Below, piece by piece: positions 1 through 64,000 of a stretch of 64,000 nt of DNA. Made by a program: the position numbers and the translations under genes. The notes beneath the pieces were generated by a model. That model was not told where the DNA came from and did no database searches. It was given only the letters and a program-made list of their open reading frames with translations. Location: NCBI RefSeq assembly GCF_964355755.1, contig NC_092678.1, forward strand, positions 9,456,922 through 9,520,921, in the 5' to 3' direction. Within the stretch, counting starts at the first letter, position 1. The number at the start of each line of letters is the position of its first letter. This DNA is from Antedon mediterranea (lineage: Eukaryota > Echinodermata > Crinoidea > Comatulida > Antedonidae).

Positions 1-1937
1 TCTATCTCTTTCTCTCGCTGATCTATCTCTCTCGCTGATCTATCTCTCTCGCTGATCTATCTCTCTCTCGCTGATCTATCTCTCTCTCCTCGATCTATCT
101 ATCTCACTCTCGCTGATCTATCTATCTCTCTCTCGCTGATCTACCTATCTCTCTCTCGCTGATCTATCTCTCTCTCGCTGATCTACCTCTCTCTCTCTCT
201 ATCTCTCGCTGATCTATCTCTCTCTCTCTCTCTCTCTCGCTGATCTAACTCTCTCTCTCTCTCTCTGATCTATCTCTCTCTCTCGCTGATCTATCTCTCT
301 CTTGATGATCTATCTCTCTCTCTCTCGCTGATCTATCTATCTCTCTCTCGCTGATCTATCTCTCTCTCGCTGATCTATCTCTCTCTCGCTGATCTATCTA
401 TCTCTCACGCTGATCTATCTCTCTCTCGCTGATCTATCTATCTCTGTCTCGCTGATCTATCTATCTCTCTCTCGCTGATCTATCTATCTCTCTCTCTCGC
501 TGATCTCTCTCTCTCTCGCTGATCTAACTCTCTCTCTCTGATCTATCTCTCTCTCTCGCTGATCTATCTCTCTCTTGCTGATCTATCTCTCTCTCTCTCG
601 CTGATCTATCTATCTCTCTCTCGCTGATCTATCTCTCTCTCGCTGATCTATCTCTCGCGCGCTGATCTATCTATCTCTCTCGCTGATCTATCTCTCTCTC
701 GCTGATCTATCTCTCTCTCGCTGATCTATCTATCTCTCTCGCTGATCTATCTATCTCTCTCTCGCTGATCTATCTGTGTCTCGCTGATCTGTCTCTCTCT
801 CTCGCTGATCTATCTATCTCTCTCTCGCTGATCTATCTCTCTCTCGCTGATCTATCTATCTCTCCCACGCTGATCTATCTATCTCTCTCTCTCGCTGATC
901 TATCTCTCTCTCGCTGATCGATCTATCTATCTCTCTCTCGCTGATCTATCTATCTCTCTCTCGCTGATCTATCTCTGTCTCGCTGATCTATCTATCTCTC
1001 TCACGCTGATCTATCTCTCTCCCGCTGATCTATCTATCTCTCTCTCGCTGATCGATCTATCTCTGTCTCGCTGATCTATCTATCTCTCTCTTGCTGATCT
1101 ATCTATCTCTCTCTGATCTATCTATCTCTCTCTCGCTGATCTATCTCTCTCTCGATGATCTATCTCTCTCTCGCTGATCTATCTATCTCTCTCGCTGATC
1201 TATCTATCTCTCACTGATCTATCTGTGTCTCTCTGATCTGTCTCTCCCTCGTTGATGTATCTCTCTCTCGCTGAACTATATCTCTCTCACTGATCTATCT
1301 CTCTCTCGCTGATCTATCTCTCTCTCGCTGATCTATCTCTCTCTCGCTGATCTATCTCTCTCGCTGATCTATCTATCTCTCTCTCTCTCGCTGATCTATC
1401 TCTCTCTCGCTGATCGATCTATCTATCTCTCTCTCTCTCTCGCTGATCTATCTCTCTCTCTCGCTGATCTATCTATCTCTCTCACGCTGATCTATCTCTC
1501 TCCCGCTGATCTATCTATCTCTCTCTCGCTGATCTATCTATCTCTCTCGCCGATCTATCTCTCTCTCGCTGATCTATCTATCTCTCTCGCTGATCTATCT
1601 CTCTCTCGCTGATCTATCTATCTCTCTCTCGCTGATCTATCTCTCTCTCGCTGATCTATATCTCTCTCGCTGATCGATCTATCTATCTCTCTCTCTCGCT
1701 GATCTATATATCTCTCTCTCGCTGATCTATCTCTCTCGCTGATCTATCTCTCTCTCGCTGATCTATCTATCTCTCTCTCGATGATCTATCTCTCTCTTGA
1801 TGATCTATCTATCTCTCTCTCGCTGATCTATCTCTCTCTCGCTGATCTATCTCTCTCTCGCTGATCTACCTATCTCTCTCTCGCTGATCTATCTCTCTCT
1901 CGCTGATCTACCTCTCTCTCTCTCTATCTCTCGCTGA

Positions 1938-1974
<37 letters not shown>

Positions 1975-4900
1975 TCTAACTCTCTCTCTCTCTCTGATCT
2001 ATCTCTCTCTCTCGCTGATCTATCTCTCTCTTGATGATCTATCTCTCTCTCTCTCGCTGATCTATCTATCTCTCTCTCGCTGATCTATCTCTCTCTCGCT
2101 GATCTATCTCTCTCTCGCTGATCTATCTATCTCTCACGCTGATCTATCTCTCTCTCGCTGATCTATCTATCTCTGTCTCGCTGATCTATCTATTTCTCTC
2201 TCGCTGATCTATCTATCTCTCTCTCTCGCTGATCTCTCTCTCTCTCGCTGATCTAACTCTCTCTCTCTGATCTATCTCTCTCTCTCGCTGATCTATCTCT
2301 CTCTTGCTGATCTATCTCTCTCTCTCTCTCTCGCTGATCTATCTATCTCTCTCTCGCTGATCTATCTCTCTCTCGCTGATCTATCTCTCGCGCGCTGATC
2401 TATCTATCTCTCTCGCTGATCTATCTCTCTCTCGCTGATCTATCTCTCTCTCGCTGATCTATCTATCTCTCTCGCTGATCTATCTATCTCTCTCTCGCTG
2501 ATCTATCTGTGTCTCGCTGATCTGTCTCTCTCTCTCGCTGATCTATCTATCTCTCTCTCGCTGATCTATCTCTCTCTCGCTGATCTATCTATCTCTCCCA
2601 CGCTGATCTATCTATCTCTCTCTCTCGCTGATCTATCTCTCTCTCGCTGATCGATCTATCTATCTCTCTCTCGCTGATCTATCTATCTCTCTCTCGCTGA
2701 TCTATCTCTGTCTCGCTGATCTATCTATCTCTCTCACGCTGATCTATCTCTCTCCCGCTGATCTATCTATCTCTCTCTCGCTGATCGATCTATCTCTGTC
2801 TCGCTGATCTATCTATCTCTCTCTTGCTGATCTATCTATCTCTCTCTGATCTATCTATCTCTCTCTCGCTGATATATCTCTCTCTCGATGATCTATCTCT
2901 CTCTCGCTGATCTATCTATCTCTCTCGCTGATCTATCTATCTCTCACTGATCTATCTGTGTCTCTCTGATCTGTCTCTCCCTCGTTGATGTATCTCTCTC
3001 TCGCTGAACTATATCTCTCTCACTGATCTATCTCTCTCTCGCTGATCTATCTCTCTCTCGCTGATCTATCTCTCTCTCGCTGATCTATCTCTCTCGCTGA
3101 TCTATCTATCTCTCTGTCTCTCTCGCTGATCTATCTCTCTCTCGCTTATCGATCTATCTATCTCTCTCTCTCTCTCGCTGATCTATCTCTCTCTCTCGCT
3201 GATCTATCTATCTCTCTCACGCTGATCTATCTCTCTCCCGCTGATCTATCTATCTCTCTCTCGCTGATCTATCTATCTCTCTCGCCGATCTATCTCTCTC
3301 TCGCTGATCTATCTATCTCTCTCGCTGATCTATCTCTCTCTCGCTGATCTATCTATCTCTCTCTCGCTGATCTATCTCTCTCTCGCTGATCTATATCTCT
3401 CTCGCTGATCGATATATCTATCTCTCTCTCTCGCTGATCTATATATCTCTCTCTCGCTGATCTATCTCTCTCGCTGATCTATCTCTCTCTCGCTGATCTA
3501 TCTATCTCTCTCTCGATGATCTATCTCTCTCTTGATGATCTATCTATCTCTCTCTCGCTGATCTATCTCTCTCTCGCTGATCTATCTCTCTCTCGCTGAT
3601 CTATCTATCTCTCTCACGCTGATCTATCTCTCTCTCGCTGATCTATCTATCTCTGTCTCGCTGATCTATCTATCTCTCTCTCGCTGATCTATCTATCTCT
3701 CTCTCGCTGATCTCTCTCTCTCTCGCTGATCTATCTCTCTCTCTCTAGCTGATCTATCTCTCTCTCGCTGATCTATCTCTCTTTCTTTCGCTGATCTATC
3801 TCTCTCTCGCTGATCTATCTCTCTCTCTCTCGCTGATCTATCTCTCTCTCGCTGATCTATCTCTCTCTCGCTGATCTAACTCTCTCTCTCTGATCTATCT
3901 CTCTCTCGCTGATCTATCTCTCTCTCTCGCTGATCTAACTATCTCTCTCTCTGATCTATCTCTCTCTCTCTCGCTGATCTATCTCTCTCTCGCTGATCTA
4001 TCTCTCTCTCGCTGATCTATCTCTCTCTCGCTGATCTATCTCTCTTGCGCTGATCTATCTATCTTTCTCTCGCTGATCTATCTCTCTCTCACTGATCTAT
4101 CTCTCTCTCGCTGATCTATCTCTCTCTCTCTTTCGCTGATCTATCTGTGTCTCGCTGATCTGTCTCTCTCTCGCTGATGTATCTCTCTCTTGCTGATCTA
4201 TATCTCTCTCACTGATCTATCTCTCTCTCTCGCTGATCTATCTCTCTCTCTCGCTGATCTATCTCTCTCTCGCTGATCTATCTCTCTCGCTGATCTATCT
4301 ATCTCTCTCTCTCTCGCTGATCTATCTCTCTCTCGCTGATCGATCTATCTATCTCTCTCTCGCTGATCTATCTCTCTCTCGCTGATCTTTCTATCTCTCT
4401 CACGCTGATCTATCTCTCTCCCGCTGATCTATCTATCTCTCTCTCGCTGATCTATCTATCTCTCTCGCCGATCTATCTCTCTCTCGCTGATCTATCTATC
4501 TCTCTCGCTGATCTATCTCTCTCTCGCTGGTCTATCTATCTCTCTCTCGCTGATCTATCTCTCTCTCGCTGATCGATCTATCTATCTCTCTCTCTCGCTG
4601 ATCTATATATCTCTCTCTCGCTGATCTATCTCTCTCTCGCTGATCTATCTCTCTCTGGCTGATCTATCTATCTCTCTCTCGATGATCTATCTCTCTCGCT
4701 GATCTATCTATCTCTCTCTCGCTGATCTATCTCTCTCTCGCTGATCTATCTCTCTCTCTCGCTGATCTATCTCTCTCGCTGATCTATCTATCTCTCTCTT
4801 TCGCTGATCTATCTCTTTCTCTCGCTGATCTATCTCTCTCGCTGATCTATCTCTCTCGCTGATCTATCTCTCTCTCGCTGATCTATCTCTCTCTCCTCGA

Positions 4901-5321
4901 TCTATCTATCTCTCTCTCGCAGATCTATCTCTCTCTCTCGCTGATCTATCTATCTCTCTCTCGCTGATCCATCTATATTTCTCTCGCTGATCTATCTCTC
5001 TCTCGCTGATCTATCTATCTCTCTCGCTGATCTATCTATCTCTCTCTCGCTGATCTATCTATCTCTCTCTCGCTGATTTATCTCTCTCTCGCTGATCTAT
5101 CTATCTCTCTCTCACTGATCTATCTCTCTCTCTCGCTGATCTATCTATCTCGCTGATCTATCTCTCTCTTGCTGATCTATCTCTCACTCTCTCGCTGATC
5201 TATCTCTTTCTCGCTGATCTATCTCTCTCTCGCTGATCTATCTCTCTCTCGCTGATCTATATCTCTCTCGCTGATCTATATCTCTCTCGCTGATCTATCT
5301 CTCTCTCGCTGATCTATCTCT
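1..5321. repeat. Pyrimidine-rich satellite array, block 1
   Basis: Continuous tandem repeat of a 19 bp core CGCTGATCTATCTCTCTCT with 15-27 bp variants; an extra CTAT or additional CT pairs change the length. The plus strand is almost free of A/G runs outside GCTGATC, so the two strands differ strongly in composition. Nearly every monomer carries GATC. Variant monomers recur at long range: the rare variant CTCTCGCGCGCTGATC is seen near 655 and 2391, about 1736 bp apart, which shows a higher-order unit. No gene is visible; TGA in TGATC falls in all frames because the monomer is not a multiple of three. Confidence 0.97.
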
Positions 5322-7386
5322 AATTTTTGAATTTAAAAAAGTGGAAATTTTAGTCATTTTTGGAAAAAATTCCTATGGTCCCCCCAAGGGAAATTTTCGC
5401 AAAAATGGCCAAATTTTAACCCTTTTATTTTTTGACATAACTAGTTACTATGGCTCAATAAGATGATGTTAGCACAATATATTTGTAAAAAGGGCAATAT
5501 TATAGCATAATTATTGAATTTTAAAAAGTGGTGTCTCTATAAGATGATGTTAACACAATATATTTGCATAAATGCCAATATTATAGCATAATTATTGAAT
5601 ATTAAAAAGTGGAGATTTTGGCAATTTTTCGAAAAAATTCCTATGGTCTCCATTAGGGAAATTTTCAAAAATGTCCAAATTTTGGTCCTTTTATTTTTTG
5701 AATAACTAGTTACTATGGCTCTATAAGATGATGTTAACACAATATATGTGCATAAATGGCAATATTATATTCTAATTATTGAATTTAAAAAATTTGAAAT
5801 TTTGGCCATTTTTCGAAAAATGTCTATAGTCCCCCGCAGGGAAACTTTCGCAAAAATTGCCAAATTTCAAACGTTTTATTTGTTGACATAACTAGTTACT
5901 ATGGCTCTATAAGATGATGTTAGCTCAATATATTTGCATAAATGGCAATATTATAGCATAATTTTTTAATTTTAAACAATGGAAATTTTGACGATTTTTC
6001 GAGAAAAAAAATCCTATGGTCCCCCGCAGGGAAATTGTTCGAAAAATGGCCAAATTTTGACCTTTTATTTCTTGAAATAACTAGTTAGTATGGCTCTATA
6101 AGATGATGTTAACACAATATATGCCCATAAATGGCAATATTATAGCCTAATTATAGAATTTTGAAAATTGGAAATTTTTGCCATTTTTCGAAAAAATTCC
6201 TATGGTCCCCCGCAGGGATATTTTCGCAAAAAAATTGCCAAACTTCAAACCTTTTATTAGTCGCGTGGACGCGACTCTACCGTTCACTATGTCGGTCGGT
6301 CTGTCGGTCTGTCTGTCGGTCCGGTATCACTTTGCGTTTTATCGCTTTTCTGTACTTTTTGAACTGTTTTGATGTACAGAAAAGTTTTCAAGTACATTAC
6401 TTTTTGAAAGTTCATTTCTTTCTTAGAGCACGCAACTTATTGTTGTTGGCCTTGTTTTTTGACATAACTAGTTACTATGGCTCTATAAGTTGATGTTTAC
6501 ACAACATATGTGCATAAATGGCAATATTATAGTCTAATTATTGAATTTTAAAAGGTGGAAATTTTGGTCATTTTGCGAAAAAATTTCTGTGGTCCCCCGC
6601 AGTGAAATTTTCGAAAAATAGCAAAATTTCGACCCTTTTATTTTTTGACGTAACTAGTTACTCTGGCTGTATAAGATGATGTCAGCACAATATATTTGCA
6701 TAAATGGCAATATTATAGCATAATTTTCGAATTTTAAAAAGTGGAAATTTTGGCCATTTTTCGAAAAAATTCATATAGTCCCCCGTAGGGAAATTTTCGA
6801 AAAATGGCCTATTTATTGAATTTTAAACGGTGGACATTTTGGTTAATGTTAGCAAAAAATATCTGTATAAATGGCAACATTATAGCATACTTTTCGAATT
6901 CTGAAAAGTGGAAATTTTTGCCCATTTTCGAAAAAAATTCCTATGGTCCCCCACAGGAAAATATTCGAAAAATTTCCAAATTTTCACCCTTTTATTTTTT
7001 GACATAACTAGTTACTATGGCTCTATAAGATGATGTTAGCACAATATATTTGCATAAATGGCAATATTATAGCATAATTATTGAATTTTAAAAAGTGGGA
7101 ATATTTGCCATTTTTGGAAAAAATTCTTATGGTCCCCCGTAGAAAAATTTTTCTAAAAATGGCCAAATTTCGACCTTTTTATTTTTTGACATAACTAGTC
7201 ACTATGGCTCTATAAGATGATGTTAGAAAAATATATGTGTATAAATGGCAATATTATAGCATAATTATTTAATTTTAAAAAGTGGAAAATGTTGCCATTT
7301 TTCGGAAAAAGTCCTATGGTCCCCACAAGAAAATTTTCGAAAAATGGCCAAATTTCAACCCTTTTATTTTTCGACATAACTAGTTA
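5322..7386. repeat. AT-rich ~187 bp tandem repeat island inside the satellite
   Basis: About ten imperfect copies of a unit of roughly 183-190 bp, marked by ACTAGTTACTATGGCTCTA near 5439, 5704, 5890, 6079, 6467, 6653, 7006, 7196 and 7379. The interval is about twice the unit where a copy is fused or carries an insertion. Each unit holds an imperfect inverted repeat: GGCCATTTTTCGAAAA pairs with TTTTCGAAAAATGGCC across a loop containing TATGGTCCCCCGCAG. The array starts and stops abruptly against CT-rich satellite on both sides. Open frames of 60-110 codons here are not conserved between copies, so I call no gene. Confidence 0.9.
6259..6453. mobile_element. Unclassified ~190 bp insertion in one 187 bp repeat copy
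   Basis: This stretch interrupts the expected CCTTTTATT/TTTTTTGACATAAC junction of a repeat unit. It begins with the hairpin GTCGCGTGGACGCGAC and then has a short GTCGGTCTGTCGGTCTGTC simple repeat, followed by unrelated AT-rich sequence ending near TTGTTGTTGGCC. Length and position suggest a small inserted or retroposed element. I cannot assign a family and see no clear target duplication. Confidence 0.5.
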
Positions 7387-10300
7387 CCTCTCTCTCGCTG
7401 ATCTATATCTCTCTCGCTGATCTATCTATCTCTCTCACGCTGATCTATCTCTCTCTCGCTGATCTATCAATCTCTGTCTCGCTGATCTATCTATCTCTCT
7501 CTCTCTCGCTGATCTATCTATCTCTCTCTCGCTGATCTCTCTCTTTCTCTCGCTGATCTAACTCTCTCTCTCTTTCTGATCTATCTCTCTCTCTCGCTGA
7601 TCTATCTCTCTCTTGCTGATCTATCTCTCTCTCTCTCTTGCTGATCTATCTATCTCTCTCTCGCTGATCTATCTCTCTCTCGCTGATCTATCTCTCTCTC
7701 GCTGATCTATCTCTCTCGCGCTGATCTGTCTATCTCTCTCGCTGATCTATCTCTCTCTCTCGCTGATCTATCTCTCTCTCGCTGATCTATCTATCTCTCT
7801 CGCTGATCTATCTATCTCTCTCTCGCTGATCTATCTGTGTCTCGCTGATCTGTCTCTCTCTCTCTCGCTGATCTATCTATCTTTCTCTCGCTGATCTATC
7901 TCTCTCTCGCTGATCTATCTATCTCTCTCACGCTGATCTATCTATCTCTCTCTCGCTGATCTATCTCTCTCTCGCTGATCTACCTATCTCTCTCTCGCGG
8001 ATCTATCTCTCTCTCGCTGATCTATCTCTCTCTCTCTAGCTGATCTATCTCTCTCTCGCTGATCTATCTCTCTTTCTTTCGCTGATCTATCTCTCTCTCG
8101 CTGATCTATCTCTCTCTCTCGCTGATCTATCTCTCTCTCGCTGATCTATCTCTCTCTCGCTGATCTAACTCTCTCTCTCTGATCTATCTCTCTCTCGCTG
8201 ATCTATCTCTCTCTCGCTGATCTAACTATCTCTCTCTCTGATCTATCTCTCTCTCTCTCGCTGATCTATCTCTCTTGCTGATCTATCTCTCTCTCTCTCT
8301 CGCTGATCTATCTCTCTCTCCCTAATCTATCTCTCTCTCTCGCTGATCTATCTCTCTCTCGCTGATCTATCTCTCTCTCGCTGATCTATCTCTCTCTCGC
8401 TGATCTATCTCTCTTGCGCTGATCTATCTATCTTTCTCTCGCTGATCTATCTCTCTCTCACTGATCTATCTCTCTCTCGCTGATCTATCTCTCTCTCTTT
8501 CGCTGATCTATCTGTGTCTCGCTGATCTGTCTCTCTCTCGCTGATGTATCTCTCTCTCGCTGATCTATATCTCTCTCACTGATCTATCTCTCTCTCTCGC
8601 TGATCTATCTCTCTCTCTCGCTGATCTATCTCTCTCTCGCTGATCTAACTCTCTCTCTCTGATCTATCTCTCTCTCTCGCTGATCTATATCTCTCTTGAT
8701 GATCTATCTCTCTCTCTCTCTCGCTGATCTATCTATCTCTCTCTCGCTGATCTATCTCTCTCTCGCTGATCTATCTCTCTCTCGCTGATCTATCTATCTC
8801 TCTCACGCTGATCTATCTCTCTCTCGCTGATCTATCTATCTCTGTCTCGCTGATCTATCTATCTCTCTCTCGCTTATCTATCTATCTCTCTCTCGCTGAT
8901 CTCTCTCTCTCTCGCTGATCTAACTCTCTCTCTGATCTATCTCTCTCTCTCGCTGATCTATCTCTCTCTTGCTGATCTATCTCTCTCTCTCTCTCTCGCT
9001 GATCTATCTATCTCTCTCTCGCTGATCTATCTCTCTCTCGCTGATCTATCTCTCGCGCGCTGATCTATCTATCTCTCTCGCTGATCTATCTATCTCTCGC
9101 TGATCTATCTCTCTCTCGCTGATCTATCTATCTCTCTCGCTGATCTATCTATCTCTCTCTCGCTGATCTATCTGTGTCTCGCTGATCTGTCTCTCTCTCT
9201 CTCGCTGATCTATCTATCTCTCTCTCGCTGATCTATCTCTCTCTCGCTGATCTATCTATCTCTCTTACGCTGATCTATCTATCTCTCTCTCTCGCTGATC
9301 TATCTCTCTCTCGCTGATCGATCTATCTATCTCTCTCTCGCTGATCTATCTATCTCTCTCTCGCTGATCTATCTCTGTCTCGCTGATCTATCTATCTCTC
9401 TCATGCTGATCTATCTCTCTCCCGCTGATCTATCTATCTCTCTCTCGCTGATCGATCTATCTATCTCTGTCTCGCTGATCTATCTATCTCTTTCTTGCTG
9501 ATCTATCTATCTCTCTCTGATCTATCTATCTCTCTCTCGCTGACCTATCTCTCTCTCGATGATCTATCTCTCTCTCGCTGATCTATCTATCTCTCTCGCT
9601 GATCTATCTATCTCTCACTGATCTATCTGTGTCTCTCTGATCTGTCTCTCCCTCGCTGATGTATCTCTCTCTCGCTGAACTATATCTCTCTCACTGATCT
9701 ATCTCTCTCTCGCTGATCTATCTCTCTCTCGCTGATCTATCTCTCTCTCGCTGATCTATCTCTCTCGCTGATCTATCTATCTCTCTCCCGCTGATCTATC
9801 TATATCTCTCTCGCTGATCTATCTATCTCTCTCGGATCTATCTCTCTCTCGCTGATCTATCTATCTCTCTCGCTGATCTATCTCTCTCTCGCTGGTCTAT
9901 CTATCTCTCTCTCGCTGATCTATCTCTCTCTCGCTGATCGATCTATCTATCTCTCTCTCGCTGATCTATATATCTCTCTCTCGCTGATCTATCTCTCTCT
10001 CGCTGATCTATCTCTCTCTGGCTGATCTATCTATCTCTCTCTCGATGATCTATCTCTCTCGCTGATCTATCTATCTCTCTCTCGCTGATCTATCTCTCTC
10101 TCGCTGATCTATCTCTCTCTCTCTCACTGATCTATCTCTCTCTCGCTGATCTATCTCTCTCTCGCTGATCTAACTCTCTCTCTCTGATCTATCTCTCTCT
10201 CGCTGATCTATCTCTCTCTCGCTGATCTAACTATCTCTCTCTCTGATCTATCTCTCTCTCTCTCGCTGATCTATCTCTCTCTCGCTGATCTATCTCTCTC

Positions 10301-12146
10301 TCGCTGATCTATCTCTCTCTCGCTGATCTATCTCTCTTGCGCTGATCTATCTATCTTTCTCTCGCTGATCTATCTCTCTCTCACTGATCTATCTCTCTCT
10401 CGCTGATCTATCTCTCTCTCTTTCGCTGATCTATCTGTGTCTCGCTGATCTGTCTCTCTCTCGCTGATGTATCTCTCTCTCGCTGATCTATATCTCTCTC
10501 ACTGATCTATCTTTCTCTCTCGCTGATCTATCTCTCTCTCTCGCTGATCTATCTCTCTCTCGCTGATCTATCTCTCTCGCTGATCTATCTATCTCTCTCT
10601 CTCTCGCTGATCTATCTCTCTCTCGCTGATCGATCTATCTATCTCTCTCTCGCTGATCTATCTCTCTCTCGCTGATCTTTCTATCTCTCTCACGCTGATC
10701 TATCTCTCTCCCGCTGATCTATCTATCTCTCTCTCGCTGATCTATCTATCTCTCTCGCCGATCTATCTCTCTCTCGCTGATCTATCTATCTCTCTCGCTG
10801 ATCTATCTCTCTATCGGTGGTCTATCTATCTCTCTCTCGCTGATCTATCTCTCTCTCGCTGATCGATCTATCTATCTCTCTCTCTCGCTGATCTATATAT
10901 CTCTCTCTCGCTGATCTATCTCTCTCTCGCTGATCTATCTCTCTCTGGCTGATCTATCTATCTCTCTCTCGATGATCTATCTCTCTCGCTGATCTATCTA
11001 ACTCTCTCTCGCTGATCTATCTCTCTCTCGCTGATCTATCTCTCTCTCTCACTGATCTATCTCTCTCGCTGATCTATCTATCTCTCTCTTTCGCTGATCT
11101 ATCTCTTTCTCTCGCTGATCTATCTCTCTCGCTGATCTATCTCTCTCGCTGATCTATCTCTCTCTCGCTGATCTATCTCTCTCTCCTCGATCTATCTATC
11201 TCACTCTCGCTGATCTATCTATCTCTCTCTCGCTGATCTACCTATCTTTCTCTCGCTGATCTATCTCTCTCTCGCTGATCTACCTCTCTCTCTCTATCTC
11301 TCGCTGATCTATCTCTCTCTCTCTCTCTCTCTCGCTGATCTAACTCTCTCTCTCTCTGATCTATCTCTCTCTCTCGCTGATCTATCTCTCTCTTGATGAT
11401 CTATCTCTCTCTCTCTCGCTGATCTATCTATCTCTCTCTCGCTGATCTATCTCTCTCTCGCTGATCTATCTATCTCCCTCACGCTGATCTATCTCTCTCT
11501 CGCCGATCTATCTATATCTGTCTCGCTGATCTATCTATCTCTCTCTCGCTTATCTATCTATCTCTCTCTCGCTGATCTCTCTCTCTCTCGCTGATCTAAC
11601 TCTCTCTCTCTGATCTATCTCTCTCTCTCGCTGATCTTTCTCTCTCTTGCTGATCTATCTCTCTCTCTCTCTCGCTGATCTATCTATCTCTCTCTCACTG
11701 ATCTATCTCTCTCTCGCTGATCTATCTCTCGCGCGCTGATCTATCTATCTCTCTCGCTGATCTATCTCTCTCTCGCTGATCTATCTCTCTCTCGCTGATC
11801 TATCTATCTCTCTCGCTGATCTATCTATCTCTCTCTCGCTGATCTATCTGTGTCTCGCTGATCTGTCTCTCTCTCTCTCGCTGATCTATCTATCTCTCTC
11901 TCGCTGATCTATCTCTCTCTCGCTGATCTATCTATCTCTCTCACACTGATCTATCTATCTCTCGCTGATCTATCTCTCTCGCTGATCTATCTATCTCTCT
12001 CTTTCGCTGATCTATCTCTCTCTCCTCGATCTATCTATCTCACTCTCGCTGATCTATCTATCTCTCTCTCTCGCTGATCTACCTATCTCTCTCTCGCTGA
12101 TCTATCTCTCTCTCGCTGATCTACCTCTCTCTCTATCTCTCGCTGG

Positions 12147-12183
<37 letters not shown>

Positions 12184-15100
12184 TCTAACTCTCTCTCTCT
12201 CTGATCTATCTCTCTCTCTCGCTGAACTATATCTCTCTTGATGATCTATCTCTCTCTCTCTCTCGCTGATCTATCTATCTCTCTCTCGCTGATCTATCTC
12301 TCTCTCGCTGATCTATCTCTCTCTCGCTGATCTATCTATCTCTCTCACGCTGATCTATCTCTCTCTCGCTGATCTATCTATCTCTGTCTCGCTGATCTAT
12401 CTATCTCTCTCTCGCTTATCTATCTATCTCTCTCTCGCTGATCTCTCTCTCTCTCGCTGATCTAACTCTCTCTCTCTGATCTATCTCTCTCTCTCGCTGA
12501 TCTATCTCTCTCTTGCTGATCTATCTCTCTCTCTCTCTCGCTGATCTATCTATCTCTCTCTCGCTGATCTATCTCTCTCTCGCTGATCTATCTCTCGCGC
12601 GCTGATCTATCTATCTCTCTCGCTGATCTATCTCTCTCTCGCTGATCTATCTCTCTCTCGCTGATCTATCTATCTCTCTCGCTGTTCTATCTATCTCTCT
12701 CTCGCTGATCTATCTGTGTCTCGCTGATCTGTCTCTCTCTCTCTCGTTGATCTATCTATCTCTCTCTCGCTGATCTATCTCTCTCTCGCTGATCTATCTA
12801 TCTCTCTTACGCTGATCTATCTATCTCTCTCTCTCGCTGATCTATCTCTCTCTCGCTGATCGATCTATCTATCTCTCTCTCGCTGATCTATCTATCTCTC
12901 TCTCGCTGATCTATCTCTGTCTCGCTGATCTATCTATCTCTCTCATGCTGATCTATCTCTCTCCCGCTGATCTATCTATCTCTCTCTCGCTGATCGATCT
13001 ATCTATCTCTGTCTCGCTGATCTATCTATCTCTTTCTTGCTGATCTATCTATCTCTCTCTGATCTATCTATCTCTCTCTCGCTGATCTATCTCTCTCTCG
13101 ATGATCTATCTCTCTCTCGCTGATCTATCTATCTCTCTCGCTGATCTATCTATCTCTCACTGATCTATCTGTGTCTCTCTGATCTGTCTCTCCCTCGCTG
13201 ATGTATCTCTCTCTCGCTGAACTATATCTCTCTCACTGATCTATCTCTCTCTCGCTGATCTATCTCTCTCTCGCTGATCTATCTCTCTCTCGCTGATCTA
13301 TCTCTCTCGCTTATCTATCTATCTCTCTCCCGCTGATCTATCTATATCTCTCTCGCTGATCTATCTATCTCTCTCGGATCTATCTCTCTCTCGCTGATCT
13401 ATCTATCTCTCTCGCTGATCTATCTCTCTCTCGCTGGTCTATCTATCTCTCTCTCGCTGATCTATCTCTCTCTCGCTGATCGATCTATCTATCTCTCTCT
13501 CGCTGATCTATATATCTCTCTCTCGCTGATCTATCTCTCTCTCGCTGATCTATCTCTCTCTGGCTGATCTATCTATCTCTCTCTCGATGATCTATCTCTC
13601 TCGCTGATCTATCTATCTCTCTCTCGCTGATCTATCTCTCTCTCGCTGATCTATCTCTCTCTCTCGCTGATCTATCTCTCTCGCTGATCTATCTATCTCT
13701 CTCTTTCGCTGATCTATCTCTTTCTCTCGCTGATCTATCTCTCTCGCTGATCTATCTCTCTCGCTGATCTATCTCTCTCGCTGATCTATCTCTCTCTCGC
13801 TGATCTATCTCTCTCTCCTCGATCTATCTATCTCACTCTCGCTGATCTATCTATCTCTCTCTCGCTGATCTACCTATCTCTCTCTCGCTGATCTATCTCT
13901 CTCTCGCTGATCTACCTCTCTCTCTCTCTATCTCTCGCTGATCTATCTCTCTCTCTCTCTCTCTCTCGCTGATCTAACTCTCTCTCTCTCTCTCTGATCT
14001 ATCTCTCTCTCGCTGATCTATCTCTCTCTTGATGATCTATCTCTCTCTCTCTCTCGCTGATCTATCTATCTCTCTCTCGCTGATCTATCTCTCTCTCGCT
14101 GATCTATCTCTCTCTCGCTGATCTATCTATCTCTCTCACGCTGATCTATCTCTCTCTCGCTGATCTATCTATCTCTGTCTCGCTGATCTATCTATCTCTC
14201 TCTCGCTGATCTATCTATCTCTCTCTCGCTGATCTCTCTCTCTCTCTCGCTGATCTATCTCTCTCTCTCTAGCTGATCTATCTCTCTCTCGCTGATCTAT
14301 CTCTCTTTCTTTCGCTGATCTATCTCTCTCTCGCTGATCTATCTCTCTCTCTCTCACTGATCTATCTCTCTCTCGCTGATCTATCTCTCTCTTGCTGATC
14401 TAACTCTCTCTCTCTGATCTATCTCTCTCTCGCTGATCTATCTCTCTCTCGCTGATCTAACTATCTCTCTCTCTGATCTATCTCTCTCTCTCTCGCTGAT
14501 CTATCTCTCTCTCGCTGATCTATCTCTCTCTCGCTGATCTATCTCTCTCTCGCTGATCTATCTCTCTCTCGCTGATCTATCTCTCTCGCTGATCTATCTA
14601 TCTCTCTCCCGCTGATCTATCTATATCTCTCTCGCTGATCTATCTATCTCTCTCGGGTCTATCTCTCTCTCGCTGATCTATCTATCTCTCTCGCTGGTCT
14701 ATCTATCTCTCTCTCGCTGGTCTATCTATCTCTCTCTCGCTGATCTATCTCTCTCTCGCTGATCGATCTATCTATCTCTCTCTCGCTGATCTATATGTCT
14801 CTCTCTCGCTGATCTATCTCTCTCTCGCTGATCTATCTCTCTCTGGCTGATCTATCTATCTCTCTCTCGCTGATCTATCTCTCTCTCGCTGATCTATCTA
14901 TCTCTCTCACGCTGATCTATCTCTCTCTCGCTGATCTATCTATCTCTGTCTCGCTGATCTATCTATCTCTCTCTCGCTGATCTATCTATCTCTCTCTCGC
15001 TGATCTCTCTCTCTCTCGCTGATCTATCTCTCTCTCTCTAGCTGATCTATCTCTCTCTCGCTGATCTATCTCTCTTTCTTTCGCTGATCTATCTCTCTCT

Positions 15101-18100
15101 CGCTGATCTATCTCTCTCTCTCTCACTGATCTATCTCTCTCTCGCTGATCTATCTCTCTCTTGCTGATCTAACTCTCTCTCTCTGATCTATCTCTCTCTC
15201 GCTGATCTATCTCTCTCTCGCTGATCTAACTATCTCTCTCTCTGATCTATCTCTCTCTCTCTCGCTGATCTATCTCTCTCTCGCTGATCTATCTCTCTCT
15301 CGCTGATCTATCTCTCTCTCGCTGATCTATCTCTCTCTCGCTGATCTATCTCTCTCGCTGATCTATCTATCTCTCTCCCGCTGATCTATCTATATCTCTC
15401 TCGCTGATCTATCTATCTCTCTCGGGTCTATCTCTCTCTCGCTGATCTATCTATCTCTCTCGCTGATCTATCTCTCTCTCGCTGGTCTATCTATCTCTCT
15501 CTCGCTGATCTATCTCTCTCTCGCTGATCGATCTATCTATCTCTCTCTCGCTGATCTATATGTCTCTCTCTCGCTGATCTATCTCTCTCTCGCTGATCTA
15601 TCTCTCTCTGGCTGATCTATCTATCTCTCTCTCGATGATCTATCTCTCTCGCTGATCTATCTATCTCTCTCTCGCTGATTTATCTCTCTCTCGCTGATCT
15701 ATCTCTCTCTCTCGCTGATCTATCTCTCTCGCTGATCTATCTATCTCTCTCTTTCGCTGATCTATCTCTTTCTCTCGCTGATCTATCTCTCTCGCTGATC
15801 TATCTCTCTCGCTGATCTATCTCTCTCTCGCTGATCTATCTCTCTCTCCTCGATCTATCTATCTCACTCTCGCTGATCTATCTCTCTCTCTCTCGCTGAT
15901 CTACCTATCTCTCTCTCGCTGATCTATCTCTCTCTCGCTGATCTACCTCTCTCTCTCTATCTCTCGCTGATCTATCTCTCTCTCTCTCTCTCTCGCTGAT
16001 CTAACTCTCTCTCTCTCTCTCTCTTATCTATCTCTCTCTCTCTCGCTGATCTATCTCTCTCTTGATGATCTATCTCTCTCTCTCTCGCTGATCTATCTAT
16101 CTCTCTCTCGCTGATCTATCTCTCTCTCGCTGATCTATCTCTCTCTCGCTGATCTATCTATCTCTCACGCTGATCTATCTCTCTCTCGCTGATCTATCTA
16201 TCTCTGTCTCGCTGATCTATCTATCTCTCTCTCGCTGATCTATCTATCTTTCTCTCTCGCTGATCTCTCTCTCTCTCGCTGATCTAACTCTCTCTCTCTG
16301 ATCTATCTCTCTCTCTCGCTGATCTATCTCTCTCTTGCTGATCTATCTCTCTCTCTCTCTCGCTGATCTATCTATCTCTCTCTCGCTGATCTATCTCTCT
16401 CTCGCTGATCTATCTCTCGCGCGCTGATCTATCTATCTCTCTCGCTGATCTATCTCTCTCTCGCTGATCTATCTCTCTCTCGCTGATCTATCTATCTCTC
16501 TCGCTGATCTATCTATCTCTCTCTCGCTGATCTATCTGTGTCTCGCTGATCTGTCTCTCTCTCTCTCGCTGATCTATCTATCTCTCTCTCGCTGATCTAT
16601 CTCTCTCTCGCTGATCTATCTATCTCTCCCACGCTGATCTATCTATCTCTTTCTCTCGCTGATCTATCTCTCTCTCGCTGATCGATCTATCTATCTCTCT
16701 CTCGCTGATCTATCTATCTCTCTCTCGCTGATCTATCTCTGTCTCGCTGATCTATCTATCTCTCTCACGCTGATCTATCTCTCTCCCGCTGATCTATCTA
16801 TCTCTCTCTCGCTGATCGATCTATCTATCTCTGTCTCGCTGATCTATCTATCTCTCTCTTGCTGATCTATCTATCTCTCTCTGATCTATCTATCTCTCTC
16901 TCGCTGATCTATCTCTCTCTCGATGATCTATCTCTCTCTCGCTGATCTATCTATCTCTCTCGCTGATCTATCTATCTCTCACTGATCTATCTGTGTCTCT
17001 CTGATCTGTCTCTCCCTAGTTGATGTATCTCTCTCTCGCTGAACTATATCTCTCTCACTGATCTATCTCTCTCTCGCTGATCTATCTCTCTCTCGCTGAT
17101 CTATCTCTCTCTCGCTGATCTATCTCTCTCGCTGATCTATCTATCTCTCTCTCTCTCTCTCGCTGATCTATCTCTCTCTCGCTGATCGATCTATCTATCT
17201 CTCTCTCTCTCGCTGATCTATCTCTCTCTCTCGCTGATCTATCTATCTCTCTCACGCTGATCTATCTCTCTCCCGCTGATCTATCTATCTCTCTCTCGCT
17301 GATCTATCTATCTCTCTCGCCGATCTATCTCTCTCTCGCTGATCTATCTATCTCTCTCGCTGATCTATCTCTCTCTCGCTGATCTATCTATCTCTCTCTC
17401 GCTGATCTATCTCTCTCTCGCTGATCTATATCTCTCTCGCTGATCGATCTATCTATCTCTCTCTCTCGCTGATCTATATATCTCTCTCTCGCTGATCTAT
17501 CTCTCTCGCTGATCTATCTCTCTCTCGCTGATCTATCTATCTCTCTCTCGATGATCTATCTCTCTCTTGATGATCTATCTATCTCTCTCTCGCTGATCTA
17601 TCTCTCTCTCGCTGATCTATCTCTCTCTCGCTGATCTATCTCTCTCTCGCTGATCTATCTATCTCTCGCTGATCTATCTATCTCTGTCTCGCTGATCTAT
17701 CTATCTCTCTCTCGCTGATCTATCTATCTCTCTCTCGCTGATCTCTCTCTCTCTCGCTGATCTATCTCTCTCTCTCTAGCTGATCTATCTCTCTCTCGCT
17801 GATCTATCTCTCTTTCTTTCGCTGATCTATCTCTCTCTCGCTGATCTATCTCTCTCTCTCTCGCTGATCTATCTCTCTCTCGCTGATCTATCTCTCTCTC
17901 GCTGATCTAACTCTCTCTCTGATCTATCTCTCTCTCGCTGATCTATCTCTCTCTCGCTGATCTAACTATCTCTCTCTCTGATCTATCTCTCTCTCTCTCG
18001 CTGATCTATCTCTCTCTCGCTGATCTATCTCTCTCTCGCTGATCTATCTCTCTCTCGCTGATCTATCTCTCTTGCGCTGATCTATCTATCTTTCTCTCGC

Positions 18101-20797
18101 TGATCTATCTCTCTCTCACTGATCTATCTCTCTCTCGCTGATCTATCTCTCTCTCTTTCGCTGATCTATCTGTGTCTCGCTGATCTGTCTCTCTCTCGCT
18201 GATGTATATCTCTCTCACTGATCTATCTCTCTCTCTCGCTGATCTATCTCTCTCTCTCGCTGATCTATCTCTCTCTCGCTGATCTATCTCTCTCGCTGAT
18301 CTATCTATCTCTCTCTCTCTCGCTGATCTATCTCTCTCTCGCTGATCGATCTATCTATCTCTCTCTCGCTGATCTATCTCTCTCTCGCTGATCTTTCTAT
18401 CTCTCTCACGCTGATCTATCTCTCTCCCACTGATCTATCTATCTCTCTCTCGCTGATCTATCTATCTCTCTCGCCGATCTATCTCTCTCTCTCGCTGATC
18501 TATCTATCTCTCTCGCTGATCTATCTCTCTCTCGCTGGTCTATCTATCTCTCTCTCGCTGATCTATCTCTCTCTCGCTGATCGATCTATCTATCTCTCTC
18601 TCTCGCTGATCTATATATCTCTCTCTCGCTGATCTATCTCTCTCTCGCTGATCTATCTCTCTCTGGCTAATCTATCTATCTCTCTCTCGATGATCTATCT
18701 CTCTCGCTGATCTATCTATCTCTCTCTCGCTGATCTATCTCTCTCTCGCTGATCTATCTCTCTCTCTCGCTGATCTATCTCTCTCGCTGATCTATCTATC
18801 TCTCTCTTTCGCTGATCTATCTCTTTCTCTCGCTGATCTATCTCTCTCGCTGATCTATCTCTCTCGCTGATCTATCTCTCTCTCGCTGATCTATCTCTCT
18901 CTCCTCGATCTATCTATCTCACTCTCGCTGATCTATCTATCTTTCTCTCACTGATCTACCTATCTCTCTCTCGCTGATCTATCTCTCTCTCGCTGATCTA
19001 CCTCTCTCTCTCTATCTCTCGCTGATCTATCTCTCTCTCTCTCTCTCTCTCTCGCTGATCTAACTCTCTCTCTCTCTCTGATCTATCTCTCTCTCTCGCT
19101 GATCTATCTCTCTCTTGATGATCTATCTCTCTCTCTCTCGCTGATCTATCTATCTCTCTCTCGCTGATCTATCTCTCTCTCGCTGATCTATCTCTCTCTC
19201 GCTGATCTATCTATCTCTCTCACGCTGATCTATCTCTCTCTCGCTGATCTATCTATCTCTGTCTCGCTGATCTATCTATCTCTCTCTCGCTTATCTATCT
19301 ATCTCTCTCTCGCTGATCTCTCTCTCTCTCGCTGATCTAACTCTCTCTCTCTGATCTATCTCTCTCTCTCGCTGATCTTTCTCTCTCTTGCTGATCTATC
19401 TCTCTCTCTCTCGCTGATCTATCTATCTCTCTCTCACTGATCTATCTCTCTCGCTGATCTATCTCTCGCGCGCTGATCTATCTATCTCTCTCGCTGATCT
19501 ATCTCTCTCTCGCTGATCTATCTCTCTCTCGCTGATCTATCTATCTCTCTCGCTGATCTATCTATCTCTCTCTCGCTGATCTATCTGTGTCTCGCTGATC
19601 TGTCTCTCTCTCTCTCGCTGATCTATCTATCTCTCTCTCGCTGATCTATCTCTCTCTCGCTGATCTATCTATCTCTCTCACGCTGATCTATCTATCTCTC
19701 TCTCTCGCTGATCTATCTCTCTCTCGCTGATCGATCTATCTATCTCTCTCTCGCTGATCTATCTATCTCTCTCTCGCTGATCTATCTCTATCTCGCTGAT
19801 CTATCTATCTCTCTCACGCTGATCTATCTCTCTCCCGCTGATCTATCTATCTCTCTCTCGCTGATCGATCTATCTATCTCTGTCTCGCTGATCTATCTAT
19901 CTCTCTCTTGCTGATCTATCTATCTCTCTCTGATCTATCTATCTCTCTCTCGCTGATCTATCTCTCTCTCGATGATCTATCTCTCTCTCGTTGATCTATC
20001 TATCTCTCTCGCTGATCTATCTATCTCTCACTGATCTATCTGTGTCTCTCTGATCTGTCTCTCCCTCGCTGATGTATCTCTCTCTCGCTGAACTATATCT
20101 CTCTCACTGATCTATCTCTCTCTCGCTGATCTATCTCTCTCTCGCTGATCTATCTCTCTCTCGCTGATCTATCTCTCTCGCTGATCTATCTATCTCTCTC
20201 CCGCTGATCTATCTATATCTCTCTCGCTGATCTATCTATCTCTCTCGGGTCTATCTCTCTCTCGCTGATCTATCTATCTCTCTCGCTGATCTATCTCTCT
20301 CTCGCTGGTCTATCTATCTCTCTCTCGCTGATCTATCTCTCTCTCGCTGATCGATCTATCTATCTCTCTTTCTCGCTGATCTATATATCTCTCTCTCGCT
20401 GATCTATCTCTCTCTCGCTGATCTATCTCTCTCTGGCTGATCTATCTATCTCTCTCTCGATGATCTATCTCTCTCGCTGATCTATCTATCTCTCTCTCGC
20501 TGATCTATCTCTCTCTCGCTGATCTATCTCTCTCTCTCGCTGATCTATCTCTCTCGCTGATCTATCTATCTTTCTCTTTCGCTGATCTATCTCTTTCTCT
20601 CGCTGATCTATCTCTCTCGCTGATCTATCTCTCTCGCTGATCTATCTCTCTCTCGCTGATCTATCTCTCTCTCCTCGATCTATCTATCTCACTCTCGCTG
20701 ATCTATCTATCTCTCTCTCGCTGATCTACCTATCTCTCTCTCGCTGATCTATCTCTCTCTCGCTGATCTACCTCTCTCTCTCTCTATCTCTCGCTGA

Positions 20798-20830
<33 letters not shown>

Positions 20831-23800
20831 TCTAACTCTCTCTCTCTCTCTCTGATCTATCTCTCTCTCTCGCTGATCTATCTCTCTCTTGATGATCTAT
20901 CTCTCTCTCTCTCGCTGATCTATCTATCTCTCTCTCGCTGATCTATCTCTCTCTCGCTGATCTATCTCTCTCTCGCTGATCTATCTATCTCTCTCACGCT
21001 GATCTATCTCTCTCTCGCTGATCTATCTATCTCTGTCTCGCTGATCTATCTATCTCTCTCTCGCTTATCTATCTATCTCTCTCTCGCTGATCTCTCTCTC
21101 TCTCGCTGATCTAACTCTCTCTCTCTGATCTATCTCTCTCTCTCGCTGATCTTTCTCTCTCTTGCTGATCTATCTCTCTCTCTCTCTCGCTGATCTATCT
21201 ATCTCTCTCTCACTGATCTATCTCTCTCTCGCTGATCTATCTCTCGCGCGCTGATCTATCTATCTCTCTCGCTGATCTATCTCTCTCTCGCTGATCTATC
21301 TCTCTCTCGCTGATCTATCTATCTCTCTCGCTGATCTATCTATCTCTCTCTCGCTGATCTATCTGTGTCTCGCTGATCTGTCTCTCTCTCTCTCGCTGAT
21401 CTATCTATCTCTCTCTCGCTGATCTATCTCTCTCTCGCTGATCTATCTATCTCTCTCACGCTGATCTATCTATCTCTCTCTCTCGCTGATCTATCTCTCT
21501 CTCGCTGATCGATCTATCTATCTCTCTCTCGCTGATCTATCTATCTCTCTCTCGCTGATCTATCTCTGTCTCGCTGATCTATCTATCTCTCTCACGCTGA
21601 TCTATCTCTCTCCCGCTGATCTATCAGTCTCTCTCTCGCTGATCGATCTATCTATCTCTGTCTCGCTGATCTATCTATCTCTCTCTTGCTGATCTATCTA
21701 TCTCTCTCTCATATATCTATCTCTCTCTCGCTGATCTATCTATCTCTCTCGCTGATCTATCTATCTCTCACTGATCTATCTGTGTCTCTCTGATCTGTCC
21801 TTCCCTCGCTGATGTATCTCTCTCTCGCTGAACTATATCTCTCTCACTGATCTATCTCTCTCTCGCTGATCTATCTCTCTCTCGCTGATCTATCTCTCTC
21901 TCGCTGATCTATCTCTCTCGCTGATCTATCTATCTCTCTCCCGCTGATCTATCTATATCTCTCTCGCTGATCTATCTATCTCTCTCGGGTCTATCTCTCT
22001 CTCGCTGATCTATCTATCTCTCTCGCTGATCTATCTCTCTCTCGCTGGTCTATCTATCTCTCTCTCGCTGATCTATCTCTCTCTCGCTGATCGATCTATC
22101 TATCTCTCTCTCGCTGATCTATATATCTCTCTCTCGCTGATCTATCTCTCTCTCGCTGATCTATCTCTCTCTGGCTGATCTATCTATCTCTCTCTCTCGA
22201 TGATCTATCTCTCTCGCTGATCTATCTATCTCTCTCTCGCTGATCTATCTCTCTCTCGCTGATCTATCTCTCTCTCTCGCTGATCTATCTCTCTCGCTGA
22301 TCTATCTATCTCTCTCTTTCGCTGATCTATCTCTTTCTCTCGCTGATCTATCTCTCTCGCTGATCTATCTCTCTCGCTGATCTATCTCTCTCTCGCTGAT
22401 CTATCTCTCTCTCCTCGATCTATCTATCTCACTCTCGCTGATCTATCTATCTCTCTCTCGCTGATCTACCTATCTCTCTCTCGCTGATCTATCTCTCTCT
22501 CGCTGATCTACCTCTCTCTCTCTCTATCTCTCGCTGATCTATCTCTCTCTCTCTCTCTCTCTCTCGCTGATCTAACTCTCTCTCTCTCTCTGATCTATCT
22601 CTCTCTCTCGCTGATCTATCTCTCTCTTGATGATCTATCTCTCTCTCTCTCGCTGATCTATCTATCTCTCTCTCGCTGATCTATCTCTCTCTCGCTGATC
22701 TATCTCTCTCTCGCTGATCTATCTATCTCTCTCACGCTGATCTATCTCTCTCTCGCTGATCTATCTATCTCTGTCTCGCTGATCTATCTATCTCTCTCTC
22801 GCTGATCTATCTATCTCTCTCTCGCTGATCTCTCTCTCTCTCGCTGATCTAACTCTCTCTCTCTGATCTATCTCTCTCTCTCGCTGATCTATCTCTCTCT
22901 TGCTGATCTATCTCTCTCTCTCTCTCTCGCTGATCTATCTATCTCTCTCTCGCTGATCTATCTCTCTCTCGCTGATCTATCTCTCGCGCGCTGATCTATC
23001 TATCTCTCTCGCTGATCTATCTCTCTCTCGCTGATCTATCTCTCTCTCGCTGATCTATCTCTCTCTCTCGCTGATCTATCTATCTCTCTCTCGCTGATCT
23101 ATCTGTGTCTCGCTGATCTGTCTCTCTCTCTCTCGCTGATCTATCTATCTCTCTCTCGCTGATCTATCTCTCTCTCGCTGATCTATCTATCTCTCCCACG
23201 CTGATCTATCTATCTCTCTCTCTCGCTGATCTATCTCTCTCTCGCTGATCGATCTATCTATCTCTCTCTCGCTGATCTATCTATCTCTCTCTCGCTGATC
23301 TATCTCTGTCTCGCTGATCTATCTATCTCTCTCACGCTGATCTATCTCTCTCCCGCTGATCTATCTATCTCTCTCTCGCTGATCGATCTATCTATCTCTC
23401 TCTTGCTGATCTATCTATCTCTCTCTGATCTATCTATCTCTCTCTCGCTGATCTATCTCTCTCTCGATGATCTATCTCTCTCTCGCTGATCTATCTATCT
23501 CTCTCGCTGATCTATCTATCTCTCACTGATCTAACTGTGTCTCTCTGATCTGTCTCTCCCTCGCTGATGTATCTCTCTCTCGCTGAACTATATCTCTCTC
23601 ACTGATCTATCTCTCTCTCGCTGATCTATCTCTCTCTCGCTGATCTATCTCTCTCTCGCTGATCTATCTCTCTCGCTGATCTATCTATCTCTCTCTCTCT
23701 CTCGCTGATCTATCTCTCTCTCGCTGATCGATCTATCTATCTCTCTCTCTCTCGCTGATCTATCTCTCTCTCTCGCTGATCTATCTATCTCTCTCACGCT

Positions 23801-26730
23801 GATCTATCTCTCTCCCGCTGATCTATCTATCTCTCTCTCGCTGATCTATCTATCTCTCTCGCCGATCTATCTCTCTCTCGCTGATCTATCTATCTCTCTC
23901 GCTGATCTATCTCTCTCTCGCTGACCTATCTATCTCTCTCTCGCTGATCTATCTCTCTCTCGCTGATCTATATCTCTCTCGCTGATCGATCTATCTATCT
24001 CTCTCTCTCGCTGATCTATATATCTCTCTCTCGCTGATCTATCTCTCTCGCTGATCTATCTCTCTCTCGCTGATCTATCTATCTCTCTCTCGATGATCTA
24101 TCTCTCTCGCTGATCTATCTATCTCTCTCTCGCTGATCTATCTCTCTCTCGCTGATCTATCTCTCTCTCGCTTATCTATCTCTCTCTCGTTGATCTATCT
24201 CTCTCGCTGATCTACCTATCTCTCTCTCGCTGATCTATTTCTCTCTCGCTGATCTACCTCTCTCTCTCTCTATCTCTCGCTGATCTATCTATCTCTCTCT
24301 CTCTCTCTCGCTGATCTAACTCTCTCTCTCTCTCTGATCTATCTCTCTCTCTCGCTGATCTATCTCTCTCTTGATGATCTATCTCTCTCTCTCTCGCTTA
24401 TCTATCTATCTCTCTCTCGCTGATCTATCTCTCTCTCGCTGATCTATCTCTCTCTCGCTGATCTATCTATCTCTCTCACGCTGATCTATCTCTCTCTCGC
24501 TGATCTATCTATCTCTGTCTCGCTGATCTATCTATCTCTCTCTCGCTGATCTATCTATCTCTCTCTCGCTGATCTCTCTCTCTCTCGCTGATCTAACTCT
24601 CTCTCTCTGATCTATCTCTCTCTCTCGCTGATCTATCTCTCTCTTGCTGATCTATCTCTCTCTCTCTCTCGCTGATCTATCTATCTCTCTCTCGCTGATC
24701 TATCTCTCTCTCGCTGATCTATCTCTCGCGCGCTGATCTATCTATCTCTCTCGCTGATCTATCTCTCTCTCGCTGATCTATCTCTCTCTCGCTGATCTAT
24801 CTATCTCTCTCGCTGATCTATCTATCTCTCTCTCGCTGATCTATCTGTGTCTCGCTGATCTGTCTCTCTCTCTCTCGCTGATCTATCTATCTCTCTCTCG
24901 CTGATCTATCTCTCTCTCGCTGATCTATCTATCTCTCCCACGCTGATCTATCTATCTCTCTCTCTCGCTGATCTATCTCTCTCTCGCTGATCGATCTATC
25001 TATCTCTCTCTCGCTGATCTATCTATCTCTCTCTCGCTGATCTATCTCTGTCTCGCTGATCTATCTATCTCTCTCACGCTGATCTATCTCTCTCCCGCTG
25101 ATCTATCTATCTCTCTCTCGCTGATCGATCTATCTATCTCTGTCTCGCTGATCTATCTATCTCTCTCTTGCTGATCTATCTATCTCTCTCTGATCTATCT
25201 ATCTCTCTCTCGCTGATCTATCTCTCTCTCGATGATCTATCTCTCTCTCGCTGATCTATCTATCTCTCTCGCTGATCTATCTATCTCTCACTGATCTATC
25301 TGTGTCTCTCTGATCTGTCTCTCCCTCGCTGATGTATCTCTCTCTCGCTGAACTATATCTCTCTCACTGATCTATCTCTCTCTCGCTGATCTATCTCTCT
25401 CTCGCTGATCTATCTCTCTCTCGCTGATCTATCTCTCTCGCTGATCTATCTATCTTTCTCTCTCTCGCTGATCTATCTCTCTCTCGCTGATCGATCTATC
25501 TATCTCTCTCTCTCTCGCTGATCTATCTCTCTCTCTCGCTGATCTATCTATCTCTCTCACGCTGATCTATCTCTCTCCCGCTGATCTATCTATCTCTCTC
25601 TCACTGATCTATCTATCTCTCTCGCCGATCTATCTCTCTCTCTCGCTGATCTATCTATCTCTCTCGCTGATCTATCTCTCTCTCACTGACCTATCTATCT
25701 CTCTCTCGCTGATCTATCTCTCTCTCGCTGATCTATATCTCTCTCGCTGATCGATCTATCTATCTCTCTCTCTCTCGCTGATCTATATATCTCTCTCTCG
25801 CTGATCTATCTCTCTCGCTGATCTATCTCTCTCTCGCTGATCTCTCTATCTCTCTCTCGATGATCTATCTCTCTCGCTGATCTATCTATCTCTCTCTTGC
25901 TGATCTATCTCTCTCTCTCGCTGATCTATCTCTCTCTCGCTGATCTATCTCTCTCTCGTTGATCTATCTCTCTCGCTGATCTATCTATCTCTCTCTTTCG
26001 CTGATCTATCTCTCTCTCGCTGATCTATATCTCTCTCACTGATCTATCTCTCTCTCGCTGATCTATCTCTCTCTCGCTGATCTATCTCTCTCTCGCTGAT
26101 CTATCTCTCTAGCTGATCTATCTATCTCTCTCTCTCGCTGATCTATCTTTCTCTCGCTGATCGATCTATCTATCTCTCTCTCGCTGATCTATCTCTCTCT
26201 CTAGCTGATCTATCTATCTCTCTCTCTCGCTGATCTATCTCTCTCTCGCTGATCTATCTATCTCTCACTGATCTATCTGTGTCTCGCTGATCTGTCTCTC
26301 TCTCGCTGATGTATCTCTCTCTCGCTGAACTATATCTCTCTCACTGATCTATCTCTCTCTCGCTGATCTATCTCTCTCTCGCTGATCTATCTCTCTCTCG
26401 CTGATCTATCTCTCTCGCTGATCTATCTATCTCTCTCTCTCTCTGATCTATCTCTCTCTCTCGCTGATCGATCTATCTATCTCTCTCTCGCTGATCTATC
26501 TCTCTCTCTCTCGCTGATCTATCTATCTCTCTCACGCTGATCTATCTCTCTCCCGCTGATCTATCTATATCTCTCTCGCTGATCTATCTATCTCTCTCGC
26601 GGATCTATCTCTCCCTCTTGCTGATCTATCTATCTCTCTTGCTGATCTATCTCTCTCTCGCGGATCTATCTATCTCTCTTTCGCTGATCTATCTCTCTCT
26701 CGCTGATCGATCTATCTATCTCTCTCTCGC
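7387..26730. repeat. Pyrimidine-rich satellite array, block 2, with higher-order structure
   Basis: Same satellite as at the left edge. The CGCGCG variant monomer recurs near 9055, 11728, 12595, 16418, 19465, 21243, 22981 and 24727. The last four are spaced 1778, 1738 and 1746 bp apart, giving a higher-order unit of about 1.74 kb. Other spacings (867, 3047, 3823 bp) show local deletions and duplications. The variant CCTCGATCTATCTATCTCAC marks the same unit near 11190, 12027, 13820, 15850, 18900, 20680 and 22420. No gene, RNA or promoter is visible in these 19 kb. Confidence 0.96.
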
Positions 26731-27020
26731 AGTCTCAGGAGTGCTCGTACTGGAAGATTGCGATCCGCGGCTGCTGACACAAACCGATATCTTTTCTCCT
26801 TTCTGCCCACAGGTATCAGGAGACATCAGCGACATTCATCCAGATGAGCACCATGAAATAATATGTAATAATATGTTCTTGTTGTGAGTTTTTAATATTG
26901 GTATTGTTGTATTGTCATGTTATTTTATATATTGTAATTATGATGTATTTGAAGACGAGCAATGTAAATTTTCTCCTTGTGGGAAAGAAATAAAGATTAT
27001 ACTTGATACTTGATACTTGA
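26731..27020 (+). mobile_element. 5'-truncated non-LTR retrotransposon 3' end
   Basis: About 290 bp of unique sequence interrupts the satellite. Its last part reads GTAAATTTTCTCCTTGTGGG then AAGAAATAAAG and ends in three tandem ACTTGAT-type units before satellite resumes. A short 3' UTR with AATAAAG and a short tandem tail in place of poly(A) is typical of CR1/L2/Rex-type LINE insertions truncated at the 5' end. The first ~130 bp, around TCAGGAGACATCAGCGAC, may be the end of its second open frame, but the only long frame here begins in satellite and is a chimera. The family is an inference from the tail. Confidence 0.6.
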
Positions 27021-29038
27021 TCTATATATCTCTCTCTCGCTGATCTATCTCTCCCTCGCTGATCTATCTCTCTCTGGCTGATCTATCTATCTCTCTCTCG
27101 ATGATCTATCTCTCTCGCTGATCTATCTATCTCTCTCTCGCTGATCTATCTCTCTCTCGCTGATCTATCTGTTTCTCGCTGATCTATCTCTCTCGCTGAT
27201 CTATCTATCTCTCTCTTTCGCTGATCTATCTCTTTCTCTCGCTGATCTATCTCTCTCGCTGATCTATCTCTCTCTCGCTGATCTATCTCTCTCTCGCTGA
27301 TCTATCTCTCTCTCCTCGATCTATCTATCTCACTCTCGCTGATCGATCTATCTCTCTCTCGCTGATCTACCTATCTCTCTCACGCTGATCTATCTCTCTC
27401 CCGCTGATCTATCTATATCTCTCTCGCTGATCTATCTATCTCTCTCGCGGATCTATCTCTCTCTCTCGCTGATCTATCTATCTCTCTCGCTGATCTATCT
27501 CTCTCTCGCTGATCTATCTATCTCTCTCTCGCTGATCTATCTCTCTCTCGCTGATCGATCTATCTATCTCTCTCGCTGATCTATCTCTCTCTTTCGCTGA
27601 TCTATCTATCTCTCTCACGCTGATCTATCTCTCTCCCGCTGATCTATCTATATCTCTCTCGCTGATCTATCTCTCTCTCACGCTGATCTATCTATCTCTC
27701 TCTCTCTCGCTGATCTATCTCTTTCTCGCTGATCGATCTATCTATCTCTCTCTCGCTGATCTATCTATCTCTCTCTCGCTGATCTATCTCTGTCTCGCTG
27801 ATCTATCTATCTCTCTCACGCTGATCTATCTCTCTCCCGCTGATCTATCTATCTCTCTCTCGCTGATCGATCTATCTATCTCTGTCTCGCTGATCTATCT
27901 ATCTCTCTCTTGCTGATCTATCTATCTCTCTCTGATCTATCTATCTCTCTCTCGCTAATCTATCTCTCTCTCGATGATCTATCTCTCTCTCGCTGATCTA
28001 TCTATCTCTCTCGCTGATCTATCTATCTCTCACTGATCTATCTGTGTCTCTCTGATCTGTCTCTCCCTCGCTGATGTATCTCTCTCTCGCTGAACTATAT
28101 CTCTCTCACTGATCTATCTCTCTCTCGCTGATCTATCTCTCTCTCGCTGATCTATCTCTCTCTCGCTGATCTATCTCTCTCGCTGATCTATCTATCTCTC
28201 TCCCGCTGATCTATCTATATCTCTCTCGCTGATCTATCTATCTCTCTCGGATCTATCTCTCTCTCGCTGATCTATCTATCTCTCTCGCTGATCTATCTCT
28301 CTCTCGCTGGTCTATCTATTTCTCTCTCGCTGATCTATCTCTCTCTCGCTGATCGATCTATCTATCTCTCTCTCGCTGATCTATATATCTCTCTCTCGCT
28401 GATCTATCTCTCTCTGGCTGATCTATCTATCTCTCTCTCGATGATCTATCTCTCTCGCTGATCTATCTATCTCTCTCTCGCTGATCTATCTCTCTCTCGC
28501 TGATCTATCTCTCTCTCTCTCGCTGATCTATCTCTCTCGCTGATCTATCTATCTCTCTCTTTCGCTGATCTATCTCTTTCTCTCGCTGATCTATCTCTCT
28601 CGCTGATCTATCTCTCTCGCTGATCTATCTCTCTCTCGCTGATCTATCTCTCTCTCCTCGATCTATCTATCTCACTCTCGCTGATCTATCTATCTCTCTC
28701 TCGCTGATCTACCTATCTCTCTCTCGCTGATCTATCTCTCTCTCGCTGATCTACCTCTCTCTCTCTATCTCTCGCTGATCTATCTCTCTCTCTCTCTCTC
28801 TCTCGCTGATCTAACTCTCTCTCTCTCTGATCTATCTCTCTCTCTCGCTGATCTATCTCTCTCTTGATGATCTATCTCTCTCTCTCTCTCGCTGATCTAT
28901 CTATCTCTCTCTCGCTGATCTATCTCTCTCTCGCTGATCTATCTCTCTCTCGCTGATCTATCTATCTCTCTCACGCTGATCTATCTCTCTCTCGCTGATC
29001 TATCTATCTCTGTCTCGCTGATCTATCTATCTCTCCCT
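27021..29038. repeat. Pyrimidine-rich satellite array, block 3
   Basis: Same satellite and same higher-order unit. It ends in CTGTCTCGCTGATCTATC then TATCTCTCCCTC, directly against the non-satellite island. The monomer order just before the break matches the order around 22741-22800, where the array continues uninterrupted. Confidence 0.95.
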
Positions 29039-29043
29039 CCTCA

Positions 29044-29060
29044 GAGCGCACATGCAAAAA
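29044..29060 (+). repeat. Left terminal inverted repeat of the island
   Basis: Reads GAGCGCACATGCAAAAA immediately after satellite. It matches the reverse complement of the right end (GAGCGCACAATGCAAC) over GAGCGCACA/TGCAA with one single-base gap. A further GAGCGCACG lies inside at about 29932. Confidence 0.6.
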
Positions 29061-30830
29061 TGCACATCGGCCACCTACAGTTTTCAGTGAGAAACATGCA
29101 CATTTGATGATAATCTAGGGGGACTTTCCACAGTAAGACATAGGCACAGGTGCATGTTTGCTCTCCGCGAGACTGTCACTATGAGAATTGCACATATGCT
29201 GATTTACATATAATTATTACTCTTTCTCTACCTATTCAATAAAAAGTCTGTAAAATATCGTTTTTCTGACAGATTATTTAAGTCTCTAATTAACATTCAT
29301 GTCTCTAATGATTTACACGTTATCTTCCTTGTTTTTTATGAAAAATATCGTTTTGGGGAAAAAATTGAGTAATGTTCTAAGAACGATAGGTCGTCATATT
29401 TTTTATTTCACATTCACCAACATCGTCCTTTAAACATTTACTTTACATTGGAAACATATAACGTTTATATTTTTCCTATGTAAAAAAACACCAAAAGATC
29501 GTTTTTCCAGAGTTTCAACCCGATTTGACATCGGGAAAATGGTTTCCGCGGCGATTTTTATGTGTGTACTTAAAGGTGCACATATGCTGATTTTACCAAA
29601 AACACGTTATTTTACACAAAAATTCATCGTTTTGTAAAAATTTTGAGTTTCATACACAATACATTTATATACTCTCTTTTTTTAATGAAGAAAACTAAAA
29701 AAAATATCGTGTCTTTTTTGAAAAAAATGTAAAAAACGCGTAATTTCTCAGACTCGAATGCACTTTTGATGATTTTTGAATTTTTTCATGACTTATAACT
29801 TGGTATGTATTTGATTAAATTGTATGAAGTATGCTTTTCTCTACTCACTTTTCAACAAAGAAAATATTCTCTTCGGTCAAAATCGATAATTTATCGTTTT
29901 TCGGCTATAATTAATTACCTTTTATGTAAAGAGCGCACGTCTAAATTGAGGTCGCCCTTTCACTGGAGGCTCGTTCGTTATTATATTTTTTAAATAGTTT
30001 TATAACTGTAGTTTGGTTATTTTAATAAAGTAGATTTAATTAATAACTATGCTGATTTTTATTTATTTTTAGGAGTTGTTTGATTAAAATTCGACAATTT
30101 TATGTTGCCTTAATCGAATTTGTTAAAAATTAAACTAGTAAATAAATAAAATTAGCCGTTAGGGTTATGTCAACCCAATGTTTGTGAATGCTAAATTCCG
30201 TAATTTCTTCAAAATTACTACTTTACTTTATATGAAGCAATGCTTTGATTATATTTCTATAACATATCAAAGGGATTTAATTGAAACTGTACAAAAAAGT
30301 GACAATTTATGCGATTTTCTATACCATACAAAAAAATTTGGAACGCGAAATATCCTTTTTGTAACATACAGAACGAAATTGATATTTGTTTGCGGTTCAA
30401 CACACATTGAGGTTATCGCGTCGGTCCGCAGACGTCACGCTATATTGGCAATTAGGTTTAGCGTAATTTCGCTATCGTAAACAGATATTTTTTTCTTATT
30501 TTGCTTCGATTTTATTTTAATTTGGCTGTTACACTTATTCTTTCCTTTTATTGGCGTCAGACACTGTGCATTTGTGAACCAAGGGAGATCAATTTAGTGA
30601 CTTGGGAATGAGTAAATAGTGAATTATTGAGCATTATTCTGCGGACTTCAAATTCAAAAGTGGAACCCGGAGGTTCAGCGTGGATCAATTATCATAATAT
30701 AAACAAACGGGACCAAACAAACATGTAGGATGGCTTTTTTCGGTAAACGATTAAACAAATGACTAGACTATAATATGTAGTACTTTTTATTGTCTTATAA
30801 TAAACAAGGGAGAGGTAGGGATCATAGCTA
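29061..30830. other. AT-rich left subterminal region with repeated TGCAC/TGCTGAT motifs, no gene
   Basis: No convincing gene. Repeated short motifs are visible: TTGCACATATGCTGATTT near 29189, GTGCACATATGCTGATTT near 29576, ATGCACATTTGATGAT near 29096, ATGCACTTTTGATGAT near 29758 and GAGCGCACGT near 29932. Similar motifs occur near the right end of the island in both orientations. Open frames at 29805-29993 and 30178-30480 have no recognisable domain and no splice context, so I do not call them. Runs such as AAAATATCGTTTTT recur between 29250 and 29720. Confidence 0.55.
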
Positions 30831-31060
30831 TGTCTACGCTAGGCCGAAGTTTAAGCCAGGCTAGTTAGAGGGCCTCCAGTCGTATTGTAGTACTGTAGTA
30901 GTAGGCCTAGCCTATAGTTATATAGTTAATTGAAGTAGGTAGGCCTAGATAAAGTAGTCTAGGCCTAGTTTGAATGTTCAAGTACTTTAGTAATACTATC
31001 AAAGTATTCACAGCATTTATATTCACAGGCTATCTAGACTAGTTGCTAGCTAGGCGAAAA
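30830..31060. repeat. AGGCCTAG-rich tract, left copy
   Basis: Contains many TAGGCCTAG / CTAGGCCT words mixed with TAGTAGTAG and CTAGCTAG. The same kind of sequence is much denser at 61970-62480 near the other end of the island. It looks like a degenerate short-motif repeat. No gene. Confidence 0.6.
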
Positions 31061-32299
31061 TAACATTATTATTGTTATACTGCCCTTAATAACATGGAGT
31101 AATAATAAGGATAAGGTCTTGTTGGATGAGGCCATCGATCAAGTTTACATTCCGTACAAGTTGTTCTGTTTTTCTGTTGTAAATTAGTATTTTCTATCAA
31201 TCATCAACATTTGGTGTTGCGGCTATCGGGACATCAACCTCATTGGCTAATAAACAGCTCAATAAACAGCTCAGTGAATTTCGGCCACTGATATGTCTGT
31301 TGCCGCATCCCTACTTACCAACAAAAAACACTCTTATAGACAATCGTCAATAAAAACAATTTTCAGAAAAAAATTTACAAATTAGGTCAGCCGAAACCAA
31401 ATCAAATTACTAGAAAAAACTAAAAAATATTCATTTGATGCCAGGTAAACTGTGCCGATAGAAATGGTCCCGATAGAAATGGTCATGGTGTACCCTAATG
31501 TAAAGAACATACTGTAAAGAAAATAATAAATCTTCTGAAACACCATTTTAAAAGCATTACCTTCGATTTCATAAAAGGAAGACACTGTCGTATCTACCAT
31601 AAATATCATTTGAGAGACAAAAAAAATTCAAGAGTGAAACAAAACACAATACAATATTTAAAATTGTATTGATTACATCACACAGAGAGTGTCAATGTTC
31701 CATTACATGAAATGCTTAAATTTGACTGGGAATTATGCAATGAACAATAAATATTTATTTAAATAAGAAATAATAATTAATTTGATTTGAATTTATTAGG
31801 AAAATCATAAAATATACATACAAAGTAATAACATAATGAGGAAACTGGACAATTGACCAATGAAGCTAGGAGGTTTTGAATACCGGCAGACTAAAAACTG
31901 TCCATTTTAGAGGATTATCAAATGATCAATGTATTAAATAAATAAAAATATTAAATAATATTAATATAAAATCCTTTTTTTTAATATGACGAGACATGTT
32001 TATCAAAAATATTAGAATTCGTGGAAGGAAATATTTGATTCATATTAAAATGAATTATAGTGGAATTACTCTTGAAATATAAAATACTCATGACAAGAAT
32101 ATAGAAATCACAATTTAATGTACACATTTCATTGCAAAAGTTTCCCCTCTGCTTTTTTGTAAGGGCTTGGGACCTTCAAATACAAAGTGCAATGAATGAT
32201 TTAATGTAAATTATAATGTAACTATATAAACTTATTGTAATAATATAAAAATTACAAAATAATTCACTACATTAACCATTGCTCTTTGGATTTGGCAGC
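31061..32299. other. AT-rich non-coding stretch, nothing recognised
   Basis: About 1.2 kb of AT-rich sequence. The minus-strand frame at 31382-31609 (75 codons) is compositionally simple and has no matching splice sites or domain, so I treat it as chance. I see no RNA gene, TIR pair or repeat array here. Confidence 0.5.
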
Positions 32300-32420
32300 A
32301 TTAAAAACTTTTTTTTTATTATTATTTTTATTAACTTTATTGCACATTCAGAAAACCATTAGATATGGTGGCCCAATGGCCAAATTGCATAAAATATAAA
32401 ATATTTTGTAAAAAGTGAAA
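32300..32420 (-). mobile_element. 3' end of a retroposed element (poly-A-type tail)
   Basis: On the minus strand this reads CAATTTGGCCATTGGGCC, later GAATGTGCAATAAAGTTA, and then an A/T-rich tail corresponding to the TTTTTTTTATTATTATT run near 32311. An AATAAAG signal followed closely by an A-rich tail is typical of a LINE or LINE-mobilised 3' end. Its 5' limit is unclear. It may also serve as the polyadenylation region of the broken gene just upstream on the same strand. Confidence 0.4.
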
Positions 32421-33062
32421 ATAAAATAACAGAACAAAACAAAAAATAGAAGATATATATATATATGAAACAGTATAAAAACTCTATCCATGGCTACAAA
32501 AATCATTTGGAATCATTCTTGTTGCTGTTTTTTTTTCCACTCTTGACGATGGTGACGGGTGGCAACCAATAGCCAATTTTCATGCTTCATCAGATGTTGC
32601 AGCACAATACCAATTTCCATAGTACTGAGTGTGGTTCTTATTTAACCTTGGTTGCTTACACTTTGAGCACACAATCACAGACATTCTTGATTTGTACATT
32701 TTGATCGGTTTCCAATGTTTTTAGCCACTCGTTTTCTGTACAAGAGGGTAGTTCTAGGAATGCGAGTACTACTAGCCGCAGGGACTGATGGTGGTGGGTT
32801 TGCTATCTCGCCTGGAACTGGGATCGACAGTCTGTTTCCTAGAGTTGCTCGGCCGGAAGTGTTTTTTGGTTGGACAAATGTGAGAGATGGAGCGCTTGCA
32901 GGATCGTTTAGCACCGCTGGATTGGTTAAAGGTTCAAGTAGGGTATTATCAGAGACAAGTTTGGGTATTGTTGCTGAGATGCCAGATTCCAAAACTTGCT
33001 GCTCTTGCTTCTTTGATGTTCTGTTGTACCTGTAATAACATCAATAACAAGTTAAAACTCAC

Positions 33063-33311
33063 CGCTGGATGAGTGTCGTATGATTTATCTCCATCAGCTG
33101 AAGCTTACCAAACAACATCAGGTGTCCATTTGATAGCACTTTCCGACGAATGTTTTTGTAGCCTTTGCCGATTAGCGGCCAGCGCTGGAAATGTTTCCCT
33201 CCGATATATACGGTAGACGGATACTCTTCACATAGTTTTGTAATAAGGCACTCCATATATCGATTGCAGTCCGGCCATTGGGCTGGTCCGGTGTTCTGAC
33301 CTAAGAAGCAT
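33063..33311 (-). CDS. Exon of the broken left gene (middle)
   Basis: 249 nt encoding about 83 residues, from QCFLGQNTGPAQW to LFGKLQLMEINHTTLIQ. It has several Cys, Trp and His residues and no low-complexity sequence, so it looks like a folded domain. The donor CAGCG|GTGAGTT leaves two bases that join exactly with the G of the next exon to make Arg before YNRTSKK. Confidence 0.6.
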
Positions 33312-33352
33312 CTGTTAACCTACAAAGTGAAAAACGCAGGAAACTGCCTTAC

Positions 33353-33591
33353 TGTCGAGTGCTTTCAACACCAGGTATTACAGCAGTCGTTTTACTTTTC
33401 TTGAACCTGCCTTTTGTGAGGTAATCGTGATGCCGTGCTTTGCGCTTAACGGTTTTGTCATACGCATCCAGGTTGTTCCACAACTTTGTGACATGTTCAG
33501 CATGACTTTGACTTATGACTTCACTGTCTTCCTTAAACTGCATAAGGTAGCAGCCTGGAATGCTGTCTAGTCCAGTGGAATCCTCAAGTTC
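33353..33591 (-). CDS. Exon of the broken left gene (first clear exon)
   Basis: 239 nt, entered in phase 0 after acceptor AAAATTTAG and left with two bases over at CGACA|GTAAGG. It encodes about 79 residues rich in charged residues (HAEHVTKLWNNLDAYDKTV, then KRKARHHDYL). It joins in frame to 33063-33311 only if the acceptor GTTAACAG (33312-33313) is used. That use gives an uninterrupted frame, which supports both exons. Confidence 0.6.
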
Positions 33592-34460
33592 CTAAATTTT
33601 GTTAAGAAAATATGAAAACAACATAAATAATAAGACTTTATGCATTGTATTGCAAAACAGAAACAAAATTTATGAGGTAAATAATAATAATATTTATTCG
33701 GTCATCAATGTAAAAACAAGCACGAATGTGGGGGTACAGCGAAAGAAGCTGTAATGACGTCCTAAGACCATAAAGAGAAAATGTTTTATAAGGGAAATAA
33801 GAATAAAGGTGGGCGATACCCACAAAAGAGAAGAAAAACAAATGCTTTAAATCTCAACCAAAGTTACATTAAGCAAGTCTTTAATGTATCAATATTTGAT
33901 TTGATCATCGGATGAGTTTTTAATTAATTTAATCCTGAGAATTCCATATAATTTGTAATTCTAACATGAAGCTATAAAATTAGATGATTCTACCATAGCA
34001 TAACATAAATGGAGCACGATTGAGAAGAGACAGCATTATGTTATTATATGACATTTTTTGCTTTAAAAGTGACAATTGCTAGTATACAACAGGGAAGACA
34101 GGCAGGCCCGAGGTGCTCTGAATCTCTGATGTAGAATTACATCTCTGTCGTAGAAAGTTCCAGGAAGACATATGACACTGCACAAGGAAAACCAAAAATA
34201 AAATTGATTATAACGTAATGTGCAGGTGGTAATTGTGTTGCCTTAATAACTTCTGTAGAAACTACCTTTCGATTGATCTGACCTTAGGTAGGTTGTCGGT
34301 GGTCATCTGAAACTAGAATACATCAAAATTGCCAAGTTGAGGAGTGAGGGAGGACGTCCTAATATCTCTGCATGCACACAATGTTCTGAACACAACCTTA
34401 TTTTAAGTATTATGGAATAAAAATTTATTTGATTGATTAATGGATTACCTTGGGAATTAC
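33592..34460. other. Intron-like AT-rich sequence
   Basis: Between the two possible coding blocks of the broken left gene. I searched the minus strand for an exon that would fix the phase and found no convincing one. The 67-codon frame at 33638-33841 is compositionally biased and not supported by splice sites. Confidence 0.4.
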
Positions 34461-34535
34461 CTGAATACAGTAAATGCAACCAGTTACAATAGTTGTCATC
34501 ATTAATGACTTCAACACCAACCCACATAGATGAAA
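34461..34535 (-). CDS. Possible upstream exon of the same broken gene
   Basis: A 75 nt block bounded by acceptor TACTTTCAG and donor TTCAG|GTAATTC. One frame is open and protein-like (SSMWVGVEVINDDNYCNWL, then HLLYS). It leaves one base over, which does not match the phase-0 entry of 33353-33591, so an exon would be missing between them or this is a chance exon. Confidence 0.3.
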
Positions 34536-35814
34536 CTGAAAGTATAACAATGTAAATACAGTTGTTCTGAGTTCAGTAATGTGGGGGAAGTTAGTAATAA
34601 CTAGCGTCAGAATAAACAACACAGGTACCAATAATAAAGCAGGAGTTCTCAACAGTTTTCAATCGTACGCCACATTGTAATTTACTAATAATGTTGTGTG
34701 CCAGAGATAGAATGTGAAGTCACAGGTGGGGGAACCAGCCGTGTAACAAGGGTGTTGTGTTGAATTGTGAACAAAGCATTATAGTCAACACTCCTACTAG
34801 TAAACAAAACAGAAACAAAATATTTCATCTCATATTTGATACAACACAGTTCGTTAAGTTGTGCAGTATTATTATTTAATTTGACATTTAATTAAATAAA
34901 ACACATGCATACAAAACATACGTATTGTAAACTCTTACTTTTAAACTGCAAAAGGATGTTATGATGAAGAATATCCAGAATGTTAACAGCAACTAACTGT
35001 TGGTGGAAAATTAATGGCATATTAAAATATTAGAGTTTTCAGTTTATATTTATTAGACAACTGATAGACAAACTATATATAGATAGATATTACCCAAGTA
35101 CAAATAATAATTCACTGTCAATTAATAATTTATAACTTTTTTTTTTTCATTTATAACAATATTTGTAAAAATTATACTAAACCTTTTGTTTAGATCAGCT
35201 TTTTGAAATAATGCCCTGCTATTTTAGGGTATTTAACATTAGCGTATACTCAGAGTATACATACAGAAGAGTTGGTGTTAAAAAGGAGAAAGCAGAAATA
35301 AAAATAACCTATTACAAGTAAAATAGTTTTTGCAAACTAGCTACAGTGTGGTTATAACTTACCAGGTCTAAATGTGTTTGTTGTAATAATGACTGCTAAA
35401 AACCATGACTCTGAAAGAAACTCAAAGTAACTCAAACTACATGTTAATCAACATCAAAACATATGAAAATAATAAGGTAGCATGTTGTGGTGGCTTTATC
35501 ATTAACTAAAATACTGCCATGTTAGGATATGCTTGGGATTGGCTTCACGTTCTATTTCTGCCAATTTTCTGAATAATCTATTAAGCTACAGAATGCTAGA
35601 ATTATGTTTAACCTGTCTGTGATTTGATGATCCATATATAACATCTTGAAAGGTCTTTCCTTGCATAGAAGACAAAACTACTGTTTTCATTAATTACTTT
35701 ATAGAATTTTATTTTTCTTTTTTTGTAACTTAAATTAACATTTCCATTATTAAATCATTTAAAATAGTATAACATTTCAACAATTCATTATTAACACATG
35801 CTATGAATATAATA
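34536..35814. other. AT-rich non-coding stretch, nothing recognised
   Basis: No exon, RNA gene or repeat array is supported. The minus-strand frame 34437-34652 overlaps the candidate exon in a different frame and is hydrophobic by composition only. Confidence 0.45.
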
Positions 35815-36264
35815 TAGTCGACTCTCCAAATACTGGACTCTGAACTGAAAAAACCGAACACTCTCCCAATACCAGAATTGTCTTGAGGACCAGAAGACCC
35901 CAAATTCCTAAGCTTTTAATATTAAGAGAATTTTCCAAAGCATGTAGGGAAACTCAGAAAACTCAGAAACTGAGCAGACAGGTCTATTTTCAATAAGGTG
36001 ATGGGACCAGGATAGCTTTATTTGCCAAGTCATGCATAACATATCGTTTGAGGGGCTTCATAAGCAGCCGCACATGTGGTTTAATCTTTTGTTTTAATTT
36101 AGCTGACTGAGACAATCACTACATAGTTGCACGCTTATCCACTTTAGCGGACTTCCTGCTATGCGGAACAGGATGTAAACTCGTTAAAAAACACATTCCA
36201 AATACCAAACCGTTACAGAATCCAACATATTCTGCCAGGTGTCCGGTATTAGGAAAGTTGACTG
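35815..36264. mobile_element. 450 bp MITE, pogo/Tigger-like
   Basis: The left end reads TAGTCGACTCTCCAAATACT and the right end, reverse-complemented, reads CAGTCAACTTTCCTAATACC. They align over about 25 bp with a handful of mismatches (GGAC follows on both). TA lies directly outside both ends (35813-35814 and 36265-36266), the target duplication expected for Tc1/mariner-pogo elements. CAGTCAACT-type ends are usual for pogo/Tigger. At 450 bp with no transposase frame it is non-autonomous. It inserted into the larger island after or independently of it. Confidence 0.75.
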
Positions 36265-36399
36265 TACAATAATGAATAATTTATCAACTACATATGTTAT
36301 TAAACCACCACACAAACAATTAATGTTAAATATTAAACGATGAAACATGTTTTGTCTAAATCAACTAACAATTACTTATTAAGGGTATGTTCAGACTCT

Positions 36400-36580
36400 T
36401 GACGTAAAAGTACTACTTCTCCCTACCATCCACAAACCGAGGAATTAGTGGAAAGCTTTAATGGCACCCTTAAGTGTATGGTTTGTTCAGGATGATCCCC
36501 GGGAATGGAATAAATTGCTTCCGTACCTATTATTTGCTTATAGGGAGATACCGCAGGAGTCTACTGGGTTCTCCCCACAT
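36400..36580 (+). pseudogene. Ty3/gypsy integrase fragment
   Basis: From about 36415 the plus strand encodes SPYHPQTEELVESFNGTLK, the end of a Ty3/gypsy integrase core with the SPYHPQT...VE.FN signature. After a one-base frame change near 36488 it continues WNKLLPYLLFAYREIPQES and then TGFSPH. Another shift lies just before 36412. The fragment is broken and has no LTR in view. It stops where a minus-strand LINE relic begins. Confidence 0.85.
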
Positions 36581-37620
36581 GATACGTCCACCTAGGGATA
36601 GTATGACTGATAACCACATCATGGAGGAAATAAAGTTCATCAGTTTTTATATGAGAAAACAAATTTGTTATCCTTACTCTGTAGAGATAGTCAACTGAAG
36701 GCAAACAGACAAAAGTGATTCTGCTAACTTTTCTAATCAGACGATCTATTAATTCTTTATCTTTGTTAAAAGCAATTTCTCCCCATCCCGTTAAGCAATA
36801 ACTCCAAACCCCACAAACAACTGACGTATAAAAGATATTGATGGTTTTGTTACTCACATTAAAAGCATTTACATACGAGTATTTAATTTCTTACTAATAT
36901 ATTCTAAATATTCAGAAAAATTTAATCTATCTCTACATGATTACCATCAATAATGAATGAATAATATCAGTAGATGCCCTAAATTTATTACGAAAATCTA
37001 TTACCATTTCTTTGGTCTTAGAATAGCAGTATTAAGTTTAAGATGGTTTTTATTACAAAAACCTTACAAACCGGTCAATTTCAGCTTTATAATAACCATA
37101 GTTGTCATTTTTGACCCAGGATGGCTGTATCATCAGCTAATTTGATAACAGGACAGTCTGGGTGATCGGACTTAAAGTCTGAAGTGAACACAGTGAATAG
37201 GAAAGGGGCTAAAACTGTGCCCTGTGGGGAACCTGTGTTACTAAACAATAATTTCATATTTAACTTCGCTGTTCAGTTTAATATATTGATATCTATGTGT
37301 CAAAAAAATTAAGTACAAGGCCATTCAACTTATTAGGTACGTTGGCATTTATCAAATTATTTGTCAACAGATGAAGGCCGATGATAGATCAAAATACATT
37401 ATTCTGACACTGTGTTGGTGTTTGTACCCTCTAAATGAGAATAATGTATAACGTCTGTGTAATATTGATCCATTACGATTGATTATTGCGATTAAAATCA
37501 TCATTTATTATAATATAAGCATCAGCGTATTTGGCTTCAATATCTAAGATAACATCATTTATTTCACAAAGGACCTCTTTTCCAAGATTAGTGTGCGGAA
37601 TGTAGATGGAAATGTTCATA
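36560..37620 (-). pseudogene. Degenerate APE-type LINE (endonuclease end plus reverse transcriptase)
   Basis: Read on the minus strand from 37620 down. First comes an endonuclease tail (EAKYADAYIIINDDFN, matching the GDFN motif of APE-type LINE endonucleases). Directly after it is LSSAF of the reverse transcriptase, so a large internal part is deleted. Then come NTGSPQGTVLAPFLFTVFTS and KLADDTAIL (RT active site, ADD), then NHLKLNT and VIDFRN, and finally the thumb/C-terminal part in 36561-36857 (CLTGWGEIAFNKDKELIDRL). Several frameshifts and stops interrupt it. The family is CR1/Rex-like by motif; the exact clade cannot be set by eye. Confidence 0.85.
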
Positions 37621-37639
37621 GTAACTGAAAATTCGCATG

Positions 37640-37925
37640 GAAAAACTACTGTAATAAAGCATGACGTACACCCAGTTAGACAAAAAGCTTATCCAATTCA
37701 TCAGGCTAAGTTAGGCAAAGTAAAAGAAGAGTCTCACTGTCCAAAACGCGACGGTACAGCTCGCTTTAACATGAATTACAAAAAAATGCATATCCAATGC
37801 CACGGATAAATGAAATAATAGGCAGGGTTGGTACTACTAAATTTATAACGAAATTAGATTGATGTAGAAGGTTCCTAACTGAACGGTCAAAACCATATAC
37901 AGCTTTTCCAACACCAATGGTTTTG
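37640..37925 (+). pseudogene. Ty3/gypsy reverse transcriptase N-terminal fragment
   Basis: Encodes KHDVHPVRQKAYPIHQAKLG, then after a small deletion PKRDGTARFNMNYKK, MPRINEIIGRVGTTKFITKLD, an in-frame stop, and LTERSKPYTAF. This is the order of the Ty3/gypsy reverse transcriptase start. The integrase fragment lies upstream of it on the same strand, the reverse of the normal pol order, with a LINE relic in between. These are therefore rearranged or separate copies. The open frame starting at 37606 begins in LINE sequence and is a chimera. Confidence 0.85.
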
Positions 37926-37959
37926 TAACAATTTAAGTGTTAGGCCAAGAGTCTGGACA

Positions 37960-39280
37960 TACCCTAAATAACCACAGTACATATGTTGTTTAAATCAGTT
38001 CAACAATTCTGATTAAACCATGACACATGTTTTGTTTAAATCAGGTCAGCAATTACTGATTAAACTATGACACATGATTTGTTTAAATCAACTAAGCAAC
38101 TAATGTCTAAAAAACCACACATGATTTGTTTAAACATGGAGTAAATATAACTCTATGGTTTAAATCAGTTCAACAATTACTGATTAAACCAGGACACATG
38201 TTTTGTTTAAATCAACTAAGCAAACTGATTAAACCACCACACATGTTTTGTTTAAATCAGGTCAACAATTACTGATTAAACCACCACACATGTTTTGTTT
38301 AAATCAGGTCAACAATTACTGATTAAACCATGACATATGTTTTGTTTAAATCAGGTCAACAATTACTTATCCATGACACATGTTTTGTTTAAATCAACTA
38401 AGCAACTAATGTCTAAAAAACCACACATGTTTTGTTTAAACATGGAGTAAATATAACTCTATGGTTTAAATCAGTTCAACAATTACTGATTAAACCTTGA
38501 CACATGTTTTGTTTAAATCAACTAAGCAACTAATGTCTAAAAAACCACACATGTTTTGTTTAAACATGGAGTAAATATAACTCCATGGTTTAAATCAGTT
38601 CAACAATTACTGATTAAACCATGACACATGTTTTGTTTAAATCAACTAAGCAAACTGATTAAACCACAACACATGTTTTGTTTAAATCAGGTCAACAATT
38701 AATGATTAAACCATGACATATGTTTTGTTTAAATCAGGTCAACAATTACTGATTAAACCATGACACATGTTTTGTTTAAATCAGTTCAACACTTACTTAT
38801 TAAACCATGACACATGTTTTGTTTAAATCAACTAAGCAACTAATGTCTAAAAAACCACACATGTTTTGTTTAAACATGGAGTAAATATAACTCTATGGTT
38901 TAAATCAGTTCAACAATTACTGATTAAACCTTGACACATGTTTTGTTTAAATCAACTAAGCAACTAATGTCTAAAAAACCACACATGTTTTGTTTAAACA
39001 TGGAGTAAATATAACTCCATGGTTTAAATCAGTTCAACAATTACTGATTAAACCATGACACATGTTTTGTTTAAATCAACTAAGCAAACTGATTAAACCA
39101 CAACACATGTTTTGTTTAAATCAGGTCAACAATTAATGATTAAACCATGACATATGTTTTGTTTAAATCAGGTCAACAATTACTGATTAAACCATGACAC
39201 ATGTTTTGTTTAAATCAGTTCAACACTTACTTATTAAACCATGACACATGTTTTGTTTAAATCAACTAAGCAACTAATGT
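37960..39280. repeat. AT-rich tandem array with palindromic core (~47 bp unit, ~430 bp higher-order)
   Basis: Repeats of ATTAAACCATGACACATG then TTTTGTTTAAATCAGGTCAACAATTACTG (about 47 bp), alternating with a variant carrying AAACATGGAGTAAATATAAC. The latter recurs near 38135, 38440, 38562, 38872 and 38993 with alternating ~120 and ~310 bp steps, a ~430 bp higher-order unit. TGGTTTAAATCAG pairs with CTGATTAAACCA across an ~11 bp loop, and CATGTTT with AAACATG, so each unit can form a hairpin. Confidence 0.85.
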
Positions 39281-39281
39281 T

Positions 39282-39425
39282 AAGGATTCATCTATTGTTA
39301 TTGCAAAGCCATTAACATATATTATTAACTTATAACTTGTCACAGGTGTTTTTCATGATGACTTGAAGGTGGCACAAGTGACTCCAATTTTTAAAAAGGG
39401 TTATAAGGATATCCTTGGAAATTAT
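39282..39425 (+). pseudogene. LINE reverse transcriptase fragment
   Basis: The plus strand encodes DSSIVIAKPLTYIINL, one stop, then TGVFHDDLKVAQVTPIFKKG and YKDILGNY. This is the fingers region found in CR1/Jockey-group LINE reverse transcriptases (IA.PL..I.N.S...G.FP..LK.A.V.PIFKKGD). It is a short dead fragment exactly between two tandem arrays, so it may mark where one array captured or bordered a LINE. Confidence 0.85.
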
Positions 39426-42400
39426 CTAAACTGTTACTGACTACATTTTGACTATACAGTCCATTGATTATTCTACTATGTATTTGCAGTTTAAATTCTC
39501 TAAACTGTTACTGACTAATCAACTACATTTTGACTAGACAATTCACTGATTATTCTACTATGTATTTGGATTTTAAATTCTCTAAACTGTTACTGAATAA
39601 TCAACTGTCTTTTGACTAAACAATTCACTGATTATTCTACTATGTATTTGCAGTTTAAATTCTCTAAACTGTTACTGAATAATAAACGGTCTTTTGACTA
39701 AACAATTCACTGATTATTCTACTATGTATTTACAGTTTAAATTCTCTAAACTGTTACTGACTAATCAACTACATTTTGACTAGACAATTCACTGATTATT
39801 CTACTATGTATTTGCAGTTTAAATTCTCTAAACTGTTACTGACTAATCAACTACATTTTGACTAGACAATTCACTGATTATTCTACTATGTATTTGCAGT
39901 TTAAATTCTCTAAACTGTTACTGAATAATCAACTGTCTTTTGACTAAACAATTCACTGATTATTCTACTATGTATTTTCAGTTTAAATTATCTAAACTTT
40001 TACTGACTAATCAACTACATTTCGACTAGACAATTCACTGATTATTCTAATATGTATTTGCAGTTTAAATTCTCTAAACTGTTACTGAATAATCAACTGT
40101 ATTTTGACTAGACAATTCATTGATTATTGTACTATTTACACATAGTTTAAATTCTCTAAACTGTTACTGAATAATCAACTGTCTTTTGACTAAACAATTC
40201 ACTGATTATTCTACTATGTATTTGCAGTTTAAATTCTCTAAACTGTTACTGAATAATAAACGGTCTTTTGACTAAACAATTCACTGATTATTCTACTATG
40301 TATTTACAGTTTAAATTCTCTAAACTGTTACTGACTAATCAACTACATTTTGACTAGACAATTCACTGATTATTCTACTATGTATTTGCAGTTTAAATTA
40401 TCTAAACTTTTACTGACTAATCAACTACATTTCGACTAGACAATTCACTGATTATTCTAATATGTATTTGCAGTTTAAATTCTCTAAACTGTTACTGAAT
40501 AATCAACTGTATTTTGACTAGACAATTCATTGATTATTGTACTATTTACACATAGTTTAAATTCTCTAAACTGTTACTGAATAATCAACTGTCTTTTGAC
40601 TAAACAATTCACTGATTATTCTACTATGTATTTGCAGTTTAAATTCTCTAAACTGTTACTGAATAATAAACGGTCTTTTGACTAAACAATTCACTGATTA
40701 TTCTACTATGTATTTACAGTTTAAATTCTCTAAACTGTTACTGACTAATCAACTACATTTTGACTAGACAATTCACTGATTATTCTACTATGTATTTGCA
40801 GTTTAAATTCTCTAAACTGTTACTGACTAATCAACTACATTTTGACTAGACAATTCATTGATTATTCTACTATGTATTTGCAGTTTAAATTCTCTAAACT
40901 GTTACTGAATAATCAACTACATTTTGACTAGACAATTCACTGATTATTCTACTATGTATTTGCAGTTTAAATTCTCTAAACTGTTACTGAATAATCAACT
41001 GTCTTTTGACTAAACAATTCACTGATTATTCTACTATGTATTTTCAGTTTAAATTATCTAAACTTTTACTGACTAATCAACTACATTTCGACTAGACAAT
41101 TCACTGATTATTCTAATATGTATTTGCAGTTTAAATTCTCTAAACTTTTACTGAATAATCAACTGTATTTTGACTAGACAATTCATTGATTATTGTACTA
41201 TTTACACATAGTTTAAATTCTCTAAACTGTTACTGAATAATCAACTGTCTTTTGACTAGACAATTCACTGATTATTCTACTATGTATTTGCAGTTTAAAT
41301 TCTCTAAACTGTTACTGAATAATCAACTGTCTTTTGACTAAACAATTCACTGATTATTCTACTATGTATTTGCAGTTTAAATTCTCTAAACTGTTACTGA
41401 ATAATAAACGGTCTTTTGACTAAACAATTCACTGATTATTCTACTATGTATTTACAGTTTAAATTCTCTAAACTGTTACTGACTAATCAACTACATTTCG
41501 ACTAGACAATTCACTGATTATTCTACTATGTATTTGCAGTTTAAATTCCCTAAACTGTTACTGAATAATCAACTGTATTTTGACTAGACAATTCACTGAT
41601 TATTCTAATATGTATTTGCAGTTTAAATTATCTAAACTGTTACTGAATAATAAACGGTCTTTTGACTGGACAATTCATTGATTATTCTACTATTTACACA
41701 CAGTTTAAATTCTCTAAACTGTTACTGACTAATCAACTACTTTTGACTAGACAATTCACTGATTATTCTACTATGTATTTGCAGTTTAAATTCTCTAAAC
41801 TGTTACTGAATAATAAACGGTCTTTTGACTAGACAATTCACTGATTATTCTACTATGTATTTGCAGTTTAAATTATCTAAACTGTTTCTGAATAATCAAC
41901 TACATTTTGACTAGACAATTCACTGATTATTCTACTATGTATTTGCAGTTTAAATTCTCTAAACTGTTACTGAATAATAAACGGTCTTTTGACTAAACAA
42001 TTCACTGATTATTCTACTATGTATTTGCAGTTTAAATTCTATAAACTGTTACTGAATAATAAACGGTCTTTTGACTAAACAATTCACTGATTATTCTACT
42101 ATGTATTTACAGTTTAAATTCTCTAAACTGTTACTGAATAATAAACGGTCTTTTGACTAGACAATTCACTGATTATTCTACTATGTATTTGCAGTTTAAA
42201 TTATCTAAACTTTTACTGACTAATCAACTACATTTCGACTAGACAATTCACTGATTATTCTAATATGTATTTGCAGTTTAAATTCTCTAAACTGTTACTG
42301 AATAATCAACTGTATTTTGACTAGACAATTCATTGATTATTGTACTATTTACACATAGTTTAAATTCTCTAAACTGTTACTGAATAATCAACTGTCTTTT

Positions 42401-43505
42401 GACTAAACAATTCACTGATTATTCTACTATGTATTTGCAGTTTAAATTCTCTAAACTGTTACTGAATAATAAACTACATTTTGACTAGACAATTCACTGA
42501 TTATTCTACTATGTATTTGCAGTTTAAATTATCTAAACTGTTACTGAATAATCAACTGTATTTTGACTAAACAATTCACTGATTATTCTACTATGTATTT
42601 GCAGTTTAAATTCTATAAACTGTTACTGAATAATAAACGGTCTTTTGACTAAACAATTCACTGATTATTCTACTATGTATTTACAGTTTAAATTCTCTAA
42701 ACTGTTACTGAATAATAAACGGTCTTTTGACTAGACAATTCACTGATTATTCTACTATGTATTTGCAGTTTAAATTATCTAAACTGTTACTGATTAATCA
42801 ACTACATTTCGACTAGACAATTCACTGATTATTCTACTATATGTATTTGCAGTTTAAATTATCTAAACTGTTACTGACTAATCAAGTACATTTTGACTAG
42901 ACAATTCACTGATTATTCTACTATGTATTTGCAGTTTAAATTATCTAAACTGTTACTGAATAATAAACGGCCTTTTGACTAGACAATTCACTGATTATTC
43001 TACTATTTACACACAGTTTAAATTCCCTAAACTGTTACTGAATAATCAACTGTATTTTGACTAGACAATTCATTGATTATTCTAATATTTATACACAGTT
43101 TAAATTATCTAAACTGTTACTGACTAATCAACTACTTTTGACTAGACAATTCACTTATTATTCTACTATGTATGTGCAGTTTAAATTCTCTAAACTGTTA
43201 CTGAATAATCAACTGTATTTTGACTAGACAATTCATTGATTTTTCTACTATTTACACACAGTTTAAATTCTCTAAACTGTTACTGACTAATCAACTACTT
43301 TTCGACTAGACAATTCACTGATTATTCTACTATGTATTTGCAGTTTAAATTATCTAAACTGTTACTGAATAATCATTTACATTTTGACTAGACAATTCAC
43401 TGATTATTCTACTATTTACACACAGTTTAAATTATCTAAACTGTTACTGAATAATCAACTACATTTTGACTAGACAATTCACTGATTATTCTACTATTAC
43501 TGAAT
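39426..43505. repeat. 82 bp minisatellite with perfect hairpin core, about 50 copies
   Basis: The unit is 82 bp (TCTCTAAACTG at 39661, 39743 and 39825). Every unit contains CAGTTTAAATTCTCTAAACT followed by G: two 7 bp arms, CAGTTTA and TAAACTG, around a 7 bp loop. The spacer carries TGACTAGACAATTCACTG and TATTCTACTATGTATTTG. Variant spacers (ATAAACGGTC, ATCAACTACA, TTTACACACAG) alternate in short patterns, for example 39600-39760 and 40150-40320, showing that blocks of several units were duplicated. No coding potential. Confidence 0.92.
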
Positions 43506-43520
43506 AATATATACATACAG

Positions 43521-43526
43521 TTTATT
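43521..43526 (-). terminator. Polyadenylation signal of the recombinase gene
   Basis: AATAAA on the minus strand, about 60 nt downstream of the stop codon at 43587 and directly beside the 82 bp minisatellite. It is the first such hexamer after the stop on this strand that lies outside AT-only sequence. Confidence 0.45.
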
Positions 43527-43586
43527 TAGTGATATTTTCCCCGACGATCTATTTCTGTAAATAATAAATAAACATGTATAATTAAT

Positions 43587-43697
43587 TTATGTATGATAGC
43601 ACTGTATTTCACTTACTTTGAAAGAAGACAGGCAAATCTTCATAGTTCTATAGAAAACTTGCAATGCTTTTAAATAATTTCTTGCTACTGCATGCCA
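43587..43697 (-). CDS. Recombinase exon 23, terminal
   Basis: Encodes WHAVARNYLKALQVFYRTMK, ICLSSFK, then VSEIQCYHT and TAA. A perfect donor-like AAA|GTAAGT sits at 43616, so the gene might splice onward, but the downstream side is the 82 bp minisatellite and a polyadenylation hexamer. I therefore take the read-through stop. Acceptor AATTTCAG. Confidence 0.6.
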   Translation of the reverse strand, partial: WHAVARNYLKALQVFYRTMKICLSSFKVSEIQCYHT

Positions 43698-46600
43698 CTG
43701 AAATTAAAAACATAAACCTACCTTTGGATACATCCTCCTCATTTTGTCATATAACTGTTGAAATTCATAGTAATGGAGAACTGGATTTTTGTTATAGACT
43801 TCTCTTGCCTACAAAAAAAAATAAAAATTGTATTTAATAATGTGATGGTGATTATTACAATTAAATAGATAATACATAAACATTAAACATACTGTTCTTT
43901 TTGGCACATGACCCTCTTCTATTTGTCTGCCAAACAATTTAAATACAGCGTCCATAACGTCTTGGTTGTCGAATTTCGACTTTGGGCCATGTTTGCTTAG
44001 TGGATGGCTTACAGACTAGTTATATTGAAAGTAGAAAAATAATAAAGTCAAATTAATAGGTGAAATAAGTTTTACAGAAAATGTACTTTAGTATTTCAAA
44101 TGAGAATTGTATTGATGTTTTAGATAACAATAATAATGACAATAATACCAGGAGTAATTAAAGTGCTTGTAAGATTATCTGGTGGATGATGTTAATATGA
44201 AATTGTATGCCACATATGGATTTGATTATGGGTGATTAGCATAGATTAAATTAAAATAAAATAAACACATTCTATAAACTCAGTACTACACAAAACTAAA
44301 AATGCATGCAGTTATTTGGTGGTTGATGTTAAAATAAAAGTGTATGCCACATCAGGATTTGAACCCGAGACAAGAGTGTCGATGCTCTACCAGCTGAACT
44401 ATGATAGCATCCTATAAAAGAAATAGATTTTAGTGATTAGCATGGATTAACACATTCTATAAACCACTAAACAAACAAAAAACGTGCATGCAGTTATCTG
44501 GTGGATGATGTTAATATGAAAGTGTATGGCACATCAGGATTTGAACCCGAGACCAGAATGCCGATGCTCTACAAGCTGAGCTATGATAGCATCCTATAAA
44601 AGAAATAGATTTTAGTGATTAGCATGGATTAACACATTCTATAAACCACTAAACAAACAAAAAACGTGCATGCAGTTATCTGGTGGATGATGTTAATATG
44701 AAGGTGTATGCCACATCAGGATTTGAATCTGAAAAATTAGCATAGATTAAACTAAAATAAAACAAACACACAAACACATTCTATAAACTACTAAGCTACC
44801 AACTGAGCTATGATAGCATTCTATAACAGAAGAAGATGTTGATATTTAGTATGGAAAAATCATTCTGAAAACTACTACATTTAAACAGTATACAACTGCA
44901 AAGTGAGGATTTGAACAATTACTTTAGAAACTACAGAAGTTATCTTGGGGAGGCCTCAAATTAGTTTGTATAAATAAATTAACTAAGCATACAAACTAGA
45001 GAATACAAAGAGTAATGTGCAAATTTAAAAAGTAAACATTTTCCTGTTTTTTGAGATACCAAGACCTGATAAAAACAGTTAAAGAATGTCCATACAAGTA
45101 CAAGGGACATTTTGCTGACCTGAAATAAAAACTAATTAAACAAGTACAGTAAAGCAAAATATACCAGGAAACTTTGCTGACCTGGTAAAAACATTAGTGC
45201 AATATATTGGGAGACTCAAAATCCTACCATCACCCAAGGAATCATACTGCAGTACTAAAACGATAATGTACAGTACTCATACAAATTGTTTAAAAATACT
45301 ACATCAACGTTGACCATATATTGCAGTACCAATTAAAAAGAGTGTGGTCTGGCAATATTAGTTTGATGCTTTACAAATGTGTCCTTATTAACAATTATTG
45401 AATACTTACAGATGATGGCGCTTCATTCGCATGTGCTTGAGAAATTTCCTGGTGAATGTAAAATAATATTGTACATAATACCATTACTTGTTTCATTATT
45501 CGTAAAGAGGTATACAAGATAATAATAATGATTACATAGAATTCAGTCCTGTAAATAAATGGACACTGGAAAAATATATATTTATGTGAAAATTGTATCT
45601 TACCAGCATTTCATCTATGGTGTCCTCCACACTTGAAAATGCAACCTAGAAAAGATATACCTTAAAGTGAAGTATGTATTGCATTTGGGATAATAAAAGC
45701 TTAACATTAAAATGATTTAAGATGCGAAATTGTTTTCCTTTAATTGGTAGTTATACAGCATTTATAAAACACATAAATTATACAGTTTGCATTCTTTTGT
45801 TTTTTATATGAAAGTAATGACCATCCTTACCTGGACATCAGCAGTTTCATTTATATTCTGAAAGAGTGTACATAGCACATTAAAAAAAGTAAAGTAAAAT
45901 TTTAGTTAATAGATGCAATGTTTGTTTTCTTGTTGATTGCTAATTATTAAAGTGTTAGATATATTCTTTATATTATGTTATGTTTCAATACAAAATAAAC
46001 ATCTTTCGGGATACAAACATTTTAGACAGAAATTAAATCTTACCCCACTTCTCCCGAGTTGACGGTTTGCAGCTATAAGATTGTGGGCTCTTACAGCCGT
46101 CTCCCGGGACTGCGTGGCCTTATAGTACGCCTCTTGCGTTGATAATGTGTGGGCCATATGGTCAGCAACCACAACTCTTTCCCTTTCGTCGCAGTGACCC
46201 CAGGACTGATGAAATTATTTAAAGAGAAGGTAATATGTAATGAATTATTCTACACTTACAAATTGTGTCCCACATAATTCCCAAAACATGGTTTATCACT
46301 TGAAAATAATATTTCTCATCTATTGATAGGTTTAAAGCAATTTAAGTAACAATAATAATAATAATAATAATAAACAGTATTTATATAGCGCCTAATGGAT
46401 CACTGACCCCTCTAGGTGCTTTACATAGGACCTTAAATAATGGTAATAAACTATCCCCCGCCGGACACCATTCCGGTATTTCTTAGTCGAGCTTTCGGGG
46501 ATGGAGACAATCAATAATGTGAGGAAAAAAAATGTAATAAAGCTTAACTATGTTTAACTAAGGTAAAACAATCACATACTAGAGTGGCTGCTGCCTTTCT

Positions 46601-49600
46601 TAAATTGGTGGGATTGATGGGCCTGGTGCTGTGTGTTACTTCCGCCCAGTGGCGGGTCATTTCCTGAGCGCATCTAATTGATGCCCCTGTGCAACTCAGG
46701 AACAGGTGGTCGGTTGCCGATTGTATTGGCCTACAGTACTTTATGTAAATCTCTATTAATTCAGCCAGCTCTTCAGTTATCACTAAATTTGCTGCACCAA
46801 ATTTACAAGATGTTTTATGCTTTGAAACCTGCAAAATCACTTAATGATTATTAACATATAACATATAGACAACATAACAAAATTGGTTGCTAATGATGTT
46901 TTATAATTCACAATACTCTTACTGTTCTGTAGCTTACTTCATCGACTTCATCATATTTCTGTAGCTGTTGATTTGTGTAATGATAGCCCACTGAACAACT
47001 TAAACTGTGTACAACAACCAAAACATGTAAACTGTTAATTCATATATTCAAGAATACATTAAAAAATGTATATTGTACTCACTTTCATAACTGACATGCC
47101 ATTTGTGGCTGCTGTTCTTTTATAATACTGCTCCAAAGTAGCATTCGCCAGAACACCAGTCCTACAACCATTATTCATGGCCAGAAGTAGCATAATATGA
47201 ATGCGGAGGAACCGCTTAGATGGGTTTTCCATATTCTCCCCGTTTTTTATCCTTTCTGAAAGTTTGATAAACAGTTTTTTTAATAAAAACTAAATTTGGT
47301 TGAGGAACCACTTTAGTACTAAAAATCTGTTGAATCAAACTTATACATCAGTAGATTTGTATAAGTGAAGGAGCAAGACCGAAAAAAACCCCATAAAATA
47401 TGGATTTCTTACCAATAGCATTTTCTAAAAGAAATACATTTTTATGATCAGCACAAATTAAAAATAAAATGAAATAAAAGAAATAACATGTGCATGTCAG
47501 GTGGATGTTAATATTCAGGATTTGATGACTAATTAGTATTGAAAAAAGCATTCTATAAACTACTAAAACAAAATAAAAATGAAAGTGTATGCCACATCAG
47601 GATTTGAACCGGAGACCTTCGACTAGAGTGCCGATGCTCTACCAGCTGAGCTATGTTAGCATTCTATACAAGAAATAGATTTTAGTGATTAGCATGGATT
47701 AACATATTCTATAAACTACTAAACAAAATAAAAGATGCATGCAGTTATCTGGTAGATGATGTTAATATGAAAGTGTATGCCACATCAGGATTTGAATCTG
47801 AAAAATTAGCATAGATCAAATTAAAATAAAAAAAAAACTCAAACACATTCTATAAACTACTAAATAAATAAACATGCATGCAGTTATCTGGTAGATGATG
47901 TTAATGAAAGTGTATGCCACATCAGGAATAAAATCTGAGTGATTAGCATAGATTAAATTAAAGTAAAATAAACACACAAACACATTCTATAAACTACTAA
48001 ACAAAAAAAAAACATGCATGCAGTTATCTGGTGGATGATGTTAATATGAAAGTGTATGCCACATCAGGATTTGAACTCGAGACCTTCGACAAGAGTGCCG
48101 ATGCTCTACCAGCTGAGCTATGATAGCATTCTATAAAAGAAATAGATTTTAGTGAATAGCATGGATTAACACATTCTATAAACTACTAAACAAAAAAAAC
48201 ATGCATGCAGTTATCTGGTGGATGATGTTAATATGAAAGTGTATGCCACATCAGGATTTGAATCTGAGTGATTAGCATAGATTAAATTAACAAAAATAAA
48301 CACACAAACACATTCTATAAACTACTAAACAAATAAACATGCATGCGGTTTTCTGGTGGATGATGTTAATATGAAAGTGTATGCCACATCAGGATTTAAT
48401 TGAACCCAAGACCCCTGACAAGAGTGCTGATGCTCTACCAGCTGAGCTATGATAGTATTCTATAAAAGAAATAGATTTTAGTGATTAGCATGGATTAACA
48501 CATTCTATAAATTATTAAACAAAAAACATGCATGCAGTAATCTGGTGGATGATGTTAATATGAAAGTGTATGCCACACCAGGATTTGAAACCGAGTGATT
48601 AGCATAGATTAAATTAAATAAAATAAACACACAAACACATTCTATAAACTACTAAACAAAAAAACAACATGCATGCAGTTATCTGGTGGATGACGTTAGA
48701 TATGAAAGTGTATGCCACATCAGGATTTGAATCTGAAAAATTAGCATAGATCAAATTAAAATTTAAAAAAAACTCAAACACATTCTATAAACTACTAAAT
48801 AAATAAACATGCATGCAGTTATCTGGTGGATGATGTTAATATGAAAGTATATGCCACATCAGGATTTGAATCTGAAAAATTAGCATAGATCAAATTAAAA
48901 TAAAAAAAAAACTCAAAAACATTCTATAAACTACTAAATAAATAAACATGCATGCAGTTATCTGGTAGATGATGTTAATGAAAGTGTATGCCACATCAGG
49001 AATAAAATCTGAGTGATTAGCATAGATTAAATTAAAGTAAAATAAACACACAAACACATTCTATAAACTACTAAACAAAATAAAAGATGCATGCAGTTAT
49101 CTGGTAGATGATGTTAATATGAAAGTGTATGCCACATCAGGATTTGAACCTGAGACTTTCGACAATAGTGCCGATGCTCTACCAGCTGAGCTATGTTAGC
49201 ATTCTATACAAGAAATAGATTTTAGTGATTAGCATGGATTAACATATTCTATAAACTACTAAACAAAATAAAAGATGCATGCAGTTATCTGGTAGATGAT
49301 GTTAATATGAAAGTGTATGCCACATCAGGATTTGAATCTGAAAAATTAGCATAGATCAAATTAAAATTTAAAAAAAACTCAAACACATTCTATAAACTAC
49401 TAAATAAATAAACATGCATGCAGTTATCTGGTAGATGATGTTAATGAAAGTGTATGCCACATCAGGAATAAAATCTGAGTGATTAGCATCGATTAAATTA
49501 AAGTAAAATAAACACACAAACACATTCTATAAACTACTAAACAAAAAAAAAACATGCATGCAGTTATCTGGTGGATGATGTTAGATATGAAAGTGTATGC

Positions 49601-52600
49601 CACATCAGGATTTGAACCCGAGACCTTCGACAAGAGTGCCGATGCTCTACCAGCTGAGCTATGATAGCATTCTATAAAAGAAATAGATTTTAGTGATTAG
49701 CATGGATTAACACATTCTATAAATTATTAAACAAAAAACATGCATGCAGTAATCTGGTGGATGATGTTAATATGAAAGTGTATGCCACATCAGGATTTGA
49801 ATCCGAGTGATTAGCATAGATTAAATTAAATAAAATAAACACACAAACACATTCTATAAACTACTAAACAAAAAAACAACATGCATGCAGTTATCTGGTG
49901 GATGACGTTAGATATGAAAGTGTATGCCACATCAGGATTTGAATCTGAAAAATTAGCATAGATTAAATTAAAATAAAATAAAAACACAAACACATTCTAT
50001 AAACTACTAAACAAATAAACATGCATAGTTATCTGGTGGATGATATTAAAAGTGTATGCCACATCAGGATTTGAATCTGAGTGATTAGCATTAAATTAAA
50101 ATAAATAAAAACACAAACACATTCTATAAACTACTAAACAAATAAACATGCATGCAGTTATCTGGTAGACGATATTAGATATGAAAGTGTATGCCACATC
50201 AGGATTTGAACCCAAGACCCCCGACAAGAGTGCCGATGCTCTACCAGCTGAACTATGATAGTATTCTATAAAAGAAATAGATTTTAGTGATTTGCATGGA
50301 TTAACACATTCTATAAACTACTATTAAACAAAATAACATGCAGTTATCTGGTGGATGATGTTAATATGAAAGTGTGGTTGATTTAAGCATAGATTAAATC
50401 AAATTTAAATAAAACAAACACACTCTATAAACTACTAAACAAAATAAAAGATGCATGCAGTTATCTGGTAGATGATGTTAATATGAAAGTGTATGCCACA
50501 TCAGGATTTGAACCTGAGACTTTCGACAATAGTGCCGATGCTCTACCAGCTGAGCTATGATAGTATTCTATAAAAGAAATAGATTTTAGTGATTAGCATG
50601 GATTAACACATCCTATAAACCACTAAAACAAAATATGAAAAATTAAATACACAGTTATTGAGTGGATGATGTATGACACATCAGGATTTGAACTAGATGT
50701 AAATGTTCAGAAATAGGGTTATTTATTTATTATAAAATTATGTGTGAATATTTTTGCCTTTAAAATAGTTTACTTTTCCCATTCTCCTAGTTTAATTTAA
50801 TAAAATTAAAATTGCCAATCATCCAATGCCTGAAATAAAAGATAACATACTACATTTTTATATATCAATAGTAAAAGTAAAAGGATAGCCGGCCAGACAA
50901 CCATAATAATATTGTGCAAGAATGCACCCAGATAGATTTAGGGTACTTGGAAATCAATTTAACTACTACTGTACTTAGTTTAGTAAAAGGATTTTGATCA
51001 TTTATATAGTGACCTTGTCCTGGTAAATACAGGTGAACCTTAGAATAATATCATAATCAACATTTTACCTATACCTAATTACCTTTACTAACACAATGAA
51101 AAAATAAGCTAGGATTAAGGTTAGTTTTAGTTATTTCTCCTAGTTTCTCCTAGTCTTTACCTAATAACATACAATATGATAAATCTTATGATTATGAATA
51201 CATTTTATGGATAAAGAAATAATATATAAAAAAACATACCAACTATGCTTTTAATTGTTTTCTCAGATTTTCTGAGATAATGGGATTGTTCGTCCGCCGA
51301 AACTAGATCACCTTAAAAGAAAATTAAAACATATTATTATTATTATTTCAATTTAAATAATATGACTTTCAAACATTTGATGAAAAGAAAAACTTTAATT
51401 CAGTAGATGTTACCTTCAATTTCTTCATGCTTTTTGGCCTTTTCTTCAGAAATGCGTTTTCTGAGAGCCTTGCTCAGGCCTTTGCATGCATCTTTGCACT
51501 TGTATATTTCGGCAAGCGAAACAGATTTAGATTCGTATATTGAAATGTATTCCAATATTTTCACAAAGGAGCACAGGTAGTGTCTTAACGTGGAGCCAGC
51601 AAGCTTCAATTGTAAATGGCTAACAGCACTAAACAATTATTTTTAAAAAAATGAAAAGAAGAGTACAATACACAAAAATCAAATATTCAAATATGTAATA
51701 TCTTCATTATAGTAATTAGGATCGAGTGATTCATGGTAACTTCACATGGTTTCAAATTCAACTTAACATTTATTTGTTCCTTCAAGAAAATTAAGGTAGC
51801 AGGCTTAATAACACAATAATACATTAGACTCACAATCTATAGCTGACATTTAAGAAAACTTTTATTTTAATGCTAAATGAAATTTAAATTGTTTGGCTTC
51901 TTCCTTTTTCTATTAATATAATTGTAATAAAAAAATGTTACGTCTTTATTATCTTTGGAGAATATCCCTTCTCCCCTGCTTCACTCCAAATTCCCTCTAT
52001 CTCCTTTATGACCTGTGCTGCATGCTTTGCCGGTATTTTTAAAGTTTCTAACATGTAGGCCTTGAACCGGCTCATTGTTGTAGATGGCTCTATAGAAGTT
52101 AAAAAGGCTTTAATGACATTAAAAATAAGTCCATTCTTGGAAAACAAAGTTCAGGATCCGAAAGTTGACCCATGACATAATTATTATTATATTACAATTG
52201 TTATTATTACAGTAATTTTATTTATTAGTGTCTGGGATTGGTTATCTAAATTAATATTAACTATTTGGGATAAAGAGAACATTGTATTTGACCTAAAAGT
52301 AGTAGTTAGTAGTAGAAATTAGGTACTTATAATTCTCCAGCATAGATAAAATGAATAAGAATTGTTTTTGTCAATAAAAGGTACACATTTATTTTTAAAT
52401 TGAAACTATTAATTATCTATCAAAAAATGAAACTTTATAATAATTTTATAAATAAAAGGTTACCTGCAAATTTACAGACTTTTTGTTGTCTGAACTTAAT
52501 ATATTCAGGACTGCCAACCTAAAAAAAATGTAAATGTATAACTTACCTATATAACTTTGATTTGCATCACAATTAAGCTAAGAAATTAGCATGGATTAAG

Positions 52601-55600
52601 ACATACAGCGAAAATTAAAGTATTTAAAAACAATTACAAAGTAAATAAAAAATAAACATGCATGCAGTTATCTGATGGATGATGTTAATATGAAAGTGTA
52701 TGCCACATCAGGATTTGAATCTGAGTGATTAGCATAGATTAAATTAAAATAAAATAAACACACAAACTACTAAACAAAAAAACATGCATGCAGTTATCTG
52801 GTGGATGATGTTAGATATGAAAGAGACTTTCGACAAGAGTGCCGGTGCTCTACCAGCTGAGCTATGATAGCATTCTATAAAAGAAATAGATTTTAGTGAA
52901 TAGCATGGATTAACACATTCTATAAACTACTAAACAAAAAAAACGTGCATGCAGTTATCTGGTGGATGATGTTAATATAAAAGTGTATGCCACATCAGGA
53001 TTTGAATCTGAAAAATTAGCATAGATCAAATTAAAATAAAAAAAAACTCAAACACATTCTATAAACTACTAAACAAAAAACATGCATGCAGTTATCTGGT
53101 GGATGATGTTAATATGAAAGTGTATGCCACATCAGGATTTGAATCTTAGTGATTAGCATAGATTAAATTAAAATAAAATAAACACACAAACACATTCTAT
53201 AAACTACTAAATAAATAAACATGCATGCAGTTATCTGGTGGATGATGTTAGATATGAAAGTGTATGCCACATCAGGATTTGAATCTGAAAAATTAGCATA
53301 GATTAAATTTAAAAAAAACAAACACACAAACACATTCTATAAACTACTAAACAAATAAACATTCATGCAGTTATCTGGTGGATGATGTTAATATGAAAGT
53401 GTATGCCACATCAGGATTTGAATCTGAGTGATTAGCATAGATTAAATTAAAATAAAACAAACATACAAACACATTCTATAAACTACTAAACAAATAAACA
53501 TGCATGCAGTTATCTGGTGGATGATGTTAATATGAAAGTGTATGCCACATCAGGATTTGAATCTGAGTGATTAGCATAGATTAAATTAAAATAAAACAAA
53601 CATACAAACACATTCTATAAACTACTAAACAAATAAACATTCATGCAGTTATCTGGTGGATGATGTTAATATGAAAGTGTATGCCACATCAGGATTTGAA
53701 TCTGAGTGATTAGCATAGATTAAATTAAAATAAAACAAACACACAAACACATTCTATAAACTACTAAATAAATAAACATGCATGCAGTTATCTGGTGGAT
53801 GATGTTAATATGAAAGTGTATGCCACATCAGGATTTGAACCCGAGACCTTCGACAAGAGTGTCGATGCTCTACCAGCTGAGCTATGATAGCATTCTATAA
53901 AAGAAATAGATTTTAGTGATTAGCATGGATTAACACATTCTATAAACTACTAAACAAATAAACATGCATGCAGTTATCTGGTAGATGATGTTAATATGAA
54001 AGTGTATGCCACATCAGGATTTGAATCTGAGTGATTAGCATAGATTAAATTAAAGTAAAATAAACACACAAACACATTCTATAAACTACTAAACAAAAAC
54101 AAAAAACATGCATGCAGTTATCTGGTGGATGATGTTAATATGAAAGTGTATGCCACATCAGGATTTGAACCCGAGACCTTAGACAAGAGTGCCGATGCTC
54201 TACCAGCTGAGCTATGATAGCATTCTATAAAAGAAATAGATTTTAGTGATTAGCATGGATTAACACATTCTATAAACTATTAAACAAAAAACATTCATGC
54301 AGTTATCTGGTGGATGATGTTAATATGAAGGTGTATGCCACATCAGGATTTGAATCCGAGTGATTAGCATAGATTAAATTAAAGTAAAATAAACACACAA
54401 ACACATTCTAAACTACTAAACAAAAAAAAAACATGCATGCAGTTATCTGGTGGATGATGTTAATATGAAAGTGTATGTATGCCACATCAGGATTTGAACC
54501 TGAGACTTTCAACAAGAGTGCCGATGCTCTACCAGCTGAGCTATGATAGTATTCTATAAAAGAAATAGATTTTAGTGATTAGCATGGATTAACACATTCT
54601 ATAAACCACTAAAACAAAATATTAAAAATTAAATACACAGTTATTGAGTGGATGATGTATGACACATCAGGATTTGAACTAGATGTAAATGTTCAGAAAT
54701 AGGGTTATTTATTTATTATAAAATTATGTGTGAATATTTTTGCCTTTAAAATAGTTTACTTTTCCCATTCTCCTAGTTTAATTTAATAAAATTAAAATTG
54801 CCAATCATCCAATGCCTGAAATAAAAGATAACATACTACATTTTTATATATCAATAGTAAAAGTAAAAGGATAGCCAGCCAGACAACCATAATAATATTG
54901 TGCAAGAATGCACCCAGATAGATTAAGGGTACTTGGAAATCAATTAACTACTACTGTACTTAGTTTAGTAAAAGGATTTTGATCATTTACATAGTGACCT
55001 TGTCCTGGTAAATACAGGTGAACCTTAGAACAATATCATAATCAACATTTTACCTATACCTAATTACCTTTACTAACACAATGACTAAATAAGCTAGGAT
55101 TAAGGTTAGTTTTAGTTATTTCTCCTAGTTTCTCCTAGTCTTTACCTAATAACATACAATATGATAAATCTTATGATTATCAATACATTTAATGGATAAA
55201 GAAATAATATAAAAAACATACCAACTATGCTTTTAATTGTTTTCTCTGATTTTCTGAGATAATGGGATTGTTCGTCCGCCGAAACTAGATCACCTTAAAA
55301 GAAAATTAAAACATATTATTATTATTATTTCAATTTAAATAATATGACTTTCAAACATTTGATGAAAAGAAAAACTTTAATTCAGTAGATGTTACCTTCA
55401 ATTTCTTCGTGCTTTTTGGCCTTCTCTTCAGAAATGCGTTTTCTGAGAGCTTTGCTCAGGCCTTTGCATGCATCTTTGCACTTGTATATTTCGGCAAGCG
55501 AAACAGATTTAGATTCGTATATTGAAATGTAGTCCAATATTTTCACAAAGGAGCTCAGGTAGTGTCTTAACGTGGAGCCAGCAAGCTTCAATTGTAAATG

Positions 55601-58600
55601 GCTAACAGCACTAAACAATTATTTTTTAAAAAATGAAAAGAAGAGTACAATACACAAAAATCAAATATTAAAATATGTAATGTCTTCATTATAGTAATTA
55701 GGATCGAGTGATTCATGGTAACTTCACATGGTTTAAAATTCAATTCAAATTCAACTTAACATTTATTTCTTCCTTCAAGAAAATGAAGGTAGCAGGCAAT
55801 AATACATTATACTCACAATCTATAGCTGACATTTAAAAAAACTTTTTATTTTAATGCTAAATGAAATTTAAATTGTTTGGCTTCTTCCTTTTTCTATTAA
55901 TATAATTGTAATAAAAAAATGTTACGTCTTTATTATCTTTGGAGAATATCCCTTCTCCCCTGCTTCACTCCAAATTCCCTCTATCTCCTTTATGACCTGT
56001 GCTGCATGCTTTGCCGGTATTTTTAAAGTTTCTAACATGTAGGCCTTGAACCGGCTCATTGTTGTAGATGGCTCTATAGAAGTTAAAAAGACTTTAATGA
56101 CATTAAAAATAAGTCCATTCTTGGAAAACAAAGTTCAGGATCCGAAAGTTGACCCATGACATAATTATTATTATATTACAATTGTTATTACAGTAATTTT
56201 ATTTATTAGTGTCTGGGATTGGTTATCTAAATTAATATTAATTATTTAGGATAAAGAGAACTTTGTATTTGACCTAAATGTAGTAGTTAGTAGTAGAAAT
56301 TAGGTAATTATAATTCTCCAGCATAGATAAAATGAATTGTTTTTGTCAATAAAAGGTACACATTTATTTTTAAATTGAAACTATTAATTATCTATCAAAA
56401 AATGAAACTTTATAATAATTTTATAAATAAAAGGTTACCTGCAAATTTACAGACTTTTTGTTGTCTGAACTTAATATATTCAGGACTGCCAACCAAAAAA
56501 AAAATGTAAATGTATAACTTACCTATATAACTTTGATTTGCATCACAATTAAGCTAAGAAATTAGCATGGATTAAGACATACAGCGAAAATTAAAGTATT
56601 TAAAAACAATTACAAAGTAAATAAAAAATAAACATGCATGCAGTAATCTGGTGGATGATGTTAATATGAAAGTGTATGCCACATCAGGAATTGAATCTGA
56701 GTGATTACCATAGATTAAATTAAAATAAAATAAACACACAAACACATTCTATAAACTACTAAACAAAAAAACATGCATGCAGTTATCTGGTGGATGATGT
56801 TAATATGACAGTTTATGCCACATCAGGATTCGAACCCGAGACCTTCAACAAGAGTGCCGATGCTCTACCAGCTGAGCTATGATAGCATTCTATAAAAGAA
56901 ATAGATTTTAGTGATTAGCATGGATTAACATATTCTATAAACTACTAAACAAAAAAACGTGCATGCAGTTATCTGGTGGATGATGTTAATATGAAGGTGT
57001 ATGACACATCAGGATTTGAATCTGAAAAATTAGCATAGATTAAACTAAAATAAAACAAAACACAAACACATTCTATAAACTACTAAACAAATAAACATGC
57101 ATGCAGTTATCTGGTGGATGATGTTAATATGAAAGTGTATGCCACATCAGGATTTGAACCCGAGATCTTCGACAAGAGTGCCGATGCTCTACCAGCTGAG
57201 CTATGATAGCATTCTATAAAAGAAATAGATTTTAGTGATTAGCATAGATTAACACATTCTATAAACTACTAAACAAAAAAAACATGCATGCAGTTATCTG
57301 GTGGATGATGTTAATATGAAAGTGTATGCCACATCAGGATTTGAATCTGAGTGATTAGCATAGATTAAATTAACAAAAATAAACACACAAACACATTCTA
57401 TAAACTACTAAACAAATAAACATGCATGCAGTTATCTGGTGGATGATGTTAATATGAAAGTGTATGCCACATCAGGATTTTAATCCGAGTGATTAGCATA
57501 GATTAAATTAAAGTAAAATAAACACACAAACACATTCTATAAACTACTAAACAAAAAAACATGCATGCAGTTATCTGGTAGATGATGTTAATATGAAAGT
57601 GTATGCCACATCAGGATTTGAATCTGAAAAATTAGCATAGATTAAATTAAAATAAAACAAACACACAAACACATTCTATAAACTACTAAACAAATAAACA
57701 TGCATGCAGTTATCTGGTGGATGATGTTAATATGAAAGTGTATGCCACATCAGGATTTGAACCCGAGACCTTCGACAAGAGTGCCGATGCTCTACCAGCT
57801 GAGCTATGATAGCATTCTATAAAAGAAATAGATTTTAGTGATTAGCATGGATTAACACATTCTATAAACTACTAAACAAAAAAAACATGCATGCAGTTAT
57901 CTGGTGGATGATGTGAGATATGAAAGTGTATGCCACGTCCGAATTTGAATCTGAAAAATTAGTATAGATTAAATTAAAAAAAACAAAAACTGAAACACAT
58001 TCTATAAACTACTAAACAAATAAACATGCATGCAGTTATCTGGTGGATGATGTTAATATGAAAGTGTATGCCACATCAGGATTTGAATCTGAAAAATTAG
58101 CATAGATTAAATTTAAAAAAAACAAACACACAAACACATTCTATAAACTACTAAACAAATAAACATGCATGCAGTTATCTGGTGGATGATGTTAATATGA
58201 AAGTGTATGCCACATCAGGATTTGAATCTGAGTGATTAGCATAGATTAAATTAAAATAAAACAAACATACAAACACATTCTATAAACTACTAAACAAATA
58301 AACATTCATGCAGTTATCTGGTGGATGATGTTAATATGAAAGTGTATGCCACATCAGGATTTGAATCTGAGTGATTAGCATAGATTAAATTAAAATAAAA
58401 CAAACACACAAACACATTCTATAAACTACTAAATAAATAAACATGCATGCAGTTATCTGGTGGATGATGTTAATATGAAAGTGTATGCCACATCAGGATT
58501 TGAATCTGAAAAATTAGCATAGATTAAATAAAAAAAAAACAAACATACAAACACATTCTATAAACTACTAAACAAATAAACATGCATGCAGTTATCTGGT

Positions 58601-61600
58601 GGATGATGTTAATATGAAAGTGTATGCCACATCCGAATTTGAATGTGGTGGATTTAAGCATAGATTAAAATAAAACAAACACACATTCTATTAAATACTA
58701 ACAAAATAATAAATAATTTTAAAGTGTACTGCATGTACACCTCAAAATTTGGACCTGAGACAGAGTGGTGATACTCTACGAACTCTAAAAAATAGATTTT
58801 TGTAATTAACATACATATTTAAAAAAAAAATAAACAATAAACAAACAATTATAATAGTTGGAAATACATTACTACTCTACACACTATTTCTTGGTCTGAA
58901 ATAAAACAAAAAATTTAATTTAACATTTGATTGAACATATATCTGCTAAAGTTGAAAGAATTTTAACTTACAGGGAATTTATGCTTCCTTTGCAGATGCA
59001 TGTCATACCTTGCTAGGTTTTTAGCCAAACATCCAGGCACACTGCAGGAATGTCTGGCCTTTTTTTTCCCCCTTTATCATTAGTATCTAGAAAACTTTAA
59101 ATGATACACTCATGATAACTAGATAAAACATACAAAACTGTTTATCATTTTTCAATAATCCAATCACAGTATTCAATTCACCCAAAAATAGAAACCATTG
59201 AGAATGTTTGGTTTTCAATACATTACAAGTGCAGTTTTCGGTTTCCAGTATTGGTAGAGTTAACTAGTAAAATATTCTATAAAAAAGAAACTGCAAACAA
59301 AACTAAGATAAATAAAAATATGTAATTTATTATATTTAGCTGAAGAAACTCCATGTTATACTTAACAATATGTTATTTATAATTTAGCTGGTAACCACAT
59401 GAAAAAAATTGTTCATAATGAATGAAGTACTCACCTTTTTCTAGCATCAGCAACCATGTTTTTAATTATTTCTCTATTTATTATTTTGTGGGCCTTTTCC
59501 AGATGGCTGGCAAGGTACCTGCTTATGCGGCCACACAGAATGCATGTTAACAATTTTCTGTTCTGTAGGCAATAATAAACCATGACTATTTTGAATGAAT
59601 GCTTTAAGGTCTATTCATTATCAACAACCAATATCAAAATATAAAATTTTATATTATTTGTATTCAATAAAAAAAACTATTTTAATGAAGTTAAATAATT
59701 TAAGACTTCAGTAACCACAGATGTAAACTACAACTATCTACGGTAATTAGATTTTTGATGCTAATCTACAGGGAAAATTTAATCTAGCTAAATTGATAAT
59801 AAAAAAAATGAGGAAACAAAGTTTAAGTTAATATTTTACTTCAAATTAAGTACAAAAGTATATTCAATATGCTACTTTCCCTTACAGCTTTCTTCTTTTC
59901 TATGTCCTTCCTAATAAAAACAAAATACAACACATAGGTATTAAAGGAAAAGTACTGATAAAGTAATATAATATTTCATGTTAACTGTATATAACTACCG
60001 TATTTTTATTTTTACATTATTTAATAACATAGCATTTAGGGCCTAAGTGATCCATTGGCTGTTTATTTTAATTACAGTATTAGTCAAAAAATATTATATT
60101 TACTTTTTTCCCTTCTTTTCAAAATCACTATACCTAAACAAATTAAAAAAATATTGTTATGGTTATATAGTAATAACTAAAGTTAACACAAATAAGGATG
60201 CTCAATAGTATATGTTTTGCTACATAATAAGCTCAATCTAGAAAAATAATACTGGTAAATTTTAGAAAATGATAAACTATGTTCATTCTAGAATGTCTAA
60301 ATACAAAACAGTTCATAACTTACACTCAACTACCTCCTCTTCTTTTTCCTCGTCTTCTTTCTCGCTTTCTTCTTCTTCATCTTCTTCTTCTTCCTCCTCC
60401 TCCTCCTCCTCCTCCATGTTTTCCTCTTCCTCCATTTCTTCTTCCTCGTCTTCTTTCTCATTTTCTTCCTCCTCCATGTTTTCCTCTTCCTTATTTTCTT
60501 TCTTCTCAAATTCTCCATCCTCACTTCTATTAATAGTTCACAAAGTACACACAAATATTGTAGGTGTATTAAAATAAAAGTCGAAAAAAAAAACTATTTA
60601 TAGACCTACTATGAAATAATATAGAAATTATATAAGCATGTATGTTTGCACAAATTAGAATAGATGTTTGGCTTTAGGTAAATAAACAACAGTATATATC
60701 CTATTCTTCGTTAACAAAATAATTTCAAGTATTTATTTTTTAACAAAAATAAGTTTGAATTGTATGGTGTGAATAATAAAGTATAAATAATTACGTCAAA
60801 ATAAAACAAAATTGTAAATTTATGGCAAAAATGGTTTATCACAGATAACAAATCACCCGACTTAACTAACTGGTTAATTATTGAACCGATTAATATTAAA
60901 ATTTGCAAGGTAGGCTCAAATTAAACCCTAGCCATCAGCGCAAGATCAGTAATCTGGATGTCGTGGTTCATACAAACACAACAGATTTATTCTCAAAATG
61001 GATACTTACACTTTGTCAGACATGTAGTCTTCTTTGCTACTAATAATAAAATTAAACAAATATTGTTAGTTAATTTTTACTTTGAAAAACAAATACAGGC
61101 TCTAATTATTAACCTCTTTTATTTCATTAAAGCAAATAATTAAAAAAAATCATTTCAAACCCTTACTTTTTTATCATTATGAATAAAAATGAATAAAGGT
61201 TTGTTTATAACATGTCATTTTTCAAGAAGGCTGTACCAACGAAGATACAATATTGGAATTAAAAATAAAATACTTACCATCTAAATTTGTCATGGATGTA
61301 AAAATGGAGTAATTTATCAATAAATTTCTAACTATACTTACCAGTCTTCATGATTAAAAAAATCGCTTTCAGTTAATTCATCAGGTTGCTATAAAAAAAT
61401 AATGTTATTATTATTGTATATTTGTTACAAATAATTAAACTAAAGTTATCCGTAACTATTATTACATAGTGCAGTATTATTATTACTTTTCTAAGGCTTA
61501 ACCTTACTTTTATATACTGTACTTGAAAAAGTTGAATTCCATGACTAAGATAAGCTCTAGATAAATGGATTATTACATTTGTGATTCAGCCAAGGAGCAT

Positions 61601-61866
61601 TATCAGTACGGGACATGTCAGCTCATTTAGGAGATTAGATTAGTAATGACGTACATTTTATAAAAAGTCTGCTTTAGCGATAACATTTTATAAACTTAAA
61701 ATACCAACAACTGACAACAACCATTTGGTCCAGCATAAAATCTGGATGTTTCAGTATACAAAGCGAGTTGAATCGCTCCACCAAACCTGGAATAAATCAT
61801 CCTGGATTCAGGTAAATTTAGGTAAATGAATTGTTTACTTACGGGTGAATTACAAAAACGGTCCAT
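43587..61866 (-). CDS. Zinc-finger tyrosine recombinase gene, about 23 exons, ~725 residues
   Basis: I joined exons by GT/AG sites and reading phase from ATG at 61866 to TAA at 43587. Order: acidic region (residues ~33-100), two C2H2-like fingers (~125-143, ~164-185), helical core-binding region (~189-374), tyrosine-recombinase catalytic domain (~375-570), and a tail with a compact helical domain (~620-725). Catalytic positions in the family pattern: Arg406 (GCRTG), Lys449/451 (SKHKTS), Arg523 (TNLRK, with Thr where His is usual), His548 and Tyr556/557 (HTLSTQEAYY). Such enzymes cut and rejoin DNA through a tyrosine; in animals the closest mobile relatives are Crypton-type elements. The frame stays open across all junctions, so the gene looks intact. 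Exon 15's acceptor and exon 8's purine-rich acceptor are weakest. The five-exon cassette is duplicated; this model uses one copy. It could be a host gene instead of a mobile one. Confidence 0.75.
43722..43808 (-). CDS. Recombinase exon 22
   Basis: 87 nt, phase 0 both sides: AREVYNKNPVLHYYEFQQLY then DKMRRMYPK. Acceptor TTTTTTGTAG and donor CCAAAG|GTAGGT. Confidence 0.7.
43893..44015 (-). CDS. Recombinase exon 21, C-terminal domain
   Basis: 123 nt encoding SVSHPLSKHGPKSKFDNQDV then MDAVFKLFGRQIEEGHVPKRT. With exon 22 it forms a compact helical unit (D..V...FK.....G..P.R.A.EVY..NP.L) resembling the small Myb/SANT-like tail that I recall following recombinase domains in related animal proteins; that likeness is from memory. 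Acceptor TATAACTAG and donor AGAACA|GTATGT. Confidence 0.65.
44160..44830 (-). repeat. tRNA-derived repeat array 1 (intron between exons 20 and 21)
   Basis: Three to four units sharing GATGATGTTAATATGAAAG and CACATCAGGATTTGAA. tRNA-like parts lie at 44346-44409 and 44526-44591 on the minus strand. In the first, GTCTCGGGTTCAAATCC (B box) follows AGCTCAGCTGGTAGAGC-like A-box sequence at a shortened distance. The remaining units keep only the B-box half. Confidence 0.75.
45410..45448 (-). CDS. Recombinase exon 20
   Basis: 39 nt, EISQAHANEAPSS, acceptor TTCACCAG, donor ATCATCT|GTAAGTA, phase 0 both sides. Confidence 0.6.
45604..45645 (-). CDS. Recombinase exon 19
   Basis: 42 nt, VAFSSVEDTIDEML, acceptor CTTTTCTAG, donor ATGCTG|GTAAGA, phase 0 both sides. 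A short, symmetric, skippable exon. Confidence 0.6.
45831..45857 (-). CDS. Recombinase exon 18
   Basis: 27 nt, NINETADVQ, acceptor CTTTCAG, donor TCCAG|GTAAGG, phase 0 both sides. Part of an acidic linker after the catalytic domain. Confidence 0.6.
46044..46205 (-). CDS. Recombinase exon 17, His and nucleophile tyrosine
   Basis: 162 nt, phase 0 in and out: SWGHCDERERVVVADHMAHT, LSTQEAYYKA, TQSRETAVRAHNLIAANRQL. HMAHTLSTQEAYY matches the HxxxxxTxxxY end of tyrosine recombinases; the Tyr nine residues after His548 (Tyr557) sits at the usual nucleophile spacing. Acceptor TTTCATCAG and donor AGTGGG|GTAAGA. Confidence 0.8.
46350..46515. mobile_element. Dispersed repeat with (AAT)n end
   Basis: An (AAT)n microsatellite at 46352-46372 leads into CAGTATTTATATAGCGCCTA and later AGGTGCTTTACATAGGACC. 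The AT-rich head followed by TATATAGCGCC...GTGCTTTACAT is a common dispersed-repeat pattern in marine invertebrate genomes. It lies in the intron between exons 16 and 17. Family assignment is from memory and uncertain. Confidence 0.45.
46580..46828 (-). CDS. Recombinase exon 16, catalytic lysine and box II
   Basis: 249 nt, phase 0 in and out. It begins VSKHKTSCKFGAANLVITEE (beta-hairpin lysine region), continues LAELIEIYIKYCRPI, and ends PTNLRKAAATL. Arg in TNLRK is the box II arginine; Thr stands where many family members have His. Acceptor TTTTGCAG and donor ACTCTA|GTATGTG. Confidence 0.8.
46923..46964 (-). CDS. Recombinase exon 15 (5' limit uncertain)
   Basis: Encodes LQKYDEVDEVSYRT up to donor AGAACA|GTAAGAG. 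The downstream frame requires phase-0 entry, which fits acceptors at ATCAACAG or CTACAG six bases on. The sequence further upstream also reads well (GYHYTNQQ) but no acceptor of the right phase was found for it. This is the least certain join in the catalytic domain. Confidence 0.45.
47083..47255 (-). CDS. Recombinase exon 14, catalytic box I
   Basis: 173 nt encoding ERIKNGENMENPSKRFLRIH, then IMLLLAMNNGCRTGVLANAT and LEQYYKRTAATNGMSVMK. Arg in NGCRTGVL is the first catalytic arginine by position after a hydrophobic helix (N..R.GVL...T). Acceptor CTTTCAG and donor ATGAAA|GTGAGT. Confidence 0.8.
47570..50680 (-). repeat. tRNA-derived repeat array 2, long and short units alternating
   Basis: About 17 units in the intron between exons 13 and 14. 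Long units carry a tRNA-like part at 47590-47661, 48057-48128, 48382-48457, 49130-49201, 49598-49669, 50192-50263 and 50494-50565. Short units replace everything after GATTTGAA with TCTGAGTGATTAGCATAG or TCTGAAAAATTAGCATAG, losing the A box. All units share ATGCATGCAGTTATCTGG and ACATTCTATAAACTACTAAA. On the minus strand the tRNA-like part has A box TAGCTCAGCTGGTAGAGC and B box GGTTCAAATCC, a D stem GCTC/GAGC, and in some copies a perfect T stem (TCAGG/CCTGA). Confidence 0.85.
51240..52577 (-). CDS. Core-binding exon cassette, copy B (five exons)
   Basis: Exons 52547-52577, 52464-52510, 51942-52135, 51414-51628 and 51240-51311, each the counterpart of copy A at an offset of 3976-3984 bp, with identical splice-site positions. 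It leaves one base over and joins in frame to the catalytic exon at 47255, giving SIV-ERIKNGEN. Copy A would join equally well. Entering copy B after copy A would put the frame one base out and hit TAA in its first exon, so a functional mRNA should contain only one copy. In the second exon the acceptor TTGGCAG is used; the nearer TTTTAG in this copy would give an early stop. Confidence 0.7.
52640..54680 (-). repeat. tRNA-derived repeat array 3 (between exon cassettes B and A)
   Basis: About 12 units of the same repeat. Complete tRNA-like parts at 53821-53892, 54151-54222 and 54480-54551; 52822-52872 keeps the A box but has lost the B box. The other units are the short type. This array is part of the 3.98 kb segment that was duplicated with the exon cassette. 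Confidence 0.85.
55222..56553 (-). CDS. Core-binding exon cassette, copy A (five exons)
   Basis: Exons 56523-56553 (LNCDANQSYI), 56439-56485 (VLNILSSDNKKSVNLQ), 55926-56119 (NGLIFNVIKVFLTSIEPSTT onward), 55396-55610 (AVSHLQLKLAGSTLRHYLSS onward) and 55222-55293 (GDLVSADEQSHYLRKSEKT). The set enters in phase 0 and leaves with one base over. The helical pattern STLRHYL.SFVKIL.YI is what is expected for the SAM-like core-binding half of a tyrosine recombinase. It differs from copy B at about 7 of 559 coding bases. Three changes alter residues: V for A, S for C, D for E. The copy is fully open. Confidence 0.7.
56630..58800 (-). repeat. tRNA-derived repeat array 4 (upstream of cassette A)
   Basis: About 13 units of the same repeat, with complete tRNA-like parts at 56816-56887, 57140-57211 and 57743-57814. 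The last unit near 58740-58800 is heavily decayed (GATACTCTACGAACTC). The unit number and order differ from array 3, so it has changed since, or is older than, the cassette duplication. Confidence 0.85.
58972..59053 (-). CDS. Recombinase exon 8, second C2H2-like finger
   Basis: 82 nt encoding RHSCSVPGCLAKNLARYDMH then LQRKHKFP. Ligands C164, C169, H180 and H185, spacing C-x4-C-x10-H-x4-H. The donor TTCCCT|GTAAGT is strong. The acceptor GGCCAG follows a purine run, which is poor, but it is the only one that keeps the frame. Confidence 0.65.
59435..59562 (-). CDS. Recombinase exon 7, first C2H2-like finger
   Basis: 128 nt encoding NRKLLTCILCGRISRYLASH, then LEKAH and a basic helix (KIINREIIKNMVADARK). 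Zinc ligands C125, C128, H138 and H143, spacing C-x2-C-x9-H-x4-H. The acceptor CCTACAG (not the later CAG) is set by the reading frame. Expected to bind DNA or another protein. Confidence 0.7.
59886..59910 (-). CDS. Recombinase exon 6
   Basis: 25 nt encoding KDIEKKKA with acceptor TTTTATTAG and donor AAGCT|GTAAGG. Together with exon 5 it makes a basic linker between the acidic region and the first finger. Confidence 0.55.
60104..60133 (-). CDS. Recombinase exon 5
   Basis: 30 nt encoding YSDFEKKGK, joined in frame to the acidic exon and to exon 6. Acceptor TTTGTTTAG and donor AAAAAA|GTAAAT. Lysine-rich. Confidence 0.55.
60326..60526 (-). CDS. Recombinase exon 4, glutamate-rich
   Basis: About 67 residues starting SEDGEFEKKENKEEENMEE, dominated by Glu with Lys, Asp and two ENMEE repeats. 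It arose from a GAA/GAG-rich purine tract that could expand and contract. I place the donor at GTTGA|GTGTAAG, not two bases later, because only this phase lets exons 5 and 6 read through without a stop. Acidic stretches like this are common in chromatin and transposase proteins; no specific function can be assigned. Confidence 0.65.
61010..61036 (-). CDS. Recombinase exon 3
   Basis: 27 nt encoding (C)KEDYMSDK. Acceptor TTATTAGTAG and donor AAAGT|GTAAGT. The two leftover bases make Val with the A that starts the acidic exon. Confidence 0.6.
61342..61388 (-). CDS. Recombinase exon 2
   Basis: 47 nt encoding QPDELTESDFFNHED. Acceptor TTTTATAG and donor GACTG|GTAAGT. It leaves two bases that complete Cys with the next exon. 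Confidence 0.65.
61843..61866 (-). CDS. Recombinase exon 1 (start codon)
   Basis: Encodes MDRFCNSP, 24 nt from ATG to donor CACCC|GTAAGT. This start is chosen because the next exon follows in phase 0 and keeps the frame open to the fingers. No good start or exon was found further upstream before the AGGCCTAG tract. Confidence 0.65.
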
Positions 61867-61969
61867 TTTGAAATAATCTGTGGAACAAATGATACATTTT
61901 TTGAAGAAAAAAAAAGCACTGAAGCCAGGGGTAGCATATACTTGCTAACGAGAAGGGCCTACTGTGGTC

Positions 61970-62480
61970 CAACTTTTAATACCCTCTCCTTTATGCTAGG
62001 CCTAGGGGCCTACTCTAACCTAGCTAGTGTGGTATGATTGATAGGCCTAGCTAGAGACTAGGCCTATACATGACATAGGCCTACACCTAACCTCCAATCT
62101 AGGCTACAGACAGATTCAGCCAACTAGGCTAGGCCTAAACTATTATTAACCTAGCCTAGGCCTAGCTAGGTAGACCAGGCTAGTAGGCCCTATAGCCTGG
62201 CCCAAGGAGGTAGGTTTAGTTCCTACCCTATCTATAATAATACTTTAATACGCAGGCCTAGCTAGGTAGGCTATGCCTCCTAGCTAGGCTAGGCCTAGCT
62301 AAGCTAGCTAGGACCTAGCCTAGCTAGGAGGGCTTATTAATTATTGTTAGGCCTCTAGCTAGCTAGCTAGGCCTAGCCCAGCTAGGCCTAGGCCTAGCCC
62401 TCTAGGGCCTAGGCTAGTAGGCCTAAGCCTAACTAGGGGCCTAGGCTAGGCCTAGAGGCCTAGGCCTAGGCCACAATCAT
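61970..62480. repeat. AGGCCTAG-rich tract, right copy, upstream of the recombinase start
   Basis: Dense, irregular TAGGCCTAGGCC, CTAGCTAGG and GCCTAGGCT words over about 500 bp, ending near GGCCTAGGCCTAGGCCAC. AGGCCT and CCTAGG are palindromes, so the tract can fold on itself. It lies 100-600 bp upstream of the first codon and may include or border the promoter; no TATA box or clear initiator is visible. A weaker copy lies at 30830-31060. Confidence 0.7.
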
Positions 62481-62866
62481 TTTATGGTGGTATTTTTTTA
62501 TTTTGGCCATTTAAAACAAAAAATCTCTGTACTTTAGTACAGGGATTAAGGCACTTGGTTATGCAATAAAAATTTATGTTAGGATAATAAAAGGTAATAA
62601 AAGTACCTAGCCTATAGCCTTACCTTTCTACAAACAGTCTGTTTTAACGATCAGATCAATAGTTACAGATGAATTTAAAAATTTAAAAAAACACCGCGTC
62701 CGGATGGGTTTATTTATAAAATTAGTGAAAGAGGCTGAATGCCAGTGATTACCTAACTGCTGAAAATTCTTCAATCGACGCGAGTGCATCTGAAATCAGC
62801 ATAATTGCACCCAAAAAACAGGTTGCATCGCGATATGCTGATCGGCCGCCGCTGATTAGCATTGAA
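62481..62866. other. Right subterminal region with TGCTGAT motifs
   Basis: AT-rich then GC-richer sequence. GAAATCAGCATAATTGCACC (near 62791) is the inverse of GGTGCACATATGCTGATTTT in the left end. ATATGCTGATCGG (near 62833) and GCTGATTAGCATTG (near 62851) are further copies. Such clustered motifs at both ends are what transposase- or recombinase-binding sites look like. No gene. Confidence 0.5.
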
Positions 62867-62884
62867 AAGTTGCATTGTGCGCTC
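62867..62884 (-). repeat. Right terminal inverted repeat of the island
   Basis: The plus strand reads AAGTTGCATTGTGCGCTC and then satellite. Its reverse complement begins GAGCGCACAATGCAAC, matching the left terminus. Satellite resumes directly after it with CCTCGCTGATC. Confidence 0.6.
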
Positions 62885-64000
62885 CCTCGCTGATCTATCT
62901 ATCTCTCTCTCGCTGATCTCTCTCTCTCGCTGATCTAACTCTCTCTCTCTGATCTATCTCTCTCTCTCGCTGATCTATCTCTCTCTTGCTGATCTATCTC
63001 TCTCTCTCTCTCGCTGATCTATCTATCTCTCTCTCGCTGATCTATCTCTCTCTCGCTGATCTATCTCTCGCGCGCTGATCTATCTATCTCTCTCGCTGAT
63101 CTATCTCTCTCGCTGATCTATCTCTCTCTCGCTGATCTATCTATCTCTCTCGCTGATCTATCTATCTCTCTCTCGCTGATCTATCTGTGTCTCGCTGATC
63201 TGTCTCTCTCTCTCTCGCTGATCTATCTATCTCTCTCTCGCTGATCTATCTCTCTCTCGCTGATCTATCTATCTCTCTAACGCTGATCTATCTATCTCTC
63301 TCTCTCGCTGATCTATCTCTCTCTCGCTGATCGATCTATCTATCTCTCTCTCGCTGATCTATCTATCTCTCTCTCGCTGATCTATCTCTGTCTCGCTGAT
63401 CTATCTATCTCACTCACGCTGATCTATCTCTCTCCCGCTGATCTATCTATCTCTCTCTCGCTGATCGATCTATCTCTCGCTGATCTATCTATCTCTCTCG
63501 CTGATCTATCTATCTCTCACTGATCTATCTGTGTCTCTCTGATCTGTCTCTCCCTCGCTGATGTATCTCTCTCTCGCTGAACTATATATCTCTCACTGAT
63601 CTATCTCTCTCTCACTGATCTATCTCTCTCTCGCTGATCTATCTCTCTCTCGCTGATCTATCTCTCTCGCTGATCTATCTATCTCTCTCTCTCTCGCTGA
63701 TCTATCTCTCTCTCGCTGATCGATCTATCTATCTCTCTCTCTCGCTGATCTATCTCTCTCTCTCGCTGATCTATCTATCTCTCTCACGCTGATCTATCTC
63801 TCTCCCGCTGATCTATCTATCTCTCTCTCGCTGATCTATCTATCTCTCTCGCCGATCTATCTCTCTCTCGCTGATCTATCTATCTCTCTCGCTGATCTAT
63901 CTCTCTCTCGCTGATCTATCTATCTCTCTCTCGCTGATCTATCTCTTTCTCGCTGATCTATATCTCTCTCGCTGATCGATCTATCTATCTCTCTCTCGCT
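62884..64000. repeat. Pyrimidine-rich satellite array, block 4
   Basis: The satellite resumes with CCTCGCTGATCTATCTATC and runs to the window end, in the same orientation and same higher-order order as before the island. The CGCGCG variant monomer is at about 63068. Confidence 0.96.

Follow-up and report, generated by a model that had tools for sequence, protein, structure and literature searches.

We found that the satellite array in the window, a 64,000-nucleotide stretch of the Antedon mediterranea genome (contig NC_092678.1), is interrupted by an island that entered the higher-order repeat at one place, in a single event. A single insertion of one large element of ~33.8 kb is well supported, and the island is probably a copy of a giant transposon that encodes the tyrosine recombinase (YR) responsible for its movement. 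Our best reading of the element is a giant YR-mobilised transposon that is Starship-like in its working and is neither a Starship nor a Crypton by Pfam tests. The element and its junctions are as follows.

29036..29039, no strand: left direct repeat CCTC (7 bp if taken as CTCCCTC)
29040..62884, no strand: inserted element, 33,845 bp when CCTC is taken as the direct repeat; the joined flanks restore the satellite order
62885..62888, no strand: right direct repeat CCTC, from the sequence at the junction

By joining 150 + 150 bp of flanking satellite in 63 cut-point combinations and aligning the joins to the unbroken array, we obtained scores of 264–289 of 300, versus 212–262 of 300 for 60 random joins; intact 300-mers of the array had a median of 294 (range of 228–300, n = 40). 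The satellite order is thus broken at the left junction and resumes at the next monomer, as the sequence-only reading had proposed. Its further claim, that one giant element was inserted and that this is not a chance juxtaposition, is well supported by the flank joins together with the variant shared by the junctions and the inverted arms described below. Satellites are error-prone in assemblies, and an unrelated contig joined into the array could in principle produce such an island; this is extremely unlikely, as the satellite resumes exactly where it was interrupted, and both matched arms and a direct repeat are found at the junctions.

The direct repeat at the junctions is at least 4 bp long and reaches 7 bp (CTCCCTC) when the final CTC of the right end is included. 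Among the ten array copies of the insertion site that scored above the threshold of our script (bases 1–28700), all carry TCTC (TCTCGCTG in five, TCTCGCTT in five), whereas both junctions read CCTC. CCCTC had been singled out as unusual for the array and present on both flanks. Elsewhere in the window satellite it occurs 13 times and CTCCCTC 12 times, versus 808 occurrences of CTCTCTCGCTGATC, so that its rarity holds and its uniqueness does not; the 13 further copies rule it out as a junction-only sequence.

The ends of the element carry inverted arms and short inward-facing motifs.

29044..29057, plus strand: left inverted arm GAGCGCACATGCAA, from end-sequence comparison
29189..29205, plus strand: subterminal motif TGCACATATGCTGATTT, exact
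29577..29593, plus strand: subterminal motif TGCACATATGCTGATTT, exact
29759..29775, plus strand: subterminal motif, 3 mismatches
62793..62809, minus strand: right-end subterminal motif, inverted, 2 mismatches
62870..62884, minus strand: right inverted arm GAGCGCACAATGCAA, from end-sequence comparison

The left end has GAGCGCAC-ATGCAA from 29044 onward, and the right end has the reverse complement of this sequence, lengthened by one A, up to 62884, which gives arms of about 14 bp at both ends; GAGCGCAC has one further occurrence in the window, internal to the element at 29931. A match as good was reached by 3 of 50,000 random 16-base end pairs and by 17 of 20,000 random 40-mer pairs drawn from the island; the inverted sequence common to both ends that had been noted beforehand is upheld. 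The subterminal motif occurs four times at up to 3 mismatches, versus about 0.18 expected per island, a comparison in which two of the four occurrences themselves served to choose the motif; all four lie within 740 bp of an end and are oriented inward at each end. A blastn comparison of the outer 950 with the outer 700 bases gave 24.3 bits, within the range of random maxima (0 to 32.2, 40 pairs), so that the ends are alike only in the arms and the short motif. Among 25 listed of 35 inverted pairs of at least 20 bases none joins the two ends. The right end of the element had no match in phages, nor did the 20-mer of the left end in viral contigs. The arms and the direct repeat also led us to set aside a rolling-circle (Helitron) reading on the usual criteria for such elements.

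These end structures bear on whether the island is mobile at all. A segmental duplication or repair-mediated insertion could have landed in the satellite with a YR-derived gene by chance, and the multi-exon genes, long introns, LINE debris and satellites of the island do resemble ordinary genomic DNA. Such a non-mobile segment would not be expected to have inverted arms exactly at both breakpoints and inverted subterminal motifs, nor a direct repeat with a common variant and a probable YR gene first at one end, and we consider this origin quite improbable. The partial protein P0001 might be the same locus in another haplotype, and we did not count it as a second copy.

The first gene at the right end (gene 1) has a predicted ATG at 61866, 1.0 kb inside that end, and reads inward through about 20 predicted exons. 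In this predicted model exons 7–20 are phase-consistent, while exons 1–6 are not in frame with exon 7. Its parts, with motifs and residues by our own reading, are the following.

43722..61866, minus strand: gene 1, predicted exons with a provisional 3' end; probable tyrosine recombinase in captain position
60324..60526, minus strand: acidic exon (predicted)
59435..59562, minus strand: exon with putative Cys/His finger-like motif CILCGRISRYLASHLEKAHK
58972..59041, minus strand: exon with part of a putative second Cys/His finger-like motif
55222..56500, minus strand: tandem duplicate of exons 9–12 and their introns, about 97% identity
51240..52518, minus strand: exons 9–12, putative core-binding region
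47083..47255, minus strand: exon 13, putative first catalytic Arg region (CRTGVLANATLEQYY)
46580..46828, minus strand: exon 14, putative Lys hairpin and second Arg box (PTNLRKAAATL)
46044..46205, minus strand: exon 15, putative His and Tyr region (ADHMAHTLSTQEAYY)
43722..45857, minus strand: exons 16–20, C-terminal region

Exons 7–20 appear to encode a divergent tyrosine recombinase. By our reading the Arg, Lys, Arg, His and Tyr boxes follow one another in order, those of the second Arg, the His and the Tyr being in register in weak profile matches, and in our alignment a Thr stands where a His usually precedes the second Arg. Residues 16–177 of the 192-residue gene 1 domain matched the PHROG 216 integrase (E 0.0015), and gene 1 matched TIGR02225 XerD (E 0.0016; 17.9 bits versus a curated cut-off of 329.6), both weak matches that are far under the curated cut-off or have none. 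A four-sequence Xer-type profile built from solved entries scored gene 1 above 4,999 of 5,000 shuffles (one scored higher), with an alignment that includes the boxes of the second Arg, the His and the Tyr; hhalign gave a probability of 3.1%. A longer, 290-residue version of the protein had no PHROG integrase among its matches, and its best match was a helix-turn-helix DNA-binding family (E 0.0033). The AlphaFold model of exon 14 has low confidence (pLDDT 44.8), too low for a comparison with structure libraries, and gives no support for a YR fold.

Other searches with gene 1 returned no relatives. Pfam-A at E up to 10 listed no YR family for the spliced recombinase or its domain, and neither DUF3435 (PF11917) nor DUF3504, provided that these models were in the copy used and with the proviso that HMMER filters may drop very weak matches. 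The finger-like motifs had no Pfam match above cut-off. Among 5.8 billion proteins no homologue was found in 7,996 and 843 scored candidates, in a search limited to relatives that have exact 5-residue words in common with the query. The recombinase had no match in contigs of viruses or of prokaryote genomes, and only chance matches among the sequences of solved structures.

Besides gene 1, and leaving LINE debris aside, one other gene was recognised in the island.

32678..33591, minus strand: gene 2, three predicted exons, C-terminally truncated relative to P0002

Several relatives of gene 2 occur in the Antedon mediterranea genome and one in a cod, which points to a feather star as the probable host. 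The gene may code for an accessory DNA-binding protein or be cargo; the AlphaFold model of its relative P0002 is of low confidence (mean pLDDT 50), again too low to be compared with structure libraries, and lends no support. Gene 2 could also be the unrecognised DDE-type transposase of a large DNA transposon with a 4-bp target duplication, in which the recombinase-like gene would be a passenger. This reading draws on the relatives of gene 2 and on the fact that a direct repeat beside inverted terminal repeats is a DDE signature too, and a 4-bp target duplication fits some DDE families. However, Pfam found no DDE domain in gene 2 and its relatives or in the 34 of 71 listed ORFs that were scanned, all outside 38.0–43.4 kb, and four bases (CTCA) lie outside the arm at the left end and have no counterpart at the right, which a simple terminal inverted repeat leaves unexplained. 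We therefore regard a DDE transposon as unlikely. The left-only CTCA is instead accounted for by a recombination spacer.

The position of a probable YR gene first inside the right end suggests both the mechanism and the class of our preferred YR-mobilised transposon. When the ends of the element are joined, they form two inverted arms round an 8-bp spacer, as in a YR core site; passages of PMC3212892 give such sites arms of 11–13 bp and a spacer of 6–8 bp. In the mechanism that we propose, the first gene at the right end would supply a recombinase in which a finger-like region is combined with a YR catalytic domain, an assignment that is supported and unproven, and this protein would bind the inverted arms and the subterminal motifs. 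The element would be excised as a circle, with its ends joined as arm, 8-bp spacer and arm (TTGCATTGTGCGCTC, CCTCCTCA and GAGCGCACATGCAA). The spacer of the circle would then recombine with the partly matching satellite target TCTC, which would leave CCTC at both junctions.

Among known systems, the Starships of Pezizomycotina are a close counterpart in working. As described in parts of PMC12134995 and PMC11623301, they are tens of kb long or more, carry a YR captain first at one end and are flanked by short direct repeats, sometimes with inverted terminal repeats. The present element is like them in its giant size, in its probable YR gene first at one end (start 61866) and in its short flanking direct repeat, here CCTC at both junctions. 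It is unlike them in several respects: captains carry DUF3435, for which no match was listed for gene 1; the host is an animal and not a member of Pezizomycotina, by the relatives of gene 2 (Antedon mediterranea, a cod); gene 1 is divided into about 20 predicted exons and includes a finger-like region; and only one other gene is recognisable, LINE debris aside.

Elements of the DIRS, Ngaro, PAT and Crypton groups are the YR elements described from animals in parts of PMC4157794 and PMC3212892, and the island could be what is left, within the satellite, of a YR retroelement or Crypton that grew by nested insertions. DIRS, Ngaro and PAT carry a reverse transcriptase, whereas the sole such match in the ORFs scanned here is a fragment at 37108–37272 (RVT_1, E 2.5e-5, under its cut-off), close to a LINE-type endonuclease match (E 0.095), which we read as probable LINE debris. 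The repeats of these groups, direct or inverted, are split and have internal copies; here GAGCGCAC has an internal copy at 29931, and none of the 25 inverted pairs listed links the ends. Animal Cryptons (CryptonA, CryptonI) resemble the element, as we read it, in having a YR as the only transposition enzyme and in a circle model of movement. They reportedly carry neither terminal repeats nor a C-terminal domain, and DUF3504 is reported to derive from Crypton YRs; the present element differs in its giant size, its arms of about 14 bp and its C-terminal region, and DUF3504 is absent from its Pfam listing. The short direct repeats ascribed to fungal and stramenopile Cryptons in part of PMC3212892 have a likeness in CCTC, or up to CTCCCTC, here. 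Taken as a whole, a YR-retroelement or Crypton remnant is very improbable.

In Tn916-type integrative elements, a short coupling spacer lies between the element end and the target and a YR integrase gene lies beside one end. The element is like these bacterial elements in its proposed short spacer and in the probable YR gene adjoining one end, and unlike them in having introns in gene 1 and no recognised conjugation gene, the sole relation in sequence being the weak YR signal. Teratorn and Mavericks are likewise giant animal elements, and Teratorn has short terminal inverted repeats, but they move by DDE enzymes of piggyBac or retrovirus type, and they contain virus-related genes. Pfam detected no such virus-related or DDE genes in the 34 of 71 ORFs scanned, and in these ORFs and genes 1 and 2 no family B DNA polymerase, retrovirus-like integrase or capsid of the Maverick/Polinton type.

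Parts of PMC12134995 and PMC11623301 describe how one Starship recombinase moves tens to hundreds of kb, genes included, and implicate Starships in transfer between fungal species. In open-access PMC full text, preprints aside, we found no giant YR-moved element described from an animal. If confirmed by other copies, the island would represent a Starship-like YR vehicle in animals, where it would be unusual. We tentatively suggest, at somewhat short of even odds, that it belongs to a first-seen animal class of giant circle-forming YR transposons, an independent counterpart of Starships that has an attachment site of its own (14-bp arms, 8-bp spacer) and a partner gene from a family that fish also have. 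As the window supplies a predicted attachment site and also, within the array, an empty site, the mechanism is directly testable.

The island also contains nested debris, which shows that this copy of the element is not pristine; with its LINE debris and long internal satellites, the copy may be old and immobile. A candidate gypsy-type integrase fragment at ~36.40–36.60 kb had no Pfam support (ORF 36474–36695). The tandem repeats are as follows.

39445..43497, no strand: 82-bp tandem repeat, 49 copies, between genes 1 and 2
47701..50210, minus strand: SINE-like tandem units with tRNA heads, within a gene 1 intron
44264–44727, 52912–54618 and 56622–58679: further SINE-like tandem arrays

Between the two copies of the duplicated exon block of gene 1, the coding part differs by 6 substitutions and no gaps in 490 bases, and the non-coding part by 14 substitutions over 828 columns, of which 36 are gap columns, with no significant difference in substitution rates (Fisher p 0.50). 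As the block holds 490 coding bases, an mRNA carrying both copies would go out of frame.

The window consists of a pyrimidine-rich satellite of 19-, 23- and 42-bp units that runs to 29,039 and resumes at 62,885, with the island lying between these points. By joining 150-base segments from the two flanks at 63 cut-point combinations and aligning the joins to the remaining array, we found that the joined flanks score 264 to 289 of 300 against the unbroken array, compared with 212–262 for random satellite joins (n = 60) and 228–300 for intact 300-mers (n = 40, of which 31 score at least 286). The island therefore interrupted a single higher-order repeat at a single position, and the interruption and resumption of satellite order proposed in the sequence-only reading is borne out. 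The split site is TCTC in all 10 array copies (counted by script in bases 1–28,700, only those above a score threshold) versus CCTC at both junctions; the island is therefore flanked by a direct repeat, 4 bp or longer, that carries a private variant. That reading had also called CCCTC on both flanks unusual; it is indeed rare in the satellite but not unique, with 13 copies away from the junctions. The island is a single insertion with a flanking direct repeat.

The left-hand satellite is also broken by two smaller interruptions. Within satellite, 26735–27020 holds, by our own reading, the 3' end of a LINE-like element with terminal repeated ACTTGAT. At 5320–7387 a 186-bp repeat, in about ten copies, interrupts the satellite, and one of these copies is broken near 6260–6460 by a short insert starting AGTCGCGTGGACGCGACT.

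The left end of the island runs CCTC, then CTCA, then GAGCGCACATGCAA, and the right end terminates in the reverse complement of GAGCGCACAATGCAA. Of random sequence pairs drawn from the island, 17 of 20,000 40-mer pairs and 3 of 50,000 16-base end pairs equalled the similarity of these arms, and the earlier claim of inverted ends stands. A 17-base subterminal motif, TGCACATATGCTGATTT, was picked after two sightings at the left end and recurs as follows.

Matches to the subterminal motif TGCACATATGCTGATTT at up to 3 mismatches
29189 and 29577, left end, exact
29759, left end, 3 mismatches
62809, right end, opposite orientation, 2 mismatches

No further match at this threshold occurs in the window, and the chance expectation is ~0.18 per island (60 random sequences); as the motif was chosen from left copies, only the matches at 29759 and 62809 count as a test. 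The island ends thus carry arms and inverted subterminal motifs, and outside these a comparison of the two ends gave no similarity. A third GAGCGCAC lies at 29931–29938 on the left-arm strand, 0.9 kb inside the left end. It may represent an internal end or an older one.

Two predicted genes lie in the island.

43722–61866, minus strand: gene 1, starting near the right end
33591–32678, minus strand: gene 2, three exons

Gene 1 was modelled by a splice-site scan and inspection of the strand by eye. The resulting model has 20 exons bordered by AG and GT, and its predicted start codon (ATG) lies at 61866, 1.0 kb inside the right end. Exons 7 to 20 share one frame over 1,590 bases (530 codons, from summed exon lengths), in which the agreement of exon 8 is not independent because its acceptor was picked with frame in mind. 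Exons 1 to 6 are out of frame with exon 7, and stops appear in the joined translation beginning at exon 6; the N-terminal model, which includes a long acidic stretch, is therefore provisional. By our own reading, exons 7 and 8 hold two putative Cys/His finger-like motifs, the second incomplete if the exon 8 acceptor was chosen correctly. Exons 9 to 12 are duplicated in tandem with their introns (55222–56500 and 51240–52518, offset ~3.98 kb, ~97% identical), with 6 substitutions and no gaps in 490 coding bases and 14 substitutions and 36 gap columns in 828 non-coding columns; the coding and non-coding parts show no significant difference in substitution rate (p 0.50). The gap-free coding part nevertheless fits a gene that was still in use, although the frame would be lost if one mRNA took both copies.

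The domain encoded by exons 13–15 (192 residues) matches the integrase PHROG 216 over most of its length (E 0.0015) and XerD (NCBIfam TIGR02225; E 0.0016, with 17.9 bits where the cut-off is 329.6). On a Xer-type profile built from four sequences of solved entries, it outscores 4,999 of 5,000 shuffles, one shuffle being higher, and the second Arg, His and Tyr boxes align in register. We read the boxes of a tyrosine recombinase (YR) in order, namely Arg CRTGVLANAT, Lys hairpin VSKHKTS, second Arg PTNLRKAAATL and His box ADHMAHT, followed 8 and 9 residues later by the Tyr pair in EAYY; the usual His before the second Arg is Thr. Several results speak against this reading. A longer 290-residue version gave no PHROG integrase match (best a helix-turn-helix DNA-binding family, E 0.0033), hhalign run on the single sequence put the probability at 3.1%, and Pfam at E up to 10 listed no YR family (best CecR_C, E 0.16). 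Two protein searches found no homologues among 7,996 and 843 scored candidates, a sequence search of solved structures gave chance hits only, and the single-exon structure model was too poor for use. Overall, gene 1 is likely to encode a YR.

These data support a YR gene in first position at the right end. We infer that the element would have been excised as a circle: the joined ends read TTGCATTGTGCGCTC, then CCTCCTCA, then GAGCGCACATGCAA, with arms of ~14 bases either side of 8. In the excerpts of PMC3212892, YRs typically recognise two 11–13 bp inverted repeats 6–8 bp apart, and the movement proposed for Cryptons involves circles, with 4- or 6-bp direct repeats at the ends. CTCA outside the left arm would be part of the recombination spacer, which could explain its absence at the right end. 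A different enzyme that duplicates a 4-bp target is a possible alternative, though it accounts for the junctions less well.

The island resembles Starships in size, position of the captain (the YR gene placed first), direct repeats and the inverted repeats that some Starships have (excerpts of PMC12134995 and PMC11623301). However, Starship captains are defined by DUF3435 and their hosts are fungal, whereas no DUF3435 match is listed for gene 1; nor is one to the Crypton DUF3504, and animal Cryptons are reported to lack terminal repeats and a C-terminal domain (excerpts of PMC3212892). On these grounds, the element would work like a Starship but is filed neither as Starship nor as Crypton. No giant YR element from an animal is mentioned in the excerpts of two reviews of giant eukaryotic transposons (PMC6431247, PMC10175614).

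A search with gene 2 gave 5 hits among 943 candidates, and it is from these relatives that the host was named.

Protein relatives of gene 2 (identity, and share of the query covered)
P0001, Antedon mediterranea, 95% over 43%
P0002, Antedon mediterranea, 86% over 61%
P0003, Antedon mediterranea, 81% over 28%
P0004, ENA sequence, 62% over 30%
P0005, the cod Arctogadus glacialis, 40% over 65%

A Cys-rich tail, QYYGNWYC, closes P0002 and P0005; the window gene lacks it in frame, and it persists out of frame at 32702–32592. P0001 shares the truncated end, lacks one exon and differs at 4 of 181 residues besides the splice-junction residue; it may represent this locus on another haplotype, or else a second copy. 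The less similar P0002 and P0003 come from contigs of 31.9 and 40.9 Mb, so gene 2 is repeated in Antedon mediterranea. Pfam gave no match at cut-off for gene 2 (lowest E 0.09), and the structure model of P0002 was poor. The family to which gene 2 belongs, represented in the window at 32592–33591, is common to a crinoid and a cod; its Cys-rich tail, QYYGNWYC, is conserved, and none of its Pfam matches exceeds the cut-off.

Among 71 ORFs (at least 52 residues in 29.0–38.0 kb, at least 60 in 43.4–63.0 kb), 34 were scanned with Pfam and yielded nothing at cut-off besides LINE pieces, with no DDE transposase, DNA polymerase or capsid gene among the matches listed; among the other 37, several correspond to exons of the two genes and were scanned in spliced form. 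The LINE debris at ~37.7–36.5 kb matches RVT_1 (E 2.5e-5, 24.5 bits, below the 29.6 cut-off) and an endonuclease (E 0.095), the remainder being our own reading. Beside it, at 36400–36600 on the plus strand, we read a possible gypsy-type integrase fragment that has no Pfam support. Tandem repeats fill ~38.0–43.5 kb, and the introns of gene 1, within 44264–58679, contain tandem arrays of SINE-like units headed by tRNA-like sequence, for which Rfam gives 11 tRNA matches. The periods of these arrays include values near 137–139 and 325–329 bp. Because gene 2 is truncated and other insertions lie inside, this copy of the island is probably inactive as it stands.
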